A stretch of 64,000 bases of DNA from NCBI RefSeq assembly GCF_010731755.1, contig NZ_AP022589.1, positions 1,116,001 through 1,180,000 of the forward strand, in the 5' to 3' direction. The DNA comes from Mycolicibacter minnesotensis (GTDB lineage: Bacteria > Actinomycetota > Actinomycetes > Mycobacteriales > Mycobacteriaceae). The notes below the pieces were generated by a model. It was not told the origin of the DNA, made no database searches, and saw nothing but the letters and a program-made list of their open reading frames with translations. Positions within the stretch are counted from its first letter, which is position 1; every line of letters begins with the position of its first letter. The position numbers and the translations under genes are program-made. Positions 1-64,000 of the stretch are shown one piece after another.

Positions 1-1525
<1,525 letters not shown>

Positions 1526-1544
1526 CTATGGCACCGTTTTCGGC

Positions 1545-2813
1545 TCAGTCCGGCGCCAGGAATGCCGTCAGGGCCGCCGCGTAGGAGGCCACGTCGCGCG
1601 CACCCATCAGTTCCCTGGCGGAATGCATGGCCAGCTGCGGAGCGCCCACGTCAACGGTGGGAATACCGGTGCTCGCGGCGCTCATCGGGCCGATGGTCGA
1701 TCCGCACGGCAGGTCTGCCCGATGTTCGTAGCGCTGCAGTGCCACCCCCGCCGTTTCGCAGGCCAGCGCGAAGGTGGCGGCGGTGCGACCGTCGGTGGCG
1801 TAGCGCAGGTTGGGCTGCACCTTGAGCACCGGGCCGCCGTTGACCGCGATCTGGTGTCCCGGTTCGTGCCGATCCGGGTAGTTCGGGTGGGTGGCGTGCG
1901 CCATGTCCGCCGAGGCCAGCGTGGAGGAGGTCAGCCGCCGCAGGAAGTCCTCCCGATCGCCACCGGCGGCCAAGGTGATCCGCTCCAGGACACCTCGCAA
2001 CAGATCCGACTGGGCACCATGATCCGAGGTCGACCCGACCTCTTCGTGGTCGAACAACACCAGCACCGGCAGGTGAGGACTGGGGTTGGCGGCGAGCAGA
2101 GCCTCCAGCCCGGCATAGCAGCTGGCCTGATTGTCCAACCGCGGCGCGCTGAGGAACTGCTGACCCACACCGGTCACCGTCGACGGCACCAGGTCGTGAG
2201 TCATCAGGTCGAAGCCCAGCACGTCACGGGGTGCCACGCCGGCGCGTTCCGCGACGTAGCCCAGGAAATCCGGGGACCGCCCATCGCCCCAGACCGCGTT
2301 GACGTGGCGCTGCGGATCCAGTTTGACAGCGGCGCGGTCGTCGGCCAGATGGATCGCCAGCTGCGGCACCCGCAGCATCGGCTCGTCGATACGGACCAAG
2401 TGGTGGCTGATTCCCGCGCCTTGAGAAGGGTCGAGCACCGACAGTCGGCCGCTGATGCCCAGGTCGCGGTCCAGCCAGGAGTTAAGCCAGGCACCGCCGT
2501 AGGGCGCCAAGGCCACCATCTGCCAGCCGGCGACCTCGCGGGCGGGGTGTTGCTTGACCCGCAGGTTCGGGCTGTCGGTATGCGCGCCGATGATCCGGAA
2601 GGGGGTGGCCGGGTTCGCCCCGCCACCATCCCAGGCAATCACCGAACCGGCCCGGACGGTGAAGTACCTACCGGGCGTCGCCGGCCAGCGATCGGTCTCG
2701 GTCACCTCGGTGTAGCCCGCGGCTCGCAGCCGGTCGGCCACGGTCGCGCAGACATGGAACGGCGACGGTGAGGCATCGATGAACTCGCACAATCCGGTTG
2801 CGGTGGCGGCCAT
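1545..2813 (-). CDS. pepC: M18-family metalloaminopeptidase
   Basis: Predicted cytosolic dinuclear-zinc aminopeptidase of 422 residues that trims N-terminal residues, preferentially acidic ones in the family. The metal and catalytic motifs of M18 are visible: [12 protein letters not shown] (His78), [16 protein letters not shown], the [13 protein letters not shown] segment, and the C-terminal [12 protein letters not shown] with a metal-binding His. The ATG at 2813 starts [11 protein letters not shown], which matches the usual start of the family; the open frame extends nine codons further without a better start. It is divergent from the DyP gene with 52 bp between the two starts, and equals the position of Rv0800. 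Confidence 0.93.
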
Positions 2814-2852
2814 GGGCTCAAGTCTTTCGCATCGGGACACCGATCGGGGCGT

Positions 2853-2858
2853 TAGGGT
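2853..2858 (+). promoter_or_regulatory. Candidate -10 box of a leaderless DyP-encapsulin transcript
   Basis: TAGGGT fits the mycobacterial TANNNT -10 consensus and ends 7 nt before the GTG start at 2866. That spacing would place the transcription start on the GTG itself, which agrees with the lack of a Shine-Dalgarno sequence there. Inference from spacing only. Confidence 0.45.
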
Positions 2859-2865
2859 CGATACT

Positions 2866-3885
2866 GTGCCGTCCGTTCAGCCAGTGACCGCTCCCCTGAC
2901 TTGTGCGGCCATCTTTCTGGTGGCCACCATCGACGAAGGTGGCGAGTCGACCGTGCATGACGCCCTGCCCGACCTGGCAGGTTTCGCTCGCGCTATCGGC
3001 TTCCGCGATCCGACCAAGCGGCTGTCCTTGGTGACCTCGATCGGGTCCGACGCCTGGGCTCGACTGTTCTCCGGGGCCCGGCCGGCACTCCTGCATCCGT
3101 TCGTCGCGCTCACCGGTCCGCGCCACACCGCCCCGTCCACACCGGGGGATCTGCTGTTTCACATCAAAGGCGAAACCATGGACGTCTGCTTCGAGCTGGC
3201 GGGACGGATCGTCAAGGCGATGGCGGGCGCGATCACCGTGGTCGACGAGGTGCACGGTTTTCGGTTCTTCGACAATCGCGACCTGCTCGGCTTCGTCGAC
3301 GGCACCGAGAACCCGGTCGACGACGAAGCCGTAGCGGCTACCGCGATCGGTGACGAGGACCCGGACTTCGCCGGCGGCTCCTACGTGCACATTCAGAAGT
3401 ACGTGCACGACATGGCCGCCTGGGAGGCCCTGCCGGTCACCGAGCAGGAACGGGTGATCGGGCGCACCAAGGCCGACGACATCGAGTTCGACGACGCGGT
3501 CAAGCCCGCCAACTCACACATCGCCCTAAACGTGATCACCGATGCCGACGGCAACGAGTTGGACATCGTGCGGCACAACATGCCTTTCGGGACAGTGGGT
3601 TCCGGCGAGTCAGGGACCTACTACATCGCCTACTCGCGGGACCCGGCGATCACCGAGCAGATGCTGCGCAACATGTTCCTAGGCGATCCACCGGGCAACA
3701 CCGATCGCATCCTGGACTTCTCCACCGCACTCACCGGCGGGCTGTTCTTCACCCCCACCGCCGCCTTCCTCGACGATCCGCCGCCGCCTGCGGGCGCATC
3801 GGTTCCGACCCCCGCTGAGCCCGTGAAGTCCGCCGCCGTTCAAGGCTCACTGCACATCGGCAGCCTGAAAGGAAACTCGCAATGA
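2866..3885 (+). CDS. Dye-decolorizing peroxidase (DyP), encapsulin cargo
   Basis: Haem peroxidase of the B-type DyP family, 339 residues from the GTG at 2866. The family motif GFVDG (residues 142-146, catalytic Asp145), the proximal haem histidine in NSHIALN (His218) and the distal arginine in VRHNMPFG (Arg236) are all seen. After a Pro/Ala-rich linker (303-325) the protein ends in SLHIGSLKG (328-336), the mycobacterial encapsulin-targeting peptide, so it should be packed inside the shell made by the next gene. Its stop overlaps the encapsulin start (ATGA at 3882). It corresponds to Rv0799c. The open frame extends upstream to 2779, but that part overlaps the divergent pepC start and does not look like family sequence. 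Confidence 0.95.
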
Positions 3886-4679
3886 ACAACCTGTATCGCG
3901 ATCTGGCCCCGGTCACCGAAGCCGCCTGGGCCGACATCGAACAGGAGGCGACCCGAACCTTCAAGCGGCACATTGCCGGACGTCGTGTGGTCGATGTGAG
4001 CGAACCGGCCGGGCCGACTGCCGCCGCGGTGGGCACCGGACGGCTGACCGGCATCGGCGCCCCGGGCGACGGCGTCGAGGCGCATCTGCGCGACAGCAAA
4101 CCGCTTGTGCGCCTGCGGGTTCCGTTCACCTTGTCCCGCGCCGAGATCGACGATGTCGAGCGGGGCTCACAAGATCCCGACTGGGACCCGGTAAAGGCCG
4201 CGGCCAAGAAGCTGGCGTTCGCCGAAGACCGGATCATCTTCGGCGGGTACCCGGCCGCCTCGGTTGAGGGCATCCGCAGCGCCAGCTCGAACGCGGCACT
4301 GCCGTTGCCGGAAGACCCGCGCGGCATCCCGGACGTGATCAGTCAGGCCCTGTCGGCGTTACGCCTGGCCGGCGTGGACGGGCCGTACTCGGTGTTGCTC
4401 TCGGCCGACGCCTACACCAAGGTCGCCGAGACCTCCGATCACGGCTATCCGATCCTGGAGCACCTGAACCGTCTGGTCGACGGGGACATCATCTGGGCCC
4501 CGGCGATCGACGGCGCGTTTGTGCTGACCACCCGAGGCGGCGACTTCGACCTGCGGCTGGGCACCGACGTGGCGATCGGCTATCTGTCCCACGATGCCGA
4601 GAACGTGCAGCTCTACCTACAGGAGACGCTGACCTTCCTGTGCTACACCGCCGAGGCAGCGGTGGCCCTGAACCCCTAG
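3882..4679 (+). CDS. enc: Family 1 encapsulin shell protein
   Basis: Shell-forming protein of 265 residues with the HK97 capsid fold, assembling into a hollow nanocompartment. It starts [20 protein letters not shown], typical of mycobacterial Cfp29, and keeps the later PLVRLRVPFTLSR and EDRIIFGGYPAA segments. The ATGA overlap with the DyP gene implies translational coupling of cargo and shell. Family knowledge: these compartments shield peroxidase activity and are tied to oxidative and acid stress in mycobacteria. Corresponds to Rv0798c. No truncation or unusual composition is seen. Confidence 0.95.
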   Translation: MNNLYRDLAPVTEAAWADIEQEATRTFKRHIAGRRVVDVSEPAGPTAAAVGTGRLTGIGAPGDGVEAHLRDSKPLVRLRVPFTLSRAEIDDVERGSQDPDWDPVKAAAKKLAFAEDRIIFGGYPAASVEGIRSASSNAALPLPEDPRGIPDVISQALSALRLAGVDGPYSVLLSADAYTKVAETSDHGYPILEHLNRLVDGDIIWAPAIDGAFVLTTRGGDFDLRLGTDVAIGYLSHDAENVQLYLQETLTFLCYTAEAAVALNP

Positions 4680-4745
4680 GCAGGGTCCTGTTCGTGCTCG
4701 GCGAAACCACTGCAGCGCTGCGCAATGCGGGCATAGCATGGGCCG

Positions 4746-5687
4746 ATGAGCGACTCGGTCACGCCCGACCAAGCGATGCAGGTAATCCGGGCTGCGGGCG
4801 GCGCGCAGCCCGGCTGCCGCGCACTGCACGCTAAGGGGACGTTGTACCGAGGCACGTTCCAGGCGACGCCCGATGCGCGCACGCTGTCTCGCGCACCGCA
4901 TCTCGACGGGTCTTCGGTCCCCACCCTGATCCGATTCTCGAATGGCTCGGGCAACCCGGCGCAACGAGACGGGGCGCCGGGGGTGCGCGGGATGGCGGTG
5001 AAGTTCACGCTGCCCGACGGATCGACCACCGATGTGTCCACCCAGACTGCGCGGTTGTTCGTCTCCAGTACCCCGGACGGTTTCATCGATCTGTTGCGGG
5101 CCACCCGGCCCGGTCTGACCGCCCCGCTTCGGTTGGCCGGGCATCTCCTCACCCACCCCCGTCTGCTCGGGGCCTTGCCGGTGCTGCGCGCCGCTAACCG
5201 GATCCCGGCAAGCTACGCCACGGTGGAGTATCACGGTTTGCACGCGTTTCGCTGGGTGGCGGCCGACGGCAGCGCCCGCTACGTGCGTTATCACCTGACC
5301 CCGGCCGCCGGAGAGCAGTTTCTGTCCACGTCGGCCGGGGCAGCCCGTGGCGCTGACTTTCTCACCGCGGAGCTGAACGATCGGCTGGCGAACGGGCCGG
5401 TGCGATTCGATTTCCGGGTGCAGATCGCCGGGCCGAGCGACTCGACGGTAGATCCGTCGATGCCTTGGGCGAGCAGCGACTACGCCACGGTGGGCACCAT
5501 AGCCGTCACCGGACTCGACACCGAACGTGAGCGCGGCGACGACATCGTGGTGTTCGACCCGATGCGGGTCACCGAGGGCATCGAGCCTTCCGCCGATCCG
5601 GTGCTCAAGTTTCGAAGCCAAGCCTATTCAGCGTCGGTCAAGCTGCGCACCGGTGTGGATCGCGGCGCTGCGGCACCACCGGCCTGA
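4746..5687 (+). CDS. Catalase-family (SrpA-type) haem peroxidase
   Basis: Mini-catalase of 313 residues, far shorter than full catalases (about 480 or more). Motifs: RALHAKG with the distal histidine (His28), RFSNGSGNP (63-71), and RSQAYSASVKLR with the proximal haem ligand Tyr294 four residues after Arg290. Family members use peroxides with organic donors more than they disproportionate H2O2. It lies 66 bp after encapsulin on the same strand and might be co-transcribed. Its C-terminus (VDRGAAAPPA) does not carry the encapsulin cargo motif, so co-packaging is not supported. No signal peptide is seen. Confidence 0.85.
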   Translation: MSDSVTPDQAMQVIRAAGGAQPGCRALHAKGTLYRGTFQATPDARTLSRAPHLDGSSVPTLIRFSNGSGNPAQRDGAPGVRGMAVKFTLPDGSTTDVSTQTARLFVSSTPDGFIDLLRATRPGLTAPLRLAGHLLTHPRLLGALPVLRAANRIPASYATVEYHGLHAFRWVAADGSARYVRYHLTPAAGEQFLSTSAGAARGADFLTAELNDRLANGPVRFDFRVQIAGPSDSTVDPSMPWASSDYATVGTIAVTGLDTERERGDDIVVFDPMRVTEGIEPSADPVLKFRSQAYSASVKLRTGVDRGAAAPPA

Positions 5688-5739
5688 TCCCGCGGTAAAA
5701 CTCTGGCGATCTCCGACCACCTGCGCGTACTTTCAGACG

Positions 5740-6429
5740 ATGCCAATCAATCGACGCAAGGTCTTGGGCGGAGCAAGCCTGGCCGGCGCCGCAGCCATGA
5801 CCGGCGCCGGTGTCGACCGCGTTATCGCCACCGGAACTCCGAGTTTCCGCACAGGTAAGGAAGAGTCCATGACCGATGATGCGGCCCGCTTTGGCAATCC
5901 CCGCATTCCGTCGGAGACCATCACGACTCAGTCGCACCTGTTTCGACTGGGCGAGCAAGCCAGCAACAACTATGACGGCGGCTCATTCAAGCAGGCCAGC
6001 GAGGACAACTTCCCGATCCTCAAGGGCCAAGAGGCCAGCATCGTGCTGCTGACGCTGGAGCCCGGAGGGATTCGCGAGCCGCACTGGCATCCCAGCGCGT
6101 GGGAGCTCAACATCGTCATCAAGGGCACCGCGGCCTGGCTCGTCATCGACGGAAACGGCAATGACGAGAGCTTTGATCAGCACGTCAACGACGTGGTGTT
6201 TGCACCCCAGGGATCGTTTCACTACTTCGAGAACCGGGGCACCGAAGACTTGACGATCCTGATCATTCAGAACACCAGTGCGCCGGAATCCAAGGACAAC
6301 ATCGGTATCGGCGAGTCCCTGAGCAAGCTGCCGCCGCGGGTGTTGTCGGCGGTGTTCGGCGTTCCCGCCGAGACATTCAAGTCCTTCAAGAAGATCGACA
6401 ACACGATCACCATCCTGCGCGCGCCGTAG
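5740..6429 (+). CDS. Tat-exported single-domain cupin
   Basis: Predicted exported cupin of 229 residues. The N-terminus MPINRRKVLGGASLAG has a twin-arginine motif (Arg5-Arg6) followed by a short hydrophobic stretch, so folded export by Tat is likely. The cupin core shows HWHPSAWELNIVIKG with ligands His115, His117, Glu122 and later His161, a complete HxH-E-H metal set as in bicupin oxalate decarboxylases and oxalate-type cupins. It is 52 bp after the catalase-like gene. Substrate unknown; an oxidase or decarboxylase role is inference. The longer open frame from 5527 overlaps the preceding gene and is rejected in favour of the ATG at 5740. Confidence 0.8.
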   Translation: MPINRRKVLGGASLAGAAAMTGAGVDRVIATGTPSFRTGKEESMTDDAARFGNPRIPSETITTQSHLFRLGEQASNNYDGGSFKQASEDNFPILKGQEASIVLLTLEPGGIREPHWHPSAWELNIVIKGTAAWLVIDGNGNDESFDQHVNDVVFAPQGSFHYFENRGTEDLTILIIQNTSAPESKDNIGIGESLSKLPPRVLSAVFGVPAETFKSFKKIDNTITILRAP

Positions 6430-6449
6430 GCCTGCGCGGCCGGCGGATG

Positions 6450-7124
6450 TCAGGCCGTCAGCACCGCGTCCAGCGCGGAGTAGAACAGCCCCAAACCGTC
6501 GTCGCTGGGACCGGTCAACGCCTCGATGGCATGCTCGGGATGCGGCATGAGCCCGACCACCCGGCCGTTGGCCGAACTCACCCCGGCGATGTCGCGCTGC
6601 GAGCCGTTGATGTTGTCGAGGTAGCGGAACACCACCCGGCCCTCGCCCTCAAGCTCGTCGAGCACGGCTTCGGAGGCCACGTAGCGACCCTCACCAGACT
6701 TCAGCGGCACCAGCAGGTCCGCGTTGTCCTCGAACCGCGAGGTCCACGCCGTGGAGGTGGACGCCACCCGCAGCCACACGTCGCGGCACACGAAGTGCAG
6801 GCCGATGTTGCGGGTCAGCGCACCCGGGAGCAGTCCGGCTTCACACAGCACCTGGAAGCCGTTGCAGATACCCAACACCGGCATGCCTTGTCCGGCCGCC
6901 TTGACGACCTCGCCCATGACGGGGGCGAAGCGGGCGATGGCGCCGGCACGCAGGTAGTCACCGTAGGAGAACCCGCCGGGCACCACCACGGCGTCGACGC
7001 CTTTCAGGTCGGCGTCGGCGTGCCAGAGGCTGACCGGCTCGGCGCCGACCAGCCGGACCGCGCGGGCCGCATCGACGTCGTCCAGAGTGCCGGGAAAGGT
7101 GATGACGCCGACGCGGGCGCTCAC
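6450..7124 (-). CDS. purQ: Phosphoribosylformylglycinamidine synthase subunit PurQ
   Basis: Glutaminase subunit (224 residues) of FGAM synthase, supplying ammonia to PurL. Class I glutamine amidotransferase features: [14 protein letters not shown] oxyanion loop, nucleophile Cys87 in [11 protein letters not shown], and MPHPEHAIE near residue 200 carrying the His-Glu pair. The start overlaps the purS stop (7121-7124, ATGA), so the two are translationally coupled. purL is 4.9 kb away on the same strand, with six genes between, as in H37Rv (Rv0788 to Rv0803). Confidence 0.97.
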
Positions 7125-7360
7125 GTGGTCTCCCGGGTGACGGTGAAGTCCTCGATCACGGTGTTGGCCAGCAGCGATTCGGCGATCTCGGCGAGTGCGG
7201 CGTCGTCGACAGAGTCGTCGACCTCGAGTTCGAAACGCTTGCCCTGCCGCACGTCCGACACTCCGGCGTGTCCGAGCCGGGAAAGCGCACCGACGATCGC
7301 CTGCCCCTGCGGGTCGAGGATCTCGGCTTTAGGCATCACGTGCACAACCACCCGGGCCAC
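7121..7360 (-). CDS. purS: Phosphoribosylformylglycinamidine synthase subunit PurS
   Basis: Small subunit of 79 residues ([20 protein letters not shown] at the N-terminus), standard for PurS. It bridges PurQ and PurL in the three-subunit enzyme. First gene of a two-gene operon with purQ, overlapping it by 4 bp. It is divergent from the metallo-beta-lactamase-fold gene at 7446 with 85 bp between. Confidence 0.96.
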
Positions 7361-7445
7361 GGGTGCTCCCTACTGTCGACGGGGAATCGGTCGGGTCAAC
7401 AATACCGATGCTCGTCGGCGGCGCCGGAGCGCACAATCTTTAGCT

Positions 7446-8084
7446 ATGCAACTGACCCATTTCGGCCATTCCTGCCTGCTCGCCGATTTCGGCGGGACCA
7501 CGGTGCTGTTCGACCCCGGCAACTTCTCCCACGGTTTCGAAGGCATCACCGGGCTGGCGGCCATTCTGGTCACCCATCAGCACCCCGACCACGCCGACAC
7601 CGCGAGGCTTCCGGCCCTGATCGACGCCAATCCCGGTGCTGCGCTCTACGCCGACCCGCAGACCGCTGCGCAGCTCGGACCACCCTGGCGGGCGGTGCAG
7701 GTCGGTGATGCCTTTGACGTCGGTCCGTTGCGGGTGCGCGGGGTAGGCGGGCAGCACGCGGTGATCCATCCGGAGCTGCCGATGATCGACAACATCTCCT
7801 ACCTGGTGGGCGACGCCGGGCACCCGGCCCGGCTGATGCATCCCGGTGACGCGCTGTACGTGCCCGGCGAACCGGTGGACGTGCTTGCCACCCCCGCGGC
7901 GGCGCCGTGGATGAAGATCTCCGAGGCAGTCGACTACCTGCGGGCGGTGGCGCCGCGCGCCGCGGTGCCGATCCATCAGGGCATCATCGCCAGCGAAGCC
8001 CGCGGGATCTATCACGGCCGGCTGGCCGAGATGGGGCACGCCGACTTTCAGGTGCTGCCCCAGGAGAGCGCCGTCTCGATGTGA
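7446..8084 (+). CDS. Metallo-beta-lactamase-fold hydrolase (UlaG-like)
   Basis: Cytosolic metal-dependent hydrolase of 212 residues. It opens MQLTHFGHSCLLADFGG, typical of the UlaG/UPF0173 branch, with the metal motif THQHPDHAD (His44, His46, Asp48, His49) and a later GGQHAVIHPELP stretch. Substrate unknown. It corresponds in place to Rv0786c. The longer frame from 6447 runs antisense through purS and purQ and is an artefact; the ATG at 7446 is chosen on the conserved start. Confidence 0.88.
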   Translation: MQLTHFGHSCLLADFGGTTVLFDPGNFSHGFEGITGLAAILVTHQHPDHADTARLPALIDANPGAALYADPQTAAQLGPPWRAVQVGDAFDVGPLRVRGVGGQHAVIHPELPMIDNISYLVGDAGHPARLMHPGDALYVPGEPVDVLATPAAAPWMKISEAVDYLRAVAPRAAVPIHQGIIASEARGIYHGRLAEMGHADFQVLPQESAVSM

Positions 8085-8104
8085 GAGCTTCCCCTGACGC
8101 CCAA

Positions 8105-8153
8105 CGTGAAGCTGGGTTCACGGTCGATGCCCCACCGTGAAGCCAACTTCACG
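8105..8153. terminator. Two tandem hairpins between convergent genes
   Basis: CGTGAA-GCTGGG-TTCACG (8105-8122) and CGTGAA-GCCAAC-TTCACG (8136-8153) are each perfect 6-bp inverted repeats with 6-nt loops, 13 bp apart. They lie between the convergent stops at 8084 and 8176 and can work on both strands. No U-tract follows, as is usual for mycobacterial terminators. Confidence 0.5.
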
Positions 8154-8175
8154 CTCGGCCGAGGGGCGCGCGGCG

Positions 8176-9831
8176 TCAGGCGATGTCAGCGGCGGCGCCA
8201 CGGCCGGCTGCACGACCGGAGAAGATGCAGCCACCCAGGAACGTGCCCTCCAGCGCCCGATAGCCGTGCACCCCGCCACCGCCGAATCCGGCCACCTCCC
8301 CGGCCGCATACAACCCGTCGATCGGCTTGCCGTCTGCCCCCAGCACACGGGCGTCCAGATCGGTCTCCAAGCCACCCAACGTCTTGCGGGTCAGAATGTG
8401 CAGCTTGACCGCGATCAGCGGACCCGCGGCGGGATCGGTGAGCCGGTGCGGGGCCACCACCCTGCCAATCCGGTCGCCCAGGTAGGCGCGGGCACCGTGG
8501 ATCGCGGTGATCTGGCCGTCCTTGCTGAATCGATTGGCCACCTCGCGGTCGCGTGCGGTGACTTCGGCCTCGACGGCGGCGTAGTCCAACGGGAGCACGT
8601 CGGGCAGGGCGTTCATCGCGGCGACCAGCTCGCGCAGCGACTCCGCGTGTACGAAATCCACGCCGCGGTCGATGAATGCCTGCACCGGCGGGGGCGGCCC
8701 CGACCGGGCCCGTGACGCGGCCAGCTGCCGCAGGCTGCGGCTGGTCAGGTCGGGATTCTGTTCCTGGCCCGACAGCGCGAATTCCTTCTCGATGATCCGC
8801 CGGTTCAGCACAAACCACGTGTAGTCCTGACCGGAGCCGGCGATGTGCTCGAGAGTTCCCAGGGTGTCGAACCCGGGATAGAGCGGCCCGGGCAGCCGCG
8901 CGCCGGCGGCGTCGAGCCACAGTGCTGACGGACCGGGAATGATCCGGATGCCGTGATCCGCCCAGATCGGGTCGTGGTTGGTGATGCCTTCGGTGTAGTG
9001 CCACATCCGGTCCCGATTGATCACCCGGCCGCCGGCCGCTTCAGTAATGCCGATCATCCGGCCATCGACGTGCGCCGGCACCCCGGCCAGCAGCTGCTCA
9101 GGCACCCGGCCCATTCTCGCCGGCCAGTTCTGCCGAACCAGGTCGAGGTTGCCGCCTATCCCGCCGCTGGTGACCAGTACCGCAGATGCACGGAACTCGA
9201 ACTGCCCCACAGTGTTGCGAGACGACGCCACCCCGCGTTGCGCGGCGCTGGGTTCCAGCACGCTCCCCCGCACTCCGGTGACCGCGCCGTCTTCGACGAT
9301 CAGCTCGTCGACGCGGTGCCGGTGCGCGAACCGGACCCGGGAGCGGTCACGCAGCCGGGCCGCGAAGATCTCGACCAGGGCTGGACCGGTACCCCAGGTG
9401 ATGTGGAACCGGGGCACCGAATTTCCGTGGCCGATCGCGCCGTAGCCCCCACGCTCGGCCCAACCCACCAGCGGAAAAAGTTTCAAACCGCGGGCCCGCA
9501 GCCAGCTGCGCTTCTCGCCCGAGGCGAAATCCACATAAGCGTGTGCCCATTGCCGCGGCCAGTAGTCCTCGGGCCGGTCGAAGCCCGCAGTGCCCAGCCA
9601 GTCCTGCAGCGCCAGTTCGTGACTGTCGCGAACCCCGAGGCGGCGCTGTTCGGGACTGTCGACCAGGAAGAGTCCACCGAACGACCAGAACGCCTGGCCG
9701 CCGAGGTTGGCACTGTTCTCCTGGTCGACGATGAGCACTCGCAGGCCGCGCTCCGCAAGTTCGCAGGCCGCCACCAGACCTGCCAGACCTGCCCCGACGA
9801 CGATGGCATCGGCGTCCGCCTTAGCGTTCAT
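8176..9831 (-). CDS. FAD-binding dehydrogenase (fumarate reductase/KstD-like)
   Basis: Flavoprotein of 551 residues. The N-terminus has a Rossmann motif VVGAGLAGLVAACELAERG (11-29) for FAD, followed by QENSANLGGQAFWSFGG; the C-terminus GLYAAGEVAGFGGGGVHGYRALEG closes the FAD site. The family covers succinate dehydrogenase-like and 3-ketosteroid-dehydrogenase-like enzymes, so a steroid or other CH-CH oxidation is possible but the substrate is unknown. Corresponds to Rv0785. The ATG at 9831 (MNAKADADAIVVG) is chosen over the longer frame to 9966, which overlaps the next gene. Confidence 0.85.
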   Translation of the reverse strand: MNAKADADAIVVGAGLAGLVAACELAERGLRVLIVDQENSANLGGQAFWSFGGLFLVDSPEQRRLGVRDSHELALQDWLGTAGFDRPEDYWPRQWAHAYVDFASGEKRSWLRARGLKLFPLVGWAERGGYGAIGHGNSVPRFHITWGTGPALVEIFAARLRDRSRVRFAHRHRVDELIVEDGAVTGVRGSVLEPSAAQRGVASSRNTVGQFEFRASAVLVTSGGIGGNLDLVRQNWPARMGRVPEQLLAGVPAHVDGRMIGITEAAGGRVINRDRMWHYTEGITNHDPIWADHGIRIIPGPSALWLDAAGARLPGPLYPGFDTLGTLEHIAGSGQDYTWFVLNRRIIEKEFALSGQEQNPDLTSRSLRQLAASRARSGPPPPVQAFIDRGVDFVHAESLRELVAAMNALPDVLPLDYAAVEAEVTARDREVANRFSKDGQITAIHGARAYLGDRIGRVVAPHRLTDPAAGPLIAVKLHILTRKTLGGLETDLDARVLGADGKPIDGLYAAGEVAGFGGGGVHGYRALEGTFLGGCIFSGRAAGRGAAADIA

Positions 9832-9850
9832 GGCGTCCCAGGGTAACGAC

Positions 9851-10564
9851 TCAGGCGCTGAGCTCCGCGCCCACATCGACCACCGGCAGCGGCCAGCGGT
9901 AGCGCTCCGGTCGGCAACCGTGCCCCAGCGCGGTGTCCACTGCCTCCAACATCGCCTCGGCAACACCCGGTTTGCTCAACTGGCGGGCACCGACCGACAG
10001 ACGCACTACACCGTCGCGACGCGCGATGCGATCGGTGGTCGCCACCACCATGCGGCACCACCACGGCGTGGTGAGAAAACCAGCACCGACACCGATCACC
10101 CGGGCCCGCTCGGTGTGGCCCACGACCAGGTCGGTGACGCCGTGCAGACCGGCCAGAAGCCTGAAGCCGTTGCGCGGCAAGGCTCTCACCGTCCCCTCCG
10201 ACACGGTCCACCCGGGCGCGGCGAACAGGCGGGTACGCAACCCCAGATGCTCCAGCACGCGATCGGCGCCCAGCAGTCGCAGATTGGCCTCATGGGCGGG
10301 CAGCGTGGCGAATTCGCCGCGGCGCCGCTTGGTGGCGGCCTCATCGAAGCCGTGCAACACGATGGCGGCGCCGCCGGCGCGCCGCTGTGTCAGCCAGTCG
10401 ACCGTGCCGGGGTCGCGGTCGAGGCGGTAGTCGGCGCCCAGCCGCGGCGCCACCAGCAGCGACACGCCCACTCCCCGGCTGTCCAGCTGCGCGCAGAACG
10501 CCGCAGCTTCGTCACGGGTGTGCGCGCCGATCCCGGAGACGGAGACGATCAGTTGTCCGGTCAC
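9851..10564 (-). CDS. DUF2334/polysaccharide-deacetylase-like protein
   Basis: A 237-residue protein with a carbohydrate-deacetylase-like NodB fold signature: an early LIVSVSGIGAHTRDE segment, IVLHGFDE (metal-binding His likely), and LFAAPGWTVSEGT. It resembles DUF2334 proteins, common in mycobacteria beside the FAD dehydrogenase gene. No signal peptide. It ends 19 bp before the start of that gene and is probably co-transcribed with it. Activity unproven; some canonical NodB residues cannot be assigned by eye. Confidence 0.7.
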   Translation of the reverse strand: MTGQLIVSVSGIGAHTRDEAAAFCAQLDSRGVGVSLLVAPRLGADYRLDRDPGTVDWLTQRRAGGAAIVLHGFDEAATKRRRGEFATLPAHEANLRLLGADRVLEHLGLRTRLFAAPGWTVSEGTVRALPRNGFRLLAGLHGVTDLVVGHTERARVIGVGAGFLTTPWWCRMVVATTDRIARRDGVVRLSVGARQLSKPGVAEAMLEAVDTALGHGCRPERYRWPLPVVDVGAELSA

Positions 10565-10625
10565 CCCATCAGTGTGACCACCGCAGGTGTCCGGCCGGTG
10601 ACGTCGAGGAAGACGTCAGCTGGCG

Positions 10626-11969
10626 CTACGGAGTGGGCTTTCGGCGACTGTGGTCGGCCGGATCGGTGGTATCGGCGGCGATCGCCTTGAGCCGGGCCAG
10701 ATCACGCGGGTGCAGATCCGGCGCACGCTCTAACGACTCCACCAGCAGATCGGTCTGCTCACGCAGCGCCGGCAGATGCTCAGGCCGACCGTACTCCTTG
10801 ACGTGCGCGACCAACATCCGCAGCACCCGCAGGATCGCCGCCGCGACCATGGGCTGACTAGGCGCCGCCTGGCGAAGTTGATCGAAACCGTGTCCGATGT
10901 ACTCCTTGGGATCTAGATCCCAGGGCCGCAACAGTATTCGTCCATCCATCCCAGCGACGGCCGGCAGTCGCGGTGGCGCCGTCAAGACCCGGCGTAACAG
11001 ACTGCCCACCCGCAGCGTCGCCTCCACCGCGGTAGTCGGGTCGTTGATCGCCGAGCTCAGCGCCCGCAGGCCGATGTCGACCAACTGGCGGAAAGCGAAG
11101 TCGACGTCTTCCTGCATGGTGCGACTGTCACTGACGACCACGGCCCGGGCCAGCTTGTTCCGCACCCGATCCGGGTGCGCGGGCACCGGCCAGATGGTGA
11201 CCAGGGGTTGACCCAGGTGGATGTAGGCGCCGACACGAGTGTCCAGCCGGATGGTGGTGCCGGCTGGGATGGCGGCCAACAGCCGTTCGGCGTGGACCTG
11301 ACTGACCCAGCCGTTGCCGGGCGACGTCAGCCGCAAAGCGTTCGGCGGAACGTCCATATCGGCGTCGTGGGCCGGTCGCTCGTGCGCGGCGGCGGCCGCG
11401 ACGGCATCGATCACCATCGCGCCCTCTGCGGCGATCTCGCGCACCACCTGTCCCACCTCTAACCGGTGGGCCAGGTGGTCAACGTGGGCGATGATCGTGA
11501 TCACCGTGCCGATGGTCAACACGATCGCGACGGTGACGGTCAGCGGCGGCGCCGGCACCGGCGACGAACCGTCGAGATCGGGCAGGCTCAGCACGCAGTA
11601 CACGAACGTCGCGACCAGCAGGCCGATGACGACCTGACTGAGCCGGTCCCGAATGAACCACCGCATCACCCGTGGCGACAGCTGCGAGCTCGCCAGCTGC
11701 AAGCTCACGATGGTCAGCGAGAAGATGACCCCGGCGGTGGTGATGGTCGCGCCGGCGATGGTGGACAGCAGCGTGGTGGCCACGCCGCTGTCCATCGTGA
11801 GCAGATAGCGCGACGAGGGACCGATGTTGCTGTCCGCCACCCGGGTGATGACCGCCAGCGCCATCCCGCCGACCACAATCAGCAGCGGTAGGGCGAAGAG
11901 GCTTTCCCGGAATCGGTAGGCCAGCGCCGCCGCCCGCACGCTGGGGAAGCGTTCCGACCGGGTATGCAT
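10626..11969 (-). CDS. DUF2254 membrane protein
   Basis: Predicted integral membrane protein of 447 residues from ATG 11969. Four hydrophobic spans lie in the first 170 residues (for example LFALPLLIVVGGMALAVITR and VVIGLLVATFVYCVLSL), with a long soluble C-terminal half containing SSAINDPTTAVEA and VVSDSRTMQEDVDFAFRQLVD. That layout is typical of DUF2254, whose function is unknown. Its start overlaps the glutathione peroxidase stop by one base (TGATG at 11971-11967), so the two genes are coupled. I do not recall either gene at this spot in H37Rv. Confidence 0.85.
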   Translation of the reverse strand: MHTRSERFPSVRAAALAYRFRESLFALPLLIVVGGMALAVITRVADSNIGPSSRYLLTMDSGVATTLLSTIAGATITTAGVIFSLTIVSLQLASSQLSPRVMRWFIRDRLSQVVIGLLVATFVYCVLSLPDLDGSSPVPAPPLTVTVAIVLTIGTVITIIAHVDHLAHRLEVGQVVREIAAEGAMVIDAVAAAAAHERPAHDADMDVPPNALRLTSPGNGWVSQVHAERLLAAIPAGTTIRLDTRVGAYIHLGQPLVTIWPVPAHPDRVRNKLARAVVVSDSRTMQEDVDFAFRQLVDIGLRALSSAINDPTTAVEATLRVGSLLRRVLTAPPRLPAVAGMDGRILLRPWDLDPKEYIGHGFDQLRQAAPSQPMVAAAILRVLRMLVAHVKEYGRPEHLPALREQTDLLVESLERAPDLHPRDLARLKAIAADTTDPADHSRRKPTP

Positions 11970-12457
11970 CACCCAGGCAGGACGGCTTCGATGGCTGCGA
12001 TGACCTCGGGCGCGTCGGGCACGGTGGTGGGCCGGAATCGGTTGACCACAGTGGCGCCGGGGGCAAGGAGAAACTTCTCGAAATTCCACTGCACGTCACC
12101 GGCGGCACCCTCGGCGTCGGCGGCCTTGGTCAGTTCCGCATATAACGGGTGCCGCTGCGCACCGTTGACATCGGCCTTGGCCAACAACGGAAACGTCACT
12201 CCGTAGGTGGTGGAGCAGAAGGTCTGAATCTCCTCGGCTGTGCCGGGTTCTTGGCCCATGAACTGGTTACAGGGCACGCCCAACACGGTCAGCCCGCGGT
12301 CACCGTAGTCCTGTGCGAGTTTCTCCAGCGCCCCGTATTGCGGAGTCAGTCCACATTTGGATGCGACGTTGACGACCAGGATCGCGCGGTCGGCGTAGTC
12401 GGCCAGCGAAGTGGACTGGCCGTCAAGGGTGGTCAGCGGAATATCGGCGAGGCTCAT
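11969..12457 (-). CDS. Glutathione peroxidase-type thiol peroxidase
   Basis: A 162-residue peroxidase of the GPx family. The catalytic tetrad is present: Cys35 in NVASKCGLTPQY, Gln65 in PCNQFMGQE, and Trp124-Asn125 in VQWNFEKFLL. Cys63 is placed to form a resolving disulphide, and mycobacteria lack glutathione, so thioredoxin is the likely reductant (family knowledge). The ATG at 12457 gives the standard start MSLADIPLTTLDG. Upstream, the protease II gene ends at 12468, 10 bp away. Confidence 0.92.
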   Translation of the reverse strand: MSLADIPLTTLDGQSTSLADYADRAILVVNVASKCGLTPQYGALEKLAQDYGDRGLTVLGVPCNQFMGQEPGTAEEIQTFCSTTYGVTFPLLAKADVNGAQRHPLYAELTKAADAEGAAGDVQWNFEKFLLAPGATVVNRFRPTTVPDAPEVIAAIEAVLPG

Positions 12458-12467
12458 GGCCGCGACG

Positions 12468-14594
12468 TTACCCGCAGCCGACCACCGACAGCAGCCAGGC
12501 GTAGGAGAACGCGATCTCCTTCCAGCGTTCATAGCGCCCGGAGATGCCGCCGTGGCCGGCATTCATCTCGGTCTTCAACAACACTGGATTCTCGTCGGTC
12601 TTGGTGTGCCGCAGCGCCGCGACCCACTTCGCCGGTTCCACGTAGTACACCCGAGTGTCGTGCAGCGAGGTCATCGCCAGAATGGGCGGATAGTCGCGGT
12701 GGGCGACGTTCTCGTATGGCGAATAGGACTTCATGTAGAAGTAAACGTCCTTGTCGTCCAACGGGTTTCCCCATTCGTCCCATTCGGTGACCGTCAGCGG
12801 CAGGGATGGGTCCAAGATGGTGGTCAGCGGGTCGACGAACGGGACCTGGGCCACGACACCGGCAAACAGGTCGGGCGCCAAGTTGGTCACGGCGCCCATC
12901 AGCAGGCCACCGGCACTGCCGCCCATCGCGGCCAGGCTTCCGGCCCGGCAGATTCCGGCATCGATCAGGTGGCGGCCCACCGCGACGAAGTCGCTGAAGC
13001 TGTTCTTCTTCTCGAGCAGTTTGCCGCCGTCGTACCACAGCCGGCCGAGTTCACCCCCGCCGCGGACGTGCGCGACGGCGAACACCATGCCCCGATCCAG
13101 CAGCGACAATCGCGAGATCGAGAACTGCGGATCTTCGCACATCTCATAGGCGCCGTAGCCGTACAACAGTGTGGGAGCGGGCAGTTCGAGTCCAGCTCGG
13201 TGCACCACCGAAACCGGGACCCGGGTGCCGTCCTGCGCGTAGGCCCAGTCGCGATATTCGACGTAGTCGGCGCTGCGGTACTCGCCCAGCACCGGTTGTT
13301 CCCGCAGCAGGGTTCGTTCGCCTGTCGCGGTCTCGATGTCGTAGATGCGCACCGGGGTGATGAACGACGTCGCCCCCACCCGCAGTTTCGGGGCGTCCCA
13401 GTTCGGATTGGACCCCAGGCCCGCAGAGGTCAGTTCGGTGTCGAAGGTGATCTGCTGTGGCGGCTGGAAGGCCCCGTCGGCGCCGATCGGCCACAACTCG
13501 ATGCGGGGCAGTCCGTCGGCGCGGTACCCGACCACCAGATGCCGAGCGAAGGCATCCACCGAGTCCAACCGCACGTCGTCGCGCCCGGCGATCAGGGTCT
13601 GCTGCGCGGCGGGATCGCCGGCTTGGTCCACCGGCACCTGCACCAAGGTGAAGTTGATCGCACCGTCGTTGTGCAGCATCAGGAATTGATCCTGGCCGCC
13701 GATGATCGCGTGCTCCACCGAGTACTCGATGCCGTCGCGGCGCGGTAGCACCACGCTGAACTCGGCGTGCGGGTCGGCGGCGTCGGCGTAGCGCACCTCG
13801 GAGGTGATCGACGACCCGGCCGCGATCAACACGTAGGCGTCGCTGCGGGTCCGTCCCACGGACAGCCAGAATCGCTCATCGGCCTCGTGGTAGACCTGTT
13901 CAGCGGGCTGGCCAGATGCGCCGATCCGGTAACGCCACACGGTATCCGGACGCCAGGCCTCGTCAACGGTCACGTAGTACACGGTCCGGTTGTCAGTCGC
14001 CCAGGTCACCCCGGCGCCGATCCCGGCGATCTCGTCGGCAAGCAGTTCGCCGGTACGCAGGTCCTTGAAACGCAGGGTGTACCGCTCGTCACCAACGACG
14101 TCTACGGAGTAGGCCAGGAGGTTTCCGTCCGGGCTGACACCGGCGGCGCCCAGGGCGAAGAAGTCGTGCCCTTCGGCTTCCACATTCTGGTCGAGCAGCA
14201 CCTGCTCGCCAGGGATCTCGGTGACTTCGTCGAGCTGCGGAGGATTCCAGTCCTCAGGGTCAGTGACCGGGCAGCGGCATTGGACGCCGTACTGCTTGCC
14301 TTCGAAGGTGCGCCCGTAGTACCACCAGCCACCCCGACGGGCGGGAACCGACAGATCGGTTTCCTTGGTTCGCGCCTTGATCTCATCGAAAATGTTCTGC
14401 CGCAGGGGCTCCAGATGCGCAGTGGCGGCCTCGGTGTAGGCGTTCTCGGCGTCTAGGTGGGCGATGACGGCGGGATCAGCCTTGTCGCGCAACCATTCGT
14501 AGTGGTCGACGAACTCGTCGCCGTGATGCCGGCGGGTGCTGTCCACCCGCTTGGCCGAGGGCGGACCAGGCAGAGGCGCAGATGCGTCGATCAT
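12468..14594 (-). CDS. ptrB: Protease II (oligopeptidase B), S9A family
   Basis: Cytosolic serine peptidase of 708 residues that cleaves oligopeptides after basic residues. Full length: N-terminal beta-propeller (about 1-430) followed by the alpha/beta-hydrolase domain with Ser560 in GGSAGG, Asp646 in SLHDTRVYY and His681 in NAGHGG. The start overlaps the purC stop (ATGA, 14591-14594). In H37Rv this locus is annotated as two genes, ptrBa and ptrBb (Rv0781/Rv0782); here it is a single uninterrupted frame. Confidence 0.95.
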
Positions 14595-15487
14595 GCGCCG
14601 GGGCCGACCCAGTCATCGAAGGACAGGCCCGAAATCCGTTCGTAAGCCTCGATGTAGCGCGCACGAGTGGCGGCGACAACGTTCTCGGGCAGCGGCGGAG
14701 GCGGCTGGTCTCCGGAGCGGTCCCACCCGGATTCCGGACCGGTCAGCCAGTTGCGGACGAACTGCTTGTCGAAACTGTCCTGAACGACCCCGGCCCGGTA
14801 GTGGTCGGCGGGCCAGTACCGCGACGAGTCGGGGGTGAACACCTCGTCGGCGAGCACCAGGTTGTCGTGTTCGTCGATGCCGAACTCGAATTTGGTGTCG
14901 GCGATGATGATTCCCTTGGTCAGGGCGTGGTCTGCGGCCTGCACATAGGTGGCCAGGGTGCGGTCGCGCAGTTGTCCGGCGCGTACCGGACCGACCAGAT
15001 CGATCACCTGCGCGAACGAGATGTTCTCGTCATGCGCACCGATCTCCGCCTTGGTCGCCGGCGTGAACAGGGGATTGAGGAACTTGCTGGCTTCGACCAA
15101 TCCCGGCGGCAAGGGGATGCCGCACACGGCGCCGCTGCGCTGGTAGTCCAGCAGACCCGAGCCGGTGAGGTAGCCGCGCGCCACGCATTCGACGGGCATC
15201 ATCTGCAGCTGACGCACCACCAGCGCTCGACCGAGCACCTCATCGGGGATCCTCGGGTCATCGGGCGGTCCCGCCAGGTGGTTGGGGGCCTCGACGAGAT
15301 CGAAGAAAAAGACACTCATCGCCGTGAGGATGCGGCCCTTGTCCGGGATCTCGCTGTCGAGGATGTAGTCGAACGCCGAAATGCGATCGGTCGCGACGAA
15401 GAGCAGGTGCTGATCGTCGATCCGATAGAGTTCGCGGACTTTGCCGCTGGCCAGGTGCTGGTAATCAGAGAGCGCGGGACGCGGCAT
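14591..15487 (-). CDS. purC: SAICAR synthase PurC
   Basis: Phosphoribosylaminoimidazole-succinocarboxamide synthase, 298 residues, joining CAIR and aspartate in purine synthesis. Motifs: [11 protein letters not shown] near the N-terminus (ATP site), [13 protein letters not shown] and [13 protein letters not shown]. Followed with a 4-bp overlap by ptrB. Corresponds to Rv0780. Divergent from the GH5-PGRS gene with a 130-bp intergenic region. Confidence 0.97.
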
Positions 15488-15617
15488 TGCGCCAGCCTAG
15501 TGGGCAGGGTGCGCCCGCCCCCAACTCAGCACGGGGAACCACACATCTCGTCCAGATAATTGTTAGTGTCCTCATACCCGTTGCAAAGGTTTCCTCGTAC
15601 CCAAGGCAGGTCCGCTG

Positions 15618-17774
15618 ATGGTTCCCGCACGCAGTTCCGACTCCCCTCGTCGGCCGCACCGGCAGAAGCGCCGCGCCGGCCTGGCCGTCGCCGCCGCGGC
15701 GGCGGGGGTCTCATTCGGAATCGGCCTGCCCGCGCTGAGCGCGCCCGTAGCGCACGCCGATATCGAGGACGCCTTCGATCAGCTGATGACCGGCATCTCT
15801 GTCGACACGTTGGGCGACTGGCCTGGACTCGCTAGCGGCACCACCTTCGACCTCACCGACTGGTTCCAGCAGGCGATCTATCTGCCCCTGTACAACGGAC
15901 TGGACCAGTGGCTGGACACCCAGGCCGGCCAGCAGGTCGCCGGTTTCCTCAACGGGTTAGGCAGTTTTGTCATCGGTGACGGCACTGCGGGCACCGAGAC
16001 GGACCCCGACGGCGGCGCCGCGGGCTGGCTGTTCGGCACCGGCGGCGCCGGGTGGGACAGCGATCAGATCGGAGTCGCCGGCGGGGCCGGTGGTGCGGCG
16101 GGGCTGATCGGCAACGGCGGAGCGGGCGGTGACGGTGGCGCCGAAGCCGCCGGCGGCGCCGGCGGCAGTGGCGGCTGGTTGCTGGGCAATGGTGGTGCGG
16201 GCGGTGACGGCGGATACGGCGCCCACGGTGGTGACGGTGGCAGCGGTATCGGCCTGTTCGCCGCCGGCGGCCACGGCGGTGACGCCGGTAACGGCGACAG
16301 CATCTTCTCCACCCCTGGCTGGGCGCGACCGGCGCTGGGCGGGGCCGGCGGCAACCCCGGGCTGTTCGGTACGCACGGCTCCGTCGGCGCGTTCGGCATC
16401 TTGGACAGCGGGCCGCCGATCGGCAGCGGCGCCTTCAGCACCGCCGGCACCTGGCTCACCGATGCCGACGGCCGGGTGGTGATCCTGCACGGGGTCAACG
16501 AGGTCAACAAGTACGCCCCCTTCACCCCGGAGGCCGACCACTTCGACGCCCAGGATGCGGCGTACCTGGCCGCCAATGGCATCAACTCGGTGCGCGTCGG
16601 CGTGATCTGGTCCGGGGTCGAACCCAGCCCAGGCCAGATCGACTACGGCTACCTGGCATCGATCAAGGCCACCGTCGACCTGCTCGGTTCGTACGGCATC
16701 GTCAGCGTCATCGACATGCACCAGGACCTGTACAGCGACACCATCACCGGCATCGGTGACGGGGCACCGGCCTGGGCGGTACAGATCGGGGACGCGCTCA
16801 ATATCAATTTCGGCTGGCCGTGGAACTACCCGCTCAACGCCGCCGTCAACCACGCCTGGGATGCGTTCTGGACCAACTCCCCCGGCCCCGACGGGGTAGG
16901 CCTGCAAAACCACTACGCCGGAATGTTCCAGGCCGTGGCGGGTATGCTCAACGGCAATCCCCATGTCGCCGGCTACGAGCTGATGAATGAGCCCTGGCCG
17001 GGTTCGGGCTATCTGTCGACCGCTTTCGGCAACCCGTTCTTCGACACCCAACAGTTGTCGCCGTTCTATGACCAGGTGACCGCCGCGATCCGCTCGGTCG
17101 ACCCGAGCACGCCGGTCATCTTCGGGTCCAACACCTTGTTCGGCAACCTGCCGGTTCCCACCCATGTGACCCCACCGGATGACCCGAACGCGATCTTCGC
17201 CTTCCACAGCTACTGCCCGTGGTACGAGATCTTGGGCAGCGACTTCGGCTGCGGGCTGTTCGACAGCTTCATCATGGACCACGCCAACGCCTACTCGCAG
17301 GCAAACAATGTTCCGGCCCTGCTCACCGAGTTCGGCAACACCACCAATCCCAGCGTGATCACCGGCGCCGCCGGGTCCGCCAACCAGTACGGCTTCGGTT
17401 GGCTCTTCTGGGATTACAACAACGTCCTGGTCCGCGACATGGATCAGCCGCCGGTCGGCGACAACGTTGCCACCGACGCGGTGAACGCGCTGGCCGCGCC
17501 CTATCCGCAGGCGGTAGCCGGCATTCCGGGCAACTGGTCGTTCAACGACGGGACTTTCGCGTTCAACTACTCCACCGAGATGGCCAACGGCTCGGGACAG
17601 TTCGCCGCGGGAGCGCACACCAACATCTCGGTACCACCCAGCCTCTACCCGGACGGCTACCAGGTGACGGTGACCGGAGGGCAGGTCGTCTCGGCCGCCG
17701 ACGCCCCGGTGCTGGTGATCGCCTCCAACGCCGGTGCAGCCACCGTCACGGTGACCGTCACACCCAACAGCTGA
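15618..17774 (+). CDS. Secreted GH5 glycosidase with PGRS linker (non-PE PGRS protein)
   Basis: Exported protein of 718 residues. It has a long basic n-region, a hydrophobic core and an AHA signal-peptidase site (predicted cut after Ala47). Residues 48-125 form a short module beginning DIEDAFD and containing YLPLYN and SFVIGDG; 128-260 are PGRS-type Gly/Ala repeats ([10 protein letters not shown]); from about 275 comes a glycoside hydrolase family 5 domain with acid/base Glu458 in YELMNEPW and nucleophile Glu571 in LLTEFGN. VNEVNKYAPF and the C-terminal beta-rich tail suggest the endoglycoceramidase-like branch, acting on glycolipids. There is no PE domain. The start ATG has only a weak GGCAGG upstream. 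Not at this position in H37Rv as I recall it. Confidence 0.85.
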   Translation: MVPARSSDSPRRPHRQKRRAGLAVAAAAAGVSFGIGLPALSAPVAHADIEDAFDQLMTGISVDTLGDWPGLASGTTFDLTDWFQQAIYLPLYNGLDQWLDTQAGQQVAGFLNGLGSFVIGDGTAGTETDPDGGAAGWLFGTGGAGWDSDQIGVAGGAGGAAGLIGNGGAGGDGGAEAAGGAGGSGGWLLGNGGAGGDGGYGAHGGDGGSGIGLFAAGGHGGDAGNGDSIFSTPGWARPALGGAGGNPGLFGTHGSVGAFGILDSGPPIGSGAFSTAGTWLTDADGRVVILHGVNEVNKYAPFTPEADHFDAQDAAYLAANGINSVRVGVIWSGVEPSPGQIDYGYLASIKATVDLLGSYGIVSVIDMHQDLYSDTITGIGDGAPAWAVQIGDALNINFGWPWNYPLNAAVNHAWDAFWTNSPGPDGVGLQNHYAGMFQAVAGMLNGNPHVAGYELMNEPWPGSGYLSTAFGNPFFDTQQLSPFYDQVTAAIRSVDPSTPVIFGSNTLFGNLPVPTHVTPPDDPNAIFAFHSYCPWYEILGSDFGCGLFDSFIMDHANAYSQANNVPALLTEFGNTTNPSVITGAAGSANQYGFGWLFWDYNNVLVRDMDQPPVGDNVATDAVNALAAPYPQAVAGIPGNWSFNDGTFAFNYSTEMANGSGQFAAGAHTNISVPPSLYPDGYQVTVTGGQVVSAADAPVLVIASNAGAATVTVTVTPNS

Positions 17775-17821
17775 GGCCCATCGCCTGCCGGACGGGCGCC
17801 GGGTGTGTTGGGATCGAAGGC

Positions 17822-18454
17822 ATGACGTCCCGGTTGCTGCCCTATGCCACCTCCCCCGGCCGCTTGCTGGTCCAACTGCTCAGCGACCTCGTCGTCGCGG
17901 CATGGACCTTCCTATGGGTGATGATCGCGCTGGCGGTGCACGGCGCGGTGACCACCATCGCCGGAGTCGGTCAACAGTTCGAGCGCGGGGCCAACGGCGT
18001 AGCCGACAGCTTGGCGTCGGCGGGCAAGAGCGCAGACCGCATCCCGCTGGTGGGCGACGCGGTGAGTAAACCCCTCACCGCAGCGGGCCATGCGGCAATC
18101 GACATCGCCGGAGCCGGCCACAACTTGAACTCCACCGCCGGTTGGCTGGCCTACGTGCTCGCATTCGCCGTCGCGGCGCCGCCGATTCTGGCGGTGGCGA
18201 TGCCCTGGCTGGCATTGCGATTGCGGTTCTTCCTGCGCAAACGGGCTGTGCTTGGCCTCTACTCCAGCCCCGCCGGAAAGCAGCTTCTGGCGCTGCGTGC
18301 GCTGACCAATCGCCCGCTGGGCAAGCTGACCGCGATCAGTCCCGATCCCGCCGGGGCCTGGCGGCACGCCGACCCCGTCGTGATCGGGGGCCTCGCCGCC
18401 CTGGAACTGCACGCCGCGGGCCTGGCCCGGCGGTCCCCCGCCGCGAACAGCTAG
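17822..18454 (+). CDS. Conserved membrane protein (Rv0779c position)
   Basis: A 210-residue protein with two hydrophobic regions: [21 protein letters not shown] (about 24-44) and [23 protein letters not shown] (about 114-136). Between them is an Ala/Gly-rich loop; a basic RFFLRKR follows the second. Topology suggests both ends on the same side. Function unknown. It matches the size and place of Rv0779c. The frame is open far upstream into the GH5 gene; ATG 17822 is chosen because it follows that gene's stop. It overlaps the convergent cyp126 stop by 4 bp. Confidence 0.8.
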
Positions 18455-19674
18455 GAGCTCAGCTCCACCATCATGTGCCGCATCCCGGTATGCCGATTGC
18501 TGCGCGTCCATTCCACCGGCGCCACCACCGCCACGTCACCGAACCGTCCGAGTAACTCCTCGTAGAGCACCCGAAGCTCGAGTCGCGCCAGATGGGCGCC
18601 CAGGCAGAAGTGCGCGCCGTGGCCGAATCCGATGTGCGGATTGGGTTTACGGCTGATGTCGAATTGGTCGGCCCGGTCGAAGACCGCCGGATCGCGGTTC
18701 GCCGACCCCTCCCACACCAGAACCTTCTGTCCGGCCTCGATGGTCTGCCCGCCCAGCACCGCACGCGCGGTAGCAGTACGCCGCTTCGACGGAGCCGGCG
18801 AGGTCCAGCGCAAGATCTCCTCGATGGCGGTGGGCAGCAGGCCGAGGTCGCCGCGCAGCAGGCGGTACTGATCGGGATGCTGGGCCAACGCCAGGAGCCC
18901 GCCGGCGATGGCGTTGCGGGTGGTCTCGGCGCCGGCACTGAACAACAATTGGAAGAACAGGTAGACCTCGAGGTCGCTGAGCTCGGGGTCGGTGGAATTG
19001 GCCACCACCGAGAGCATGTCGTCGGCGGGCTCAGCACGCTTGGCCGCGATCAGCTCCCTCCCGAAGGTGTAGACACGGTTGCCGGCGTCCTCGATAGACA
19101 GCCGCGACACCACGGCCTTACGCGATCCGCGGAAGTCGAAGCTGGGCTCGATCGCCTCGAAAAGCCAGTGCCGGTCGGCTTCGGGCACCCCCAACAGGAT
19201 GCAGATCATCTGCATCGGCACCTCGGCGGCGATGTCGACCAGGAAGTCAAAGGGAACGCCGCGCTCGACGGCGTCGAGCAGCGCCCGGGCCCGGTGGCGG
19301 AGGTCGGTCTCGACGCGGCGGATCATCCGCGGAGTCAGCCCGGAACTGACCAGCCTCCGAACCTGGGCGTGCCGCGGGTCGTCCATCATGTTCAGCAACT
19401 GGCCCGCGATAGGTAGGTCTTGCAGCACGGTGCCACCGAACGGGCGCTCCCCGCCGGTGACCGACGAATAGGTCTGCGCATCGCGCAGCACTTCGAGGGT
19501 TTCGGGGTGGGTGGCCACCGACCAGAAGCCCTCGCCGTCGGGGGTGTGCACCGTGGGCTCATGCCAAAACACCGGGGCAACCCGGCGGTGCAGAGCGAAC
19601 AACTCGTGCGGGAAGCCGTCGGCGAAGTTGTCCAGGTCGGTGAAGTCGATACCCGCGAGCTGCTGGGCCTCCAT
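18451..19674 (-). CDS. cyp126: Cytochrome P450, CYP126-like
   Basis: Soluble bacterial P450 of 407 residues. I-helix SAGAETTRN, ExxR motif EEILRW and haem-binding [10 protein letters not shown] with Cys357 are all intact. Identity as CYP126 rests mainly on position between purB and the Rv0779c homologue, as Rv0778 in H37Rv, and on general similarity. Substrate unknown. ATG 19674 lies 5 bp after the purB stop, so the two are probably co-transcribed. The upstream extension to 20160 lies inside purB and is false. Confidence 0.9.
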
Positions 19675-19679
19675 GACGG

Positions 19680-21098
19680 CTAGAGGATCGCGCCCGGAGC
19701 GTAGGCGGCGGCGACCGGATTCCGCTCGATGAGTTCGGCCACCTGAGCCGCAATCCGGTCGACCTGATCGGCCGCCGCTCCCGTGAACGCCTGCCGGTCG
19801 GCGACCGCCGCCTCCAGCGCGGCGCGGTCCAGCGGCAGTCGTTCGTCGGCGGCCAGCCGGTCCAGCAGGTCGGGTTCGGCGCCGCGTTCGCGCATGCCCA
19901 GCGCGACAGCCACCGCGTGCTCCTTGATGACCTCGTGGGCGACCTCGCGGCCCACCCCGGCACGCACCGCCGCGATCAGGACCTTGGTGGTGGCCAGGAA
20001 CGGCAGGTAGCGGTCCAGCTCGCGGGTGATCACCGCCGGGTAGGCACCGAATTCGTCGAGCACGGTCAAGAAGGTCTCGGTCTGTCCGTCGACGGCGAAG
20101 AAGGCGTCGGGCAACGCCACGCGACGCACCACGGAACAGAAGACGTCGCCCTCGTTCCACTGCGCACCGGCCAGTTCAGCGGCCATCGACGCGTAACCCC
20201 GCAGCACCACCTGAAGGCCGTTGACCCGCTCGCAACTGCGCGTGTTCATCTTGTGTGGCATTGCCGACGAGCCCACCTGGCCGGGTGCGAACCCTTCGGT
20301 GACCAGTTCGTGGCCGGCCATCAGGCGGATGGTCTGCGCCAGCGAGGAGGGGCCGGCACCCAGCTGCACCAGCGCCGAGACCACGTCGTGGTCCAGCGAG
20401 CGCGGATAGACCTGGCCGACGCTGGTGAGCACCGCCGAGAACCCCAAGAATGCGGCGACCCGGCGTTCCAGCTCACTGAGTTTGGCGGTGTCACCGTCGA
20501 ACAGATCGAGCATGTCCTGCGCGGTGCCCATCGGCCCCTTGATGCCGCGCAGCGGGTAGCGGTCGATCAGCTCACGCACCCGCTGCAGCGCGAGCAGGGT
20601 TTCCTCGGCGGCCGAGGCGAACCGCTTACCCAGCGTGGTGGCCTGCGCGGCGACGTTGTGGCTGCGCCCGGCCATCACCAGGTCCCGATAGGCCACCGCG
20701 TGGTTGACCAGGCGCGCAGCCACCGCGACCCCGTGGTCGTGGACGAGTTGCAGGGATTGGCGGATCTGCAGCTGCTCAACGTTTTCGGTCAGGTCCCGGC
20801 TGGTCATGCCCTTGTGGATGTGCTCGTGGCCGGCCAGCGCATTGAACTCCTCGATGCGGGCCTTCACGTCATGGCGGGTCACCCGCTCGCGGTCCGCGAT
20901 GGAGGCCAGGTCGACCTGGTCGAGGACGGCCTCGTAGTCGGCGATTGCCTGCGCGGGAACCGGCACGCCGAGCTCGGACTGGGCGCGCAGCACCGCCAGC
21001 CACAGTCGCCGTTCGGCGACGATCTTGGCCTGCGGCGACCAGATGTCTGTCATCGCGGTGCTGGCGTAGCGGTTGGCCAGCACATTGGGAATGCTCAC
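19680..21098 (-). CDS. purB: Adenylosuccinate lyase
   Basis: Fumarase/aspartase-superfamily lyase of 472 residues acting twice in purine synthesis (SAICAR to AICAR, adenylosuccinate to AMP). Signature loop [10 protein letters not shown] at 276-285 with the catalytic Ser; [12 protein letters not shown] and [17 protein letters not shown] supply other active-site residues. Corresponds to Rv0777. Followed immediately by cyp126. Confidence 0.97.
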
Positions 21099-21135
21099 GA
21101 GCAGCTAGCTTACGGTCGCCGGACGCACCGCTTCG

Positions 21136-21690
21136 TCAGCGGGGAATGCGCGAGGATTCCGGCGCGTCCGCAATGATGGGCCCGCGTCCTTCAGTCAGCG
21201 ATATCGCAGCCTCGATGAGGAAATCCGCGAGCGTCTGGATCGCCTGCCCCGGCGGCAGCGGTTCACAGATGAAGACAGGATTGGCTCGGGTGGCGCGCCG
21301 CATCATGTGATGGCATCCCGGCGCGAACTGCACCCGCTGCACCGTCATATCGTCGGCCCGGTTGGTGAGCGGGTGGGGATTCTGGATGTAGTGGATGCAG
21401 GTTCCCGTGCGGTCGATCCCGTAGCCGCTGAGCGCCGCGGCGCCGGGGTCAACGGTGAGCGGCCAGAACGGCGGCGCGAGGTCGAAGAAGCGCACGATCT
21501 CCCGCCGAGGACCGACCGGCACATGCCGGGTGAGCGATCGCGTCCTACACCGGGTGGCGATGTCGTAGGGACGCACCCGGGAGCCGTGCATGGCATCCAA
21601 GAACACCTCGGCCGCGATCCGGGCCGCAGGCGGCCACTTTTGCTGCGCTAATGCGCCATAACTGTCGTTGACGCATCCAACGGTCAACAT
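21136..21690 (-). CDS. Conserved hypothetical protein divergent from TetR gene
   Basis: I do not recognise a family. A 184-residue soluble-looking protein from ATG 21690 (MLTVGCVNDSYGALAQQKW), rich in aromatic and proline residues in the middle (FFDLAPPFWPLTVDPG) with two His in QFAPGCHHMMRR. No membrane span or signal. It diverges from the TetR gene at 21769, and two palindromes lie between, so it is the likely target of that regulator. Same place as Rv0776c, though shorter than I recall for that gene, so an upstream start or divergence is possible. Confidence 0.65.
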   Translation of the reverse strand: MLTVGCVNDSYGALAQQKWPPAARIAAEVFLDAMHGSRVRPYDIATRCRTRSLTRHVPVGPRREIVRFFDLAPPFWPLTVDPGAAALSGYGIDRTGTCIHYIQNPHPLTNRADDMTVQRVQFAPGCHHMMRRATRANPVFICEPLPPGQAIQTLADFLIEAAISLTEGRGPIIADAPESSRIPR

Positions 21691-21727
21691 GGAGACTCCG
21701 AATGTCGAGAAAAATGGACCGGATCGT

Positions 21728-21758
21728 AGTCTGACACAGACTGCTAGTCGGTGACTAG
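21728..21758. promoter_or_regulatory. Paired palindromes, candidate TetR operator
   Basis: AGTCTG-ACA-CAGACT (21728-21742) and CTAGTC-GGT-GACTAG (21744-21758) are two perfect inverted repeats with 6-bp arms, centres 16 bp apart. Both use AGTC/GACT half sites. They overlap the -35 and -10 candidates of the TetR gene. Confidence 0.6.
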
Positions 21759-21761
21759 GCT
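21731..21761 (+). promoter_or_regulatory. Candidate leaderless promoter of TetR gene
   Basis: CTGACA (21731-21736, one mismatch to TTGACA) and TAGGCT (21756-21761, TANNNT) are 19 bp apart. The -10 ends 7 nt before ATG 21769, so the message would begin at the start codon. Supports ATG 21769 over 21751. Confidence 0.5.
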
Positions 21762-21768
21762 TTGGTCG

Positions 21769-22443
21769 ATGGGTAATGGGAAGCCAACCCGGCGGGACAT
21801 GCATGCTGAGCTCACACGGTCCGCTGTGCTCGACGCCGCCCGTACCTTGTTCGTCTCCCAGGGATTCGACGCAACCTCGGTCGACGAGGTCGCGCAGTTG
21901 TCGCAGTCCAGCAAGGGTGCGGTGTACCACCACTTTCGCGATAAGCAGGCAATTTTCGCCGAGGTATTCCGGGCCAGCCAGGCCGACCTCATGCAGGCCG
22001 TGCTGCCCGGCGCTCTGGAGGCGATGCCCGACGGAGCCAGCCCCTGGGAGCAGGCGCTGCTGGCGATCAGTGCGGTGCTGCGCTGCTACGTCGACAATCA
22101 CGACGCGCGGGTGTTGCTGCGCGAATCGGCCAGCGCCCTGGGCTGGGACCGCAAACAGGCGGTCGACGAGGAACTGGCGCTGCCCCTGCTGCGCGGCGTG
22201 CTCAGCGAGCTGATCGAGGCCGGTGAGGTCCTAGCGCTACCGGTCGGGGTCACCGCCGAACTGCTCTACGCCCTGCTCAGCAAGACCGGTCCGATGATCG
22301 CCGCGGCCGCGGATCCCGCGCAGGCGGTCAGCGAGATCGAACCGGTCTTGTTCGCGTTGCTGAACGGTCTGCGCGGCGAACCGACACCGACGGCGGGCCG
22401 ACCACAGCGGTTGGGCTTCGCCCGACCGCACAACGCACCGTAA
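21769..22443 (+). CDS. TetR-family transcriptional regulator
   Basis: A 224-residue repressor-type regulator. The N-terminal helix-turn-helix lies at about 12-58 (RSAVLDAARTLFVSQGFDAT, then VDEVAQLSQSSKGAVYHHF), with an all-helical ligand-binding C-terminal domain. No RBS upstream; a -10 box 7 nt before the ATG suggests a leaderless start. It probably controls itself and the divergent gene at 21136 through the palindromes between them. Corresponds to Rv0775. Confidence 0.9.
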   Translation: MGNGKPTRRDMHAELTRSAVLDAARTLFVSQGFDATSVDEVAQLSQSSKGAVYHHFRDKQAIFAEVFRASQADLMQAVLPGALEAMPDGASPWEQALLAISAVLRCYVDNHDARVLLRESASALGWDRKQAVDEELALPLLRGVLSELIEAGEVLALPVGVTAELLYALLSKTGPMIAAAADPAQAVSEIEPVLFALLNGLRGEPTPTAGRPQRLGFARPHNAP

Positions 22444-22453
22444 AGGCTGCCGC

Positions 22454-23875
22454 CTACAGCGCGTGCAGGATGTCTTCGACCCGGTCCTTGGCGTCGCCGA
22501 ACAACATGGCGGAGTTCTGCCGGAAGAACAGCGGGTTCTGCACACCCGCGTAGCCCGAAGCCATCGAGCGCTTGAACACGATCACGTTGTCGGCGTCCCA
22601 CACGGTCAGCACCGGCATTCCCGCGATCGGGCTCGACGGGTCTTCGGCGGCGGCCGGGTTGACGGTGTCGTTGGCGCCGATCACCAGGACGACCGAGGTG
22701 TCACCGAAGTCGTCGTTGATCTCGTCCATCTCCAGCACGATGTCGTAGGGCACCTTGGCCTCGGCCAACAGCACATTCATGTGCCCGGGAAGGCGACCGG
22801 CGACCGGGTGAATACCGAAACGCACCTTGACGCCACGGTCGCGCAGCTTGCGGGTGAGTTCGGCGACCCCGTACTGGGCCTGCGCGACAGCCATGCCGTA
22901 TCCCGGGGTGATGATCACCGAGTCCGCGCCGGACAGCAGTTCGGCCACGCCTTCGGCGGTGATCTCGCGGTGCTCGCCGTAGTCCTTGTCCTCCGACGGA
23001 CCGGCCTCGATCCCGAAGCCACCGGCGATCACCGAGATGAAGGAGCGGTTCATCGCCTTGCACATGATGTAGGACAGGTAGGCACCCGAGGAACCGACCA
23101 ACGCGCCGGTGATGATCAGCAGGTCGTTGGAGAGCAGGAAGCCCGAGGCCGCCGCCGCCCAGCCCGAGTAGCTGTTGAGCATGGAAACGACCACCGGCAT
23201 GTCGCCGCCGCCGATAGAGGCCACCAAGTGCCACCCCAGCGCCAACGCCAGCACGGTGACCGCGATCAGCAACCACAGCTGCGGCTCGTAGACGAACCAC
23301 ACCGTGCAGGCCACGAACGCGACTAGGGCACCGATGTTCAGGAAGTTCTTGCCGGGCAGCATCAGCGGGTTGGACTTCATCCGCGCCGAGAGCTTGAGGT
23401 TGGCCACGATCGACCCGGTGAAGGTCACCGCACCGATGAACACCCCGATGAACACCTCGGCGGAGTGAATTCCCAGCAGACCCGAGGCCGCCAGCTCCTG
23501 CGCGTCGGGCCCGTTCCTGGCTGCCTCGACATGCAGGTAGCCGTTCCAGCCGACCAGGACGGCAGCCAACCCGACAAACGAGTGCAGCAGCGCGATCAGC
23601 TCGGGCATGCCGGTCATCTCGACGACTTTGGCGCGCCACAAACCGATCGCCGCACCCACCACGGTCGCGCCGATCAACAGCGCCAGACCAGCAGGCTGGA
23701 TGCAGTGGTTGACGGCCAAGGCGATGGTCGCCACCAACGCCACTGCCATCCCCAGAATGCCGAAGCTATTGCCGGCCTTGGACGTCTCGTGCTTGCTCAG
23801 TCCAGCCAGCGCCAGGATGAACAGCAACGCCGCGACGATGTATGCCGCCGAGGCGGCGGTCTCAACAGAAAACAT
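22454..23875 (-). CDS. pntB: NAD(P) transhydrogenase subunit beta
   Basis: Membrane subunit (473 residues) of the proton-translocating transhydrogenase that makes NADPH from NADH. About nine hydrophobic helices fill residues 1-270; the cytosolic NADP-binding domain III follows with [13 protein letters not shown] and [14 protein letters not shown]. It follows pntA by 35 bp and ends 11 bp from the convergent TetR gene. Confidence 0.95.
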
Positions 23876-23910
23876 AAGCGGGGTCTACTCCAAGTCGGGG
23901 TGCGCAGCGC

Positions 23911-25434
23911 TTAGCTGCGGGAGAACATGGCGAGCATGCGGCGGGTCACCGCAAAACCACCGAAGATGTTGATGCTGGCCAGCAGGATCGCCGCAGCGGC
24001 CAAACTCGTGATAATCGCGTCACCGTGGCCGATCTGCAGCAGCGCGCCGACCACGATGATTCCCGAGATCGCATTGGTCACCGACATGAGCGGCGTGTGC
24101 AGCGCGTGGTGCACATGGCCGATCACGTAGTAACCGATCACGATCGCCAGCGCAAAGACGATGAGGTGCACCTGCAGCGCTGCCGGAGCCATCGCGACCA
24201 GCGCGAACAGCACCGCAGCGGCCGCGACCACCACACCCAGTCGGCGCCCGGCCGACATCGGCTCCTTCTTCGCCTGCGCGACCACCGGGGCTTCGGCGAC
24301 CTTGGCCGGAGCGGCCGAGACCTGCACCGGCGGCGGCGGCCACGTCGACTCGCCGTCGCGAACCACGGTCATCGACCGCTGCACCACGTCGTCGAAGTCC
24401 AGCACCAGCTGGCCGTCTTTGCCCGGGGTCATCAGCTTCATCAGGTTGACCAGGTTGGTGCCGTAGAGCTGCGACGCCTGGGCGGGCAACCGGCCGGCCA
24501 GGTCGGTGTATCCGATGATCGTCACCCCGTTGTCGGTGACGACGGCCTGATCCTTGACAGTGCCCTCGACGTTGCCGCCGTTGGCCGCGGCCATGTCGAC
24601 GATCACGCTGCCCGGCTTCATCGACGCCACCATGTCCGCGGTGATGATCCGCGGTGCGGGCCGACCCGGGATGAGCGCGGTGGTGACGATGATGTCGACA
24701 TCGGCGCACTGGTCGGCGTAGAGCTGAGCCTCGCGCACCTTGTAGTCGTCGCTCATCTCCTTGGCGTAGCCGGTGGCAGACACCTCGGTCTCGGTCGACT
24801 CGATCGACAGGTACTCGCCACCGAGCGACCGCACCTGATCAGCCACTTCCGGCCGCGGGTCAGTAGCCCGCACGATCGCCCCGAGGCTGCCGGCGGCACC
24901 GATGGCGGCCAGACCTGCCACCCCGGCACCCACCACCAATACCTTGGCCGGCGGGACCTTGCCCGCCGCGGTCACCTGGCCGGTGAAAAACCGGCCGAAG
25001 ACATGGGCAGCCTCGATCACGGCGCGGTAGCCGGCGATGTTGGCCATCGAGCTCAGGACGTCCAGCGACTGCGCGCGGGAGATCCGCGGGACCGCGTCCA
25101 TGGACAGCGCTGTGATCGGCCGACGCGCCAGATCCTCAACCCGATCAGGGTTCAATGCCGGCGCCAGCAGGCTCACCAATGTCGCCCCCGGCTTCATCCC
25201 GTCCAGCTGCTCGGCCGACGGGGCGTTGACACCGAAGACGATGTCCGCGCTGCGTGCGTCGCCGATAGTGGCCCCAGCCTCGGTGTACGCCTCGTCAGCG
25301 AACGATGACGCCGTTCCGGCACCGGAATCCACGACGACGTCGTAGCCGAGTTTGGTCAGTGCAGCGACCGTCGTCGGCGTCGCCGACACACGCGTCTCAC
25401 CAGGCTGCGCCTCGGATAGGACACCGATATTCAT
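23911..25434 (-). CDS. pntA: NAD(P) transhydrogenase subunit alpha (fused PntAa-PntAb)
   Basis: A 507-residue alpha subunit. The NAD-binding domain I fills about 1-375 ([41 protein letters not shown]), a Pro/Ala-rich linker about 376-395, then the membrane part with three to four spans ([18 protein letters not shown] to the C-terminus). In H37Rv these halves are separate genes (pntAa and pntAb, Rv0155/Rv0156) at a different locus; here they form one frame as in E. coli. ATG 25434 (MNIGVLSE) chosen over 25449. A palindrome lies about 60 bp upstream. Confidence 0.93.
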
Positions 25435-25492
25435 GACGTAGCTCTCCACATTCGCATCTCTTCGCCATCTTCGGGCGGCCGACTCCCCTTGT

Positions 25493-25505
25493 TAACTGCA
25501 AGTTA
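25493..25505. promoter_or_regulatory. Palindrome upstream of pntA, candidate TetR operator
   Basis: TAACT-GCA-AGTTA, perfect 5-bp arms with 3-nt centre, flanked by TTGT and ACAA four bases out. It lies between the TetR stop (25551) and the pntA start (25434), in a locally AT-rich promoter-like stretch. Confidence 0.5.
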
Positions 25506-25550
25506 CAAAAATCCGACAAGAGGATCGCCGCAGCATACCGCGCGGCCGAA

Positions 25551-26171
25551 TCAGGCCGACACCGCGCGCTGATCAAGTGGAGCGAGCATATCGATGACAT
25601 CGACGACCGCGGCTCGTGCTGCTACCCGCGGCCGTTGGAGGTCATCGACCAGCGCCGCCATCACCGCTCCATCGACCATACAAACCAGCGCATATGCCAT
25701 CTCGACCCGCGCGATCCGACCGGAACGTTCGACGGCTTCGGTGACGGCTTCCGACCGTTGATGCAGGATCCGGCGCTGGATGTCGCGCAGCGCCGGCTGA
25801 CGGGAGCAGACAATGTAGCGCTCGTAGCGCGACACCAGCTGCTCGGCGACCCGCTCGCCGCTGTCTACCCCGACCAGTAGCTCGACCAGAATGTCCGCGG
25901 TGGTCTCGGCGCTACGCCGGCGCCGAGACAAGTCGGTGACGCGGGCGCGCAACTGCGCGACCTCCAGCATCTCGATGTGTTCCACCGCATGGGCGATGAG
26001 GTCGTCGAGGGACGAGAAGTAGTAGGTCGTCGATGCCAACGGCAGACCGGCCCGACGCGCGACGGCACGATGTCCTACCGCGTCGAATCCACCCTCGCGC
26101 AGCAGCTCAGCGGCAGCGCCGATCAGCGCATACCGTCGCCGTTCGCCCTTAGGCGTCACTGCTGTCATCAC
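25551..26171 (-). CDS. TetR-family regulator linked to pntAB
   Basis: A 206-residue TetR protein: DNA-binding helices in AAELLREGGFDAVGHRAVARRAGLPLASTTYYF (roughly 17-50), then a helical ligand domain. It reads in the same direction as pntA, 116 bp upstream, and the intervening region has a TetR-like palindrome. In H37Rv a TetR gene (Rv0158) also neighbours the pnt genes, so the regulator-transhydrogenase link appears to be kept even though the locus differs. Start could be 26171 or the next ATG, 26168. Divergent from the esterase at 26247. Confidence 0.88.
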   Translation of the reverse strand: MMTAVTPKGERRRYALIGAAAELLREGGFDAVGHRAVARRAGLPLASTTYYFSSLDDLIAHAVEHIEMLEVAQLRARVTDLSRRRRSAETTADILVELLVGVDSGERVAEQLVSRYERYIVCSRQPALRDIQRRILHQRSEAVTEAVERSGRIARVEMAYALVCMVDGAVMAALVDDLQRPRVAARAAVVDVIDMLAPLDQRAVSA

Positions 26172-26246
26172 GCGTAGATGCTGCCAGCCCGAGTATCACC
26201 GCATCATGCGTTTCCGCCTTTTTCCGACAAACGGCGACCCGCTGGC

Positions 26247-27089
26247 ATGATGGCCGACATGCCGGAACTGAGCCGACGCGCGGTCCTGCGCCTGGGTGCC
26301 GCCGCGAGTGCCCTGGGCGTTGTGGGGGCGAGCTCTTTAGGTGGTGCCCGACGAGCACAGGCCGCCCCCTCGCAGGGCGCGCCGACGATGGTCACCGGGG
26401 CCTTCACCTCCGCCGCGCGCGGCGGCGCCACCACCAACTGGGCGATCGCCAGGCCGCCGGGTCAGGCCGGCTCGCTGCGTCCACTGATCGCGCTGCATGG
26501 CAAAGGCAGCGATGCCGCCACGGTGATGGCCGGGGGCGTGGAGCAGGGCCTGGCAGAAGCCGTCGACGCCGGGCTGCCGCCCTTCGCGGTGGTCGCCGTC
26601 GATGGTGGCGGGAGCTACTGGCACCGACGGGCCTCCGGGGAGGATTCGGGCGCCATGGTGACCGACGAGTTGTTGCCGTTGCTGGCCGATCAGGGCTTGG
26701 ACACCTCGCGGGTGGCATTCATCGGCTGGTCAATGGGCGGTTACGGCGCGCTGCTGCTGGGCGGCAGACTCGGCCCGCGCAGGACAGCGGCCATCTGCGC
26801 CGTCAGCCCCGCCCTGTGGATGACGGCCGGCGCGACGGCACCGGGCGCCTTTGACGGCCCTACGGACTACGCCGCGAACTCGGTGTTCGGGATGCCTGCT
26901 TTGGCGTCGATCCCGATCCGGGTGGACTGCGGAGATGCCGACCCGTTCGCCGCCGCGACCCAGGCCTTTATCGCCCAGCTGCCCAGCCCGCCGGCGGGTG
27001 GGTTCTCCCCCGGCGGGCATGACGGGTCGTACTGGAGTTCTCAGCTGCCCGCGGAGTTGACCTGGATCGCCCCGCTGCTGACGGCCTAG
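26247..27089 (+). CDS. Tat-exported alpha/beta-hydrolase esterase
   Basis: Predicted exported esterase of 280 residues. The N-terminus LSRRAVLRLGAAASALGVVG has a twin-arginine motif (Arg10-Arg11), then RAQAAPSQG with a signal-peptidase site near residue 40. Catalytic Ser162 in GWSMGGYG; Asp is probably in DCGDADPF and His in PGGHDGSY. Fits the mycolyl-esterase-like D superfamily of exported mycobacterial esterases; substrate unknown. Same place and type as Rv0774c. Starts at 26247, 26250 or 26259 are all in frame. Confidence 0.85.
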   Translation: MMADMPELSRRAVLRLGAAASALGVVGASSLGGARRAQAAPSQGAPTMVTGAFTSAARGGATTNWAIARPPGQAGSLRPLIALHGKGSDAATVMAGGVEQGLAEAVDAGLPPFAVVAVDGGGSYWHRRASGEDSGAMVTDELLPLLADQGLDTSRVAFIGWSMGGYGALLLGGRLGPRRTAAICAVSPALWMTAGATAPGAFDGPTDYAANSVFGMPALASIPIRVDCGDADPFAAATQAFIAQLPSPPAGGFSPGGHDGSYWSSQLPAELTWIAPLLTA

Positions 27090-27119
27090 ACCCGGCCGCT
27101 CCGCGGCGCCTCAGAGCGA

Positions 27120-27713
27120 CTACTGGCAGAGCTTGCCCAACGTGGTGATGTGGTTGTCGAGGTCATGCCCCAACTGCTCGCGCTCCGAGTTCGGTTGCCC
27201 GACAAGGTAGCTGAGGTTCAGACGCTCCAGCGCGCCCGCCATCTTCTCGGTGGATTCCACAACGTCTTCGGGCGTCGCGGGCTCAGCGTCCAACCGGCCG
27301 CGCAGGTATGCCGCGCCCGCGGTCAGCGACAACCGGGCGTTGGCGGCCACCGCGAGTTGGGCGATGGGGTTTTCCGGGTCCGGGTTCTTCATGTGCATGT
27401 TGTTGGCCACCGCTTGACGCGCCATCACGACGGCGTCGCAGACATTTTTCTTGGCGTCGTCGGCCTGCTGGGCACTGAACTTGCCGCCCGATGAGGAGCC
27501 CGATGACGGATGCCAGAAAGCTGCCACCGCCGCACCGCCGAGCAGCCCTGCGACCAGGGCGACCGCCGCCGCAATCAGCAGGGGAACGATGGTCGAGGGA
27601 GCCGCGGCCGGCGCCGGAGCCGGAATCGACCGCCGCCTCTCCGGGGTCACACTTTTTGCCGGGGGATCCTGCTTTTCGGATTCAGTGGACTCCGGTTCGG
27701 TTTCGTCAGCCAT
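27120..27713 (-). CDS. One-span membrane protein, hypothetical
   Basis: A 197-residue protein. An acidic N-terminus (1-20) and a Pro/Ala-rich stretch precede one strong hydrophobic segment TIVPLLIAAAVALVAGLLGGAAVAAFW (about 41-67), followed by a helical extracytoplasmic region (VCDAVVMARQAVANNMHM). The layout resembles many mycobacterial one-span cell-envelope proteins, but I do not recognise a family. Convergent with the esterase gene (30 bp apart) and 30 bp after purD on the same strand, so possibly co-transcribed with it. Confidence 0.75.
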   Translation of the reverse strand: MADETEPESTESEKQDPPAKSVTPERRRSIPAPAPAAAPSTIVPLLIAAAVALVAGLLGGAAVAAFWHPSSGSSSGGKFSAQQADDAKKNVCDAVVMARQAVANNMHMKNPDPENPIAQLAVAANARLSLTAGAAYLRGRLDAEPATPEDVVESTEKMAGALERLNLSYLVGQPNSEREQLGHDLDNHITTLGKLCQ

Positions 27714-27743
27714 GTCACACAGGATAGCGGTACACGCGTCGGG

Positions 27744-29012
<1,269 letters not shown>

Positions 29013-29137
29013 GGGCGCCACTCCTCTCTGAGTTTCGCCCCGCTAGGCCGTCGGCGAGACTCGCGACACAGGATATATAGCGTCGGTTACTACGGATGGC
29101 GCTGCATGCCTCCAGGCGTGCAGGCCCGGCAAACGGG

Positions 29138-32100
29138 TCAGGCCGGGGCGCCCGGCGTGCCGGCCTGGCCGCCCGAACCTGCCTGTCCGCCCGACCCACC
29201 CGTGCCCGCGGCTCCGGCGGTGCCGCCCGCGCCGCCCTGCCCGGGGCTGCCGCCGTTGTATCCGGCGATTCCGTTGGCGCCGTTACCGCCGACGCCGCCG
29301 TTGCCACCGTCACCGTTCTCGCTGCCCTCCGTAGTCCCACCACGGCTAGCCGAGACGCCCGGGCTGCTGGCACCGGCATTGCCACCGGAGCCGCCGGTGC
29401 CGCCGATGCCACCGGAGCCGTTATTGCGATAGATCTCGCCGTTCGCGCCGGCCCCACCGTCGCCGCCGTAGGCACCGCTGCCGCCGATCCCATCCGTGCC
29501 AATGCTTCCAGCGTTCCCGCCGTCACCACCGCGCCCGCCGTTACCGCCGTAGCCGTTGTTCGCGTCGATCCGGCCGGTCCTGCCATTTCCACCGATACCG
29601 CCGTTACCGCCGTTACCGGCCTGGCCCGAGGCAGCGCCGGCATTGCCACCATGACCGCCACTGCCGCCGTTGCCGCCGTAGCTGTTGTTGGCGGTCGAAG
29701 TGCTGTCGGCACCGTTGCCGCCGTCGCCGGCATCGCCGCCACGACTCACGGTCGGTCCGGCGGTGCCGACCGATCCACTCTGCCCGCCGTTGCCGCCGCT
29801 ACCACCGTTGCCGCCGTAGCCATTGTTGTAGCCCAGCTGGCCGTCGTCGCCGTGACCACCGTTACCGCCGTCCCCGCCGGCTCCGGCCTGCCCAGTGCTG
29901 TTGGCTGCGCTTCCGCCAGTCCCACCTTGCCCGCCGTTGCCGCCGTAGCCGTTGTTGTAGCCGACGCGTCCATCAGCACCGTCACCGCCGGCGCCTCCGG
30001 TACCACCGTTGCCCACCTGGCCGGTGCTTCCCACCGTGCCGGCCAGCCCACCGGTCCCGCCGCTGCCGCCGCTGCCGCCGTAGCCGTTGTTGTATCCGAC
30101 TTGTCCGTGAGCACCCGCGCCGCCATCGCCGCCGACACCACCGCCACCGGCCGTACCGGTCCCATTGCCGGCATTGCCGCCCAGGCCACCGATTCCACCG
30201 GTGCCGCCTTGACCGTTGTTGTGCGTCACGTCGCCGGCCACACCCGTGCCGCCGGCACCGCCGTCGCCACCGTTACCGGCAGCACCGCCGAGGCCAACAG
30301 TCCCAGCCAGTCCACCGGTACCGCCATTGCCGCCGTGAGCTCCGGTGCCACTGTTGTAGCCACGCACGCCGTCGGCACCGGCACCTCCGATACCACCGGT
30401 ACCGCCATTACCGACCTGACCGGCGGCCCCTCCGGCGTTGCCGCCATTGCCACCCGTGCCACCGGTGCCGCCGTAGCCGTTGTTGACCCCGAAATCGCCG
30501 GTGGCACCCGCGCCGCCCTTACCGCCTTCGCCACCGTCACCGACCGCGCCGTCCGAGCCCATCACAGATCCACCGAGGCCACCCTTGCCGCCGGTGCCTC
30601 CATTACCGCCATTGCCGCCGCGGCCGGCGCCGGACTGCATGCTGGTGGCGTCCGCACCGTTGGCTCCGTTGCCTCCCGTACCGCCGCTACCGCCGTTACC
30701 GTGGTCGCCGCCGTTGCCACCGTTGCCGCCGGCACCACCGTTGGCAGCGGTCTGGCCGGTGCCGACAGGCGGGGCCGGGGTGTAGCCGGCGCCGCCGTCT
30801 CCACCGTTTCCGACGATGCTGCCGGCAGGAGTGCTGCCGGAGGTGCCGGCGAGGCCAGCACCGTTCGAACCGACTCCCGCCGTCCCGGCGGCGCCTCCGT
30901 GCCCGACGTTGCCGCCGTTACCGCCGTTACCGCCGGTGGTGTGAGTGGCGATCCCGGAGGCACCGTTACCGCCGTCACCGGGGTCAGCGCCGTTACCGCC
31001 GCTTCCGGCATTGCCGCCGGCACCTTGCGTTCCGGCGGTGCCGGTGCCGTTGTTGAGGGTGCCCGCAGCGCCGCCGTCGCCACCGTTTCCGCCCTGCCCG
31101 CCGGCTCCGCCGTTGCCGCCGTTGCCGCCGTTGCCGGTCCCGCCGTTTGCGAAGCTGCCGGTAGACCCGTCATTGCCGATGCCACCGTTGCCACCATTGG
31201 CTCCGTGGCCGCCGTTTCCTCCGGATCCGGCATTGCCGGCTTGGGTTCCGCTGGCTCCGCCTGCGCCACCCTGACCGCCCGATCCGCCGATGCCGCCGGT
31301 GTTTCCTGATGCACCCGGGTTCTGCCCGTCGGTACCTTGCGCGCCGGTTGCGCCATCACCACCGTGTCCGCCGCTGCCGCCATTGCCGCGGTCGCCGCCA
31401 TTGCCGCCTGCTCCGCCGTTCCCACCATTGAGGCTCGCTGGGGCGCGGTCGTCGCTGCCGGCGTCGTAGCCGTTACCGCCGTTGCCGCCGTTGCCGACGA
31501 CACCGGTCACGCCGTTGCCGGCAGTTCCGTCTTGGCCCGCGGTACCGGTGCCGGCACCACCGCCTGTGCCAGCCGCGCCACTTGCGCCGCCTGCTCCGGC
31601 AGCACCGGCGTTGCCACCATCGCCGCCGTTGCCGCCGGCGAGGTGGGTTGAGTTGCCGTCCTTGCCGTCGCCGCCATCGCCCGGGGTGCCGGCGTCGCCA
31701 CCGTTGCCGCCATTGCCGCCGCTGCCGTTGGCGCCTGCCGCGCCGCCAGCCGAGGAGGCTCCACCGTTGCCGCCCTGACCGCCGCTACCACCAGCGCCAC
31801 CGTTGCCGCCGTCGCCGGCGGTGCCGCCGTGGGTTCCCGCCGCGGCGGCGCCGTCGCCGGCTGCGTCATAACCGTCGCGGCCTTGGCCACCGTTGCCGCC
31901 CTGACCACCGTTGCCGCCGCTACCGCCAGCGCCACCGATAGCCCCAGTACCACCGTGGCCACCGGAGCCGGCCGCGCCGCCTCTACCGCCTTCTTGACCG
32001 TTGTCGCCGGAGTTGACTCCGCTCAGGCCGTGATAGCCCGCGCCGCCATCCCCACCGTTGCCACCGTCGCCGCCATTGCCCTGAGTGCCGTCGAACCCGC

Positions 32101-35100
32101 TGGCACTGCCATCGGAGTTCCGGCCGCCGGTACCGGCCTCGCCGCCGTTACCGCCGTTACCGCCGTTGGTCCCAGCGCCGCCGTTTCCACTCGGGACGGT
32201 GGCCTGGCCGCCATCAACACCGTCGGCACCCCGACCACCGGCACCACCATTGCCACCAACACCCGCGACGCCATCAACACCCGAAGCAGCCTGGCCCCCA
32301 CGACCCGAACCACCCACACCACCAACACCGGCATTACCACCGTTGCCACCAGCCTGACCGGCCTCACCATCAATCGAGGTGTTGCCGTCACTGAGACCAT
32401 CACGACCCGCAGCCCCATCAGTGCCATCAGCACCATCACCGGCGCTACCACCCACACCACCTAGACCCTGCAGACCATCCGTGCCCGCCGCACCATCAGC
32501 AGCCCGCGTGCCATCACCGGAGACACCACCAACACCGGCAGTGCCCGCCGCACCACCGGCACCGCCATCGCCACCAACACCACCAGCGCCACCACTGCCG
32601 CCAGCAAGACCCGCACCGGACTGCCCGACACCACTGCCACCGGCACCACCGGCACCACCATCGCCGCCAGCACCACCATTGCCGGCATTACCACCCACGC
32701 CACCAACACCGGCAACACCACTGTTGGCACCAGTACCGGCAACACCACCAGCGCCGCCAGCACCACCATTGCCACCACGCGTGCCCGCACCGCCGTCCCC
32801 ACCACGCTCACCAGCACCACCATCAACCGAACCCGCAGACCCGTCACCACCGGCAGCACCAGCACCACCCTGGGAACCAGCCCCACCCTGGGCACCGTGA
32901 CCGCCGGCACCACCGACACCACCATTGCCGCCATCACCATCGGCAACCCGCGTCAGCCCATCAGCACTCAGACCACCCTGACCACCACTGCCACCAGCAC
33001 CACCATTGCCACCAGCCGTGCCATCAACAGCACCCACGACGCCATCAACACCGTCAGCACCCCGACCACCGGCACCACCATTGCCACCAACACCCGCGAC
33101 GCCATCAACACCCGAAGCAGCCTGGCCCCCACGACCCGAACCACCCACACCACCAACACCGGCATTACCACCGTTGCCACCAGCCTGACCGGCCTCACCA
33201 TCAATCGAGGTGTTGCCGTCACTGAGACCATCACGACCCTCAGCCCCATCAGTGCCATCAGCACCATCACCGGCGCTACCACCCACACCACCTAGACCCT
33301 GCAGACCATCCGTGCCCGCCGCACCATCAGCAGCCCGCGTGCCATCACCGGAGACACCACCAACACCGGCAGTGCCCGCCGCACCACCGGCACCGCCATC
33401 GCCACCAACACCACCAGCGCCACCACTGCCGCCAGCAAGACCCGCACCGGACTGCCCGACACCACTGCCACCGGCACCACCGGCACCACCATCGCCGCCA
33501 GCACCACCATTGCCGGCATTACCACCCACGCCACCAACACCGGCAACACCACTGTTGGCACCAGTACCGGCAACACCACCAGCGCCGCCAGCACCACCAT
33601 TGCCACCACGCGTGCCCGCACCGCCGTCCCCACCACGCTCACCAGCACCACCATCAACCGAACCCGCAGACCCGTCACCACCGGCAGCACCAGCACCACC
33701 CTGGGAACCAGCCCCACCCTGGGCACCGTGACCGCCGGCACCACCGACACCACCATTGCCGCCATCACCATCGGCAACCCGCGTCAGCCCATCAGCACTC
33801 AGACCACCCTGACCACCACTGCCACCAGCACCACCATTGCCACCAGCCGTGCCATCAACAGCACCCACGACGCCATCAACACCGTCAGCACCCCGACCAC
33901 CGGCACCACCATTGCCACCAACACCCGCGACGCCATCAACACCCGAAGCAGCCGCACCGGCCCCTGTTCCGGCCACACCACCAACACCGGCATTACCACC
34001 GTTGCCACCAGCCTGACCGGCGCCACCAGCACCGTTGTTCACACCCGCGACACCGGCACTACCGGCAGCACCCGCAGCACCAGCACCACCACTGCCGGCA
34101 TTGCCACCAGCACCGGCAGCACCCACAACACCCGCGGTCGAACCACTGCCACCGACACCACCATTACCGCCGGCACCACCATTACCGCCGCCGCCGCCGT
34201 TGCCGTCACCGGTCACAAACGATCCAGCCGCACCATCAACGCCGTGACCACCCACGCCGCCAGCACCACCATCGCCACCAGCACCCGAGACAGCCCGAGT
34301 CACCCCATCCGCAGCCAAACCACCCAGGCCACCACTGCCACCAGCACCACCATTGCCACCAGCCGTGCCACTGTCGCCAGCATTGCTTCCGTTGACACCG
34401 CCCGCACCCTGACCGCCCTGGCCACCAGCACCACCAACACCCGCAGAACCGCTGGCACCATCAGCAGCCGCACCGGCCCCTGTTCCGGCCACACCACCAA
34501 CACCGGCATTACCACCGTTGCCACCAGCCTGACCGGCGCCACCAGCACCGTTGTTCACACCCGCGACACCGGCACTACCGGCAGCACCCGCAGCACCAGC
34601 ACCACCACTGCCGGCATTGCCACCAGCACCGGCAGCACCCACAACACCCGCGGTCGAACCACTGCCACCGACACCACCATTACCGCCGGCACCACCATTA
34701 CCACCGCCGCCGCCGTTGCCGTCACCGGTCACAAACGACCCAGCCGCACCATCAACGCCGTGACCACCCACGCCGCCAGCACCACCATCGCCACCAGCAC
34801 CCGAGACAGCCCGAGTCACCCCATCCGCAGCCAAACCACCCAGGCCACCACTGCCACCAGCACCACCATTGCCACCAGCCGTGCCACTGTCGCCAGCATT
34901 GCTTCCGTTGACACCGCCCGCACCCTGACCGCCCTGGCCACCAGCACCACCAACACCCGCAGAACCGCTGGCACCATCAGCAGCCGCACCGGCCCCTGTT
35001 CCGGCCACACCACCAACACCGGCATTACCACCGTTGCCACCAGCCTGACCGGCGCCACCAGCACCGTTGTTCACACCCGCGACACCGGCACTACCGGCAG

Positions 35101-38100
35101 CACCCGCAGCACCAGCACCACCACTGCCGGCATTGCCACCAGCACCGGCAGCACCCACAACACCCGCGGTCGAACCACTGCCACCGACACCACCATTACC
35201 GCCGGCACCACCATTACCACCGCCGCCGCCGTTGCCGTCACCGGTCACAAACGATCCAGCCGCACCATCAACGCCGTGACCACCCACGCCGCCAGCACCA
35301 CCATCGCCACCAGCACCCGAGACAGCCCGAGTCACCCCATCCGCAGCCAAACCACCCAGGCCACCACTGCCACCAGCACCACCATTGCCACCAGCGGTGC
35401 CATCAACAGCACCCACGACGCCATCAACACCGTCAGCACCCCGACCACCGGCACCACCATTGCCACCAACACCCGCGACGCCATCAACACCCGAAGCAGC
35501 CTGGCCCTCACGACCAGAACCACCCACACCACCAACACCGGCATTACCCCCAGCGCCACCAGCCTGACCGGCCTCACCGTTGGGATTGTCGATGTCGCCG
35601 TTGGTGCCCCGAGCGCCATCAGCGCCCCGGCCACCGTTACCGGCGTTACCGCCCACGCCACCGGCACCGTCAGTGCCGACGGTGGAGCCGCCGCCTCCGG
35701 CCCCACCATTGCCACCGACTCCGCCGTTGCCCCCGCGAGTGCCATCCGCACCAGGCTGCTCGCCGTCGACCCCGTTGATGCCATCGCCGCCCCGACCGCC
35801 GGCGCCGCCCGCACCACCGTTGCCTTCAGCGGCCCGCGTGAGACCGTCAGCCTCAACGCCGCCCGCGCCACCGTTGCCCCCAGCGCCACCGTTGCCGCCG
35901 GCGATCCCATCGGGGTCCTGCGCGGTGCCGTTGCTCCCAGCAAAACCGTTACCGCCGGCGCCACCATTGCCACCGAGACCAGCCAGGCCGCCATTGCCCG
36001 AAGCAGCGTGCCCGCTGTTGCCGCTGGCGCCACCCGCCCCACCCAGGCCGGCGTTGCCTCCAGCGCCACCATCTTGGCCGGCAGCCCCCTCAGGATTGTC
36101 GGCATCGCCATCAGCTCCGTCGGCACCGTCCGCCCCGGCACCGCCGTTACCGCCGTTGCCGCCTAGGCCGCCTTGGCCATCAACGCCGACGGTGGCGCCG
36201 TTGCCGCCGAGTCCGCCGTTACCGCCAGCACCACCGTTGCCACCAGCTTCACCCGCGGCGCCAGGGTCCACGCCGCTTGCCCCAGTGAGGCCCGCGCCGC
36301 CAGCGCCACCGTCGCCGCCGGCACCACCATCACCTCGGGTGGCGTACGAGCCATCAGCAAGCAGGCCGCCGACGCCGCCGTCGCCGCCGGCACCGCCGTG
36401 GCCGCCCGCGGTGCCGTTAACGGATCCGTCGACTCCATCGCTGCCCTGGAAGCCGGTGCCGCCGGCACCGCCCTGACCACCTGCACTGCCGGTGCCGTGG
36501 AGGCCGGTCGCAGCGGTGCCGTCGCCCGCAACACCACCGGCGCCGAAGGCGCCCCCGTTGCCGCCGGCACCGCCATAGCCGGCATCGAGATGGTCTGCCG
36601 TACCCGCAGCACCCTGACCACCGGCGCCGGCCTGCCCGGCATTGCCGCCATCGCCGGCGGCACCACCGACGCCAGCAGTGCCCGCGGCACCATTGGTCGC
36701 GGTTCCCGCCGCGCCCGCGGCACCACCGTTGCCTCCGGCGCCGCCGTTACCGGCGTTGCCGCCGACGCCCCCAATGCCGTTCTCGCCGTTGTCGAAGGTG
36801 CCTTCCGCGCCCGCGGCGCCACTGCCCCCGCTACCGCCGGCCGCGCCCTTACCTCCGATGCCACCATTGCCGGCGTTACCCGACACCGAGCCGCCCGCGC
36901 CACCGGCACCGCCGGTACCGCCGTGGCCGCCGGCTCCGCCGTTGACGCCGGACGCACCCGCAGTGAGCGCGTCGGCACCCGCTGCGCCAGCACTACCAGC
37001 TCCACCGGCACCACCGGTGCCGCCGTTGCCGTGTGCACCACCAGCACCGCCGATGCCACCAGCGCCGCCAGATGCGCCCGCGCCGTCGGTCAGGTTCGCC
37101 GTACCGTTACCCCCGGCACCGCCGGTCCCACCGTTGCCGCTGGCACCACTGGGAACCTGGCCGTCGACGCCCGGTCGTCCTGCGTTGCCCCACATCCAGG
37201 CCATGAACTTCTCGCCCGCGGCCCCACCTGCTCCGACAACCGTCCCGATCTGACCGCCAGCACCGCCAGCGCCACCATCACCGCCACCGAGGGCGCCATC
37301 GCCACCGAGTCCACCGGCGCCACCATCACCGGCAGCTCCCGCATTTCCGCCGGCCCCGCCATCACCGGCAGCACCGAAGTGCCCACCAACGCCGCCCACA
37401 CCGCCACGGCCACCGCCGCCGCCATCGCCACCGCTACCGCCGGCGCCACCGCTACCGCCCAGGTCATCCAGGCTGATGCCGCCGGCGCCACCCTCGCCAC
37501 CCGCACCACCCGCACCGCCCACCCCACCGGCGCCACCGACACCGCCGAGGCCCAGCACGAATCCGGCAGCACCGCCGGCACCGCCGTTGCCACCTAGACC
37601 ACCGACCAGCCCGTCGCCACCGATGGTGCCGTCCAGTCCCAAGATGCCCTCGATGCCGGCCATGCCGGCCAGACCCGTAGCACCGGCACCCCCAGCGCCG
37701 CCCGCGCCACCGAAGCCGATCAGACTGGCCGCGTCGCCGCCGGCACCGCCATTGCCGCCGGCCAGCAGCGCATCCAGCGAAGCGCCACCGGCGCCACCGG
37801 CGCCGCCATCGCCGAACAGCCAGCCGCCCAGTCCGCCGGTGCCACCGTCGGCGCCGGCAAAACCGTCACCGCCCACGCCACCGTTGCCGAACATGCCGGC
37901 ATTGCCGCCCATCCCACCGACACCGCCAGCGATTTCGGCTACGCCGGCCGTACCCGCGCCACCAGAACCGAGCAGGAACCCGCCATCGCCTTGGTCCCCA
38001 AACCAGCCCCAGCCACCCAGCAGTGAGTCGTTGGCCCCATCAAAGCCATCGATTCCATTACCGATCAGCGCCCGGCCGAACAGATCCAGGAATGGCTGAT

Positions 38101-38461
38101 TGAGCAGGTCGAGAAGCTGCTGATTGTCTGCGATGAAGTCCTGCGTCAAGTCATAGAGCGGCAGGTACAGCTGCTCGTGATAGAAACCCGCCACCGCCAG
38201 GTCGAACTGCTCAAATGCGTCGTAGAGAAAGAAGTTGCTGCCGGCGGCCGAGCCAGGCTCCACCCAGCCGGTCCAGTCCCCCCACAGCGCCGGGTCGAAC
38301 AGGTCCTCCATGTCCGCACCGGCCGTCGGGGCAGACGCCAAGGGCGTCACCCCAAACGCCAGGAACGCCGCCACCGAACTCACCGCACCGCCGACGCGCC
38401 GCACGGCTTCGCCTCGACCCTGCGGTCGAACTTTGCCGTTTTCATTGCGCTGACGAGCCAC
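29138..38461 (-). CDS. Giant secreted PGRS-repeat protein without PE domain
   Basis: A 3107-residue Gly/Ala/Asn-rich protein from GTG 38461, with GGGAGCAGGA as ribosome binding site. Residues 1-49 form a Sec-type signal peptide ([20 protein letters not shown] core, AGA cleavage site). Residues 50-136 are a non-repetitive module: MEDLFD, YLPLYD (99-104), [18 protein letters not shown] (119-136). The last part resembles the GRPLIGNG motif that opens PGRS domains in PE_PGRS proteins, but no PE domain is present. From about 160 to the end are GGxGG triplet repeats with near-identical long repeats in the middle. Family knowledge: PGRS domains are surface-exposed and modelled as polyglycine-II sheets. 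Likely surface protein, function unknown. No enzymatic domain is seen at the C-terminus. Confidence 0.85.
29410..30490 (-). repeat. About nine 43-residue NNGYGG modules near the C-terminus of the PGRS protein
   Basis: The C-terminal part of the giant protein has a regular module whose landmark is GYNNGYGG or a variant ([39 protein letters not shown]). Landmarks recur about every 130 bp, or 43 residues. The DNA is diverged between copies, unlike the central repeats. Confidence 0.7.
32210..33950 (-). repeat. 831-bp near-identical tandem repeat inside the PGRS gene
   Basis: Two full units start at 32210 and 33041 and a third partial unit starts at 33872, all with the same sequence GCCATCAACACCGTC. 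Period is 831 bp, 277 codons, so frame is kept. Only scattered single-base differences are seen between units 1 and 2. Confidence 0.9.
33948..35394 (-). repeat. 516-bp near-identical tandem repeat inside the PGRS gene
   Basis: Units begin at 33948, 34464 and 34980 (landmark GCAGCCGCACCGG). Period is 516 bp, 172 codons; the third copy breaks off near 35394. Copies are almost identical. After the array, sequence of the 831-bp unit type resumes (35386-35560). Confidence 0.9.
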
Positions 38462-39028
38462 GTCCTGCTCCCGATTCGGTAGGTCCTCAAGGGGGAGGAC
38501 GCGGATAACTTCCGCAAAGCCGGAAGTTACCGCCGAGTAAGAGACTCCTCAACTCAGATTTGGAGAGAAGTTTTCGTATGTGGACAGATCGCGTTAAAAG
38601 CTGCTAAATATTGCCTGGTCGCGTTTACTTTGGTCGTGATGTCCGCCACAGAAGACTGGCGGAGTGATTTTTCCCATTGCTTCCCTAAGGGGAACCTGGA
38701 TTTCGGGTATGCAATGGGCAGGTGTCCAGCGAATCCGCTGAGGCCCGACGACCCGCTCCGCGGCGTCAACCGCACCGAGTTTGACCCGCATATGACCGCG
38801 GAGTTTCGGAGTCCGCACTGCATTCGGGCTCGCCCTGACGGAGGGCCGCTATCGAAAGCCCAGGAAGCGAGCCGAAGCAGCCGACCGGAGATCAGCCGCT
38901 AGCACAGCGCGCAGCCCGCACACTCAGCTCTCAGATGGGTGGCGCGGGTCGGCCAAGACCGATCAGCTGTACAGCCCCACCGGGGGGGGAGCCGCCTGCG
39001 CGCGGTGGTCATCCAGACGGCAACCGGT
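38462..39028. other. 567-bp intergenic region upstream of the giant PGRS gene
   Basis: No convincing gene. It is lower in GC than its surroundings at 38540-38660, as expected of a promoter region for the PGRS gene. Two inverted repeats lie next to that gene. A run of eight G at 38982-38989, after ACAGCCCCACC, may belong to a terminator hairpin of the SDR gene ending at 39029. Small open frames here (for example 38554-38823 and 38630-38902) lack coding character. Confidence 0.6.
38483..38529 (-). promoter_or_regulatory. Two inverted repeats in the PGRS gene leader
   Basis: TAACTTCCG (38506-38514) and CGGAAGTTA (38521-38529) form a perfect 9-bp inverted repeat with a 6-nt centre. Beside it, GTCCTC (38483-38488) and GAGGAC (38495-38500) form a 6-bp one. 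They lie 22-68 nt upstream of the GTG start, so they may be an operator or leader hairpins. Confidence 0.45.
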
Positions 39029-39904
39029 TCAGTCGCGAGCCACCAGGGCATGCAGTTCCGGGATGGACCACGGCTGGCACGCGTGATGATCGCGGTAGCC
39101 CAGTACCGAAGGAACGGGTCGCTCAAAGCGACCGACGAACCCACCCGATGCCAGAAATACCGAGCCGGTCACTCCTTCGGCCATATCGCTGGCCAAGTAG
39201 GCGTAGAGCGGCGCGACATAGCTGGCCGGAGCCGGATCCAACGACGCCCGCATGCTCAACTCATCGAGCAGGCCACGCGCGTGCAGTTCACGGATCTGCT
39301 GCTCATAGTCGTCGCCGGTGGAAAGCCTCGTTTTCGCGCCCGGGCACACGACGTTGGCCCGCACACCATAGGCCGCGAGCTCCGCGGAGACCGCCACGGT
39401 CAATCCATTGATCGCGCCTTTGCCCGCGGGGTAGCCAGTGCCGCCGTAGTTGCCGAGGAAGGCCACCGAGCCACTGTTGATGATCGAGCCTCGCCGTTGC
39501 TCGACCATGATCGGTGCAGCAGCTCGACAGGTGTAAAAAACCGTACCGAGATGCGCATCGAGCAGGTCGTTGAATTGTGCGCTGGACACGGAAAGGATCG
39601 AGGAGCCGGCCGGCTCGGCGATGCCGGCGCAGTTGATCAGCACGTCGACGCTGCCGTATTCCTCCCGGCAGGCTTGAACCAGTGCCACGGCCGTGGCCTC
39701 GACGTGGGCTGCACCGGCCAGGCCGATCGCTCGCCCACCTGATGCGACGAGCGCTTCGGTGGTGTCTGCCACCGCCTCGGGGTCACGGCCGTTGACGACC
39801 ACTCCGGCCCCGCACGCCGCCAGCAGTTGCGCCACTGCTCGCCCGATGCCACGACTGCCCCCGACCACGACGGCTGCCCGGCCGGCGAGCAGGGTGTCGG
39901 TCAC
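39029..39904 (-). CDS. Short-chain dehydrogenase/reductase
   Basis: Classical-type SDR of 291 residues. NAD(P) site VVVGGSRGIGRAVAQ near residue 12, LINCAGIAEP, and active site INSGSVAFLGNYGGTGYPAGKG with Ser, Tyr and Lys in YPAGK. The C-terminal 40 residues extend beyond the usual 250. The start overlaps the stop of the CMD-family gene (39901-39904, ATGA). Last gene of the leftward group that begins with the aldehyde dehydrogenase. Substrate unknown. I do not recall this gene between Rv0771 and purD in H37Rv. Confidence 0.88.
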   Translation of the reverse strand: MTDTLLAGRAAVVVGGSRGIGRAVAQLLAACGAGVVVNGRDPEAVADTTEALVASGGRAIGLAGAAHVEATAVALVQACREEYGSVDVLINCAGIAEPAGSSILSVSSAQFNDLLDAHLGTVFYTCRAAAPIMVEQRRGSIINSGSVAFLGNYGGTGYPAGKGAINGLTVAVSAELAAYGVRANVVCPGAKTRLSTGDDYEQQIRELHARGLLDELSMRASLDPAPASYVAPLYAYLASDMAEGVTGSVFLASGGFVGRFERPVPSVLGYRDHHACQPWSIPELHALVARD

Positions 39905-40326
39905 TGGCCCTTCTGCTGATCCAGTACGGCCGCCACGTTGGCCGCCTTGTCTTCAGCTTTGCCCGCAGCAGCGGCCTTGCTCCGCTTGGCGATCACCTTC
40001 TCCACCACAGAGTTCAGCCCCGACCCCCGCGGGAAGCCCACGTAGTGCGTGATGAAGAGGGCCATCTCGCGCAGCTCGTTCTCGGTCATCTCCCCGTTGT
40101 GCAGGGCGGCGTTGACCTGAATCTCCGCCAGATCCTTCTCGCCCAGCGCAGTCACCACGGACAACGTCATCAGCCGCTTGTCACGCATGGAAAGACCGGG
40201 ACGCGACCAGATCCGGCCAAAAAGGTGGTCGGCAGTGAGGGCGAAGAACTCACCCGGCATGTCGGGCATGTCCCAGGCGTAGACCTCGTTCATCTTGGCC
40301 AGTCCGGTACGGCGCAGTTCGTCCAT
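39901..40326 (-). CDS. Carboxymuconolactone decarboxylase-family protein
   Basis: A 141-residue all-helical CMD-domain protein (LSMRDKRLMTLSVVTALGEKDL, then NAALHNGEMTENELREMALFITHYVGFPRG). The AhpD-type CxxC pair is absent, so it is of the decarboxylase rather than the thiol-peroxidase branch. Substrate not predictable. Corresponds to Rv0771. It follows the dehydrogenase at 40337 by 10 bp and overlaps the next SDR. Confidence 0.9.
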   Translation of the reverse strand: MDELRRTGLAKMNEVYAWDMPDMPGEFFALTADHLFGRIWSRPGLSMRDKRLMTLSVVTALGEKDLAEIQVNAALHNGEMTENELREMALFITHYVGFPRGSGLNSVVEKVIAKRSKAAAAGKAEDKAANVAAVLDQQKGQ

Positions 40327-40336
40327 CAGAGCTCTC

Positions 40337-41203
40337 CTAGTCGGCAGTGGAATGGGGCACGCCCAGGGCTGCGCCGAGGCGGTCCAGGGCTATCTGCGCC
40401 AGCGGCAGGTCGACCCCCGTTGCCTCCCCCAGCCCCAGCGCAAGTCGAAGGTCTTTCTCACCGAGTCCGCGGGTGTGGGTGAAGGCGTCGCGCAGAAAGT
40501 GGTCGGATCCCAGCGGGGCGGTCGACTCAAGCAGCATGATCACCCCGGGTCCACCGGTGAGGGCATCGGTGTGACGTACCACCCGGCCCAGCGCCTGCAG
40601 GTCAAGTCCAGCCGCCTCGGCCAGTTTCATGGCTTCGCCGGCCGCAGCGTAGCCGGTGAAGGTCAACATGTTGCGCGCCAGCTTCATTCGGGTTCCAGCT
40701 CCGGGCTCACCGGCGTGAATCACCAACGATGCCCATTGCTTGAATGCCGGCTTGATCTGTTCGTAGACCGCGCGATCGGCACCGACCATGGTTGCCAGTT
40801 GGCCCTTCTCGGCCGCACCGGCACCGCCGCTGACCGGCGCGTCGACGACGTGAATGCCATGGCGCTTGAGCTCCTCAGCCAGCTCAGCGGCCGTGGTGTC
40901 GGCGATCGTCGAGTGAATCGCGATGACAGTACCCGGCTTGGCCGTGGGCAACAGTTCGGCGATCACCTGGCGGACCTGCGCATCATCGAGCACGGTGATG
41001 CTGATGATGTCGGCGTTCGCACCGACCTCGGCAACGCTGCCGGCGACATTGGCCCCGGCTTCAGCCAGGGGCGTCATTGCCTCTGTCCGCAAGTCGAAAA
41101 TAGTTAGCCCACCGGGCCATTCGACCAAACGCTTGGCCATCGGCGCACCCATATTGCCGAGGCCGATGTACCCCAGACGGGGCTGTTCTTCAGCACTGCT
41201 CAT
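40337..41203 (-). CDS. 3-hydroxyisobutyrate-type dehydrogenase
   Basis: Beta-hydroxyacid dehydrogenase of 288 residues. NAD site GYIGLGNMGAPMAKRL, substrate motif DAPVSGGAGAAEKG, and the catalytic Lys region RMKLARNML are intact. Start ATG 41203 overlaps the preceding SDR stop (ATGA at 41200-41203); the longer frame to 41509 is antisense-like noise within that SDR. Corresponds to Rv0770. Confidence 0.92.
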   Translation of the reverse strand: MSSAEEQPRLGYIGLGNMGAPMAKRLVEWPGGLTIFDLRTEAMTPLAEAGANVAGSVAEVGANADIISITVLDDAQVRQVIAELLPTAKPGTVIAIHSTIADTTAAELAEELKRHGIHVVDAPVSGGAGAAEKGQLATMVGADRAVYEQIKPAFKQWASLVIHAGEPGAGTRMKLARNMLTFTGYAAAGEAMKLAEAAGLDLQALGRVVRHTDALTGGPGVIMLLESTAPLGSDHFLRDAFTHTRGLGEKDLRLALGLGEATGVDLPLAQIALDRLGAALGVPHSTAD

Positions 41204-41952
41204 GAGCGGATGATCTGTCCGCCGTCGACGTTGAAGATCTGTCCGGTGATCCACGACGCCTGATCCGACAGCAGGAACAGGCACATCGGGACGAGATCCT
41301 CCGGCGTGCCCATGCGGGCCAACGGAAGCTGCTGCACCATCTGCTTGACGATGGCCTGCGGGGTGGTGACGCGGTTGGCCTCGGTGTCGATCGGACCGGG
41401 GGCGATGGCGTTGATTCGGATGTTTCGCCAGCCCAGTTCGCGGGAGAGCTGCTGGGTCAGGCCGTTGATGCCGACCTTGGCGAGTCCGTAGAAGTTGGAG
41501 TAAACCCATGCCGCAGTTGATGATTGGTTGACGATAGCGCCGCCACCACGCTTGGCCATGTGCTCGTAGACCGCACGGGTGCAGATCAGCGCACCGTCAA
41601 GATTGACCCGCATGAACTTCTCGTAGTAGTCCCATGGCACCGTGAGCAGGCCGTCGAGCTTCATGCCGCCGAAGATCGCGGCATTGTTGACCAGGTAGTC
41701 GATCCCGCCGAATTCGGCAACGGCTGCGTCGGCCATGGCCTGTGCAGACTCCATATCCGAGACGTCGACCCGCACCGCGACCGCCTTGCCGCCGTCGGCG
41801 ACGATCTGGTCAGCCACCGCCTTCGCGCCGTCGACGTTGATGTCGGCGACCACGACCGCGGCACCGTCGGCGGCCAGGGCCTGGGCGTAGGCCTGCCCGA
41901 TCCCGCCACCGGAGCCGGTAACGATCGCCACCTTGTTATCGAATTGACCCAT
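41200..41952 (-). CDS. Short-chain dehydrogenase/reductase
   Basis: SDR of 250 residues: VTGSGGGIGQAYAQ cofactor loop, VNNAAIFGG, catalytic NQSSTAAW then YGLAK, and C-terminal ITGQIFNVDGGQI. Near-classical FabG-type length. Lies 25 bp after the aldehyde dehydrogenase in the same operon and overlaps the following dehydrogenase. Corresponds to Rv0769. Probable role: oxidising an alcohol intermediate for the operon's lipid or steroid pathway (inference). Confidence 0.92.
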   Translation of the reverse strand: MGQFDNKVAIVTGSGGGIGQAYAQALAADGAAVVVADINVDGAKAVADQIVADGGKAVAVRVDVSDMESAQAMADAAVAEFGGIDYLVNNAAIFGGMKLDGLLTVPWDYYEKFMRVNLDGALICTRAVYEHMAKRGGGAIVNQSSTAAWVYSNFYGLAKVGINGLTQQLSRELGWRNIRINAIAPGPIDTEANRVTTPQAIVKQMVQQLPLARMGTPEDLVPMCLFLLSDQASWITGQIFNVDGGQIIRS

Positions 41953-41977
41953 GTACTTCTCCCTCGTTCAGGCGTGC

Positions 41978-43447
41978 TTAGTTCGCTGCTGTGGCAATGG
42001 CTTTGATTTCCAGGTACTCCTCGAACCCGGCGGTGCCCATCTCCCGGCCGATCCCGGACTGCTTGTACCCGCCGAACGGCACATCTGCGGAGTACCAGAC
42101 CCCGCCGTTGACGTTGACGGTGCCGGCCCGCAGGCGAGCCGCCACTCCCGCCGCCCGCTGGGGGTCGGCGCCGTAGACGGTGGCTGACAAGCCGTAGGGC
42201 GAGTCGTTGGCGATGCGCACCGCGTCGTCATCGCCGTCGTGGGCGATCACGGTCAGCACCGGGCCGAAGATCTCCTCGCGGGCCACCCGGGCGTCATTGG
42301 TCAGGCCGGCGATCACGGTGGGTTCGATGAAGAATCCGGCCGGTTGGTCGGCGGGGCGACCGCCGCCGCAGGCGAATCTGCCGCCTTCGGTGATCGCCAG
42401 ATCCAGGTAGCCCTGGACTCGGTCACGTTGGCGCGCCGAGATCAACGGGCCGCAGACGGTGCCGGGCTTGGACGGATCACCGGGCTTGATCGAGCCCATG
42501 GTGCCGGCCGCGATCGCGACCGCCTCGTCGTAGCGCGCCCGCGGCACCACCAGCCGGGTGGTGATCGCGCAACCCTGCCCGGCGTGCACGCAGGCCGAGA
42601 ACCCCGCGACCGAGCAGGCGGCGGCCAGGTCGGCATCGTCGAGCACCACGAAGGCGGACTTTCCGCCCAGCTCCAGGAACACCTTCTTGATGGTGGCGGC
42701 CGCATCGGCCATCACGCTGCGACCGGTGGCGGTCGACCCGGTGAACGAGACCATGTCCACCCGAGGGTCCGTTGCCAGCATGGCGCCCAGCGCGTGGTCG
42801 GTGGAGGTGACGATGTTGACCACGCCCGCCGGGATATCGGTGTGCTCGGCGATCAGCTCTCCGAGCACCGCCGCGACCCAGGGGGTATCGGGGGCGGGCT
42901 TGAGCACGACGGTGTTGCCGGCAGCCAACGCCGGGCCCAGCTTGGCCAGGTTGATCTGGTGCGGGAAGTTCCACGGGGTGATGGCTCCGACGACACCGAC
43001 GGCTTCCCGCACCACAGACCGCCGCGTGGGGATGCCGAGCGGGCTGGCCTGACCGAGGTCCTGGGTCCACTCGTAGTTTTCGGCGGTGTCGGCGGCGAAA
43101 CCGAGGTCGGCGATGGGCCCTTCCAGATGGGCGCCGGCGGTCAGCATCCGGGGTGCGCCCACGTCGGCGATCGTCAAGTCGCGTAGCTCTTCGACATGTT
43201 CGCCCATCGCGTCACGCAGCTGCCGCACGCAGCGCACCCGGAGTTCGGTGTTGGTCGACCAGTCCGTCTCGTCGAAGGCTCGCCGCGCCGCGCCGATCGC
43301 ACGATCCATGTCGGCGGCATCGGCGTCGGCCGCCTCACCGAGAACCTCTTCGGTGGCCGGGTTGACGGTGGCGAAAACACCGGCCGCTCCCGAAGTCAGC
43401 TTGCCGTCGATGAGCAGCCGGCTCACTCCATCAGCCAGTAACGCCAT
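41978..43447 (-). CDS. aldA: NAD(P)-dependent aldehyde dehydrogenase
   Basis: ALDH-superfamily enzyme of 489 residues. ITPWNFPHQ (156-164), KPAPDTP, GSTATGR (237-243), catalytic Glu259 in LELGGKS and nucleophile Cys293 in GQGCAITTR are all present. ATG 43447 preceded by GGGAG at good spacing; a TTG one codon upstream is less likely. First gene of the leftward operon, divergent from the TetR gene, with a palindrome about 54 bp upstream. Corresponds to Rv0768. Confidence 0.95.
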   Translation of the reverse strand: MALLADGVSRLLIDGKLTSGAAGVFATVNPATEEVLGEAADADAADMDRAIGAARRAFDETDWSTNTELRVRCVRQLRDAMGEHVEELRDLTIADVGAPRMLTAGAHLEGPIADLGFAADTAENYEWTQDLGQASPLGIPTRRSVVREAVGVVGAITPWNFPHQINLAKLGPALAAGNTVVLKPAPDTPWVAAVLGELIAEHTDIPAGVVNIVTSTDHALGAMLATDPRVDMVSFTGSTATGRSVMADAAATIKKVFLELGGKSAFVVLDDADLAAACSVAGFSACVHAGQGCAITTRLVVPRARYDEAVAIAAGTMGSIKPGDPSKPGTVCGPLISARQRDRVQGYLDLAITEGGRFACGGGRPADQPAGFFIEPTVIAGLTNDARVAREEIFGPVLTVIAHDGDDDAVRIANDSPYGLSATVYGADPQRAAGVAARLRAGTVNVNGGVWYSADVPFGGYKQSGIGREMGTAGFEEYLEIKAIATAAN

Positions 43448-43500
43448 CAATCACTCCCACAGCTTGGTCGCAGCTCTCCGGGGGAAGAACACTGCGAAAA

Positions 43501-43514
43501 TGGACACATGTCCG
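43501..43514. promoter_or_regulatory. Candidate TetR operator, aldA side
   Basis: TGGACACATGTCCG, with GGACA/TGTCC arms. It differs at two of fourteen positions from the perfect palindrome at 43624. Confidence 0.55.
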
Positions 43515-43594
43515 TTATTACCCCGTCGAACCCTAGCCTCAGAGCCGACAGGCCCGCAACCCTCTTGCCCTTAAACCGTTGTTTCCCAGTGGAC

Positions 43595-43624
43595 TTGCCT
43601 AATAAATCCCCCTTCCGCTACGTT
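43595..43624 (+). promoter_or_regulatory. Candidate leaderless promoter of the TetR-cyp123 operon
   Basis: TTGCCT (43595-43600) and TACGTT (43619-43624) are 18 bp apart; the -10 ends 6 nt before GTG 43631. No RBS precedes the GTG, consistent with a leaderless message. Confidence 0.5.
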
Positions 43625-43637
43625 GGACACGTGTCCA
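43624..43637. promoter_or_regulatory. Candidate TetR operator overlapping TetR start
   Basis: TGGACACGTGTCCA is a perfect 14-bp palindrome. It covers the predicted transcription start and the GTG codon at 43631, an ideal autorepression position. Confidence 0.65.
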
Positions 43638-44269
43638 GCGAATCGGTGGCGACAGTCACATCGACGAGTACCAATTCGGCTGGTCCCGCCGTTCCCGCCG
43701 ACGCCCCTGCGGCACGGAACCGGCGCCAGGAAGAGACCTTCCGCAAGGTGTTGCGCGCCGGCGTGGAGATGCTTCGGGAGAAGTCCTACGCCGACCTGAC
43801 CGTCCGAGCGGTCGCCGCCCGCGCCAAAGTCGCCCCGGCGACCGCCTACACCTATTTCTCCTCCAAGAACCACCTGATCGCCGAGGTGTACCTGGATCTG
43901 GTTCGCCAGGTCCCGTACTTCACCGATGTCAACGAGCCGATGCCGAGCCGCGTCAACCAGGCGCTGCGGCACCTGGCACTGGTCGTCGCCGACGAGCCCG
44001 AAGTCGCAGCGGCTTGCACGGCAGCTCTGCTCAGCGGCAACAGCGACCCTGCAGTCCGCACCGTGCGGGATCGGATCGGCGCAGAGATTCATCGGCGTAT
44101 CACCTCGGCCTTCGGCCCGGACGCCGACGCCCACAAGGTCGCCGCGCTGGAAATGACCTTCTTCGGCGCCCTGGTCAACGCGGGCAGCGGCGCCTTCACC
44201 TACCACCAGATCACCGATCGGCTGGCCTACGTGGTCAGCCTGATCCTCGAATCAGGAGCAGCACGATGA
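43631..44269 (+). CDS. TetR-family regulator of the divergent oxidation operons
   Basis: A 212-residue regulator from GTG 43631. The DNA-binding domain covers about 30-75 (RKVLRAGVEMLREKSYADLT, VRAVAARAKVAPATAYTYF). The annotated frame can extend to ATG 43508, but that would place the operator and promoter inside the gene, and the first 41 codons do not look like TetR sequence. Its stop overlaps the cyp123 start (ATGA). The two similar palindromes in the divergent region suggest it controls both its own operon and aldA. Corresponds to Rv0767c. Confidence 0.88.
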   Translation: MSSESVATVTSTSTNSAGPAVPADAPAARNRRQEETFRKVLRAGVEMLREKSYADLTVRAVAARAKVAPATAYTYFSSKNHLIAEVYLDLVRQVPYFTDVNEPMPSRVNQALRHLALVVADEPEVAAACTAALLSGNSDPAVRTVRDRIGAEIHRRITSAFGPDADAHKVAALEMTFFGALVNAGSGAFTYHQITDRLAYVVSLILESGAAR

Positions 44270-45492
44270 GCCCGCAGACCGTCAACGCCGACCCGCCGGT
44301 CCTCAACCCCTATGACTACGACTTCCACGAGGACCCGTTCCCGTACTACCGCCGCCTGCGCGATGAGGCCCCGGTGTACCGCAACGAGGAACTGAACTTC
44401 TGGGCGATCTCGCGCCATCAGGATGTGCTGCACGGGTTCCGCAACAGCGAGGCACTGTCCAACCGCGACGGGGTTTCCCTGGACCCGGTCTCCCGCGGCC
44501 CGCACGCCCAGCTGGTGATGTCCTTTCTGGCCATGGACGATCCGCAACATCTGCGGCTTCGCACACTGGTGTCCAAGGGTTTCACCCCGCGCCGGATCCG
44601 CGAGCTCGAACCTCAGGTGGTTCGGCTGGCACGCCAACATCTGGATGCCGCGATCCAGCCGGGATCGGATGGCACCTGCTCGTTCGACTTCATCAATGAT
44701 TTCGCGGGCAAGCTGCCGATGGACGTCATCTCCGAGCTGATGGGCGTACCGGAATCCGACCGGGCACGCATTCGGGAACTTGCCGACGGGGTGCTGCATC
44801 GCGAGGACGGCGTGACCGACGTCCCGCAGTCGGCCATCCAGGCCTCCATGGACCTGATGACCTACTACAACGAAATGATCGCCGACTTCAAGAAGAATCC
44901 GGCCGACAACCTGACCTCGGCACTGCTCGAAACCGAAGTCGACGGAGACCGACTCGGCGATCAGGAGATCCTGGCCTTCTTGTTCCTGATGGTGATCGCC
45001 GGCAACGAGACCACCACCAAATTGCTGGGCAGTTCCATCTTCTGGGGGCACCGCAATCGCGACCAGCTTGCACCGCTGTATGCCGACCACTCCCGGATTC
45101 CGTTATGGGTCGAGGAGACGCTGCGCTATGACACGCCCAGCCAGATCCTGGCACGCACCGTCGCCCAGGACTACACGCTGCACGACACCACTATTCCCGC
45201 AGGTGCGGTGATGCTGTTGATTCCCGGTTCCGGTAACCGCGATGAGCGCGTCTTCGACGACCCCGACAGCTTCCGGATCGGCCGCGACATCGGCTCCAAG
45301 CTGCTGAGTTTCGGCAGTGGCGCGCATTTCTGCCTGGGTGCGCACCTGGCCCGCATGGAGGCGCGTGTCGCGCTCGAAGAACTGTTCGCCCGGATCAGCG
45401 ACTTCCAGGTCGACGAAGCCAAAGCCGTACGGGTGCATTCATCCAACGTGCGCGGCTTCGCCGATCTCCCGATCACCGTCAAGGAGGCATAG
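44266..45492 (+). CDS. cyp123: Cytochrome P450, CYP123-like
   Basis: P450 of 408 residues with I-helix VIAGNETTTK, ExxR in VEETLRYD and haem loop FGSGAHFCLG (Cys356). It matches Rv0766c by position between the TetR and SDR genes. The ferredoxin four genes on is the likely electron donor. Substrate unknown, though the sterol demethylase in the same operon hints at a sterol or lipid. Coupled to TetR by 4-bp overlap and to the SDR with no gap. Confidence 0.92.
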   Translation: MSPQTVNADPPVLNPYDYDFHEDPFPYYRRLRDEAPVYRNEELNFWAISRHQDVLHGFRNSEALSNRDGVSLDPVSRGPHAQLVMSFLAMDDPQHLRLRTLVSKGFTPRRIRELEPQVVRLARQHLDAAIQPGSDGTCSFDFINDFAGKLPMDVISELMGVPESDRARIRELADGVLHREDGVTDVPQSAIQASMDLMTYYNEMIADFKKNPADNLTSALLETEVDGDRLGDQEILAFLFLMVIAGNETTTKLLGSSIFWGHRNRDQLAPLYADHSRIPLWVEETLRYDTPSQILARTVAQDYTLHDTTIPAGAVMLLIPGSGNRDERVFDDPDSFRIGRDIGSKLLSFGSGAHFCLGAHLARMEARVALEELFARISDFQVDEAKAVRVHSSNVRGFADLPITVKEA

Positions 45493-46320
45493 ATGCCGCG
45501 TTTCGACCCATCCCCCGCTCGCCGTCCCGCGATAGTCACGGGCGCGTCTTCGGGAATCGGGGCCGCCACCGCCGAAGAGTTGGCGAGCCGTGGCTTTCCG
45601 GTGGCCCTGGGCGCCAGGCGCACCGACAAGCTCTCCGATCTGGTGGACAAGATCCGCAGTAACGGCGGCGAAGCCGTCGCATTCAGCTTGGACGTCACCG
45701 ACGCCGACTCGGTGAAGTCCTTTGTGGCACAGAGCATTGACGCACTCGGCGAGATCGAGCTCTTGGTGTCCGGAGCCGGCGACATGAACCCCGGCCGAAT
45801 CCACGAGATCAGTTCCGAGACGTTCAACGATCAGATTCAGGTCCACCTGATCGGCGCGAACCGGCTGGCCACCGCGGTGCTGCCGGACATGGTCGCGCGC
45901 CGGCGCGGCGACGTGATCTTCGTAGGGTCTGACGTGGCGCTTCAGCAGCGTCCCCATATGGGCGCCTACGGCGCAGCCAAGGCGGCGCTGGTTGCGATGG
46001 TGCACAACCTGCGCATGGAGTTGGAGGGCACCGGGGTACGCGCCTCGATCGTGCATCCAGGTCCCACGATGACCGAGATGGGCTGGAATCTGACCGCCGA
46101 GCAGGTGGGACCGATGCTCGAGGACTGGGCGAAGTGGGGCCAGGCCCGGCACAGCTACTTCCTGCGCCCCCAAGACCTGGCTCGCGCCATTGCGTTCGTT
46201 GCGGAGACCCCGCGCGGAGCCCACATCGTCGACCTGGAGGTGCAGCCCGAAGCTCCGCTGCGCGACACCGCCTCCGACCGCCAGAACCTGCAGCTCGGCG
46301 AGGAAGGAATGCCGTCATGA
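45493..46320 (+). CDS. Short-chain dehydrogenase/reductase
   Basis: SDR of 275 residues: VTGASSGIGAATAEELA cofactor site, SGAGDMNPG, and YGAAKAALVAM with the catalytic Tyr and Lys. The usual NAG motif reads GAG here. It starts directly after the cyp123 stop and overlaps the cyp51 start by 4 bp, so it is part of the same translationally coupled series. Corresponds to Rv0765c. Substrate unknown. Confidence 0.92.
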   Translation: MPRFDPSPARRPAIVTGASSGIGAATAEELASRGFPVALGARRTDKLSDLVDKIRSNGGEAVAFSLDVTDADSVKSFVAQSIDALGEIELLVSGAGDMNPGRIHEISSETFNDQIQVHLIGANRLATAVLPDMVARRRGDVIFVGSDVALQQRPHMGAYGAAKAALVAMVHNLRMELEGTGVRASIVHPGPTMTEMGWNLTAEQVGPMLEDWAKWGQARHSYFLRPQDLARAIAFVAETPRGAHIVDLEVQPEAPLRDTASDRQNLQLGEEGMPS

Positions 46321-47675
46321 CCGTCAGTACAGAGATTCCCCGGGTCTCCGGGGGCGAGGCCGAGCACGGCCACCTGGAAGAGTTCCGTACCGACCCGATC
46401 GCCTTAATGCAGCGGCTGCGCGAGGAGTGCGGCGATGTCGGCTGGTTCGATTTGGCCGGGCGCAAGGTGGTGCTGTTGACCGGCCCCGAGGCCAACGAGT
46501 TCTTCTTCCGGTCGACCGACGACGATCTCGACCAAGCCGCTGCCTACCCGTTCATGACGCCCATCTTCGGTAACGGCGTGGTGTTCGACGCTCCGCCGGA
46601 GCGCCGCGCGGAGATGCTGCACAACACCGCGCTTCGCGGCGAGCACATGAAACGACACGCCAGCACCATTGAGCATGAAGTGCGCCAAATGATCGCCGGT
46701 TGGGGCGATGGGGGCGAGATCGACCTCCTGGAGTTCTTCGCCGAGCTGACCATATACACCTCGACGGCCTGCCTGATCGGGCGCAAGTTCCGCGAGGAGC
46801 TCGACAACCGGTTCGCCCAGCTGTATTACGAGCTGGAGAACGGCACCGACCCGCTGTGCTACGTCGACCCCTACCTGCCGATCGAGAGCTTCCGTCGCCG
46901 CGACGAGGCCCGCGTCAAGTTGGTCGAACTGGTGCAGGGAATTATGAACGGCCGGCTCGCCAACCCCGAGACCGACAAGAAGCGGCGGGACATGATCGAC
47001 GTGATGGTGTCGATCCCCGACGAGAACGGCAATCCGCGGTTCAGTGCCGACGAGATCACCGGGATCATCATCTCGATGATGTTCGCCGGGCATCACACCA
47101 GCTCCGGAACCTCGGCGTGGACGCTGATCGAGTTGCTGCGCCACCCCGAGGCACATGCCGCGGTCATCAACGAGCTCGACGAGCTCTACGCCGACGGCGA
47201 AGAGGTCAGCTTCCATGCCCTGCGCCAGATTCCGAATCTGGAGAACGTGCTCAAGGAGACCCTGCGTCTGCACCCGCCGCTGATCGTGTTGATGCGGGTG
47301 GCCAAGGGCGAGTTCGAGGTCTGCGGGTACCCGATTCACGAGGGTGACATGGTGGCGGCGTCACCGGCGGTCTCCAACCGGATTCCCGAGAACTTCCCCG
47401 AACCCAACGACTTCGTCCCCGAGCGCTACAACGAGCCCCGCGAGGAGGATGTCATCCACCGCTGGACCTGGATCCCGTTCGGGGCCGGCCGGCACCGTTG
47501 CGTAGGGGCGGCGTTCGCCACGATGCAGATCAAGGCGATCTTCTCGGTGCTGTTGCGCGAGTACGAGTTCGAGATGTCGCAACCGCCGGAGTCCTACCGC
47601 AACGACCACTCCAAGATGGTGGTGCAGTTGGCCCGTCCAGCCAAGGTCCGCTACCGCCGGCGCGCTGCCAAGTAG
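46317..47675 (+). CDS. cyp51: Sterol 14-alpha-demethylase CYP51
   Basis: P450 of 452 residues, the bacterial sterol 14-demethylase. I-helix MMFAGHHTSSGT, ExxR KETLRLHPP and haem loop FGAGRHRCVG with Cys395 (Cys394 in the tuberculosis enzyme) are typical. The ATG overlaps the SDR stop (ATGA at 46317). The adjacent 3Fe-4S ferredoxin is its known redox partner in H37Rv. Actinobacteria generally do not make cholesterol, so its physiological substrate is open. Confidence 0.96.
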   Translation: MTVSTEIPRVSGGEAEHGHLEEFRTDPIALMQRLREECGDVGWFDLAGRKVVLLTGPEANEFFFRSTDDDLDQAAAYPFMTPIFGNGVVFDAPPERRAEMLHNTALRGEHMKRHASTIEHEVRQMIAGWGDGGEIDLLEFFAELTIYTSTACLIGRKFREELDNRFAQLYYELENGTDPLCYVDPYLPIESFRRRDEARVKLVELVQGIMNGRLANPETDKKRRDMIDVMVSIPDENGNPRFSADEITGIIISMMFAGHHTSSGTSAWTLIELLRHPEAHAAVINELDELYADGEEVSFHALRQIPNLENVLKETLRLHPPLIVLMRVAKGEFEVCGYPIHEGDMVAASPAVSNRIPENFPEPNDFVPERYNEPREEDVIHRWTWIPFGAGRHRCVGAAFATMQIKAIFSVLLREYEFEMSQPPESYRNDHSKMVVQLARPAKVRYRRRAAK

Positions 47676-47903
<228 letters not shown>

Positions 47904-47906
47904 ACT

Positions 47907-48452
47907 ATGTCGTCATTTCCCCGCGAACAACTCGAAGACTGGGTCGAGCGTTGGCTGCAGGTCAATCGCGACGCCGAAGCGGCTGGCGACTGGCGACCCC
48001 TGGCCGACTTCTACGCCGATGACGCCACCTACGGCTGGAACATCGGCCCCAAGGAAGACGTGATGTGCGTCGGGATCGACGAGATCCGCGACATCGCCTT
48101 GGGTCTGGAGATGGAGGGGCTGGACAACTGGCAGTACCCCTACCAAAAGGTGCTCATCGACGACAAGCAGGGCGAGATCGTCGGGTTCTGGAAGCAGGTC
48201 GCGACCGACGCCGACGGCACCGAGTCGGAGATCTACGGGATCGGCGGCAGCTGGTTTCGGCTCAACGCCGACGCGAAGATCGAGTGGCAGCGTGACTTCT
48301 TCGACTTCGGTCACGTCCAAAAGCTGTACCTGGATCTGATGACTGCCGGCAAACTTTCGGCCGGAATGCAAAAGCGCATCGAGCGCAGCCTGGCCGGCGA
48401 GAAGCTGCCCGGCTACTTCCCGCTGGGCACGTCGCCCGTTCCGCTCTGGTAG
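47907..48452 (+). CDS. SnoaL/NTF2-like protein
   Basis: A 181-residue protein with the cone-shaped SnoaL/NTF2 fold suggested by WLQVNRDAEAAGDWRPLADFYADDATYGWN and the later ADAKIEWQRDFFDF. Members include ketosteroid isomerases and polyketide cyclases as well as non-enzymes. It is 3 bp after ferredoxin and so in the operon. Corresponds to Rv0762c. Catalytic function cannot be assigned. Confidence 0.8.
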   Translation: MSSFPREQLEDWVERWLQVNRDAEAAGDWRPLADFYADDATYGWNIGPKEDVMCVGIDEIRDIALGLEMEGLDNWQYPYQKVLIDDKQGEIVGFWKQVATDADGTESEIYGIGGSWFRLNADAKIEWQRDFFDFGHVQKLYLDLMTAGKLSAGMQKRIERSLAGEKLPGYFPLGTSPVPLW

Positions 48453-48478
48453 AAGACAACTCACGCCCAGGAGAACTC

Positions 48479-49561
48479 GTGGCAATACGCGTCGCACTGA
48501 TCGGCACAGGCAACGCCGGGCGGATCGCCCTGCGCGCCCTGATCACCAATCCCGCCTACGAGCTCACCGGCGTGTGGGTTTCGACGGTGGCCAAGGTGGG
48601 CCGAGATGCCGGCGAGCTGGCCGGCCTCGACGTCCGCACCGGAATCACCGCGACCGACGACGTTGCGGCGATCATCGCCGCCAAGCCCGAGGCCGCGGTG
48701 TATTGCGCGATGGGCGACACCCGACTGCCCGACGCACTCAAGGATGTCTGCCGACTGTTGGCCGCCGGAATCAATGTCATCGGGACGGCCCCGGGGGTAC
48801 TGCAGTACCCCTGGGGTGTCATTCCAGACAAGTTCATCGAGCCGATCGAAGACGCTGCCAGGCAGGGCAATTCGAGCGTCTACGTCAACGGCGTCGACCC
48901 CGGTTTCATCACCGATCTGGTGCCGCTGGCGTTCGCCAGCACGTGTCAGCACATTGAGCAGATCCGCTGCCTGGAGATCGCCGACTACGCGACCTACGAC
49001 GGCGCCGAGGTCATGTTCGACGTGATGGGTTTCGGCAATTCACTCGACAACGTACCGATGCTGTTGCAGCCCGGCATCCTGAGCATTGCGTGGGGTGCGA
49101 CCATCCGGGAGTTGGCCGCCGGCCTGGGCGTGACCCTGGATGCCATCACCGACTCATCAGAGCGTGAACCCGCCCCGGAGGCCTTCGACATCGCCGCCGG
49201 ACACATCCCTGCAGGCGGTGTCGCCGCGCTCAAGTTCGAGATCAGCGGCATCGTCGACGGCCGTCCCCTGATCGTCGTCGAGCACGTCACGCGGCTGCGT
49301 AGCGATCTGCGGCCGGACTGGGCACAACCGGCGCAGCCCGGAGGCTCCTACCGGGTGGAGATCACCGGCGAGCCGTCCTACGCCGTCGACATCTGCCCGA
49401 CCAGCCGCCTCGGCGATCACAACTACGCCGCGATCGCCGTCGGCGTCGGCCGCGTCGTGAACGCGATTCCGGCCGTCGTCGCGGCACCGGCTGGAATTGT
49501 CACCACGCTGGACCTGCCGTTGGTCGGCGCACCCGCCGTCATCGCGGGTGCCACCGACTGA
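48479..49561 (+). CDS. NAD(P)-dependent dehydrogenase (dihydrodipicolinate-reductase-like)
   Basis: A 360-residue Rossmann protein: MAIRVALIGTGNAGRIALRA at the N-terminus, then GVWVSTVAKVGRDAGEL. It resembles the DapB-N/2,4-diaminopentanoate dehydrogenase-like family common in actinobacterial lipid and steroid gene clusters. GTG start with AGGAG six bases upstream. 26 bp after the SnoaL-like gene. It has no counterpart between Rv0762c and Rv0761c in H37Rv as I recall it. Confidence 0.8.
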   Translation: MAIRVALIGTGNAGRIALRALITNPAYELTGVWVSTVAKVGRDAGELAGLDVRTGITATDDVAAIIAAKPEAAVYCAMGDTRLPDALKDVCRLLAAGINVIGTAPGVLQYPWGVIPDKFIEPIEDAARQGNSSVYVNGVDPGFITDLVPLAFASTCQHIEQIRCLEIADYATYDGAEVMFDVMGFGNSLDNVPMLLQPGILSIAWGATIRELAAGLGVTLDAITDSSEREPAPEAFDIAAGHIPAGGVAALKFEISGIVDGRPLIVVEHVTRLRSDLRPDWAQPAQPGGSYRVEITGEPSYAVDICPTSRLGDHNYAAIAVGVGRVVNAIPAVVAAPAGIVTTLDLPLVGAPAVIAGATD

Positions 49562-49607
49562 GTCACCGAAGACCACCCACCATCACTGGACGGAAAGGCG
49601 CAAACCC

Positions 49608-50348
49608 ATGGGACGTGTAGACGACAAGGTAGCTCTGATCAGCGGGGGTGCGCGCGGTATGGGCGCGGCCGACGCCCGGATGCTGGTCGGCGAGGGCGCC
49701 AAGGTGGTCATCGGCGACGTGCTGGACACCGAAGGCGCGGCACTGGCCGCAGAACTGGGCGACTCCGCGCGCTACGTGCACCTCGACGTCCGGGACCCGG
49801 AGCAATGGGCTGCCGCGGTGGCCGTCGCTGTCGAGACGTTCGGAAAGCTGAACGTCTTGGTCAACAACGCCGGGACAGTCGCCCTGGGACAGCTGCGCAA
49901 GTTCGATCTGGACGAATGGCATCGGGTCATCGACGTGAACCTCAACGGCACGTTCTTGGGCATGCGTGCGTCCATCGATTCGATGATCGCCGCCGGCGGA
50001 GGCTCGATTATCAACGTGTCGTCGATCGAGGGCCTGCGCGGTGCGCCCATGGTGCACCCCTACGTGGCCTCGAAGTGGGCCGTGCGCGGGTTGACGAAAT
50101 CCGCGGCTCTGGAACTGGCACGCCACAACATTCGGGTCAATTCTCTGCACCCCGGTTTCATCCGCACCCCGATGACCGAACACCTGCCCGAGGACATGGT
50201 GACGATCCCGCTGGGCCGGCCTGGCACATCCGATGAAGTTGCCACCTTCGTGTTGTTCTTGGCCAGCGACGAATCCTCCTACGCCACCGGCTCGGAGTTC
50301 GTCATGGACGGCGGTCTGGTGGCCGACGTTCCGCACAAGAACGGTTGA
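49608..50348 (+). CDS. Short-chain dehydrogenase/reductase, hydroxysteroid-dehydrogenase-like
   Basis: SDR of 246 residues starting MGRVDDKVALISGGARGMGAADARML, which resembles the 3-alpha/20-beta-hydroxysteroid dehydrogenase FabG3 (Rv2002) more than other SDRs here. VNNAG, NVSSIEGLRG, and YVASKWA provide the active site. ATG 49608 follows GGAAAGG. Sits between the DapB-like gene and the CYP125-like gene; a steroid or bile-acid-like substrate is an inference. Confidence 0.85.
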   Translation: MGRVDDKVALISGGARGMGAADARMLVGEGAKVVIGDVLDTEGAALAAELGDSARYVHLDVRDPEQWAAAVAVAVETFGKLNVLVNNAGTVALGQLRKFDLDEWHRVIDVNLNGTFLGMRASIDSMIAAGGGSIINVSSIEGLRGAPMVHPYVASKWAVRGLTKSAALELARHNIRVNSLHPGFIRTPMTEHLPEDMVTIPLGRPGTSDEVATFVLFLASDESSYATGSEFVMDGGLVADVPHKNG

Positions 50349-50356
50349 CACCCGGT

Positions 50357-50381
50357 CATACACCTAGCCATCATGTGTATG
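50357..50381. promoter_or_regulatory. Inverted repeat upstream of the CYP125-like gene
   Basis: CATACAC (50357-50363) and GTGTATG (50375-50381), perfect 7-bp arms with 11-nt spacing, in the 77-bp gap between the SDR stop and the P450 start. Operator or short hairpin. Confidence 0.35.
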
Positions 50382-50425
50382 CCCGAGCGCGGCTCATGCT
50401 CCAGTGACAACCAAAGGTGTTCGTC

Positions 50426-51667
50426 ATGACATCAACGCAATCAGCTTGTCCGTTCGGTTCGGGATTCGACTTCACCGATCCGGATGTGCTGCTCCATGGA
50501 ATGCCGATCACCGAGTTCGCCGAACTGCGCAAGACGGCACCGGTCTGGTGGAACGAGCAGCCCTCGCACAGCAACATCTTCGATGACGGCGGCTACTGGG
50601 TCATCAGCAAACATCAGCACATCAAAGAGATCTCCCGCGACAACGACGTGTGGTCGACCAATGCCAAGGGCGCTGTGATGCGGCTGCCCGACAGCATCAC
50701 CGCCGACCAGTTGGACCTGACCAAGGCGTTGCTGATCAACCACGATCCGCCCGAGCACACCCGACTGCGCAAGCTGGTGTCGCGATTGTTCACCCCCCGG
50801 TCCGTCAGTGCGCTGGAGGAGAAGCTGGCCCATTCGGCCCGTGACATCGTCGCTGCCGCCGCCGAGAAGGACAACGGCAACGTCGTCGACGACATCGCGA
50901 TGCGGCTGCCGCTGCTGGCGATCGCCGATCTGCTCGGGGTACCCGAGGACGACCGGGAAAAGCTATTCCACTGGACCAACTCGATCATGAACACCGACGA
51001 TCCAGACTTCGACTCGGATCCGGCCATGGCCAACGCCGAACTGATGGGTTACGCCTACACAATGGCCGAGGAGCGGCGGCGCTGCCCGGCCGACGACATC
51101 GTCACGCGCTTGGTCCAGGCCGACATCGACGGCGAATCGCTCGGCGAGACCGAGTTCGCGTTCTTCGTGATCCTGCTGGCCGTGGCGGGCAACGAGACCA
51201 CCCGCAACGCCATCACGCACGGCATCAACGCGTTTGCCGAGCACCCCGACCAGTGGGAGCTCTACAAGCGGCAGCGACCCCAGACCGCCGTCGACGAGAT
51301 CGTGCGCTGGGCCACCCCGGTGCACTGCTTCCAGCGCACCGCCAAGGTCGACACCGAGATCGGCGGGGTGGCCATCGCCCAAGGCCAGCGGGTCGGCCTG
51401 TTCTACAGTTCGGCCAACTACGACGAGGACGTCTTCGACCGGCCTTTCAACTTCGACATTCTGCGCGATCCCAACCCGCACCTGGCCTTCGGCGGCCAGG
51501 GCACCCATTACTGCATCGGCGCCAACCTGGCCCGCATGGAGATCCGGCTGATCTTCGACGAAATCGCCAATCAGTTGCCGGATATCGCCAAGCTTGCCGA
51601 GCCGCAGCGACTGCGTTCCGGCTGGATCAACGGGGTCAAGGATCTGCAGGTCGCCTACCACCGTTAG
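50426..51667 (+). CDS. Cytochrome P450, CYP125-like (steroid side-chain oxidase family)
   Basis: P450 of 413 residues. From GFDFTDPDVLLHGMPITEF and APVWWNEQ at the N-terminus to NPNPHLAFGGQGTHYCIGAN (Cys363) and RLRSGWINGVKDLQV at the C-terminus, it tracks CYP125 (Rv3545c, cholesterol C26/C27 hydroxylase) closely. I-helix LLAVAGNETTRN and ExxR DEIVRW intact. The canonical cyp125 lies elsewhere in H37Rv, so this would be a paralogue or replacement within the cyp51 region. AAAGG eight bases before ATG 50426. Substrate is probably a steroid or branched lipid, by family. Confidence 0.88.
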   Translation: MTSTQSACPFGSGFDFTDPDVLLHGMPITEFAELRKTAPVWWNEQPSHSNIFDDGGYWVISKHQHIKEISRDNDVWSTNAKGAVMRLPDSITADQLDLTKALLINHDPPEHTRLRKLVSRLFTPRSVSALEEKLAHSARDIVAAAAEKDNGNVVDDIAMRLPLLAIADLLGVPEDDREKLFHWTNSIMNTDDPDFDSDPAMANAELMGYAYTMAEERRRCPADDIVTRLVQADIDGESLGETEFAFFVILLAVAGNETTRNAITHGINAFAEHPDQWELYKRQRPQTAVDEIVRWATPVHCFQRTAKVDTEIGGVAIAQGQRVGLFYSSANYDEDVFDRPFNFDILRDPNPHLAFGGQGTHYCIGANLARMEIRLIFDEIANQLPDIAKLAEPQRLRSGWINGVKDLQVAYHR

Positions 51668-51801
51668 CCCGACCGAAGCGCGCGCCGCGGGCGCGGGCGC
51701 AGGGGTTCGGAGGAACCTCCCCGCGGTCGGTAAGTCGGTTATAGGCTCCGATCAGTGGTCTGCCGGACATCCCGGAAATTCAACACGAAAGCAGGTTTGC
51801 G

Positions 51802-52929
51802 GTGAAGACAAAGGGTGCGTTGCTCTGGGAGTTCAACAAGCCGTGGTCGGTCGAGGAGATCGAGATCGGTGAGCCCCGGAAAGACGAGGTCAAGATCCAG
51901 ATGGAGGCGGCTGGCATGTGCCACTCCGACCACCATCTGATGACCGGCAGCATCCCCATGGCCGGCTTCCCGGTCCTCGGCGGACACGAGGGCGCCGGCA
52001 TCGTCACCGAGGTTGGGCCGGGTGTCGAAGACATCGCCCCCGGTGACCACGTGGTGCTGTCCTTCATTCCGTCGTGTGGCACCTGTCCGACCTGTCAGTC
52101 GGGCCTGCGCAACCTGTGCGACCTGGGCGCGGGGCTGCTCAACGGCGTCGCCGTCACCGACGGCACCTTCCGGGTCACCGCGCGCGGCGAGGGCGTCTAC
52201 CCGATGACGCTGCTCGGCACCTTCTCGCCGTGGATGGTGGTGCACAAGTCCTCGGTGGTGAAGATCGACCCGTCGATTCCGTTCGAGGTGGCATGCCTGG
52301 TCGGCTGCGGCGTCACCACCGGTTACGGCTCGGCCGTCCGCAGCGCCGACATCCGCCCGGGCGAGGACGTAGCGATCGTCGGTGTCGGCGGAGTCGGCAT
52401 GTCAGCCCTGCAGGGCGCGGTCAACGCCGGTGCCCGCAACATCTTCGTCATCGACCCGGTGGACTGGAAGCGCGACCAGGCGCTGAAGTTCGGCGCCACA
52501 CATGTCTACCCGGACATCTTCGCCGCGATGGGCGGCATGATGGAGGTCACCCACGGCCTGATGGCCCGCAAGGTGATCGTCACCGTCGGCGAGGTGCACG
52601 GCGCCGACGTCGACAACTACATGATCCTGACCGCCAAGGGCGGCACCTGCGTGCTCACCGCGATGGGTTCCATGCTGGACAACCAGGTGACACTCAACCT
52701 GGCGATGCTCACCCTGCTGCAGAAGAACCTGCAGGGCACCATCTTCGGCGGGGGCAACCCGCAGTACGACATCCCCCAGCTGCTGTCGATGTACAAGGTC
52801 GGCAAGCTCAACCTCGACGACATGGTGACCCGCCAGTACCAGCTGGAGCAGATCAACGAGGGCTACCAGGACATGCTGGAGGGCAAGAACATTCGCGGCA
52901 TCATCCGCTACACCGACGCGGATCGGTAG
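51802..52929 (+). CDS. adhB: NDMA-dependent zinc alcohol dehydrogenase
   Basis: Medium-chain dehydrogenase of 375 residues. Catalytic zinc ligands Cys40 (GMCHSDHH) and the His62-Glu63 pair (GGHEGAG); structural zinc Cys92, 95, 98 and 106 (SCGTCPTCQSG); cofactor loop GVGGVGMSAL. The family (NDMA/mycothiol-linked alcohol dehydrogenases) keeps its NAD tightly bound. It starts with GTG 51802 after AAAGCAGG. 134 bp after the CYP125-like gene, suitable for oxidising the alcohol that P450 makes. Corresponds to Rv0761c. Confidence 0.93.
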   Translation: MKTKGALLWEFNKPWSVEEIEIGEPRKDEVKIQMEAAGMCHSDHHLMTGSIPMAGFPVLGGHEGAGIVTEVGPGVEDIAPGDHVVLSFIPSCGTCPTCQSGLRNLCDLGAGLLNGVAVTDGTFRVTARGEGVYPMTLLGTFSPWMVVHKSSVVKIDPSIPFEVACLVGCGVTTGYGSAVRSADIRPGEDVAIVGVGGVGMSALQGAVNAGARNIFVIDPVDWKRDQALKFGATHVYPDIFAAMGGMMEVTHGLMARKVIVTVGEVHGADVDNYMILTAKGGTCVLTAMGSMLDNQVTLNLAMLTLLQKNLQGTIFGGGNPQYDIPQLLSMYKVGKLNLDDMVTRQYQLEQINEGYQDMLEGKNIRGIIRYTDADR

Positions 52930-52949
52930 CGCGGCGCCAGCCGCATCCC

Positions 52950-53010
52950 GTTGACTCTGCGCCCACCAGGCAATCTACTCGTACTTTTGTCTGGTACGCG
53001 CAGAGTCAAC
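52950..53010. terminator. Long hairpin between convergent genes
   Basis: GTTGACTCTGCGC (52950-52962) and GCGCAGAGTCAAC (52998-53010) are perfect 13-bp arms. Inside them ACCAG (52965-52969) and CTGGT (52991-52995) can extend the stem. It lies between the adhB stop and the YceI stop and can act on both strands. Confidence 0.7.
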
Positions 53011-53018
53011 CAGGGGCA

Positions 53019-53549
53019 CTAGTCCTTCCGGAACACCAGGCTTGCCGTGAGCTTCGTCTTATTGCCGACCATGCCCAAGAAGTTGCCTTCCACAGCGAAC
53101 TGCTTGCGGGTTACCGTGGCCTCGGTGGTCAGCCGTACCCCACCGTCAGCGTGCGGAGACACCTCGACCTTTAGCGGTAACGGTCCGGTGATGCCCTTGA
53201 CGGTCAGCTCGCCGTCTAGCCTGGCGACGTCGCCACCGACCGGTTCGCCGCCGGTCACCACCACGCTGATGTCGGGATAGCGGTCGGTGTTGAAGAAGTT
53301 CGACCGGCGCAGGTCGTGGTCGCGAGTGCCCAGCCCCGTGTTGATCGAGGCGGCTTTGATGTCGACCCTTCCGGACACAGTCTTATCGTCCGTGATCTCT
53401 CCGCTGCCGCTGAATTCGGTGAACGCGCCCCGCACCTTCAGCGCGCCCCACATGGTTCCGTTCTCGAATCGGATACTCGACTGCTCGGGATCCAGAGTCC
53501 AGGAACCAACCGCCTTCGAGCTGCTGAGAAATGCTGCGACAGATGACAT
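53019..53549 (-). CDS. YceI-family lipid-binding protein
   Basis: A 176-residue YceI-like lipocalin-fold protein ([21 protein letters not shown] near the N-terminus, [34 protein letters not shown] in the middle). The fold binds polyisoprenoids or other long lipids. There is no signal peptide, so a cytosolic form. GGGGAG precedes the ATG. It occupies the place where H37Rv has Rv0760c, a ketosteroid-isomerase-like gene not found here. Confidence 0.88.
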
Positions 53550-53660
53550 CTCGTCTCCCCTGTCTCCGGTAATTCACGTCCGTCTTGTGGGTCTCGGCTC
53601 AATCTCGATAATACGCAGCGACGCCCGTTTCATCTGGCAGTCGGCGCATATGCTGAACCC

Positions 53661-54065
53661 ATGACCACCGTGTTCACCAAGATCATCAACCGGGAGCTGC
53701 CGGGCCGATTCGTCTACGAAGATGACGACGTCGTCGCCTTCTTGACCATCGAGCCGATGACACAGGGCCACACCCTGGTGGTACCCCGCGCCGAGATCGA
53801 TCAGTGGCAGGACATCGACGGCGCCGCCTTCGCCCGGGTTATGGCGGTGGCACAGCAGATCGGCAAAGCGGTGTGCCGGGCGTTCGACACCGAGCGCGCC
53901 GGCATGATCATCGCCGGCCTCGAGGTACCCCACCTGCACGTCCATGTCTTTCCGACCTGCAGCCTGGCCGACTTCGGCTTTGCCGGCGTGGACCGCAGTC
54001 CCTCTGCGGAATCACTGGACGAAGCCCAGGCCAAGATCAAGGCCGCCCTGGCCGAACTCCGCTGA
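53661..54065 (+). CDS. HIT-family nucleotide-binding hydrolase
   Basis: A 134-residue histidine-triad protein: the catalytic HLHVHVFP motif carries His91, His93 and His95, and the N-terminus [17 protein letters not shown] is typical of HINT-like enzymes that hydrolyse nucleoside phosphoramidates. Convergent with phoR, 3 bp apart. Corresponds to Rv0759c. Confidence 0.93.
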
Positions 54066-54068
54066 GCT

Positions 54069-55532
54069 TCAGAGAATCTCAGCGGGCAACTCGGTGGATC
54101 GCGCCGAGGCGTCGGCCAGGCGCGGTAGCGAGACACGAAACGTGCAACCCTGCCCCGGCGGCGAACTGACAGTCACCGAACCGTGGTGCGCCCGGGTCAG
54201 CGAGTCGACGATCGAGAGCCCCAGACCGGTGCCGCCGCTGGCTCGAGCACGTGATGAATCAGTTCGGAAAAACCTCTCAAAGGCCCGCTCCACATCCTGC
54301 TCACTCATGCCAGGCCCCTGGTCGACGACCTCGAGGATGGCATTGTCGCCCTCGGTGCCCACCCGCACGGTGATCGCGGCCCCGTCTGGCGTGTGTTGCA
54401 GCGCGTTGGACACCAGATTGCTCAGCACCTGTCGCAGTCGGGCGTCGTCGCCGAGGACCTCCGGTGTTCCCGGGCCGTCGAAGACTTCGAGCTCTATGGT
54501 GCGGTTCGGCGCGATCGCCCGGGCGTCGTGGACGGCGTCTGAGGCCAGCACCAACAGGTCTACCCAATGCCGCTCCAACGGCCGCTGGGCATCGGTCCTG
54601 GCCAGCAACAGCAGGTCCTCGACAAGCAGGCCCATCCGACGCGCCTCGCTTTCGATGCGCGACATCAACAGCTCCACATCGCGAGCCGCGCCCTGCCGGT
54701 AGAGCTCGGCGAAGCCGCGGATCGTGGTCAGTGGGGTGCGCAGTTCGTGACTGGCATCGGTGATGAAACGGCGCATCCGTTCCTCGGAGATGCGGGCGCT
54801 CTCCGCCGAGGCCACCGAGGAGGCGACCGCCTCCTGGATCTGTGCCAGCATGCCGTTGAGCGCGAGCGTGAGCTGTCCGACTTCGGTACGTGGATCTCGC
54901 TCGGGCACGCGACTGTCCAGCCGGCCGGCGGCGATCGCCGCGGCGGTGCGTTCGACTTCGGCCAGCGGCCGCAGGCTGCGGTTGACCACCACATAGCCGG
55001 CTGCGCCCAGTATCAACAGCACTCCGACGCCGATCGCCATCCGCCACCAGGCGAGATAGCGCAGGGTGGCCCGGGGGTCAGACAGGTCCCGGGCCACGGT
55101 GATCAGCCGACCGTTCTCGCCGTGCACCGACAGCGCCCGCCACTGGACCCCCGACCCGTCGACGGAGCCGATCGTGACCGGCACCGAACCCACGTCGTTG
55201 TCCGGCGGCAGCAACGGTTCGGCGTTGTGGTCGTTGACGACGGTCCAGACGCTGCCGTCGGGGTCGACGTCGCGAACGTAGAAACTCGTCGGCGGCCGCC
55301 CGGCATGGGGGTCGTCGTCCTCCCTCGACGGGTGCAGGCCGCGCTGCTCCAGCGCCCACCCGTTGGCGGCGTCGATGAGAGTCGCGTCGATCCTGCCGAT
55401 CAGACGGTGCCGCAGGATCGTGGTGACGGCGTAGCCCTGTGCCAGCAGACCGATGGCCACCATAGCCAAGGTGGCAGCGACCAAGCTGACTTTCAGCGGC
55501 AGAATGTCCCGAAGGGGTTTGACCGTCCCCAT
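54069..55532 (-). CDS. phoR: Sensor histidine kinase PhoR
   Basis: Membrane sensor kinase of 487 residues. First span about 15-39, extracytoplasmic sensor about 40-163, second span about 164-184, HAMP about 185-237, then the phosphorylated His262 in ITDASHELRTPLTT. ATPase motifs NLVSNALQHTP, DQGPGMS and GTGLGLSIV are present. The cytosolic part is close to the tuberculosis PhoR while the sensor loop differs more. It phosphorylates PhoP, encoded 60 bp upstream. Corresponds to Rv0758. Confidence 0.95.
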   Translation of the reverse strand: MGTVKPLRDILPLKVSLVAATLAMVAIGLLAQGYAVTTILRHRLIGRIDATLIDAANGWALEQRGLHPSREDDDPHAGRPPTSFYVRDVDPDGSVWTVVNDHNAEPLLPPDNDVGSVPVTIGSVDGSGVQWRALSVHGENGRLITVARDLSDPRATLRYLAWWRMAIGVGVLLILGAAGYVVVNRSLRPLAEVERTAAAIAAGRLDSRVPERDPRTEVGQLTLALNGMLAQIQEAVASSVASAESARISEERMRRFITDASHELRTPLTTIRGFAELYRQGAARDVELLMSRIESEARRMGLLVEDLLLLARTDAQRPLERHWVDLLVLASDAVHDARAIAPNRTIELEVFDGPGTPEVLGDDARLRQVLSNLVSNALQHTPDGAAITVRVGTEGDNAILEVVDQGPGMSEQDVERAFERFFRTDSSRARASGGTGLGLSIVDSLTRAHHGSVTVSSPPGQGCTFRVSLPRLADASARSTELPAEIL

Positions 55533-55592
55533 GTGTTTCGACCTATAACCCGTTTCCGGCCCTCACCGGCCGTCGTGCGTCACGGCCGGCTG

Positions 55593-56312
55593 TCATCGCG
55601 GCTCGCGCAGTACATATCCGACACCGCGCAGGGTGTGCAACAGACGCTTATCTCCGGTGTCGATCTTGCGCCGCAGATAGGAGACATAGGACTCCACCAC
55701 GTTGACGTCGCCACCGAAGTCATAGCGCCAGACGTGGTCCAGGATCTTCGGCTTGCTCAGCACCGTGCCGGCATTGATCACAAAGTACCGCAACAGCGTG
55801 AACTCGGTGGGCGACAAGGAGACCGGCTGGCCGGCCTTCCACACCTCGTGGGTGTCCTCGTCGAGTTCGATGTCGGCGAACGACAGCCGGGAGTTGCGCG
55901 GCTCCTGGACGCCCTTGCCTGCCCGGCGCAGGATGACCCGCAGCCGGGCCACCACCTCCTCCAGGCTGAAGGGCTTGGTCACGTAGTCGTCACCGCCGAG
56001 GGTCAGGCCGGTGATCTTGTCCTGCAACGAATCGCGCGCAGTCAGAAACAGTGCCGGAGCGTCGATGCCGTCGGCGCGTAGTCGACGTAGCACGCCGAAC
56101 CCGTCCATGCCCGGCATCATCACATCGAGAATCACCGCATCGGGCCGAATCTCTCGCGCGCGGTCCAGCGCCGCAGGCCCGCTGGAGGCGGTATAGACCT
56201 CGAATCCTTGGAACTTGAGGCTGACCGACAGCAGTTCGACGATGTTGGTTTCGTCATCGACGACGAGAACTCTGGCCTCCGGTGCGGCCTCTTGCGCAGC
56301 TGTTGCTCCCAT
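55593..56312 (-). CDS. phoP: Response regulator PhoP
   Basis: OmpR/PhoB-type regulator of 239 residues. Receiver domain with acidic pocket VVDDETN and phosphoacceptor Asp63 in VILDVMMPGMDGF, Lys in VTKPFSLEE; winged-helix domain with VNVVESYVSYLRRKID recognition helix. Very similar over its length to tuberculosis PhoP apart from the N-terminal 10-20 residues. Controls surface lipid, acid-response and secretion genes in the genus. A direct-repeat candidate binding site is 45-62 bp upstream, suggesting autoregulation. Confidence 0.97.
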   Translation of the reverse strand: MGATAAQEAAPEARVLVVDDETNIVELLSVSLKFQGFEVYTASSGPAALDRAREIRPDAVILDVMMPGMDGFGVLRRLRADGIDAPALFLTARDSLQDKITGLTLGGDDYVTKPFSLEEVVARLRVILRRAGKGVQEPRNSRLSFADIELDEDTHEVWKAGQPVSLSPTEFTLLRYFVINAGTVLSKPKILDHVWRYDFGGDVNVVESYVSYLRRKIDTGDKRLLHTLRGVGYVLREPR

Positions 56313-56356
56313 ACCGACAATTCCCTCGCGGCTCGTTGAAAACCAGCTGGATATCC

Positions 56357-56374
56357 GCTGTATGTTTGCTGTTA
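56357..56374. promoter_or_regulatory. Candidate PhoP-binding direct repeat
   Basis: GCTGTAT-GTTT-GCTGTTA matches the reverse complement of the published PhoP box (two TCACAGC repeats, 4-bp spacing) at 5 of 7 and 6 of 7 positions. It is in the 108-bp divergent region between phoP and the decapeptide-repeat gene. Confidence 0.45.
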
Positions 56375-56420
56375 ATCAAACTAGCTGATAACTGCTCACA
56401 GTGCGCCCTAGACTGGCCAA

Positions 56421-57164
56421 GTGAGCTTGGCCAAGCAGCTGATCGCGCTGTCTACCGCCCCGGCACGGCTAGGTCTGTCGATTGCGGACGCCGGGCTCGG
56501 GGTGGCCACCGCGGCACTGGGCCTGGCCCGCCAGTCGCTCGGCGAGACCAGTGACCGTGGAACGGCCAACTCGATGGCACACATGCTAGGCCTGGACGAC
56601 ACCATCGCGCGCGCCAATCGGCTGGCCAAATTGATGGACGACGATGCCCCGCTGGGACGTGCGTTAGCCCCGGGCGGCCCGGCCGACCGATTGCTGGCCC
56701 CGGGAGGCCTGATCGACCAGCTGACCGGACCCGGTGGAGTGATCGACCGGCTCACCGCCGAGGGCGGCGGGCTGCAACGGGCACTGCAGCCCGGCGGACT
56801 CGTGGATCAACTGACCGATGAAGACGGACTCATCGAACGCCTGCTGGCCGAAGACGGCCTAGCCGACCGGTTGCTGTCCGAAGGGGGGCTGATCGACAAG
56901 CTCACCGCCCGCAACGGCCCGCTGGAGCAGCTCGCTGGTGTCGCCGACACCCTGAGCCGGCTGGCCCCCGGCATGGAGGCACTGGAGCCCGCCATCGAGA
57001 CGCTGCAGGAGGCGGTCATCGCGCTGACGCTGGTGGTCAATCCGCTGAGCAACATCGCCGAGCGCATTCCACTGCTGCCACGCCGCTCCAACCGACGCAG
57101 CTCACCCCGAACGGTCCGCTCTCAACGGGTGATCGACCAGGACCCGACCGATCCGCAGAGTTGA
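56421..57164 (+). CDS. Decapeptide-repeat protein divergent from phoP
   Basis: A 247-residue protein, no family recognised. The N-terminal third (1-72) is Ala/Leu-rich helical sequence (LGLSIADAGLGVATAALGLA). Residues 73-172 are ten exact-length 10-residue repeats with consensus xPGGLIDQLT. A hydrophobic helix-prone region follows (VIALTLVVNPLSNIAERIP, 199-217), then a basic tail RRSNRRSSPRTVRSQR. GTG 56421 is the first start after the divergent region. Same place as Rv0756c. A membrane- or DNA-associated scaffold is possible but unproven. Confidence 0.75.
   Translation: MSLAKQLIALSTAPARLGLSIADAGLGVATAALGLARQSLGETSDRGTANSMAHMLGLDDTIARANRLAKLMDDDAPLGRALAPGGPADRLLAPGGLIDQLTGPGGVIDRLTAEGGGLQRALQPGGLVDQLTDEDGLIERLLAEDGLADRLLSEGGLIDKLTARNGPLEQLAGVADTLSRLAPGMEALEPAIETLQEAVIALTLVVNPLSNIAERIPLLPRRSNRRSSPRTVRSQRVIDQDPTDPQS
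56637..56936 (+). repeat. 30-bp periodic coding repeat (ten decapeptides)
   Basis: Units such as APGGLIDQLT, GPGGVIDRLT, QPGGLVDQLT and SEGGLIDKLT recur with no insertions or deletions across 100 residues. Third bases vary, so the pattern is held at protein level. Confidence 0.85.
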
Positions 57165-57596
57165 TCACGCTGACCGCTGACGGCGGGTGTCAATACGACC
57201 GGCCATCGGCGTACGCTGTCGCCGGTAGTAGCGTCCCCTGCCGCGATTCCGCGCCTTGAACGTCGGTAACTGGCTGTCACAGTTGGGGCAGACGAGCCGC
57301 AGATTCCGACGACGATTGTTGTCTGCGTCGCCGTCGATGTGGTCGACGATCAACGTCAAGGCCACGCCATTCCACCTGCCGTCGATGCCGCAGATCGCGC
57401 AGCAACCGCCCTGTTGCTCATGTAGGTAGTCCCGGACATAGTTGCCGACGTGCGACGTGCGGCCACAGGCTCCGGTCTCAAGCCAGGCCTGCACCAGTAC
57501 GCGTCGGCGGTGTGACTGTTGGCATGCATTGCTGCAGAACACCCTTAGCCGCCGGCCTTCAAAAGCGACGCCACACCCAAGACAGGTCACCGACAC
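57165..57596 (-). CDS. Small HNH-nuclease-type zinc protein
   Basis: A 143-residue protein with a zinc-ribbon-like N-terminus (CLGCG, then FCSNACQQSHRR) and an HNH-like core: CCAICG, LIVDHIDGDADNN, and LVCPNCDSQ. Paired CxxC motifs hold the HNH zinc; the His-Asn pair is DH and NN. Very basic C-terminus. Such small HNH genes occur in phages and mobile elements and as orphan chromosomal genes. It lies 48 bp downstream of tRNA-Thr on the same strand and abuts the convergent decapeptide gene. No repeats or integrase gene accompany it. Confidence 0.8.
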   Translation of the reverse strand: MSVTCLGCGVAFEGRRLRVFCSNACQQSHRRRVLVQAWLETGACGRTSHVGNYVRDYLHEQQGGCCAICGIDGRWNGVALTLIVDHIDGDADNNRRRNLRLVCPNCDSQLPTFKARNRGRGRYYRRQRTPMAGRIDTRRQRSA

Positions 57597-57644
57597 AAGA
57601 CGACGCTAGCCCCGGGGGCCGACACGAACTGAGCCGCCGAATGG

Positions 57645-57717
57645 GGCCGCGTGAGAGACTCGAACTCTCGACATCCGCTTTACAAGAGCGACGCTCTACC
57701 AACTGAGCTAACGCGGC
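57645..57717 (-). tRNA. tRNA-Thr (anticodon TGT)
   Basis: A full cloverleaf on the minus strand: acceptor GCCGCGT (57717-57711) pairs with ACGCGGC (57652-57646); D-arm contains AGCTCAGTTGGTAGAGC; anticodon loop CTTGTAA gives TGT; T-arm GAGAG-TTCGAGT-CTCTC. CCA is not encoded. Confidence 0.95.
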
Positions 57718-57844
57718 AAGCCTGGCTCGATGACGAGCCATGGCGATTGTACGACGGGCGATGGCGTCTGAGTTTCCCGCTCCCAACCACTCGCGCCGGA
57801 ACCGACTCCAGCCGGTGCTGTCGGTACGCCAAATCCCCACTGAA

Positions 57845-58705
57845 CTAGTCGCGCGTCAGGTACTCCAGCACCACGCGGGTGAAGGCGTCCTTGGCCTCGA
57901 TCATGGTCCAGTGCCCGCAGTTGGGGAACACGTGCACCTCGGCATCGGGGATGGTCCGCATCGGGATCAGCGCCATGTCCAGCGGGCTGACCCGGTCGTC
58001 GCGTCCCCAGGTCACCAGGGTGGGGGTCTTGAGCCGGTGCATCATCGCCCACGGCAGCGGCCCCTTGGACGCCTGCATCATCTTCACCATGTTGGTGAAG
58101 GCTTCCTTGCCGTACATGCGCCGTGCGCTGGCCAGGGTGTCGGGGTCGGTGGCCAGGGCCCACCGCTCCTCGATGAGCTCGTCAGTGATCACCGCCGGGT
58201 CGTAGACCATCGAGTGCAGCCACCGCACCAGGGCGTCGCGGCTGGGGTTGTCGACGAAGTCCTGCAGCAGCCGGATGCCCTCGGCGGGTCCCGGGCTGAG
58301 CAGGTTGGTACCGATGCCTCCGATGGTCACCAGCTTGCTCACCTTGTCGGGGTTGCCGATCGCATAGCCGATCCCGACGCCGCCACCCATCGAGTTGCCG
58401 ACGATGCTGAACCGATCCAGCCCCAGCGCTTCGGTGAACGCAGGCACCGCGCCGAACGCCGTCACCATCGGGTGCCCGCCGAAGTCATCGCTGACCCCGA
58501 ATCCGGGAAACTCCAGCACCAAGCAGCGGAAGTGCTCGGCGAAGGCCGACAGCACGCCGCGGTAGTTGCGCCAGCCGGTCACACCGGGCCCAGAGCCGTG
58601 CAGCATCAACAGCGTCGGCCCATCACCGGCTTCGTGGTAGCGCAGCACTCCCTGCTCGGTGGTGACCTCGCGCAGGGTCTCGTCGTGGCTCAGCTGTGTC
58701 GTCAT
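57845..58705 (-). CDS. Alpha/beta-hydrolase, meta-cleavage-product-hydrolase-like
   Basis: A 286-residue hydrolase. LHGSGPGVTGWRNYRG (oxyanion region), nucleophile Ser105 in GNSMGG, Asp in WGRDDRVSP and His in NCGHWTMIE make a full triad. The GSGPGVTGW signature is typical of C-C hydrolases such as HsaD/BphD that cut ring-fission products of aromatics or steroids. No aromatic dioxygenase genes are adjacent, so the role is inferred. ATG 58705 chosen over 58714 on the family start. Confidence 0.85.
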   Translation of the reverse strand: MTTQLSHDETLREVTTEQGVLRYHEAGDGPTLLMLHGSGPGVTGWRNYRGVLSAFAEHFRCLVLEFPGFGVSDDFGGHPMVTAFGAVPAFTEALGLDRFSIVGNSMGGGVGIGYAIGNPDKVSKLVTIGGIGTNLLSPGPAEGIRLLQDFVDNPSRDALVRWLHSMVYDPAVITDELIEERWALATDPDTLASARRMYGKEAFTNMVKMMQASKGPLPWAMMHRLKTPTLVTWGRDDRVSPLDMALIPMRTIPDAEVHVFPNCGHWTMIEAKDAFTRVVLEYLTRD

Positions 58706-58807
58706 GTGTCCCACGCTAACGTCGATATCGGCGGGAAAACCGTCGGGGTCGACATCCGCCGATCTGCCGACCCTGGGCCTTAGGCCGTCACTTTCGCCGT
58801 CGGGTGA

Positions 58808-61615
58808 TCATCCGCTGTTGCGCAGTGCGCTGGCCAGCCCGTTCATCGTCAGCAGGATGCCGCGCCGCACCAGTTCGTCGTCATCGCCGGCGCGGTAGCG
58901 CCGCAACAACTCCACCTGAAGGTGGTTCAGCGGCTCCAGATAGGGAAAGCGGTTGAACACCGACCGCGCCAGCGCCGGATTGTCGGCCAGCAGGTCGTCG
59001 TAGCCGGTGATCCGCAGGTACATGGTGATTGCCCGCTGGTGTTCCGCGACGATCTTGTCGAATATGTTGCGCCGCAAAGATTCATCGGGAACCAGCTCCG
59101 CGTAACGGGCCGCCAGGCCCAAGTCCGACTTCGCCAGGACCTGAGCCATGTTTGACAGCACGGTGCTAAAGAACGGCCAACGCCGATACAGGTCGTGCAG
59201 CACCGCCAGGCGGTCGGTTTCGCTTTCCGGGCCCGCTGTTATCCACTGTGCAAGCGCCGACCCGGTCCCGTACCAACCGGGCAGCATCACCCGCGACTGG
59301 CTCCAGGCCAGTACCCAGGGGATGGCACGCAGGTCGGCGATCGACGAGGTGGGTTTGCGCGACGTGGGCCGGCTACCGATGTTCATCGCGCCGATTTCGC
59401 CCACCGGCGTGGACGCCAGGAAATAATCGACGAACCCTGGTGTCTCGTGGACCAATTCGCTGTAGGCACGCTGGGCCCGGACGGCCAGGTCATCGAGCAC
59501 CGCATACGCCGGGGCGGCGGCATCACCAAGGCCCTCCACATCGAGGAGCGTCGCCTCCAGGGTTGCGGCCACCAGGCTCTCCAGGTTGCGGCGCGCCATC
59601 TGAGGTTCGGCGTACTTGGCGGCGATCACCTCGCCCTGCTCGGTGAGACGCAGCGACCCGTTCACCGCGCCCGGCGGCTGAGCCAATATCGCCTCATAGC
59701 TGGGACCACCGCCCCGACCGACCGTGCCGCCCCGACCGTGGAAGAACCGCAACCGGATCCCCGCGCTGCGGGACGCCTCGACGAGTTCGAGCTCGGCGCG
59801 GTACAACGCCCAGTTGGCCGCCAGATAGCCTCCGTCCTTGTTGGAGTCGGAGTAGCCCAGCATCACCTCCTGGTTGTCGCCGCGGGCGGCCACGATCGCC
59901 CGATACACCGGGATTTCCAGCGCGGCCCGCAGGATCGACGCGCCGCGGCGCAGATCGTCGATCGTCTCGAACAGCGGCACGATGCCCACCGGGCAGTACG
60001 GCGTCGATTCGGAGGCGTCCAGCAAGCCGGTCTCCTTGAGCAGGATCGCCACCTCCAAGAAGTCCGACACCGACCGGCACATCGAGATCACGTAGTTGGG
60101 CACCGCTGCCGGGCCGTAGCGAGCTACCGCGTGAGCGGCGGCTTCGATGACGGCCAACTCGCCATGCGCAAGCTCCGACAGCACGGCGCGCTCCCCCAGC
60201 AACGGCCGACGGGTGCCGAGTTCGCCGACGAGCAGTGCGACCCGCTCGTCTTCTTCCAGCGAGGCATAGTCGGGATGCACCCCTGCCCACGCCAGCAGCT
60301 CACCGACCACCTGCTCGTGCACGTCGGAGTTCTGTCGCATATCCAGGCCGCTGAGATGGAAGCCGAACACCTGCACGGCCTCGCGCAGCTGCGCCAACCG
60401 GTCATCGGCCAACAGCGCTCCGCCGTGGCCCCGCAGCGACGCATCGACGGTGTCCAAGTCGGCCGACAGCTCAATCGGTGTCGCATACCGCGGCAATCCC
60501 AGGTCCAGTCCATGCGGAGGCAGCTGGTCCAGGATCTCGGCCCCGGTCGCGGTGAGGCGGGCCCGGATCACCCGCAGCGCCCGCCGGTAGGGCTCGTCGG
60601 CGCGAGCCGGCTCCTGTTCGGCATCGGCCAGGGCGGCCAACCCGGTGCTGACGCTGACCAGCCGCGCCGACATCGCCAGCTCCTGTTCCAGCGCGGTCAA
60701 TTCGGTCAGGTAGTGCGCCACCGCGGCATACGCGGCGCTGCCGGTGGCCAGTCGAACCACGTCGCCGGTCACGTTGGGGTTTCCGTCGCGGTCCCCTCCT
60801 ATCCAGGAGCCGGGCCGAAGAATGGGCTCATCCAACAGGTCGGCACCGGGCCAGCGGGCACGTAGCGCCGCCCGGACTTCGGCATTGATCTTCGGGATCA
60901 CCTCGAAGAACGCCGCCGGGTAGTACCGAAGCCCAACCTCGATCTCGTCGGAGATCTGCAACCGCTCCACCCGCACCAACGCGGTCTGCCACAGCATCAG
61001 CACCTGGCGTCGCAGCTCGATTTCGAGGTCGCGCCCATCGTCGGTCCTCGTTCGCCCCTCCGAGCGCAACCGCATCAGTTCACCGATTCGGTGTTGGCTG
61101 GCGAACACCGTGCGCCGGCGGGTCTCGGTGGGATGGGCGGTGATCACCGGAGCGACCAGGGCATTCTCCAGCGCTTCCGCCACGGCCGCCGAATCCAGTT
61201 CTGCGGCATCCAACTTCAGGTACGTCGCGGCCAGACTGCTGTCCTGCGGCGGCTCCTCGGCGGCCACGTGGATGGCGCGGCGCCGCTCCCGGTGGATGTC
61301 TTCGGCGAGATTGGCCAGCAGCGCGAAGTGGCTGAACGCTCGAATGACCGGAATCGCCTCGTGGATGTCGATGCCGGAGAACATGCGCGCGATGTCGGCG
61401 CGGTCGACATCCGAGTGCCGCACCCCGAACGACGCCACCCGAGCCCGTTCGACCAAACCGAAGACCCGATCACCGTTCTGCTCGCGGACCGTGTCGCCGA
61501 GAATCGAACCGAGCAGCCGAATGTCTTCACGCATCGGCTCCGTGGCTTCCCGGCCGATGCGCGTGCGGTGAACAGCGCCGATCGGTTCCAGTTCTGCATC
61601 CGTGGCGTCTGCCAT
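58808..61615 (-). CDS. ppc: Phosphoenolpyruvate carboxylase
   Basis: PEP carboxylase of 935 residues, feeding oxaloacetate to the TCA cycle from PEP and bicarbonate. Catalytic signatures [21 protein letters not shown], and [19 protein letters not shown] are intact, as is the C-terminal [12 protein letters not shown] typical of an active tail. Full family length. About 70 bp upstream is free of genes. I do not recall ppc at this locus in H37Rv. Confidence 0.97.
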
Positions 61616-61688
61616 AGGTGCCAGTATCGCCAGCTTTGGCGTCCGCGACTAGTGTTGGCCCACTCACAGTAAGACTTCGTCGCTCCGA

Positions 61689-62552
61689 TCAGCCGTCGTG
61701 CGAGGCACCCCGAAACGACCTCAACCGCATCAGATAACGCGGCACGCCCGACACCCCCAGGCTGCGTGGCCAGTCATCGGATCGAAAGTATGCGTCGGTA
61801 CCACCGTCTACGAAGATCACACTGCCGCAGAGGAATTCGGCAGCTTCGGAAAGCATGAACAGCATCCAGTCGGCCAACATCGCGGGATCCCCGAAACCAC
61901 CGACCGGCACGGGGAACGCCTGAACGGCCTTGGCCTGTGCAGGGATCGCCAACAGCTCATCAAGCAGGGGCGTCTGGATCGCGCCGGGAGCCAATACGTT
62001 GAGCCGGATTCCCGCGCCGGCCCACTCCGGCGTGACGGCCTGCCGGCGCGCCCAGCGAGTCACCGCAATCTTGGAGGCGCCATAGGCCATCGACGGCGCG
62101 GCGGGGCCCAGTAGTTTTACCGTGCGCACGGCGCGCACTGTCTTACCGGCGAGCAGGGCACTTACCGTGCGACGGGGTACGGCGGGGATGGTGGTCGAGG
62201 AATTGCTGCCGATCACCACCACCTTGGCTCGCTCAGCGGCGGCCAGCGCCGGCCGCCACGCGTCGAGCAGATCCACCACGCCGCGGAAGTTCACCTCGAA
62301 GATGGTCCGGGCCATGTCCGGACCCGGCTTGGGGCCCAGCCCAGCCGCCAGGATCGCGCCGTCGAGTCGGCCCCCGCACCGGGCCAGCGCCTGACTGGCC
62401 GCCGCAGCTCGGCCGTCCGGGTTGGATAAGTCCGCAACGACTTCGGCGTCATGCAGGTCCACCCCGATGACCGTGTGGCCCGCTGCGCGTAGCTTGTCGC
62501 TGGCCTGCCGGCCCATACCGGATGCTGCCCCGGTCACCGCATAAACACCCAA
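61689..62552 (-). CDS. Short-chain dehydrogenase/reductase (atypical)
   Basis: SDR-like protein of 287 residues. Cofactor motif VTGAASGMGRQASDKL is close to the N-terminus; catalytic segment shows GSNSSTTIP and YGASKIAVTRW. A 30-residue insert follows the Ser region (RRTVSALLAGKTVRAVRTV). TTG 62552 with GGAGG seven bases upstream gives a start at LGVYAVTG; the ATG-like upstream start at 62573 lacks such a site. The C-terminus extends past the usual VDGG end by about 30 residues. Substrate unknown. Confidence 0.78.
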   Translation of the reverse strand: MGVYAVTGAASGMGRQASDKLRAAGHTVIGVDLHDAEVVADLSNPDGRAAAASQALARCGGRLDGAILAAGLGPKPGPDMARTIFEVNFRGVVDLLDAWRPALAAAERAKVVVIGSNSSTTIPAVPRRTVSALLAGKTVRAVRTVKLLGPAAPSMAYGASKIAVTRWARRQAVTPEWAGAGIRLNVLAPGAIQTPLLDELLAIPAQAKAVQAFPVPVGGFGDPAMLADWMLFMLSEAAEFLCGSVIFVDGGTDAYFRSDDWPRSLGVSGVPRYLMRLRSFRGASHDG

Positions 62553-62613
62553 GGGATGCCCTCCTCCAACCATTGCACTGCGTCATACACACATACAGGG
62601 CAAGCTGCACACC

Positions 62614-63495
62614 ATGCACGTCGGATTCATCGGTCTAGGGAATATGGGCCACGGCATGGCCGTCAATCTGCTCAGGGCGGGACACGCTGTCAGCGCCTAC
62701 AACCGATCGCCAGCCAAAGTCGACGCCCTGGTTCAGCAAGGCGCCACGAGGGCAATCACAATTGCCGAGGCCTGTCGTGGCGGTGTGGTGCAGACGATGC
62801 TGGCCGATGACGACGCCGTCGAGCACGTCACGTTCGGCCCGGACGGCATCGTGGCGTCGTTGCCGCCCGGCGGCACGCACGTCTCGTCGAGCACCATCAG
62901 CGTGGCATTGTCCCGGCGGCTCTGCGCCGTGCACGCCGACGCAGGGCAGTCGTTTGTCGCCGCACCCGTATTCGGCCGGCCTGATGCCGCAGCGGCGGCA
63001 AAGCTCTTTGTGATCGCCGCCGGCGCGCCGGCGGTGCTGGACGTGATGGCACCGCTTTTCGACGCGATCGGTCAGCGCACTTTTGTGGTGTCGGAGCAGC
63101 CACACACCGCCAATCTGGTGAAACTGTCCGGCAATTTTCTGCTCGCCACTGTCCTCGAATCACTCGGTGAGGCCATCGCGCTGGTGGGCAAGGCCGGGGT
63201 GGACCCGGCGGCCTACGTCGACATCCTCACCTCGACACTGTTCAACGCTCCGGCGTATCGGACCTACGGCGACCTGATCGCCCGCAAGAGCTTCGAACCC
63301 GCCGGTTTCGCCGCCACCCTCGGGCTCAAGGACGTCCGGTTGGCACTGCAGGCGGCCGAGGAGCTGACCGTGCCACTGCCACTGGGCAGTCTGCTGCGCG
63401 ACCGCTTCCTGACCCTGCTCGCCAACGGCGGCGGGCAGTTGGACTGGTCGGCGATTGCCACCGTGGCGCAGCACGACGCGGGTCTCGGCGGTTAG
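62614..63495 (+). CDS. Beta-hydroxyacid dehydrogenase (NAD-binding)
   Basis: A 293-residue enzyme like the one at 40337: GFIGLGNMGHGMAVNLL cofactor loop, VAAPVFGRPDAAAAAKL substrate motif, NLVKLSGNFLL with the catalytic Lys. The substrate motif reads VFGRP rather than VSGG, as in the glyoxylate reductase/imine-reductase-like subgroup, so it may not use 3-hydroxyisobutyrate. Divergent from the SDR at 62552; its stop lies within the first tandem hairpin repeat. Confidence 0.88.
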   Translation: MHVGFIGLGNMGHGMAVNLLRAGHAVSAYNRSPAKVDALVQQGATRAITIAEACRGGVVQTMLADDDAVEHVTFGPDGIVASLPPGGTHVSSSTISVALSRRLCAVHADAGQSFVAAPVFGRPDAAAAAKLFVIAAGAPAVLDVMAPLFDAIGQRTFVVSEQPHTANLVKLSGNFLLATVLESLGEAIALVGKAGVDPAAYVDILTSTLFNAPAYRTYGDLIARKSFEPAGFAATLGLKDVRLALQAAEELTVPLPLGSLLRDRFLTLLANGGGQLDWSAIATVAQHDAGLGG

Positions 63496-63622
63496 CGAGG
63501 CTCGACGCAGGAGAGCCGAAGCTGAACCGCCGAAACAAACCCCAGCGGTTAGCGAGGCTCGACGCAGGAGAGCCGAAGCTGAACCGCCGAACAAACCCCA
63601 GCGGTTAGCGAGGCTCGACGCC
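63489..63622. repeat. 56-57-bp tandem repeat with internal hairpin
   Basis: Unit starts CGGTTAGCGAGGCTCGACG at 63489, 63546 and 63602; the first is 57 bp, the second 56 bp (one A lost in AAACAAAC), the third stops near 63622. Each full unit holds GGCTC...GAGCC and CGGTT...AACCG arms, forming a hairpin. It overlaps the stop codon of the gene ending 63495 and lies before the convergent gene ending 63637. Confidence 0.85.
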
Positions 63623-63636
63623 AAGCGGTTAGCCGG

Positions 63637-64000
63637 TCAGCCCTGAACCACGCCCCGGAGCCCGTCGGCACCGAACGCCGGCTCCAGCATTGACGAGAAG
63701 TCCGGGCCGCGACGCAGCATCTGACCTCCGTCGACGTTGATCACCTGGCCGGTGATGTAGCCGGCCGCGTCGCTGAGCAGGAACAGCGCCAGATTGGCGA
63801 CGTCTTCCACCTCGCCGGGCCGGGGAAGCGGCGTCGACACGCGGTAGTCCTCGCTCAGCTCGGGCGAGTCCAGAATCGGGGCAACCAGCTCAGTGCGAGT
63901 CAGGCCTGGCCGAATGCTGTTGACCCGAACCCAGGAGGCACCCAGCTCGTCGGCGGCCAACTGCATCATGTGGTCCAGGGCCGACTTGGTGGGCCCGTAG
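63637..64000 (-). CDS. Short-chain dehydrogenase/reductase (N-terminus outside window)
   Basis: The C-terminal 120 residues of an SDR: YGPTKSALDHMMQL with catalytic Tyr and Lys, VRVNSIRPGLTRTELV, and ITGQVINVDGGQML, then a 30-residue tail. The right edge of the window removes the cofactor site. Convergent with the gene at 62614 across the tandem repeat. Confidence 0.88.
   Translation of the reverse strand, partial: YGPTKSALDHMMQLAADELGASWVRVNSIRPGLTRTELVAPILDSPELSEDYRVSTPLPRPGEVEDVANLALFLLSDAAGYITGQVINVDGGQMLRRGPDFSSMLEPAFGADGLRGVVQG

Follow-up and report, generated by a model that had tools for sequence, protein, structure and literature searches.

PGRS Proteins with Predicted Signal Peptides in Place of the PE Domain in Mycolicibacter minnesotensis

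Two PGRS Proteins with a Common Opening

The analyzed window (64,000 nucleotides, C1:1116001-1180000 of the single-contig 4.22 Mb genome of Mycolicibacter minnesotensis) contains two open reading frames (ORFs) for PGRS proteins, both at the positions where an earlier, sequence-only reading had placed them. The first ORF (15618..17774, plus strand) encodes a GH5-PGRS protein of 718 aa (P0001) with Pfam matches to GH5, PGRS, and GH5_C. Its predicted signal peptide (residues 1-47, 15618..15758), assigned by motif, ends in AHA immediately before D48 and is followed by an acidic spacer (residues 48-78, 15759..15851), which was delimited from the alignment and the AlphaFold model and varies in length among relatives. 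The next segment (15852..15986), recognized by alignment, profile comparison, and the structural model, is a linker of the YxPLH/l-GRPLI type that ends in FVIGDG. The PGRS domain (15972..16403) comprises a PF21526 match at residues 119-188 (60 bits vs. a cut-off of 27) and remains glycine-rich to about residue 262, and the rest of the protein is formed by endoglycoceramidase-like GH5 catalytic and C-terminal domains (16431..17759), assigned by Pfam, NCBIfam, and structure comparison. In the AlphaFold (AF2) model of this protein (mean pLDDT 87), the predicted signal peptide appears disordered and, like the spacer, mostly falls under pLDDT 50, the linker is modeled as two helices (residues 79-99 and 102-112; pLDDT of the linker blocks 81-86) running into the PGRS domain, and the latter reaches about 90-97.

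The second ORF (29138..38461) is read from the minus strand, starts with GTG at 38461, and encodes a giant PGRS protein (P0002) of 3107 aa and 45% glycine; the plus frame across the same interval contains stops. A signal peptide is predicted by motif at residues 1-49 (38315..38461), ending in AGA before D50, and the linker, identified by alignment at residues 78-138 (38048..38230), carries GRALIGNG. PGRS repeats occupy 29141..38047; the protein scored 21.6 bits against PF21526 in the Pfam scan (cut-off 27) and 27 bits, over the cut-off, in the genome-wide PGRS search, and the Pfam scan found no enzyme domain in it. An AF2 model of the N-terminus, built from 9 sequences, was poor (mean pLDDT 44) and was not used. 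Long near-identical internal repeats were observed at residues about 1020-2084 (32209-35401 in the window), and exact 60-residue words recur in the protein at distances of 172, 277, and 344 residues.

Both proteins open with a signal peptide followed by a spacer and then by a YLPLY...LN...IG[DN]G segment; the opening motifs quoted in the sequence-only reading were found in each of them, and in both an AxA-type signal peptide ends, by motif, just before an aspartate. The proposed homology of the two openings is borne out by their post-signal parts alone (78 residues in the GH5-PGRS protein vs. 92 in the giant protein), which align in BLASTP with an E-value of 3e-6 and 31/97 identical positions. 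The score of this alignment is 82, compared with a mean of 29.2 (s.d. 5.7) after shuffling, and none of the 2000 shuffles scored as high; by these two measures, the view that the N-termini are unrelated and resemble each other by chance is ruled out. A PE domain encoded upstream of the pair was likewise rejected, none of the 13 PE matches of the genome being located in the window.

A Family of 35 ORFs without PE

Searches with both openings and with the PGRS family yielded 36 candidate ORFs, the window pair included, which were reduced to 35 after reading; the dropped candidate (L083) has neither a signal peptide of the family type nor PGRS. The 35 ORFs total 41,787 residues, or 3% of the genome. 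All 28 PGRS places detected in the genome (E-value up to 0.001) are located inside these ORFs and none of the 13 PE matches is, the nearest PE-PGRS distance being 32.7 kb; in a Pfam scan of all 35 ORFs, no PE match was obtained. Eight PE ORFs were read and contain 3-12% glycine, none of them being glycine-rich, and the five further PE ORFs are open frames of 102-191 aa. Seven members of the family lack a PGRS place, namely two proteases without any PGRS and five glycine-rich ORFs that remain under the threshold. The observation made on the pair extends to the whole recognized PGRS set of this genome, and the proposal of a separate, signal-peptide-led PGRS family without PE is upheld in a genome with few PE genes. 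The PE family search also gave an unexpected match over the cut-off in the control genome of Escherichia coli, which may be due to chance or to a labelling effect. No description of a signal-peptide PGRS family was found among open-licence papers; in public annotations, the relatives are named "PGRS repeat-containing protein", "cellulase family glycosylhydrolase", or "PecA family PE domain-processing aspartic protease".

All 35 ORFs display signal-peptide anatomy, with a net positive start and a core of mean hydropathy between 1.49 and 2.35, as judged by motif and with start codons picked by eye. A YxPLH-like motif is present in 31/35 ORFs and an IGNG-like motif in 30/35 (two false motif hits, in L082 and L087, were discarded), whereas the remaining 5 have no recognizable IGNG. 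The sequence-only reading had assigned a Sec signal to the pair; the predicted signal peptide itself stands, and the Sec assignment is based on its anatomy, with 15/35 ORFs that could fit Tat. Export by Tat, with the rest of the arrangement unchanged, is nonetheless unlikely, since RRx with small or hydrophobic residues after it, close to the hydrophobic core, is confined to these 15 ORFs and the other 20 lack the pattern. Since cleavage is predicted from AxA|D, the hydrophobic stretch could alternatively be an uncleaved anchor that retains the proteins in the inner membrane or periplasm. This is distinctly unlikely, given that AxA stands before an acidic residue (D/E) in 33/35 ORFs and that a cell-surface location has been reported or proposed for PecA and PE_PGRS proteins (PMC6819658 and PMC9436101).

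Type VII secretion genes are present in the same genome, which contains 39 PPE matches, three EspG matches, and three EccC genes that were read. One of the EccC genes best matches EccC3, and EccC5 (ESX-5) is present at full length (2680 bits); therefore, the lack of a PE leader on the PGRS proteins of this genome is not due to a missing ESX-5. The third EccC gene (L159:15046-18993) is more distant from EccC3 as well as from EccC5; EccC5 leads its matches, which include an EccC2 chain.

A Linker Shared with PE_PGRS Proteins

The sequence-only reading had treated residues 48-140 as a new, dedicated module for export or anchoring, and this did not hold for the second half of the segment. A profile of signal-peptide openings (A1; 33 rows, of which this genome supplied 26, all rows being picked for showing the motif) was compared with a profile of PE-led N-termini (A4; 11 of 17 prepared) and aligned with it in HHalign at a probability of 97 and an E-value of 6e-11 over 51 columns, which cover the linker only. 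By this comparison, the second half of the module is homologous to the l-GRPLI linker of PE_PGRS proteins and the module is only half new, and the GRPLI-like opening is indeed common to PE_PGRS, as had been suggested. Convergence of glycine- and alanine-rich sequence rather than common descent could be argued from the shortness and biased composition of the segment, but it is extremely improbable in view of the ordered motif YxPxH-QxWI-S-G-IN-GRxLIGNG, the profile comparison, and the detection of all eight PE-led loci by A1, seven of them at E-values no higher than 8e-14 and one at 3.6e-13.

The N-termini of 30 relatives from 19 genomes were read. Twelve of them consist of a signal peptide and the module, 8 carry a PE domain, 9 have a long low-complexity stretch ahead of the linker (an AxA signal peptide is clear in 7 of these, and 2 are unclear), and 1 was unreadable. 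The 8 PE-led N-termini contain a long linker of the type FQTLVYGPVH...QAWI...INAP...GRDLIGNG and were found by virtue of it; the linker is shorter in other PE_PGRS N-termini of A4. Since the linker occurs behind PE, behind a signal peptide, or behind a signal peptide with a low-complexity stretch, it is not tied to one export route; it is more likely to be part of the PGRS fold than an export tag, and export would be set by whichever leader precedes it.

PMC7550000 names this linker l-GRPLI and proposes a transmembrane or positioning role for it, and in PMC9436101 a helix extending up to GRPLI is suggested to face, or be positioned for, EccC5. Among the matches listed, down to an E-value near 6e-25, those to the PE_PGRS N-terminal profile number 0 in G172 and G300, 1 each in G024 and G337, 2 each in G004 and G151, and 4 in G315, the absence of PE_PGRS being established by coordinates in M. 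minnesotensis and only indicated in the other 34 genomes. Non-PE proteins with the linker were found in these seven genomes. Recognition by EccC5 is thus not the whole reason for conservation of the linker. A candidate PE_PGRS protein in one relative (G191:C28) was rejected, as it proved to be a PE protein about 300 aa long that lacks PGRS repeats.

Continued dependence on ESX-5, e.g., through joint secretion with a linker-recognizing PE or PPE partner, would be compatible with the EccC5 gene of this genome and with the positioning suggested in PMC9436101. We consider it very improbable, because the linker occurs in non-PE proteins of genomes with 0-4 listed PE_PGRS-profile matches, M. smegmatis is without functional ESX-5 according to PMC7028111, and PMC4418733 reports ESX-5 from slow growers only, the genomes compared here being probably those of fast growers.

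Exchange of Leaders on the PecA Domain

The PecA domain is found behind PE (G029, G023, G105, and others), behind a signal peptide with a YxP[IL][NH] segment (the clade of the window), behind a signal peptide with a spacer (G030, G339, and G282), and behind a signal peptide with a low-complexity stretch (G315 and G004). A maximum-likelihood tree was built for 33 PecA domains, i.e., 32 of the 58 domain matches (30 with loci, L061, and one L065 gene) plus P0121, and requires 4 changes of leader. A tree constrained to keep the 16 PE-led rows together on a single side was rejected, with a log-likelihood 64 lower and an AU p of 9e-7. The PE group had 14 rows in the first tree and was enlarged on reading L184 and L185; for L191, the PE label was assigned by eye, as the script pattern had missed this leader. 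The signal-peptide-led L061 and L171 cluster with the PE-led L184 and L185, all four combining PGRS with PecA (support 96/93). When well-supported branches alone are considered, the PE label (14 rows) has to change only once and the signal-peptide-plus-module label only twice. L061, P0121, and L183 form long branches, the composition of L061 and L183 is odd, and the inner order of L061, L171, L184, and L185 is not settled by support; with these caveats, the tree suggests that leaders may have been exchanged more than once. LipY offers a precedent for such a swap, as one enzyme that stands under PE, PPE, or a signal peptide in different species (PMC7550000), although it is a lipase and not based on PGRS.

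C-Terminal Domains

A C-terminal domain was matched by the Pfam scan in 11/35 ORFs. Seven carry an endoglycoceramidase-like GH5 domain (P0001, three at L064, two at L074, and L086), three a PecA-type aspartyl protease domain (PF20729 at 271-297 bits; L061 with PGRS and two at L065 without it), and one, L068, a DUF2599 domain. For the other 24 ORFs, including that of the giant protein, the scan matched only PGRS or nothing, which agrees with the earlier view that the module can carry an enzyme or not. The GH5-PGRS genes at L064 and at L074 are arranged in tandem, and the N-terminal 130 residues of the L074 pair are identical, which suggests a probable recent duplication or conversion. The NCBIfam scan of ten ORFs of the window matched two, a P450 and a dehydrogenase-type protein, neither of which bears on the PGRS proteins.

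The nearest solved structures to P0001 are those of Rhodococcus endoglycoceramidases I/II (PDB 5ccu, 2osx), with which it has the GH5 fold in common; its Glu458 and Glu571 each fall opposite a Glu of 5ccu. In an alignment of 68 sequences, Glu458 is invariant and Glu571 is present in at least 90%; we take these two positions to be the catalytic Glu pair of GH5 endoglycoceramidases. The differences are that P0001 is fused behind PGRS and that it scored 270 bits against the NCBIfam EndoGlycCerase equivalog, short of the cut-off of 700. The protein is therefore described here as endoglycoceramidase-like, with a putative enzyme activity.

Two minor observations concern the cargo. The L065 proteases have a signal peptide and no PGRS and occur in a genome in which no PE_PGRS was found, so the name "PE domain-processing" may not fit them. 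In L132 (G172), GH5 follows almost straight after the linker, with hardly any PGRS in between; a linker with very little PGRS is thus possible.

Proposed Arrangement and Relation to Known Systems

The reading that we favor, with a probability of about 0.8, is that a cleavable signal peptide replaces the ESX-5 leader, PE, in this group of PGRS proteins. The signal peptide would occupy the place that the PE domain has in PE_PGRS proteins, and the inner membrane would be crossed by the general pathway, most likely Sec, with a cut at AxA|D. The YxPLH...QxWI...IN...GRxLIGNG segment would form two helices serving as the cap and starting point of the poly-glycine PGRS sheet, a role that we infer from the model. 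The sheet, after passing the mycomembrane by some route, would keep the protein attached to the outer membrane, in line with what has been proposed for PE_PGRS, and display endoglycoceramidase-like GH5, a PecA-type protease, or DUF2599, or else nothing besides itself. The leader, the capped PGRS, and the cargo would then be three exchangeable parts, of which the leader would have been exchanged more than once. The architecture, the lack of PE on the recognized PGRS proteins of this genome, the homology of the linker, and the different leaders on one protease domain are read directly at the sequence level.

PE_PGRS proteins, which are ESX-5 substrates, resemble this family in the PGRS domain (PF21526), the l-GRPLI linker, and an optional C-terminal enzyme, including PF20729; unlike them, the family has no PE, has a signal peptide with an acidic spacer, and makes up the whole recognized PGRS set of its genome. 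PecA (the PE_PGRS35 homologue) and the PE-led PGRS aspartyl proteases have PF20729 in common with it, and L061 keeps PGRS and groups with L184 and L185; in contrast to PecA, the members described here have a signal-peptide leader, and the two at L065 are without PGRS. The PGRS proteins of M. smegmatis, compared by description only, likewise have a clear PGRS domain outside the PE_PGRS-rich group, whereas their N-terminus is left open in PMC11939664. The family suggests an answer to the question raised there on the N-termini of PGRS proteins outside PE_PGRS-rich species.

In discussions of PE_PGRS proteins, the PE leader, ESX-5, and PGRS are usually taken to belong together. An ESX-5-bearing genome whose recognized PGRS set stands on predicted signal peptides indicates that the role of PGRS may be separable from the export route, the PE tag and the PGRS domain looking like exchangeable parts. 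It also offers access to PGRS in organisms without ESX-5 and bears on the proposal that EccC5 reads the linker (PMC9436101).

Distribution and Possible Age of the Signal-Peptide Form

The named relatives mostly belong to Mycolicibacter (the M. terrae complex). The opening of the giant protein was found in Mycolicibacter arupensis, M. engbaekii, M. heraklionensis, and M. nonchromogenicus (7 loci), as well as in Mycobacterium sp. UM_WGJ (1 locus). Within the GTDB genus, 132/396 genomes match the A1 profile at an E-value of 1e-5, a count that includes PE-led proteins with the same linker and for which at most 10 candidates were scored per genome, 23 genomes reaching 10. At the family level, 7/151 genomes match, five from the genus of the window (its own genome included) and two (G403 and G481) from another. 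One ORF of G403 comprises a signal peptide, a low-complexity stretch, the linker, and PGRS, and a second has the linker and PGRS behind a stretch that is not interpretable; the match in G481 is weak (9.6e-5), with no linker visible.

Signal-peptide PGRS proteins are thereby distributed over the clade of the window, genomes with proteins resembling P0054 of Mycolicibacterium psychrotolerans, and one ORF outside the genus, and PE-led PGRS was read in G203, G006, G120, G029, G105, G007, and others. This distribution favors a signal-peptide form that would be older than the PE form, with room left by gene transfer and the small sample. We give even odds to a fuller scenario, in which signal-peptide-led PGRS came first, PE leaders repeatedly captured capped PGRS with its cargo once ESX-5 had appeared, and the linker was kept for folding or anchoring and not for EccC5. 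In that scenario, surface display by PGRS would be independent of type VII secretion.

A metagenome protein (P0025), on a contig of only 4193 bases and with no signal peptide visible, begins at the linker and PGRS and carries PF17389/PF17390, presumably rhamnosidase-type domains and another kind of cargo.
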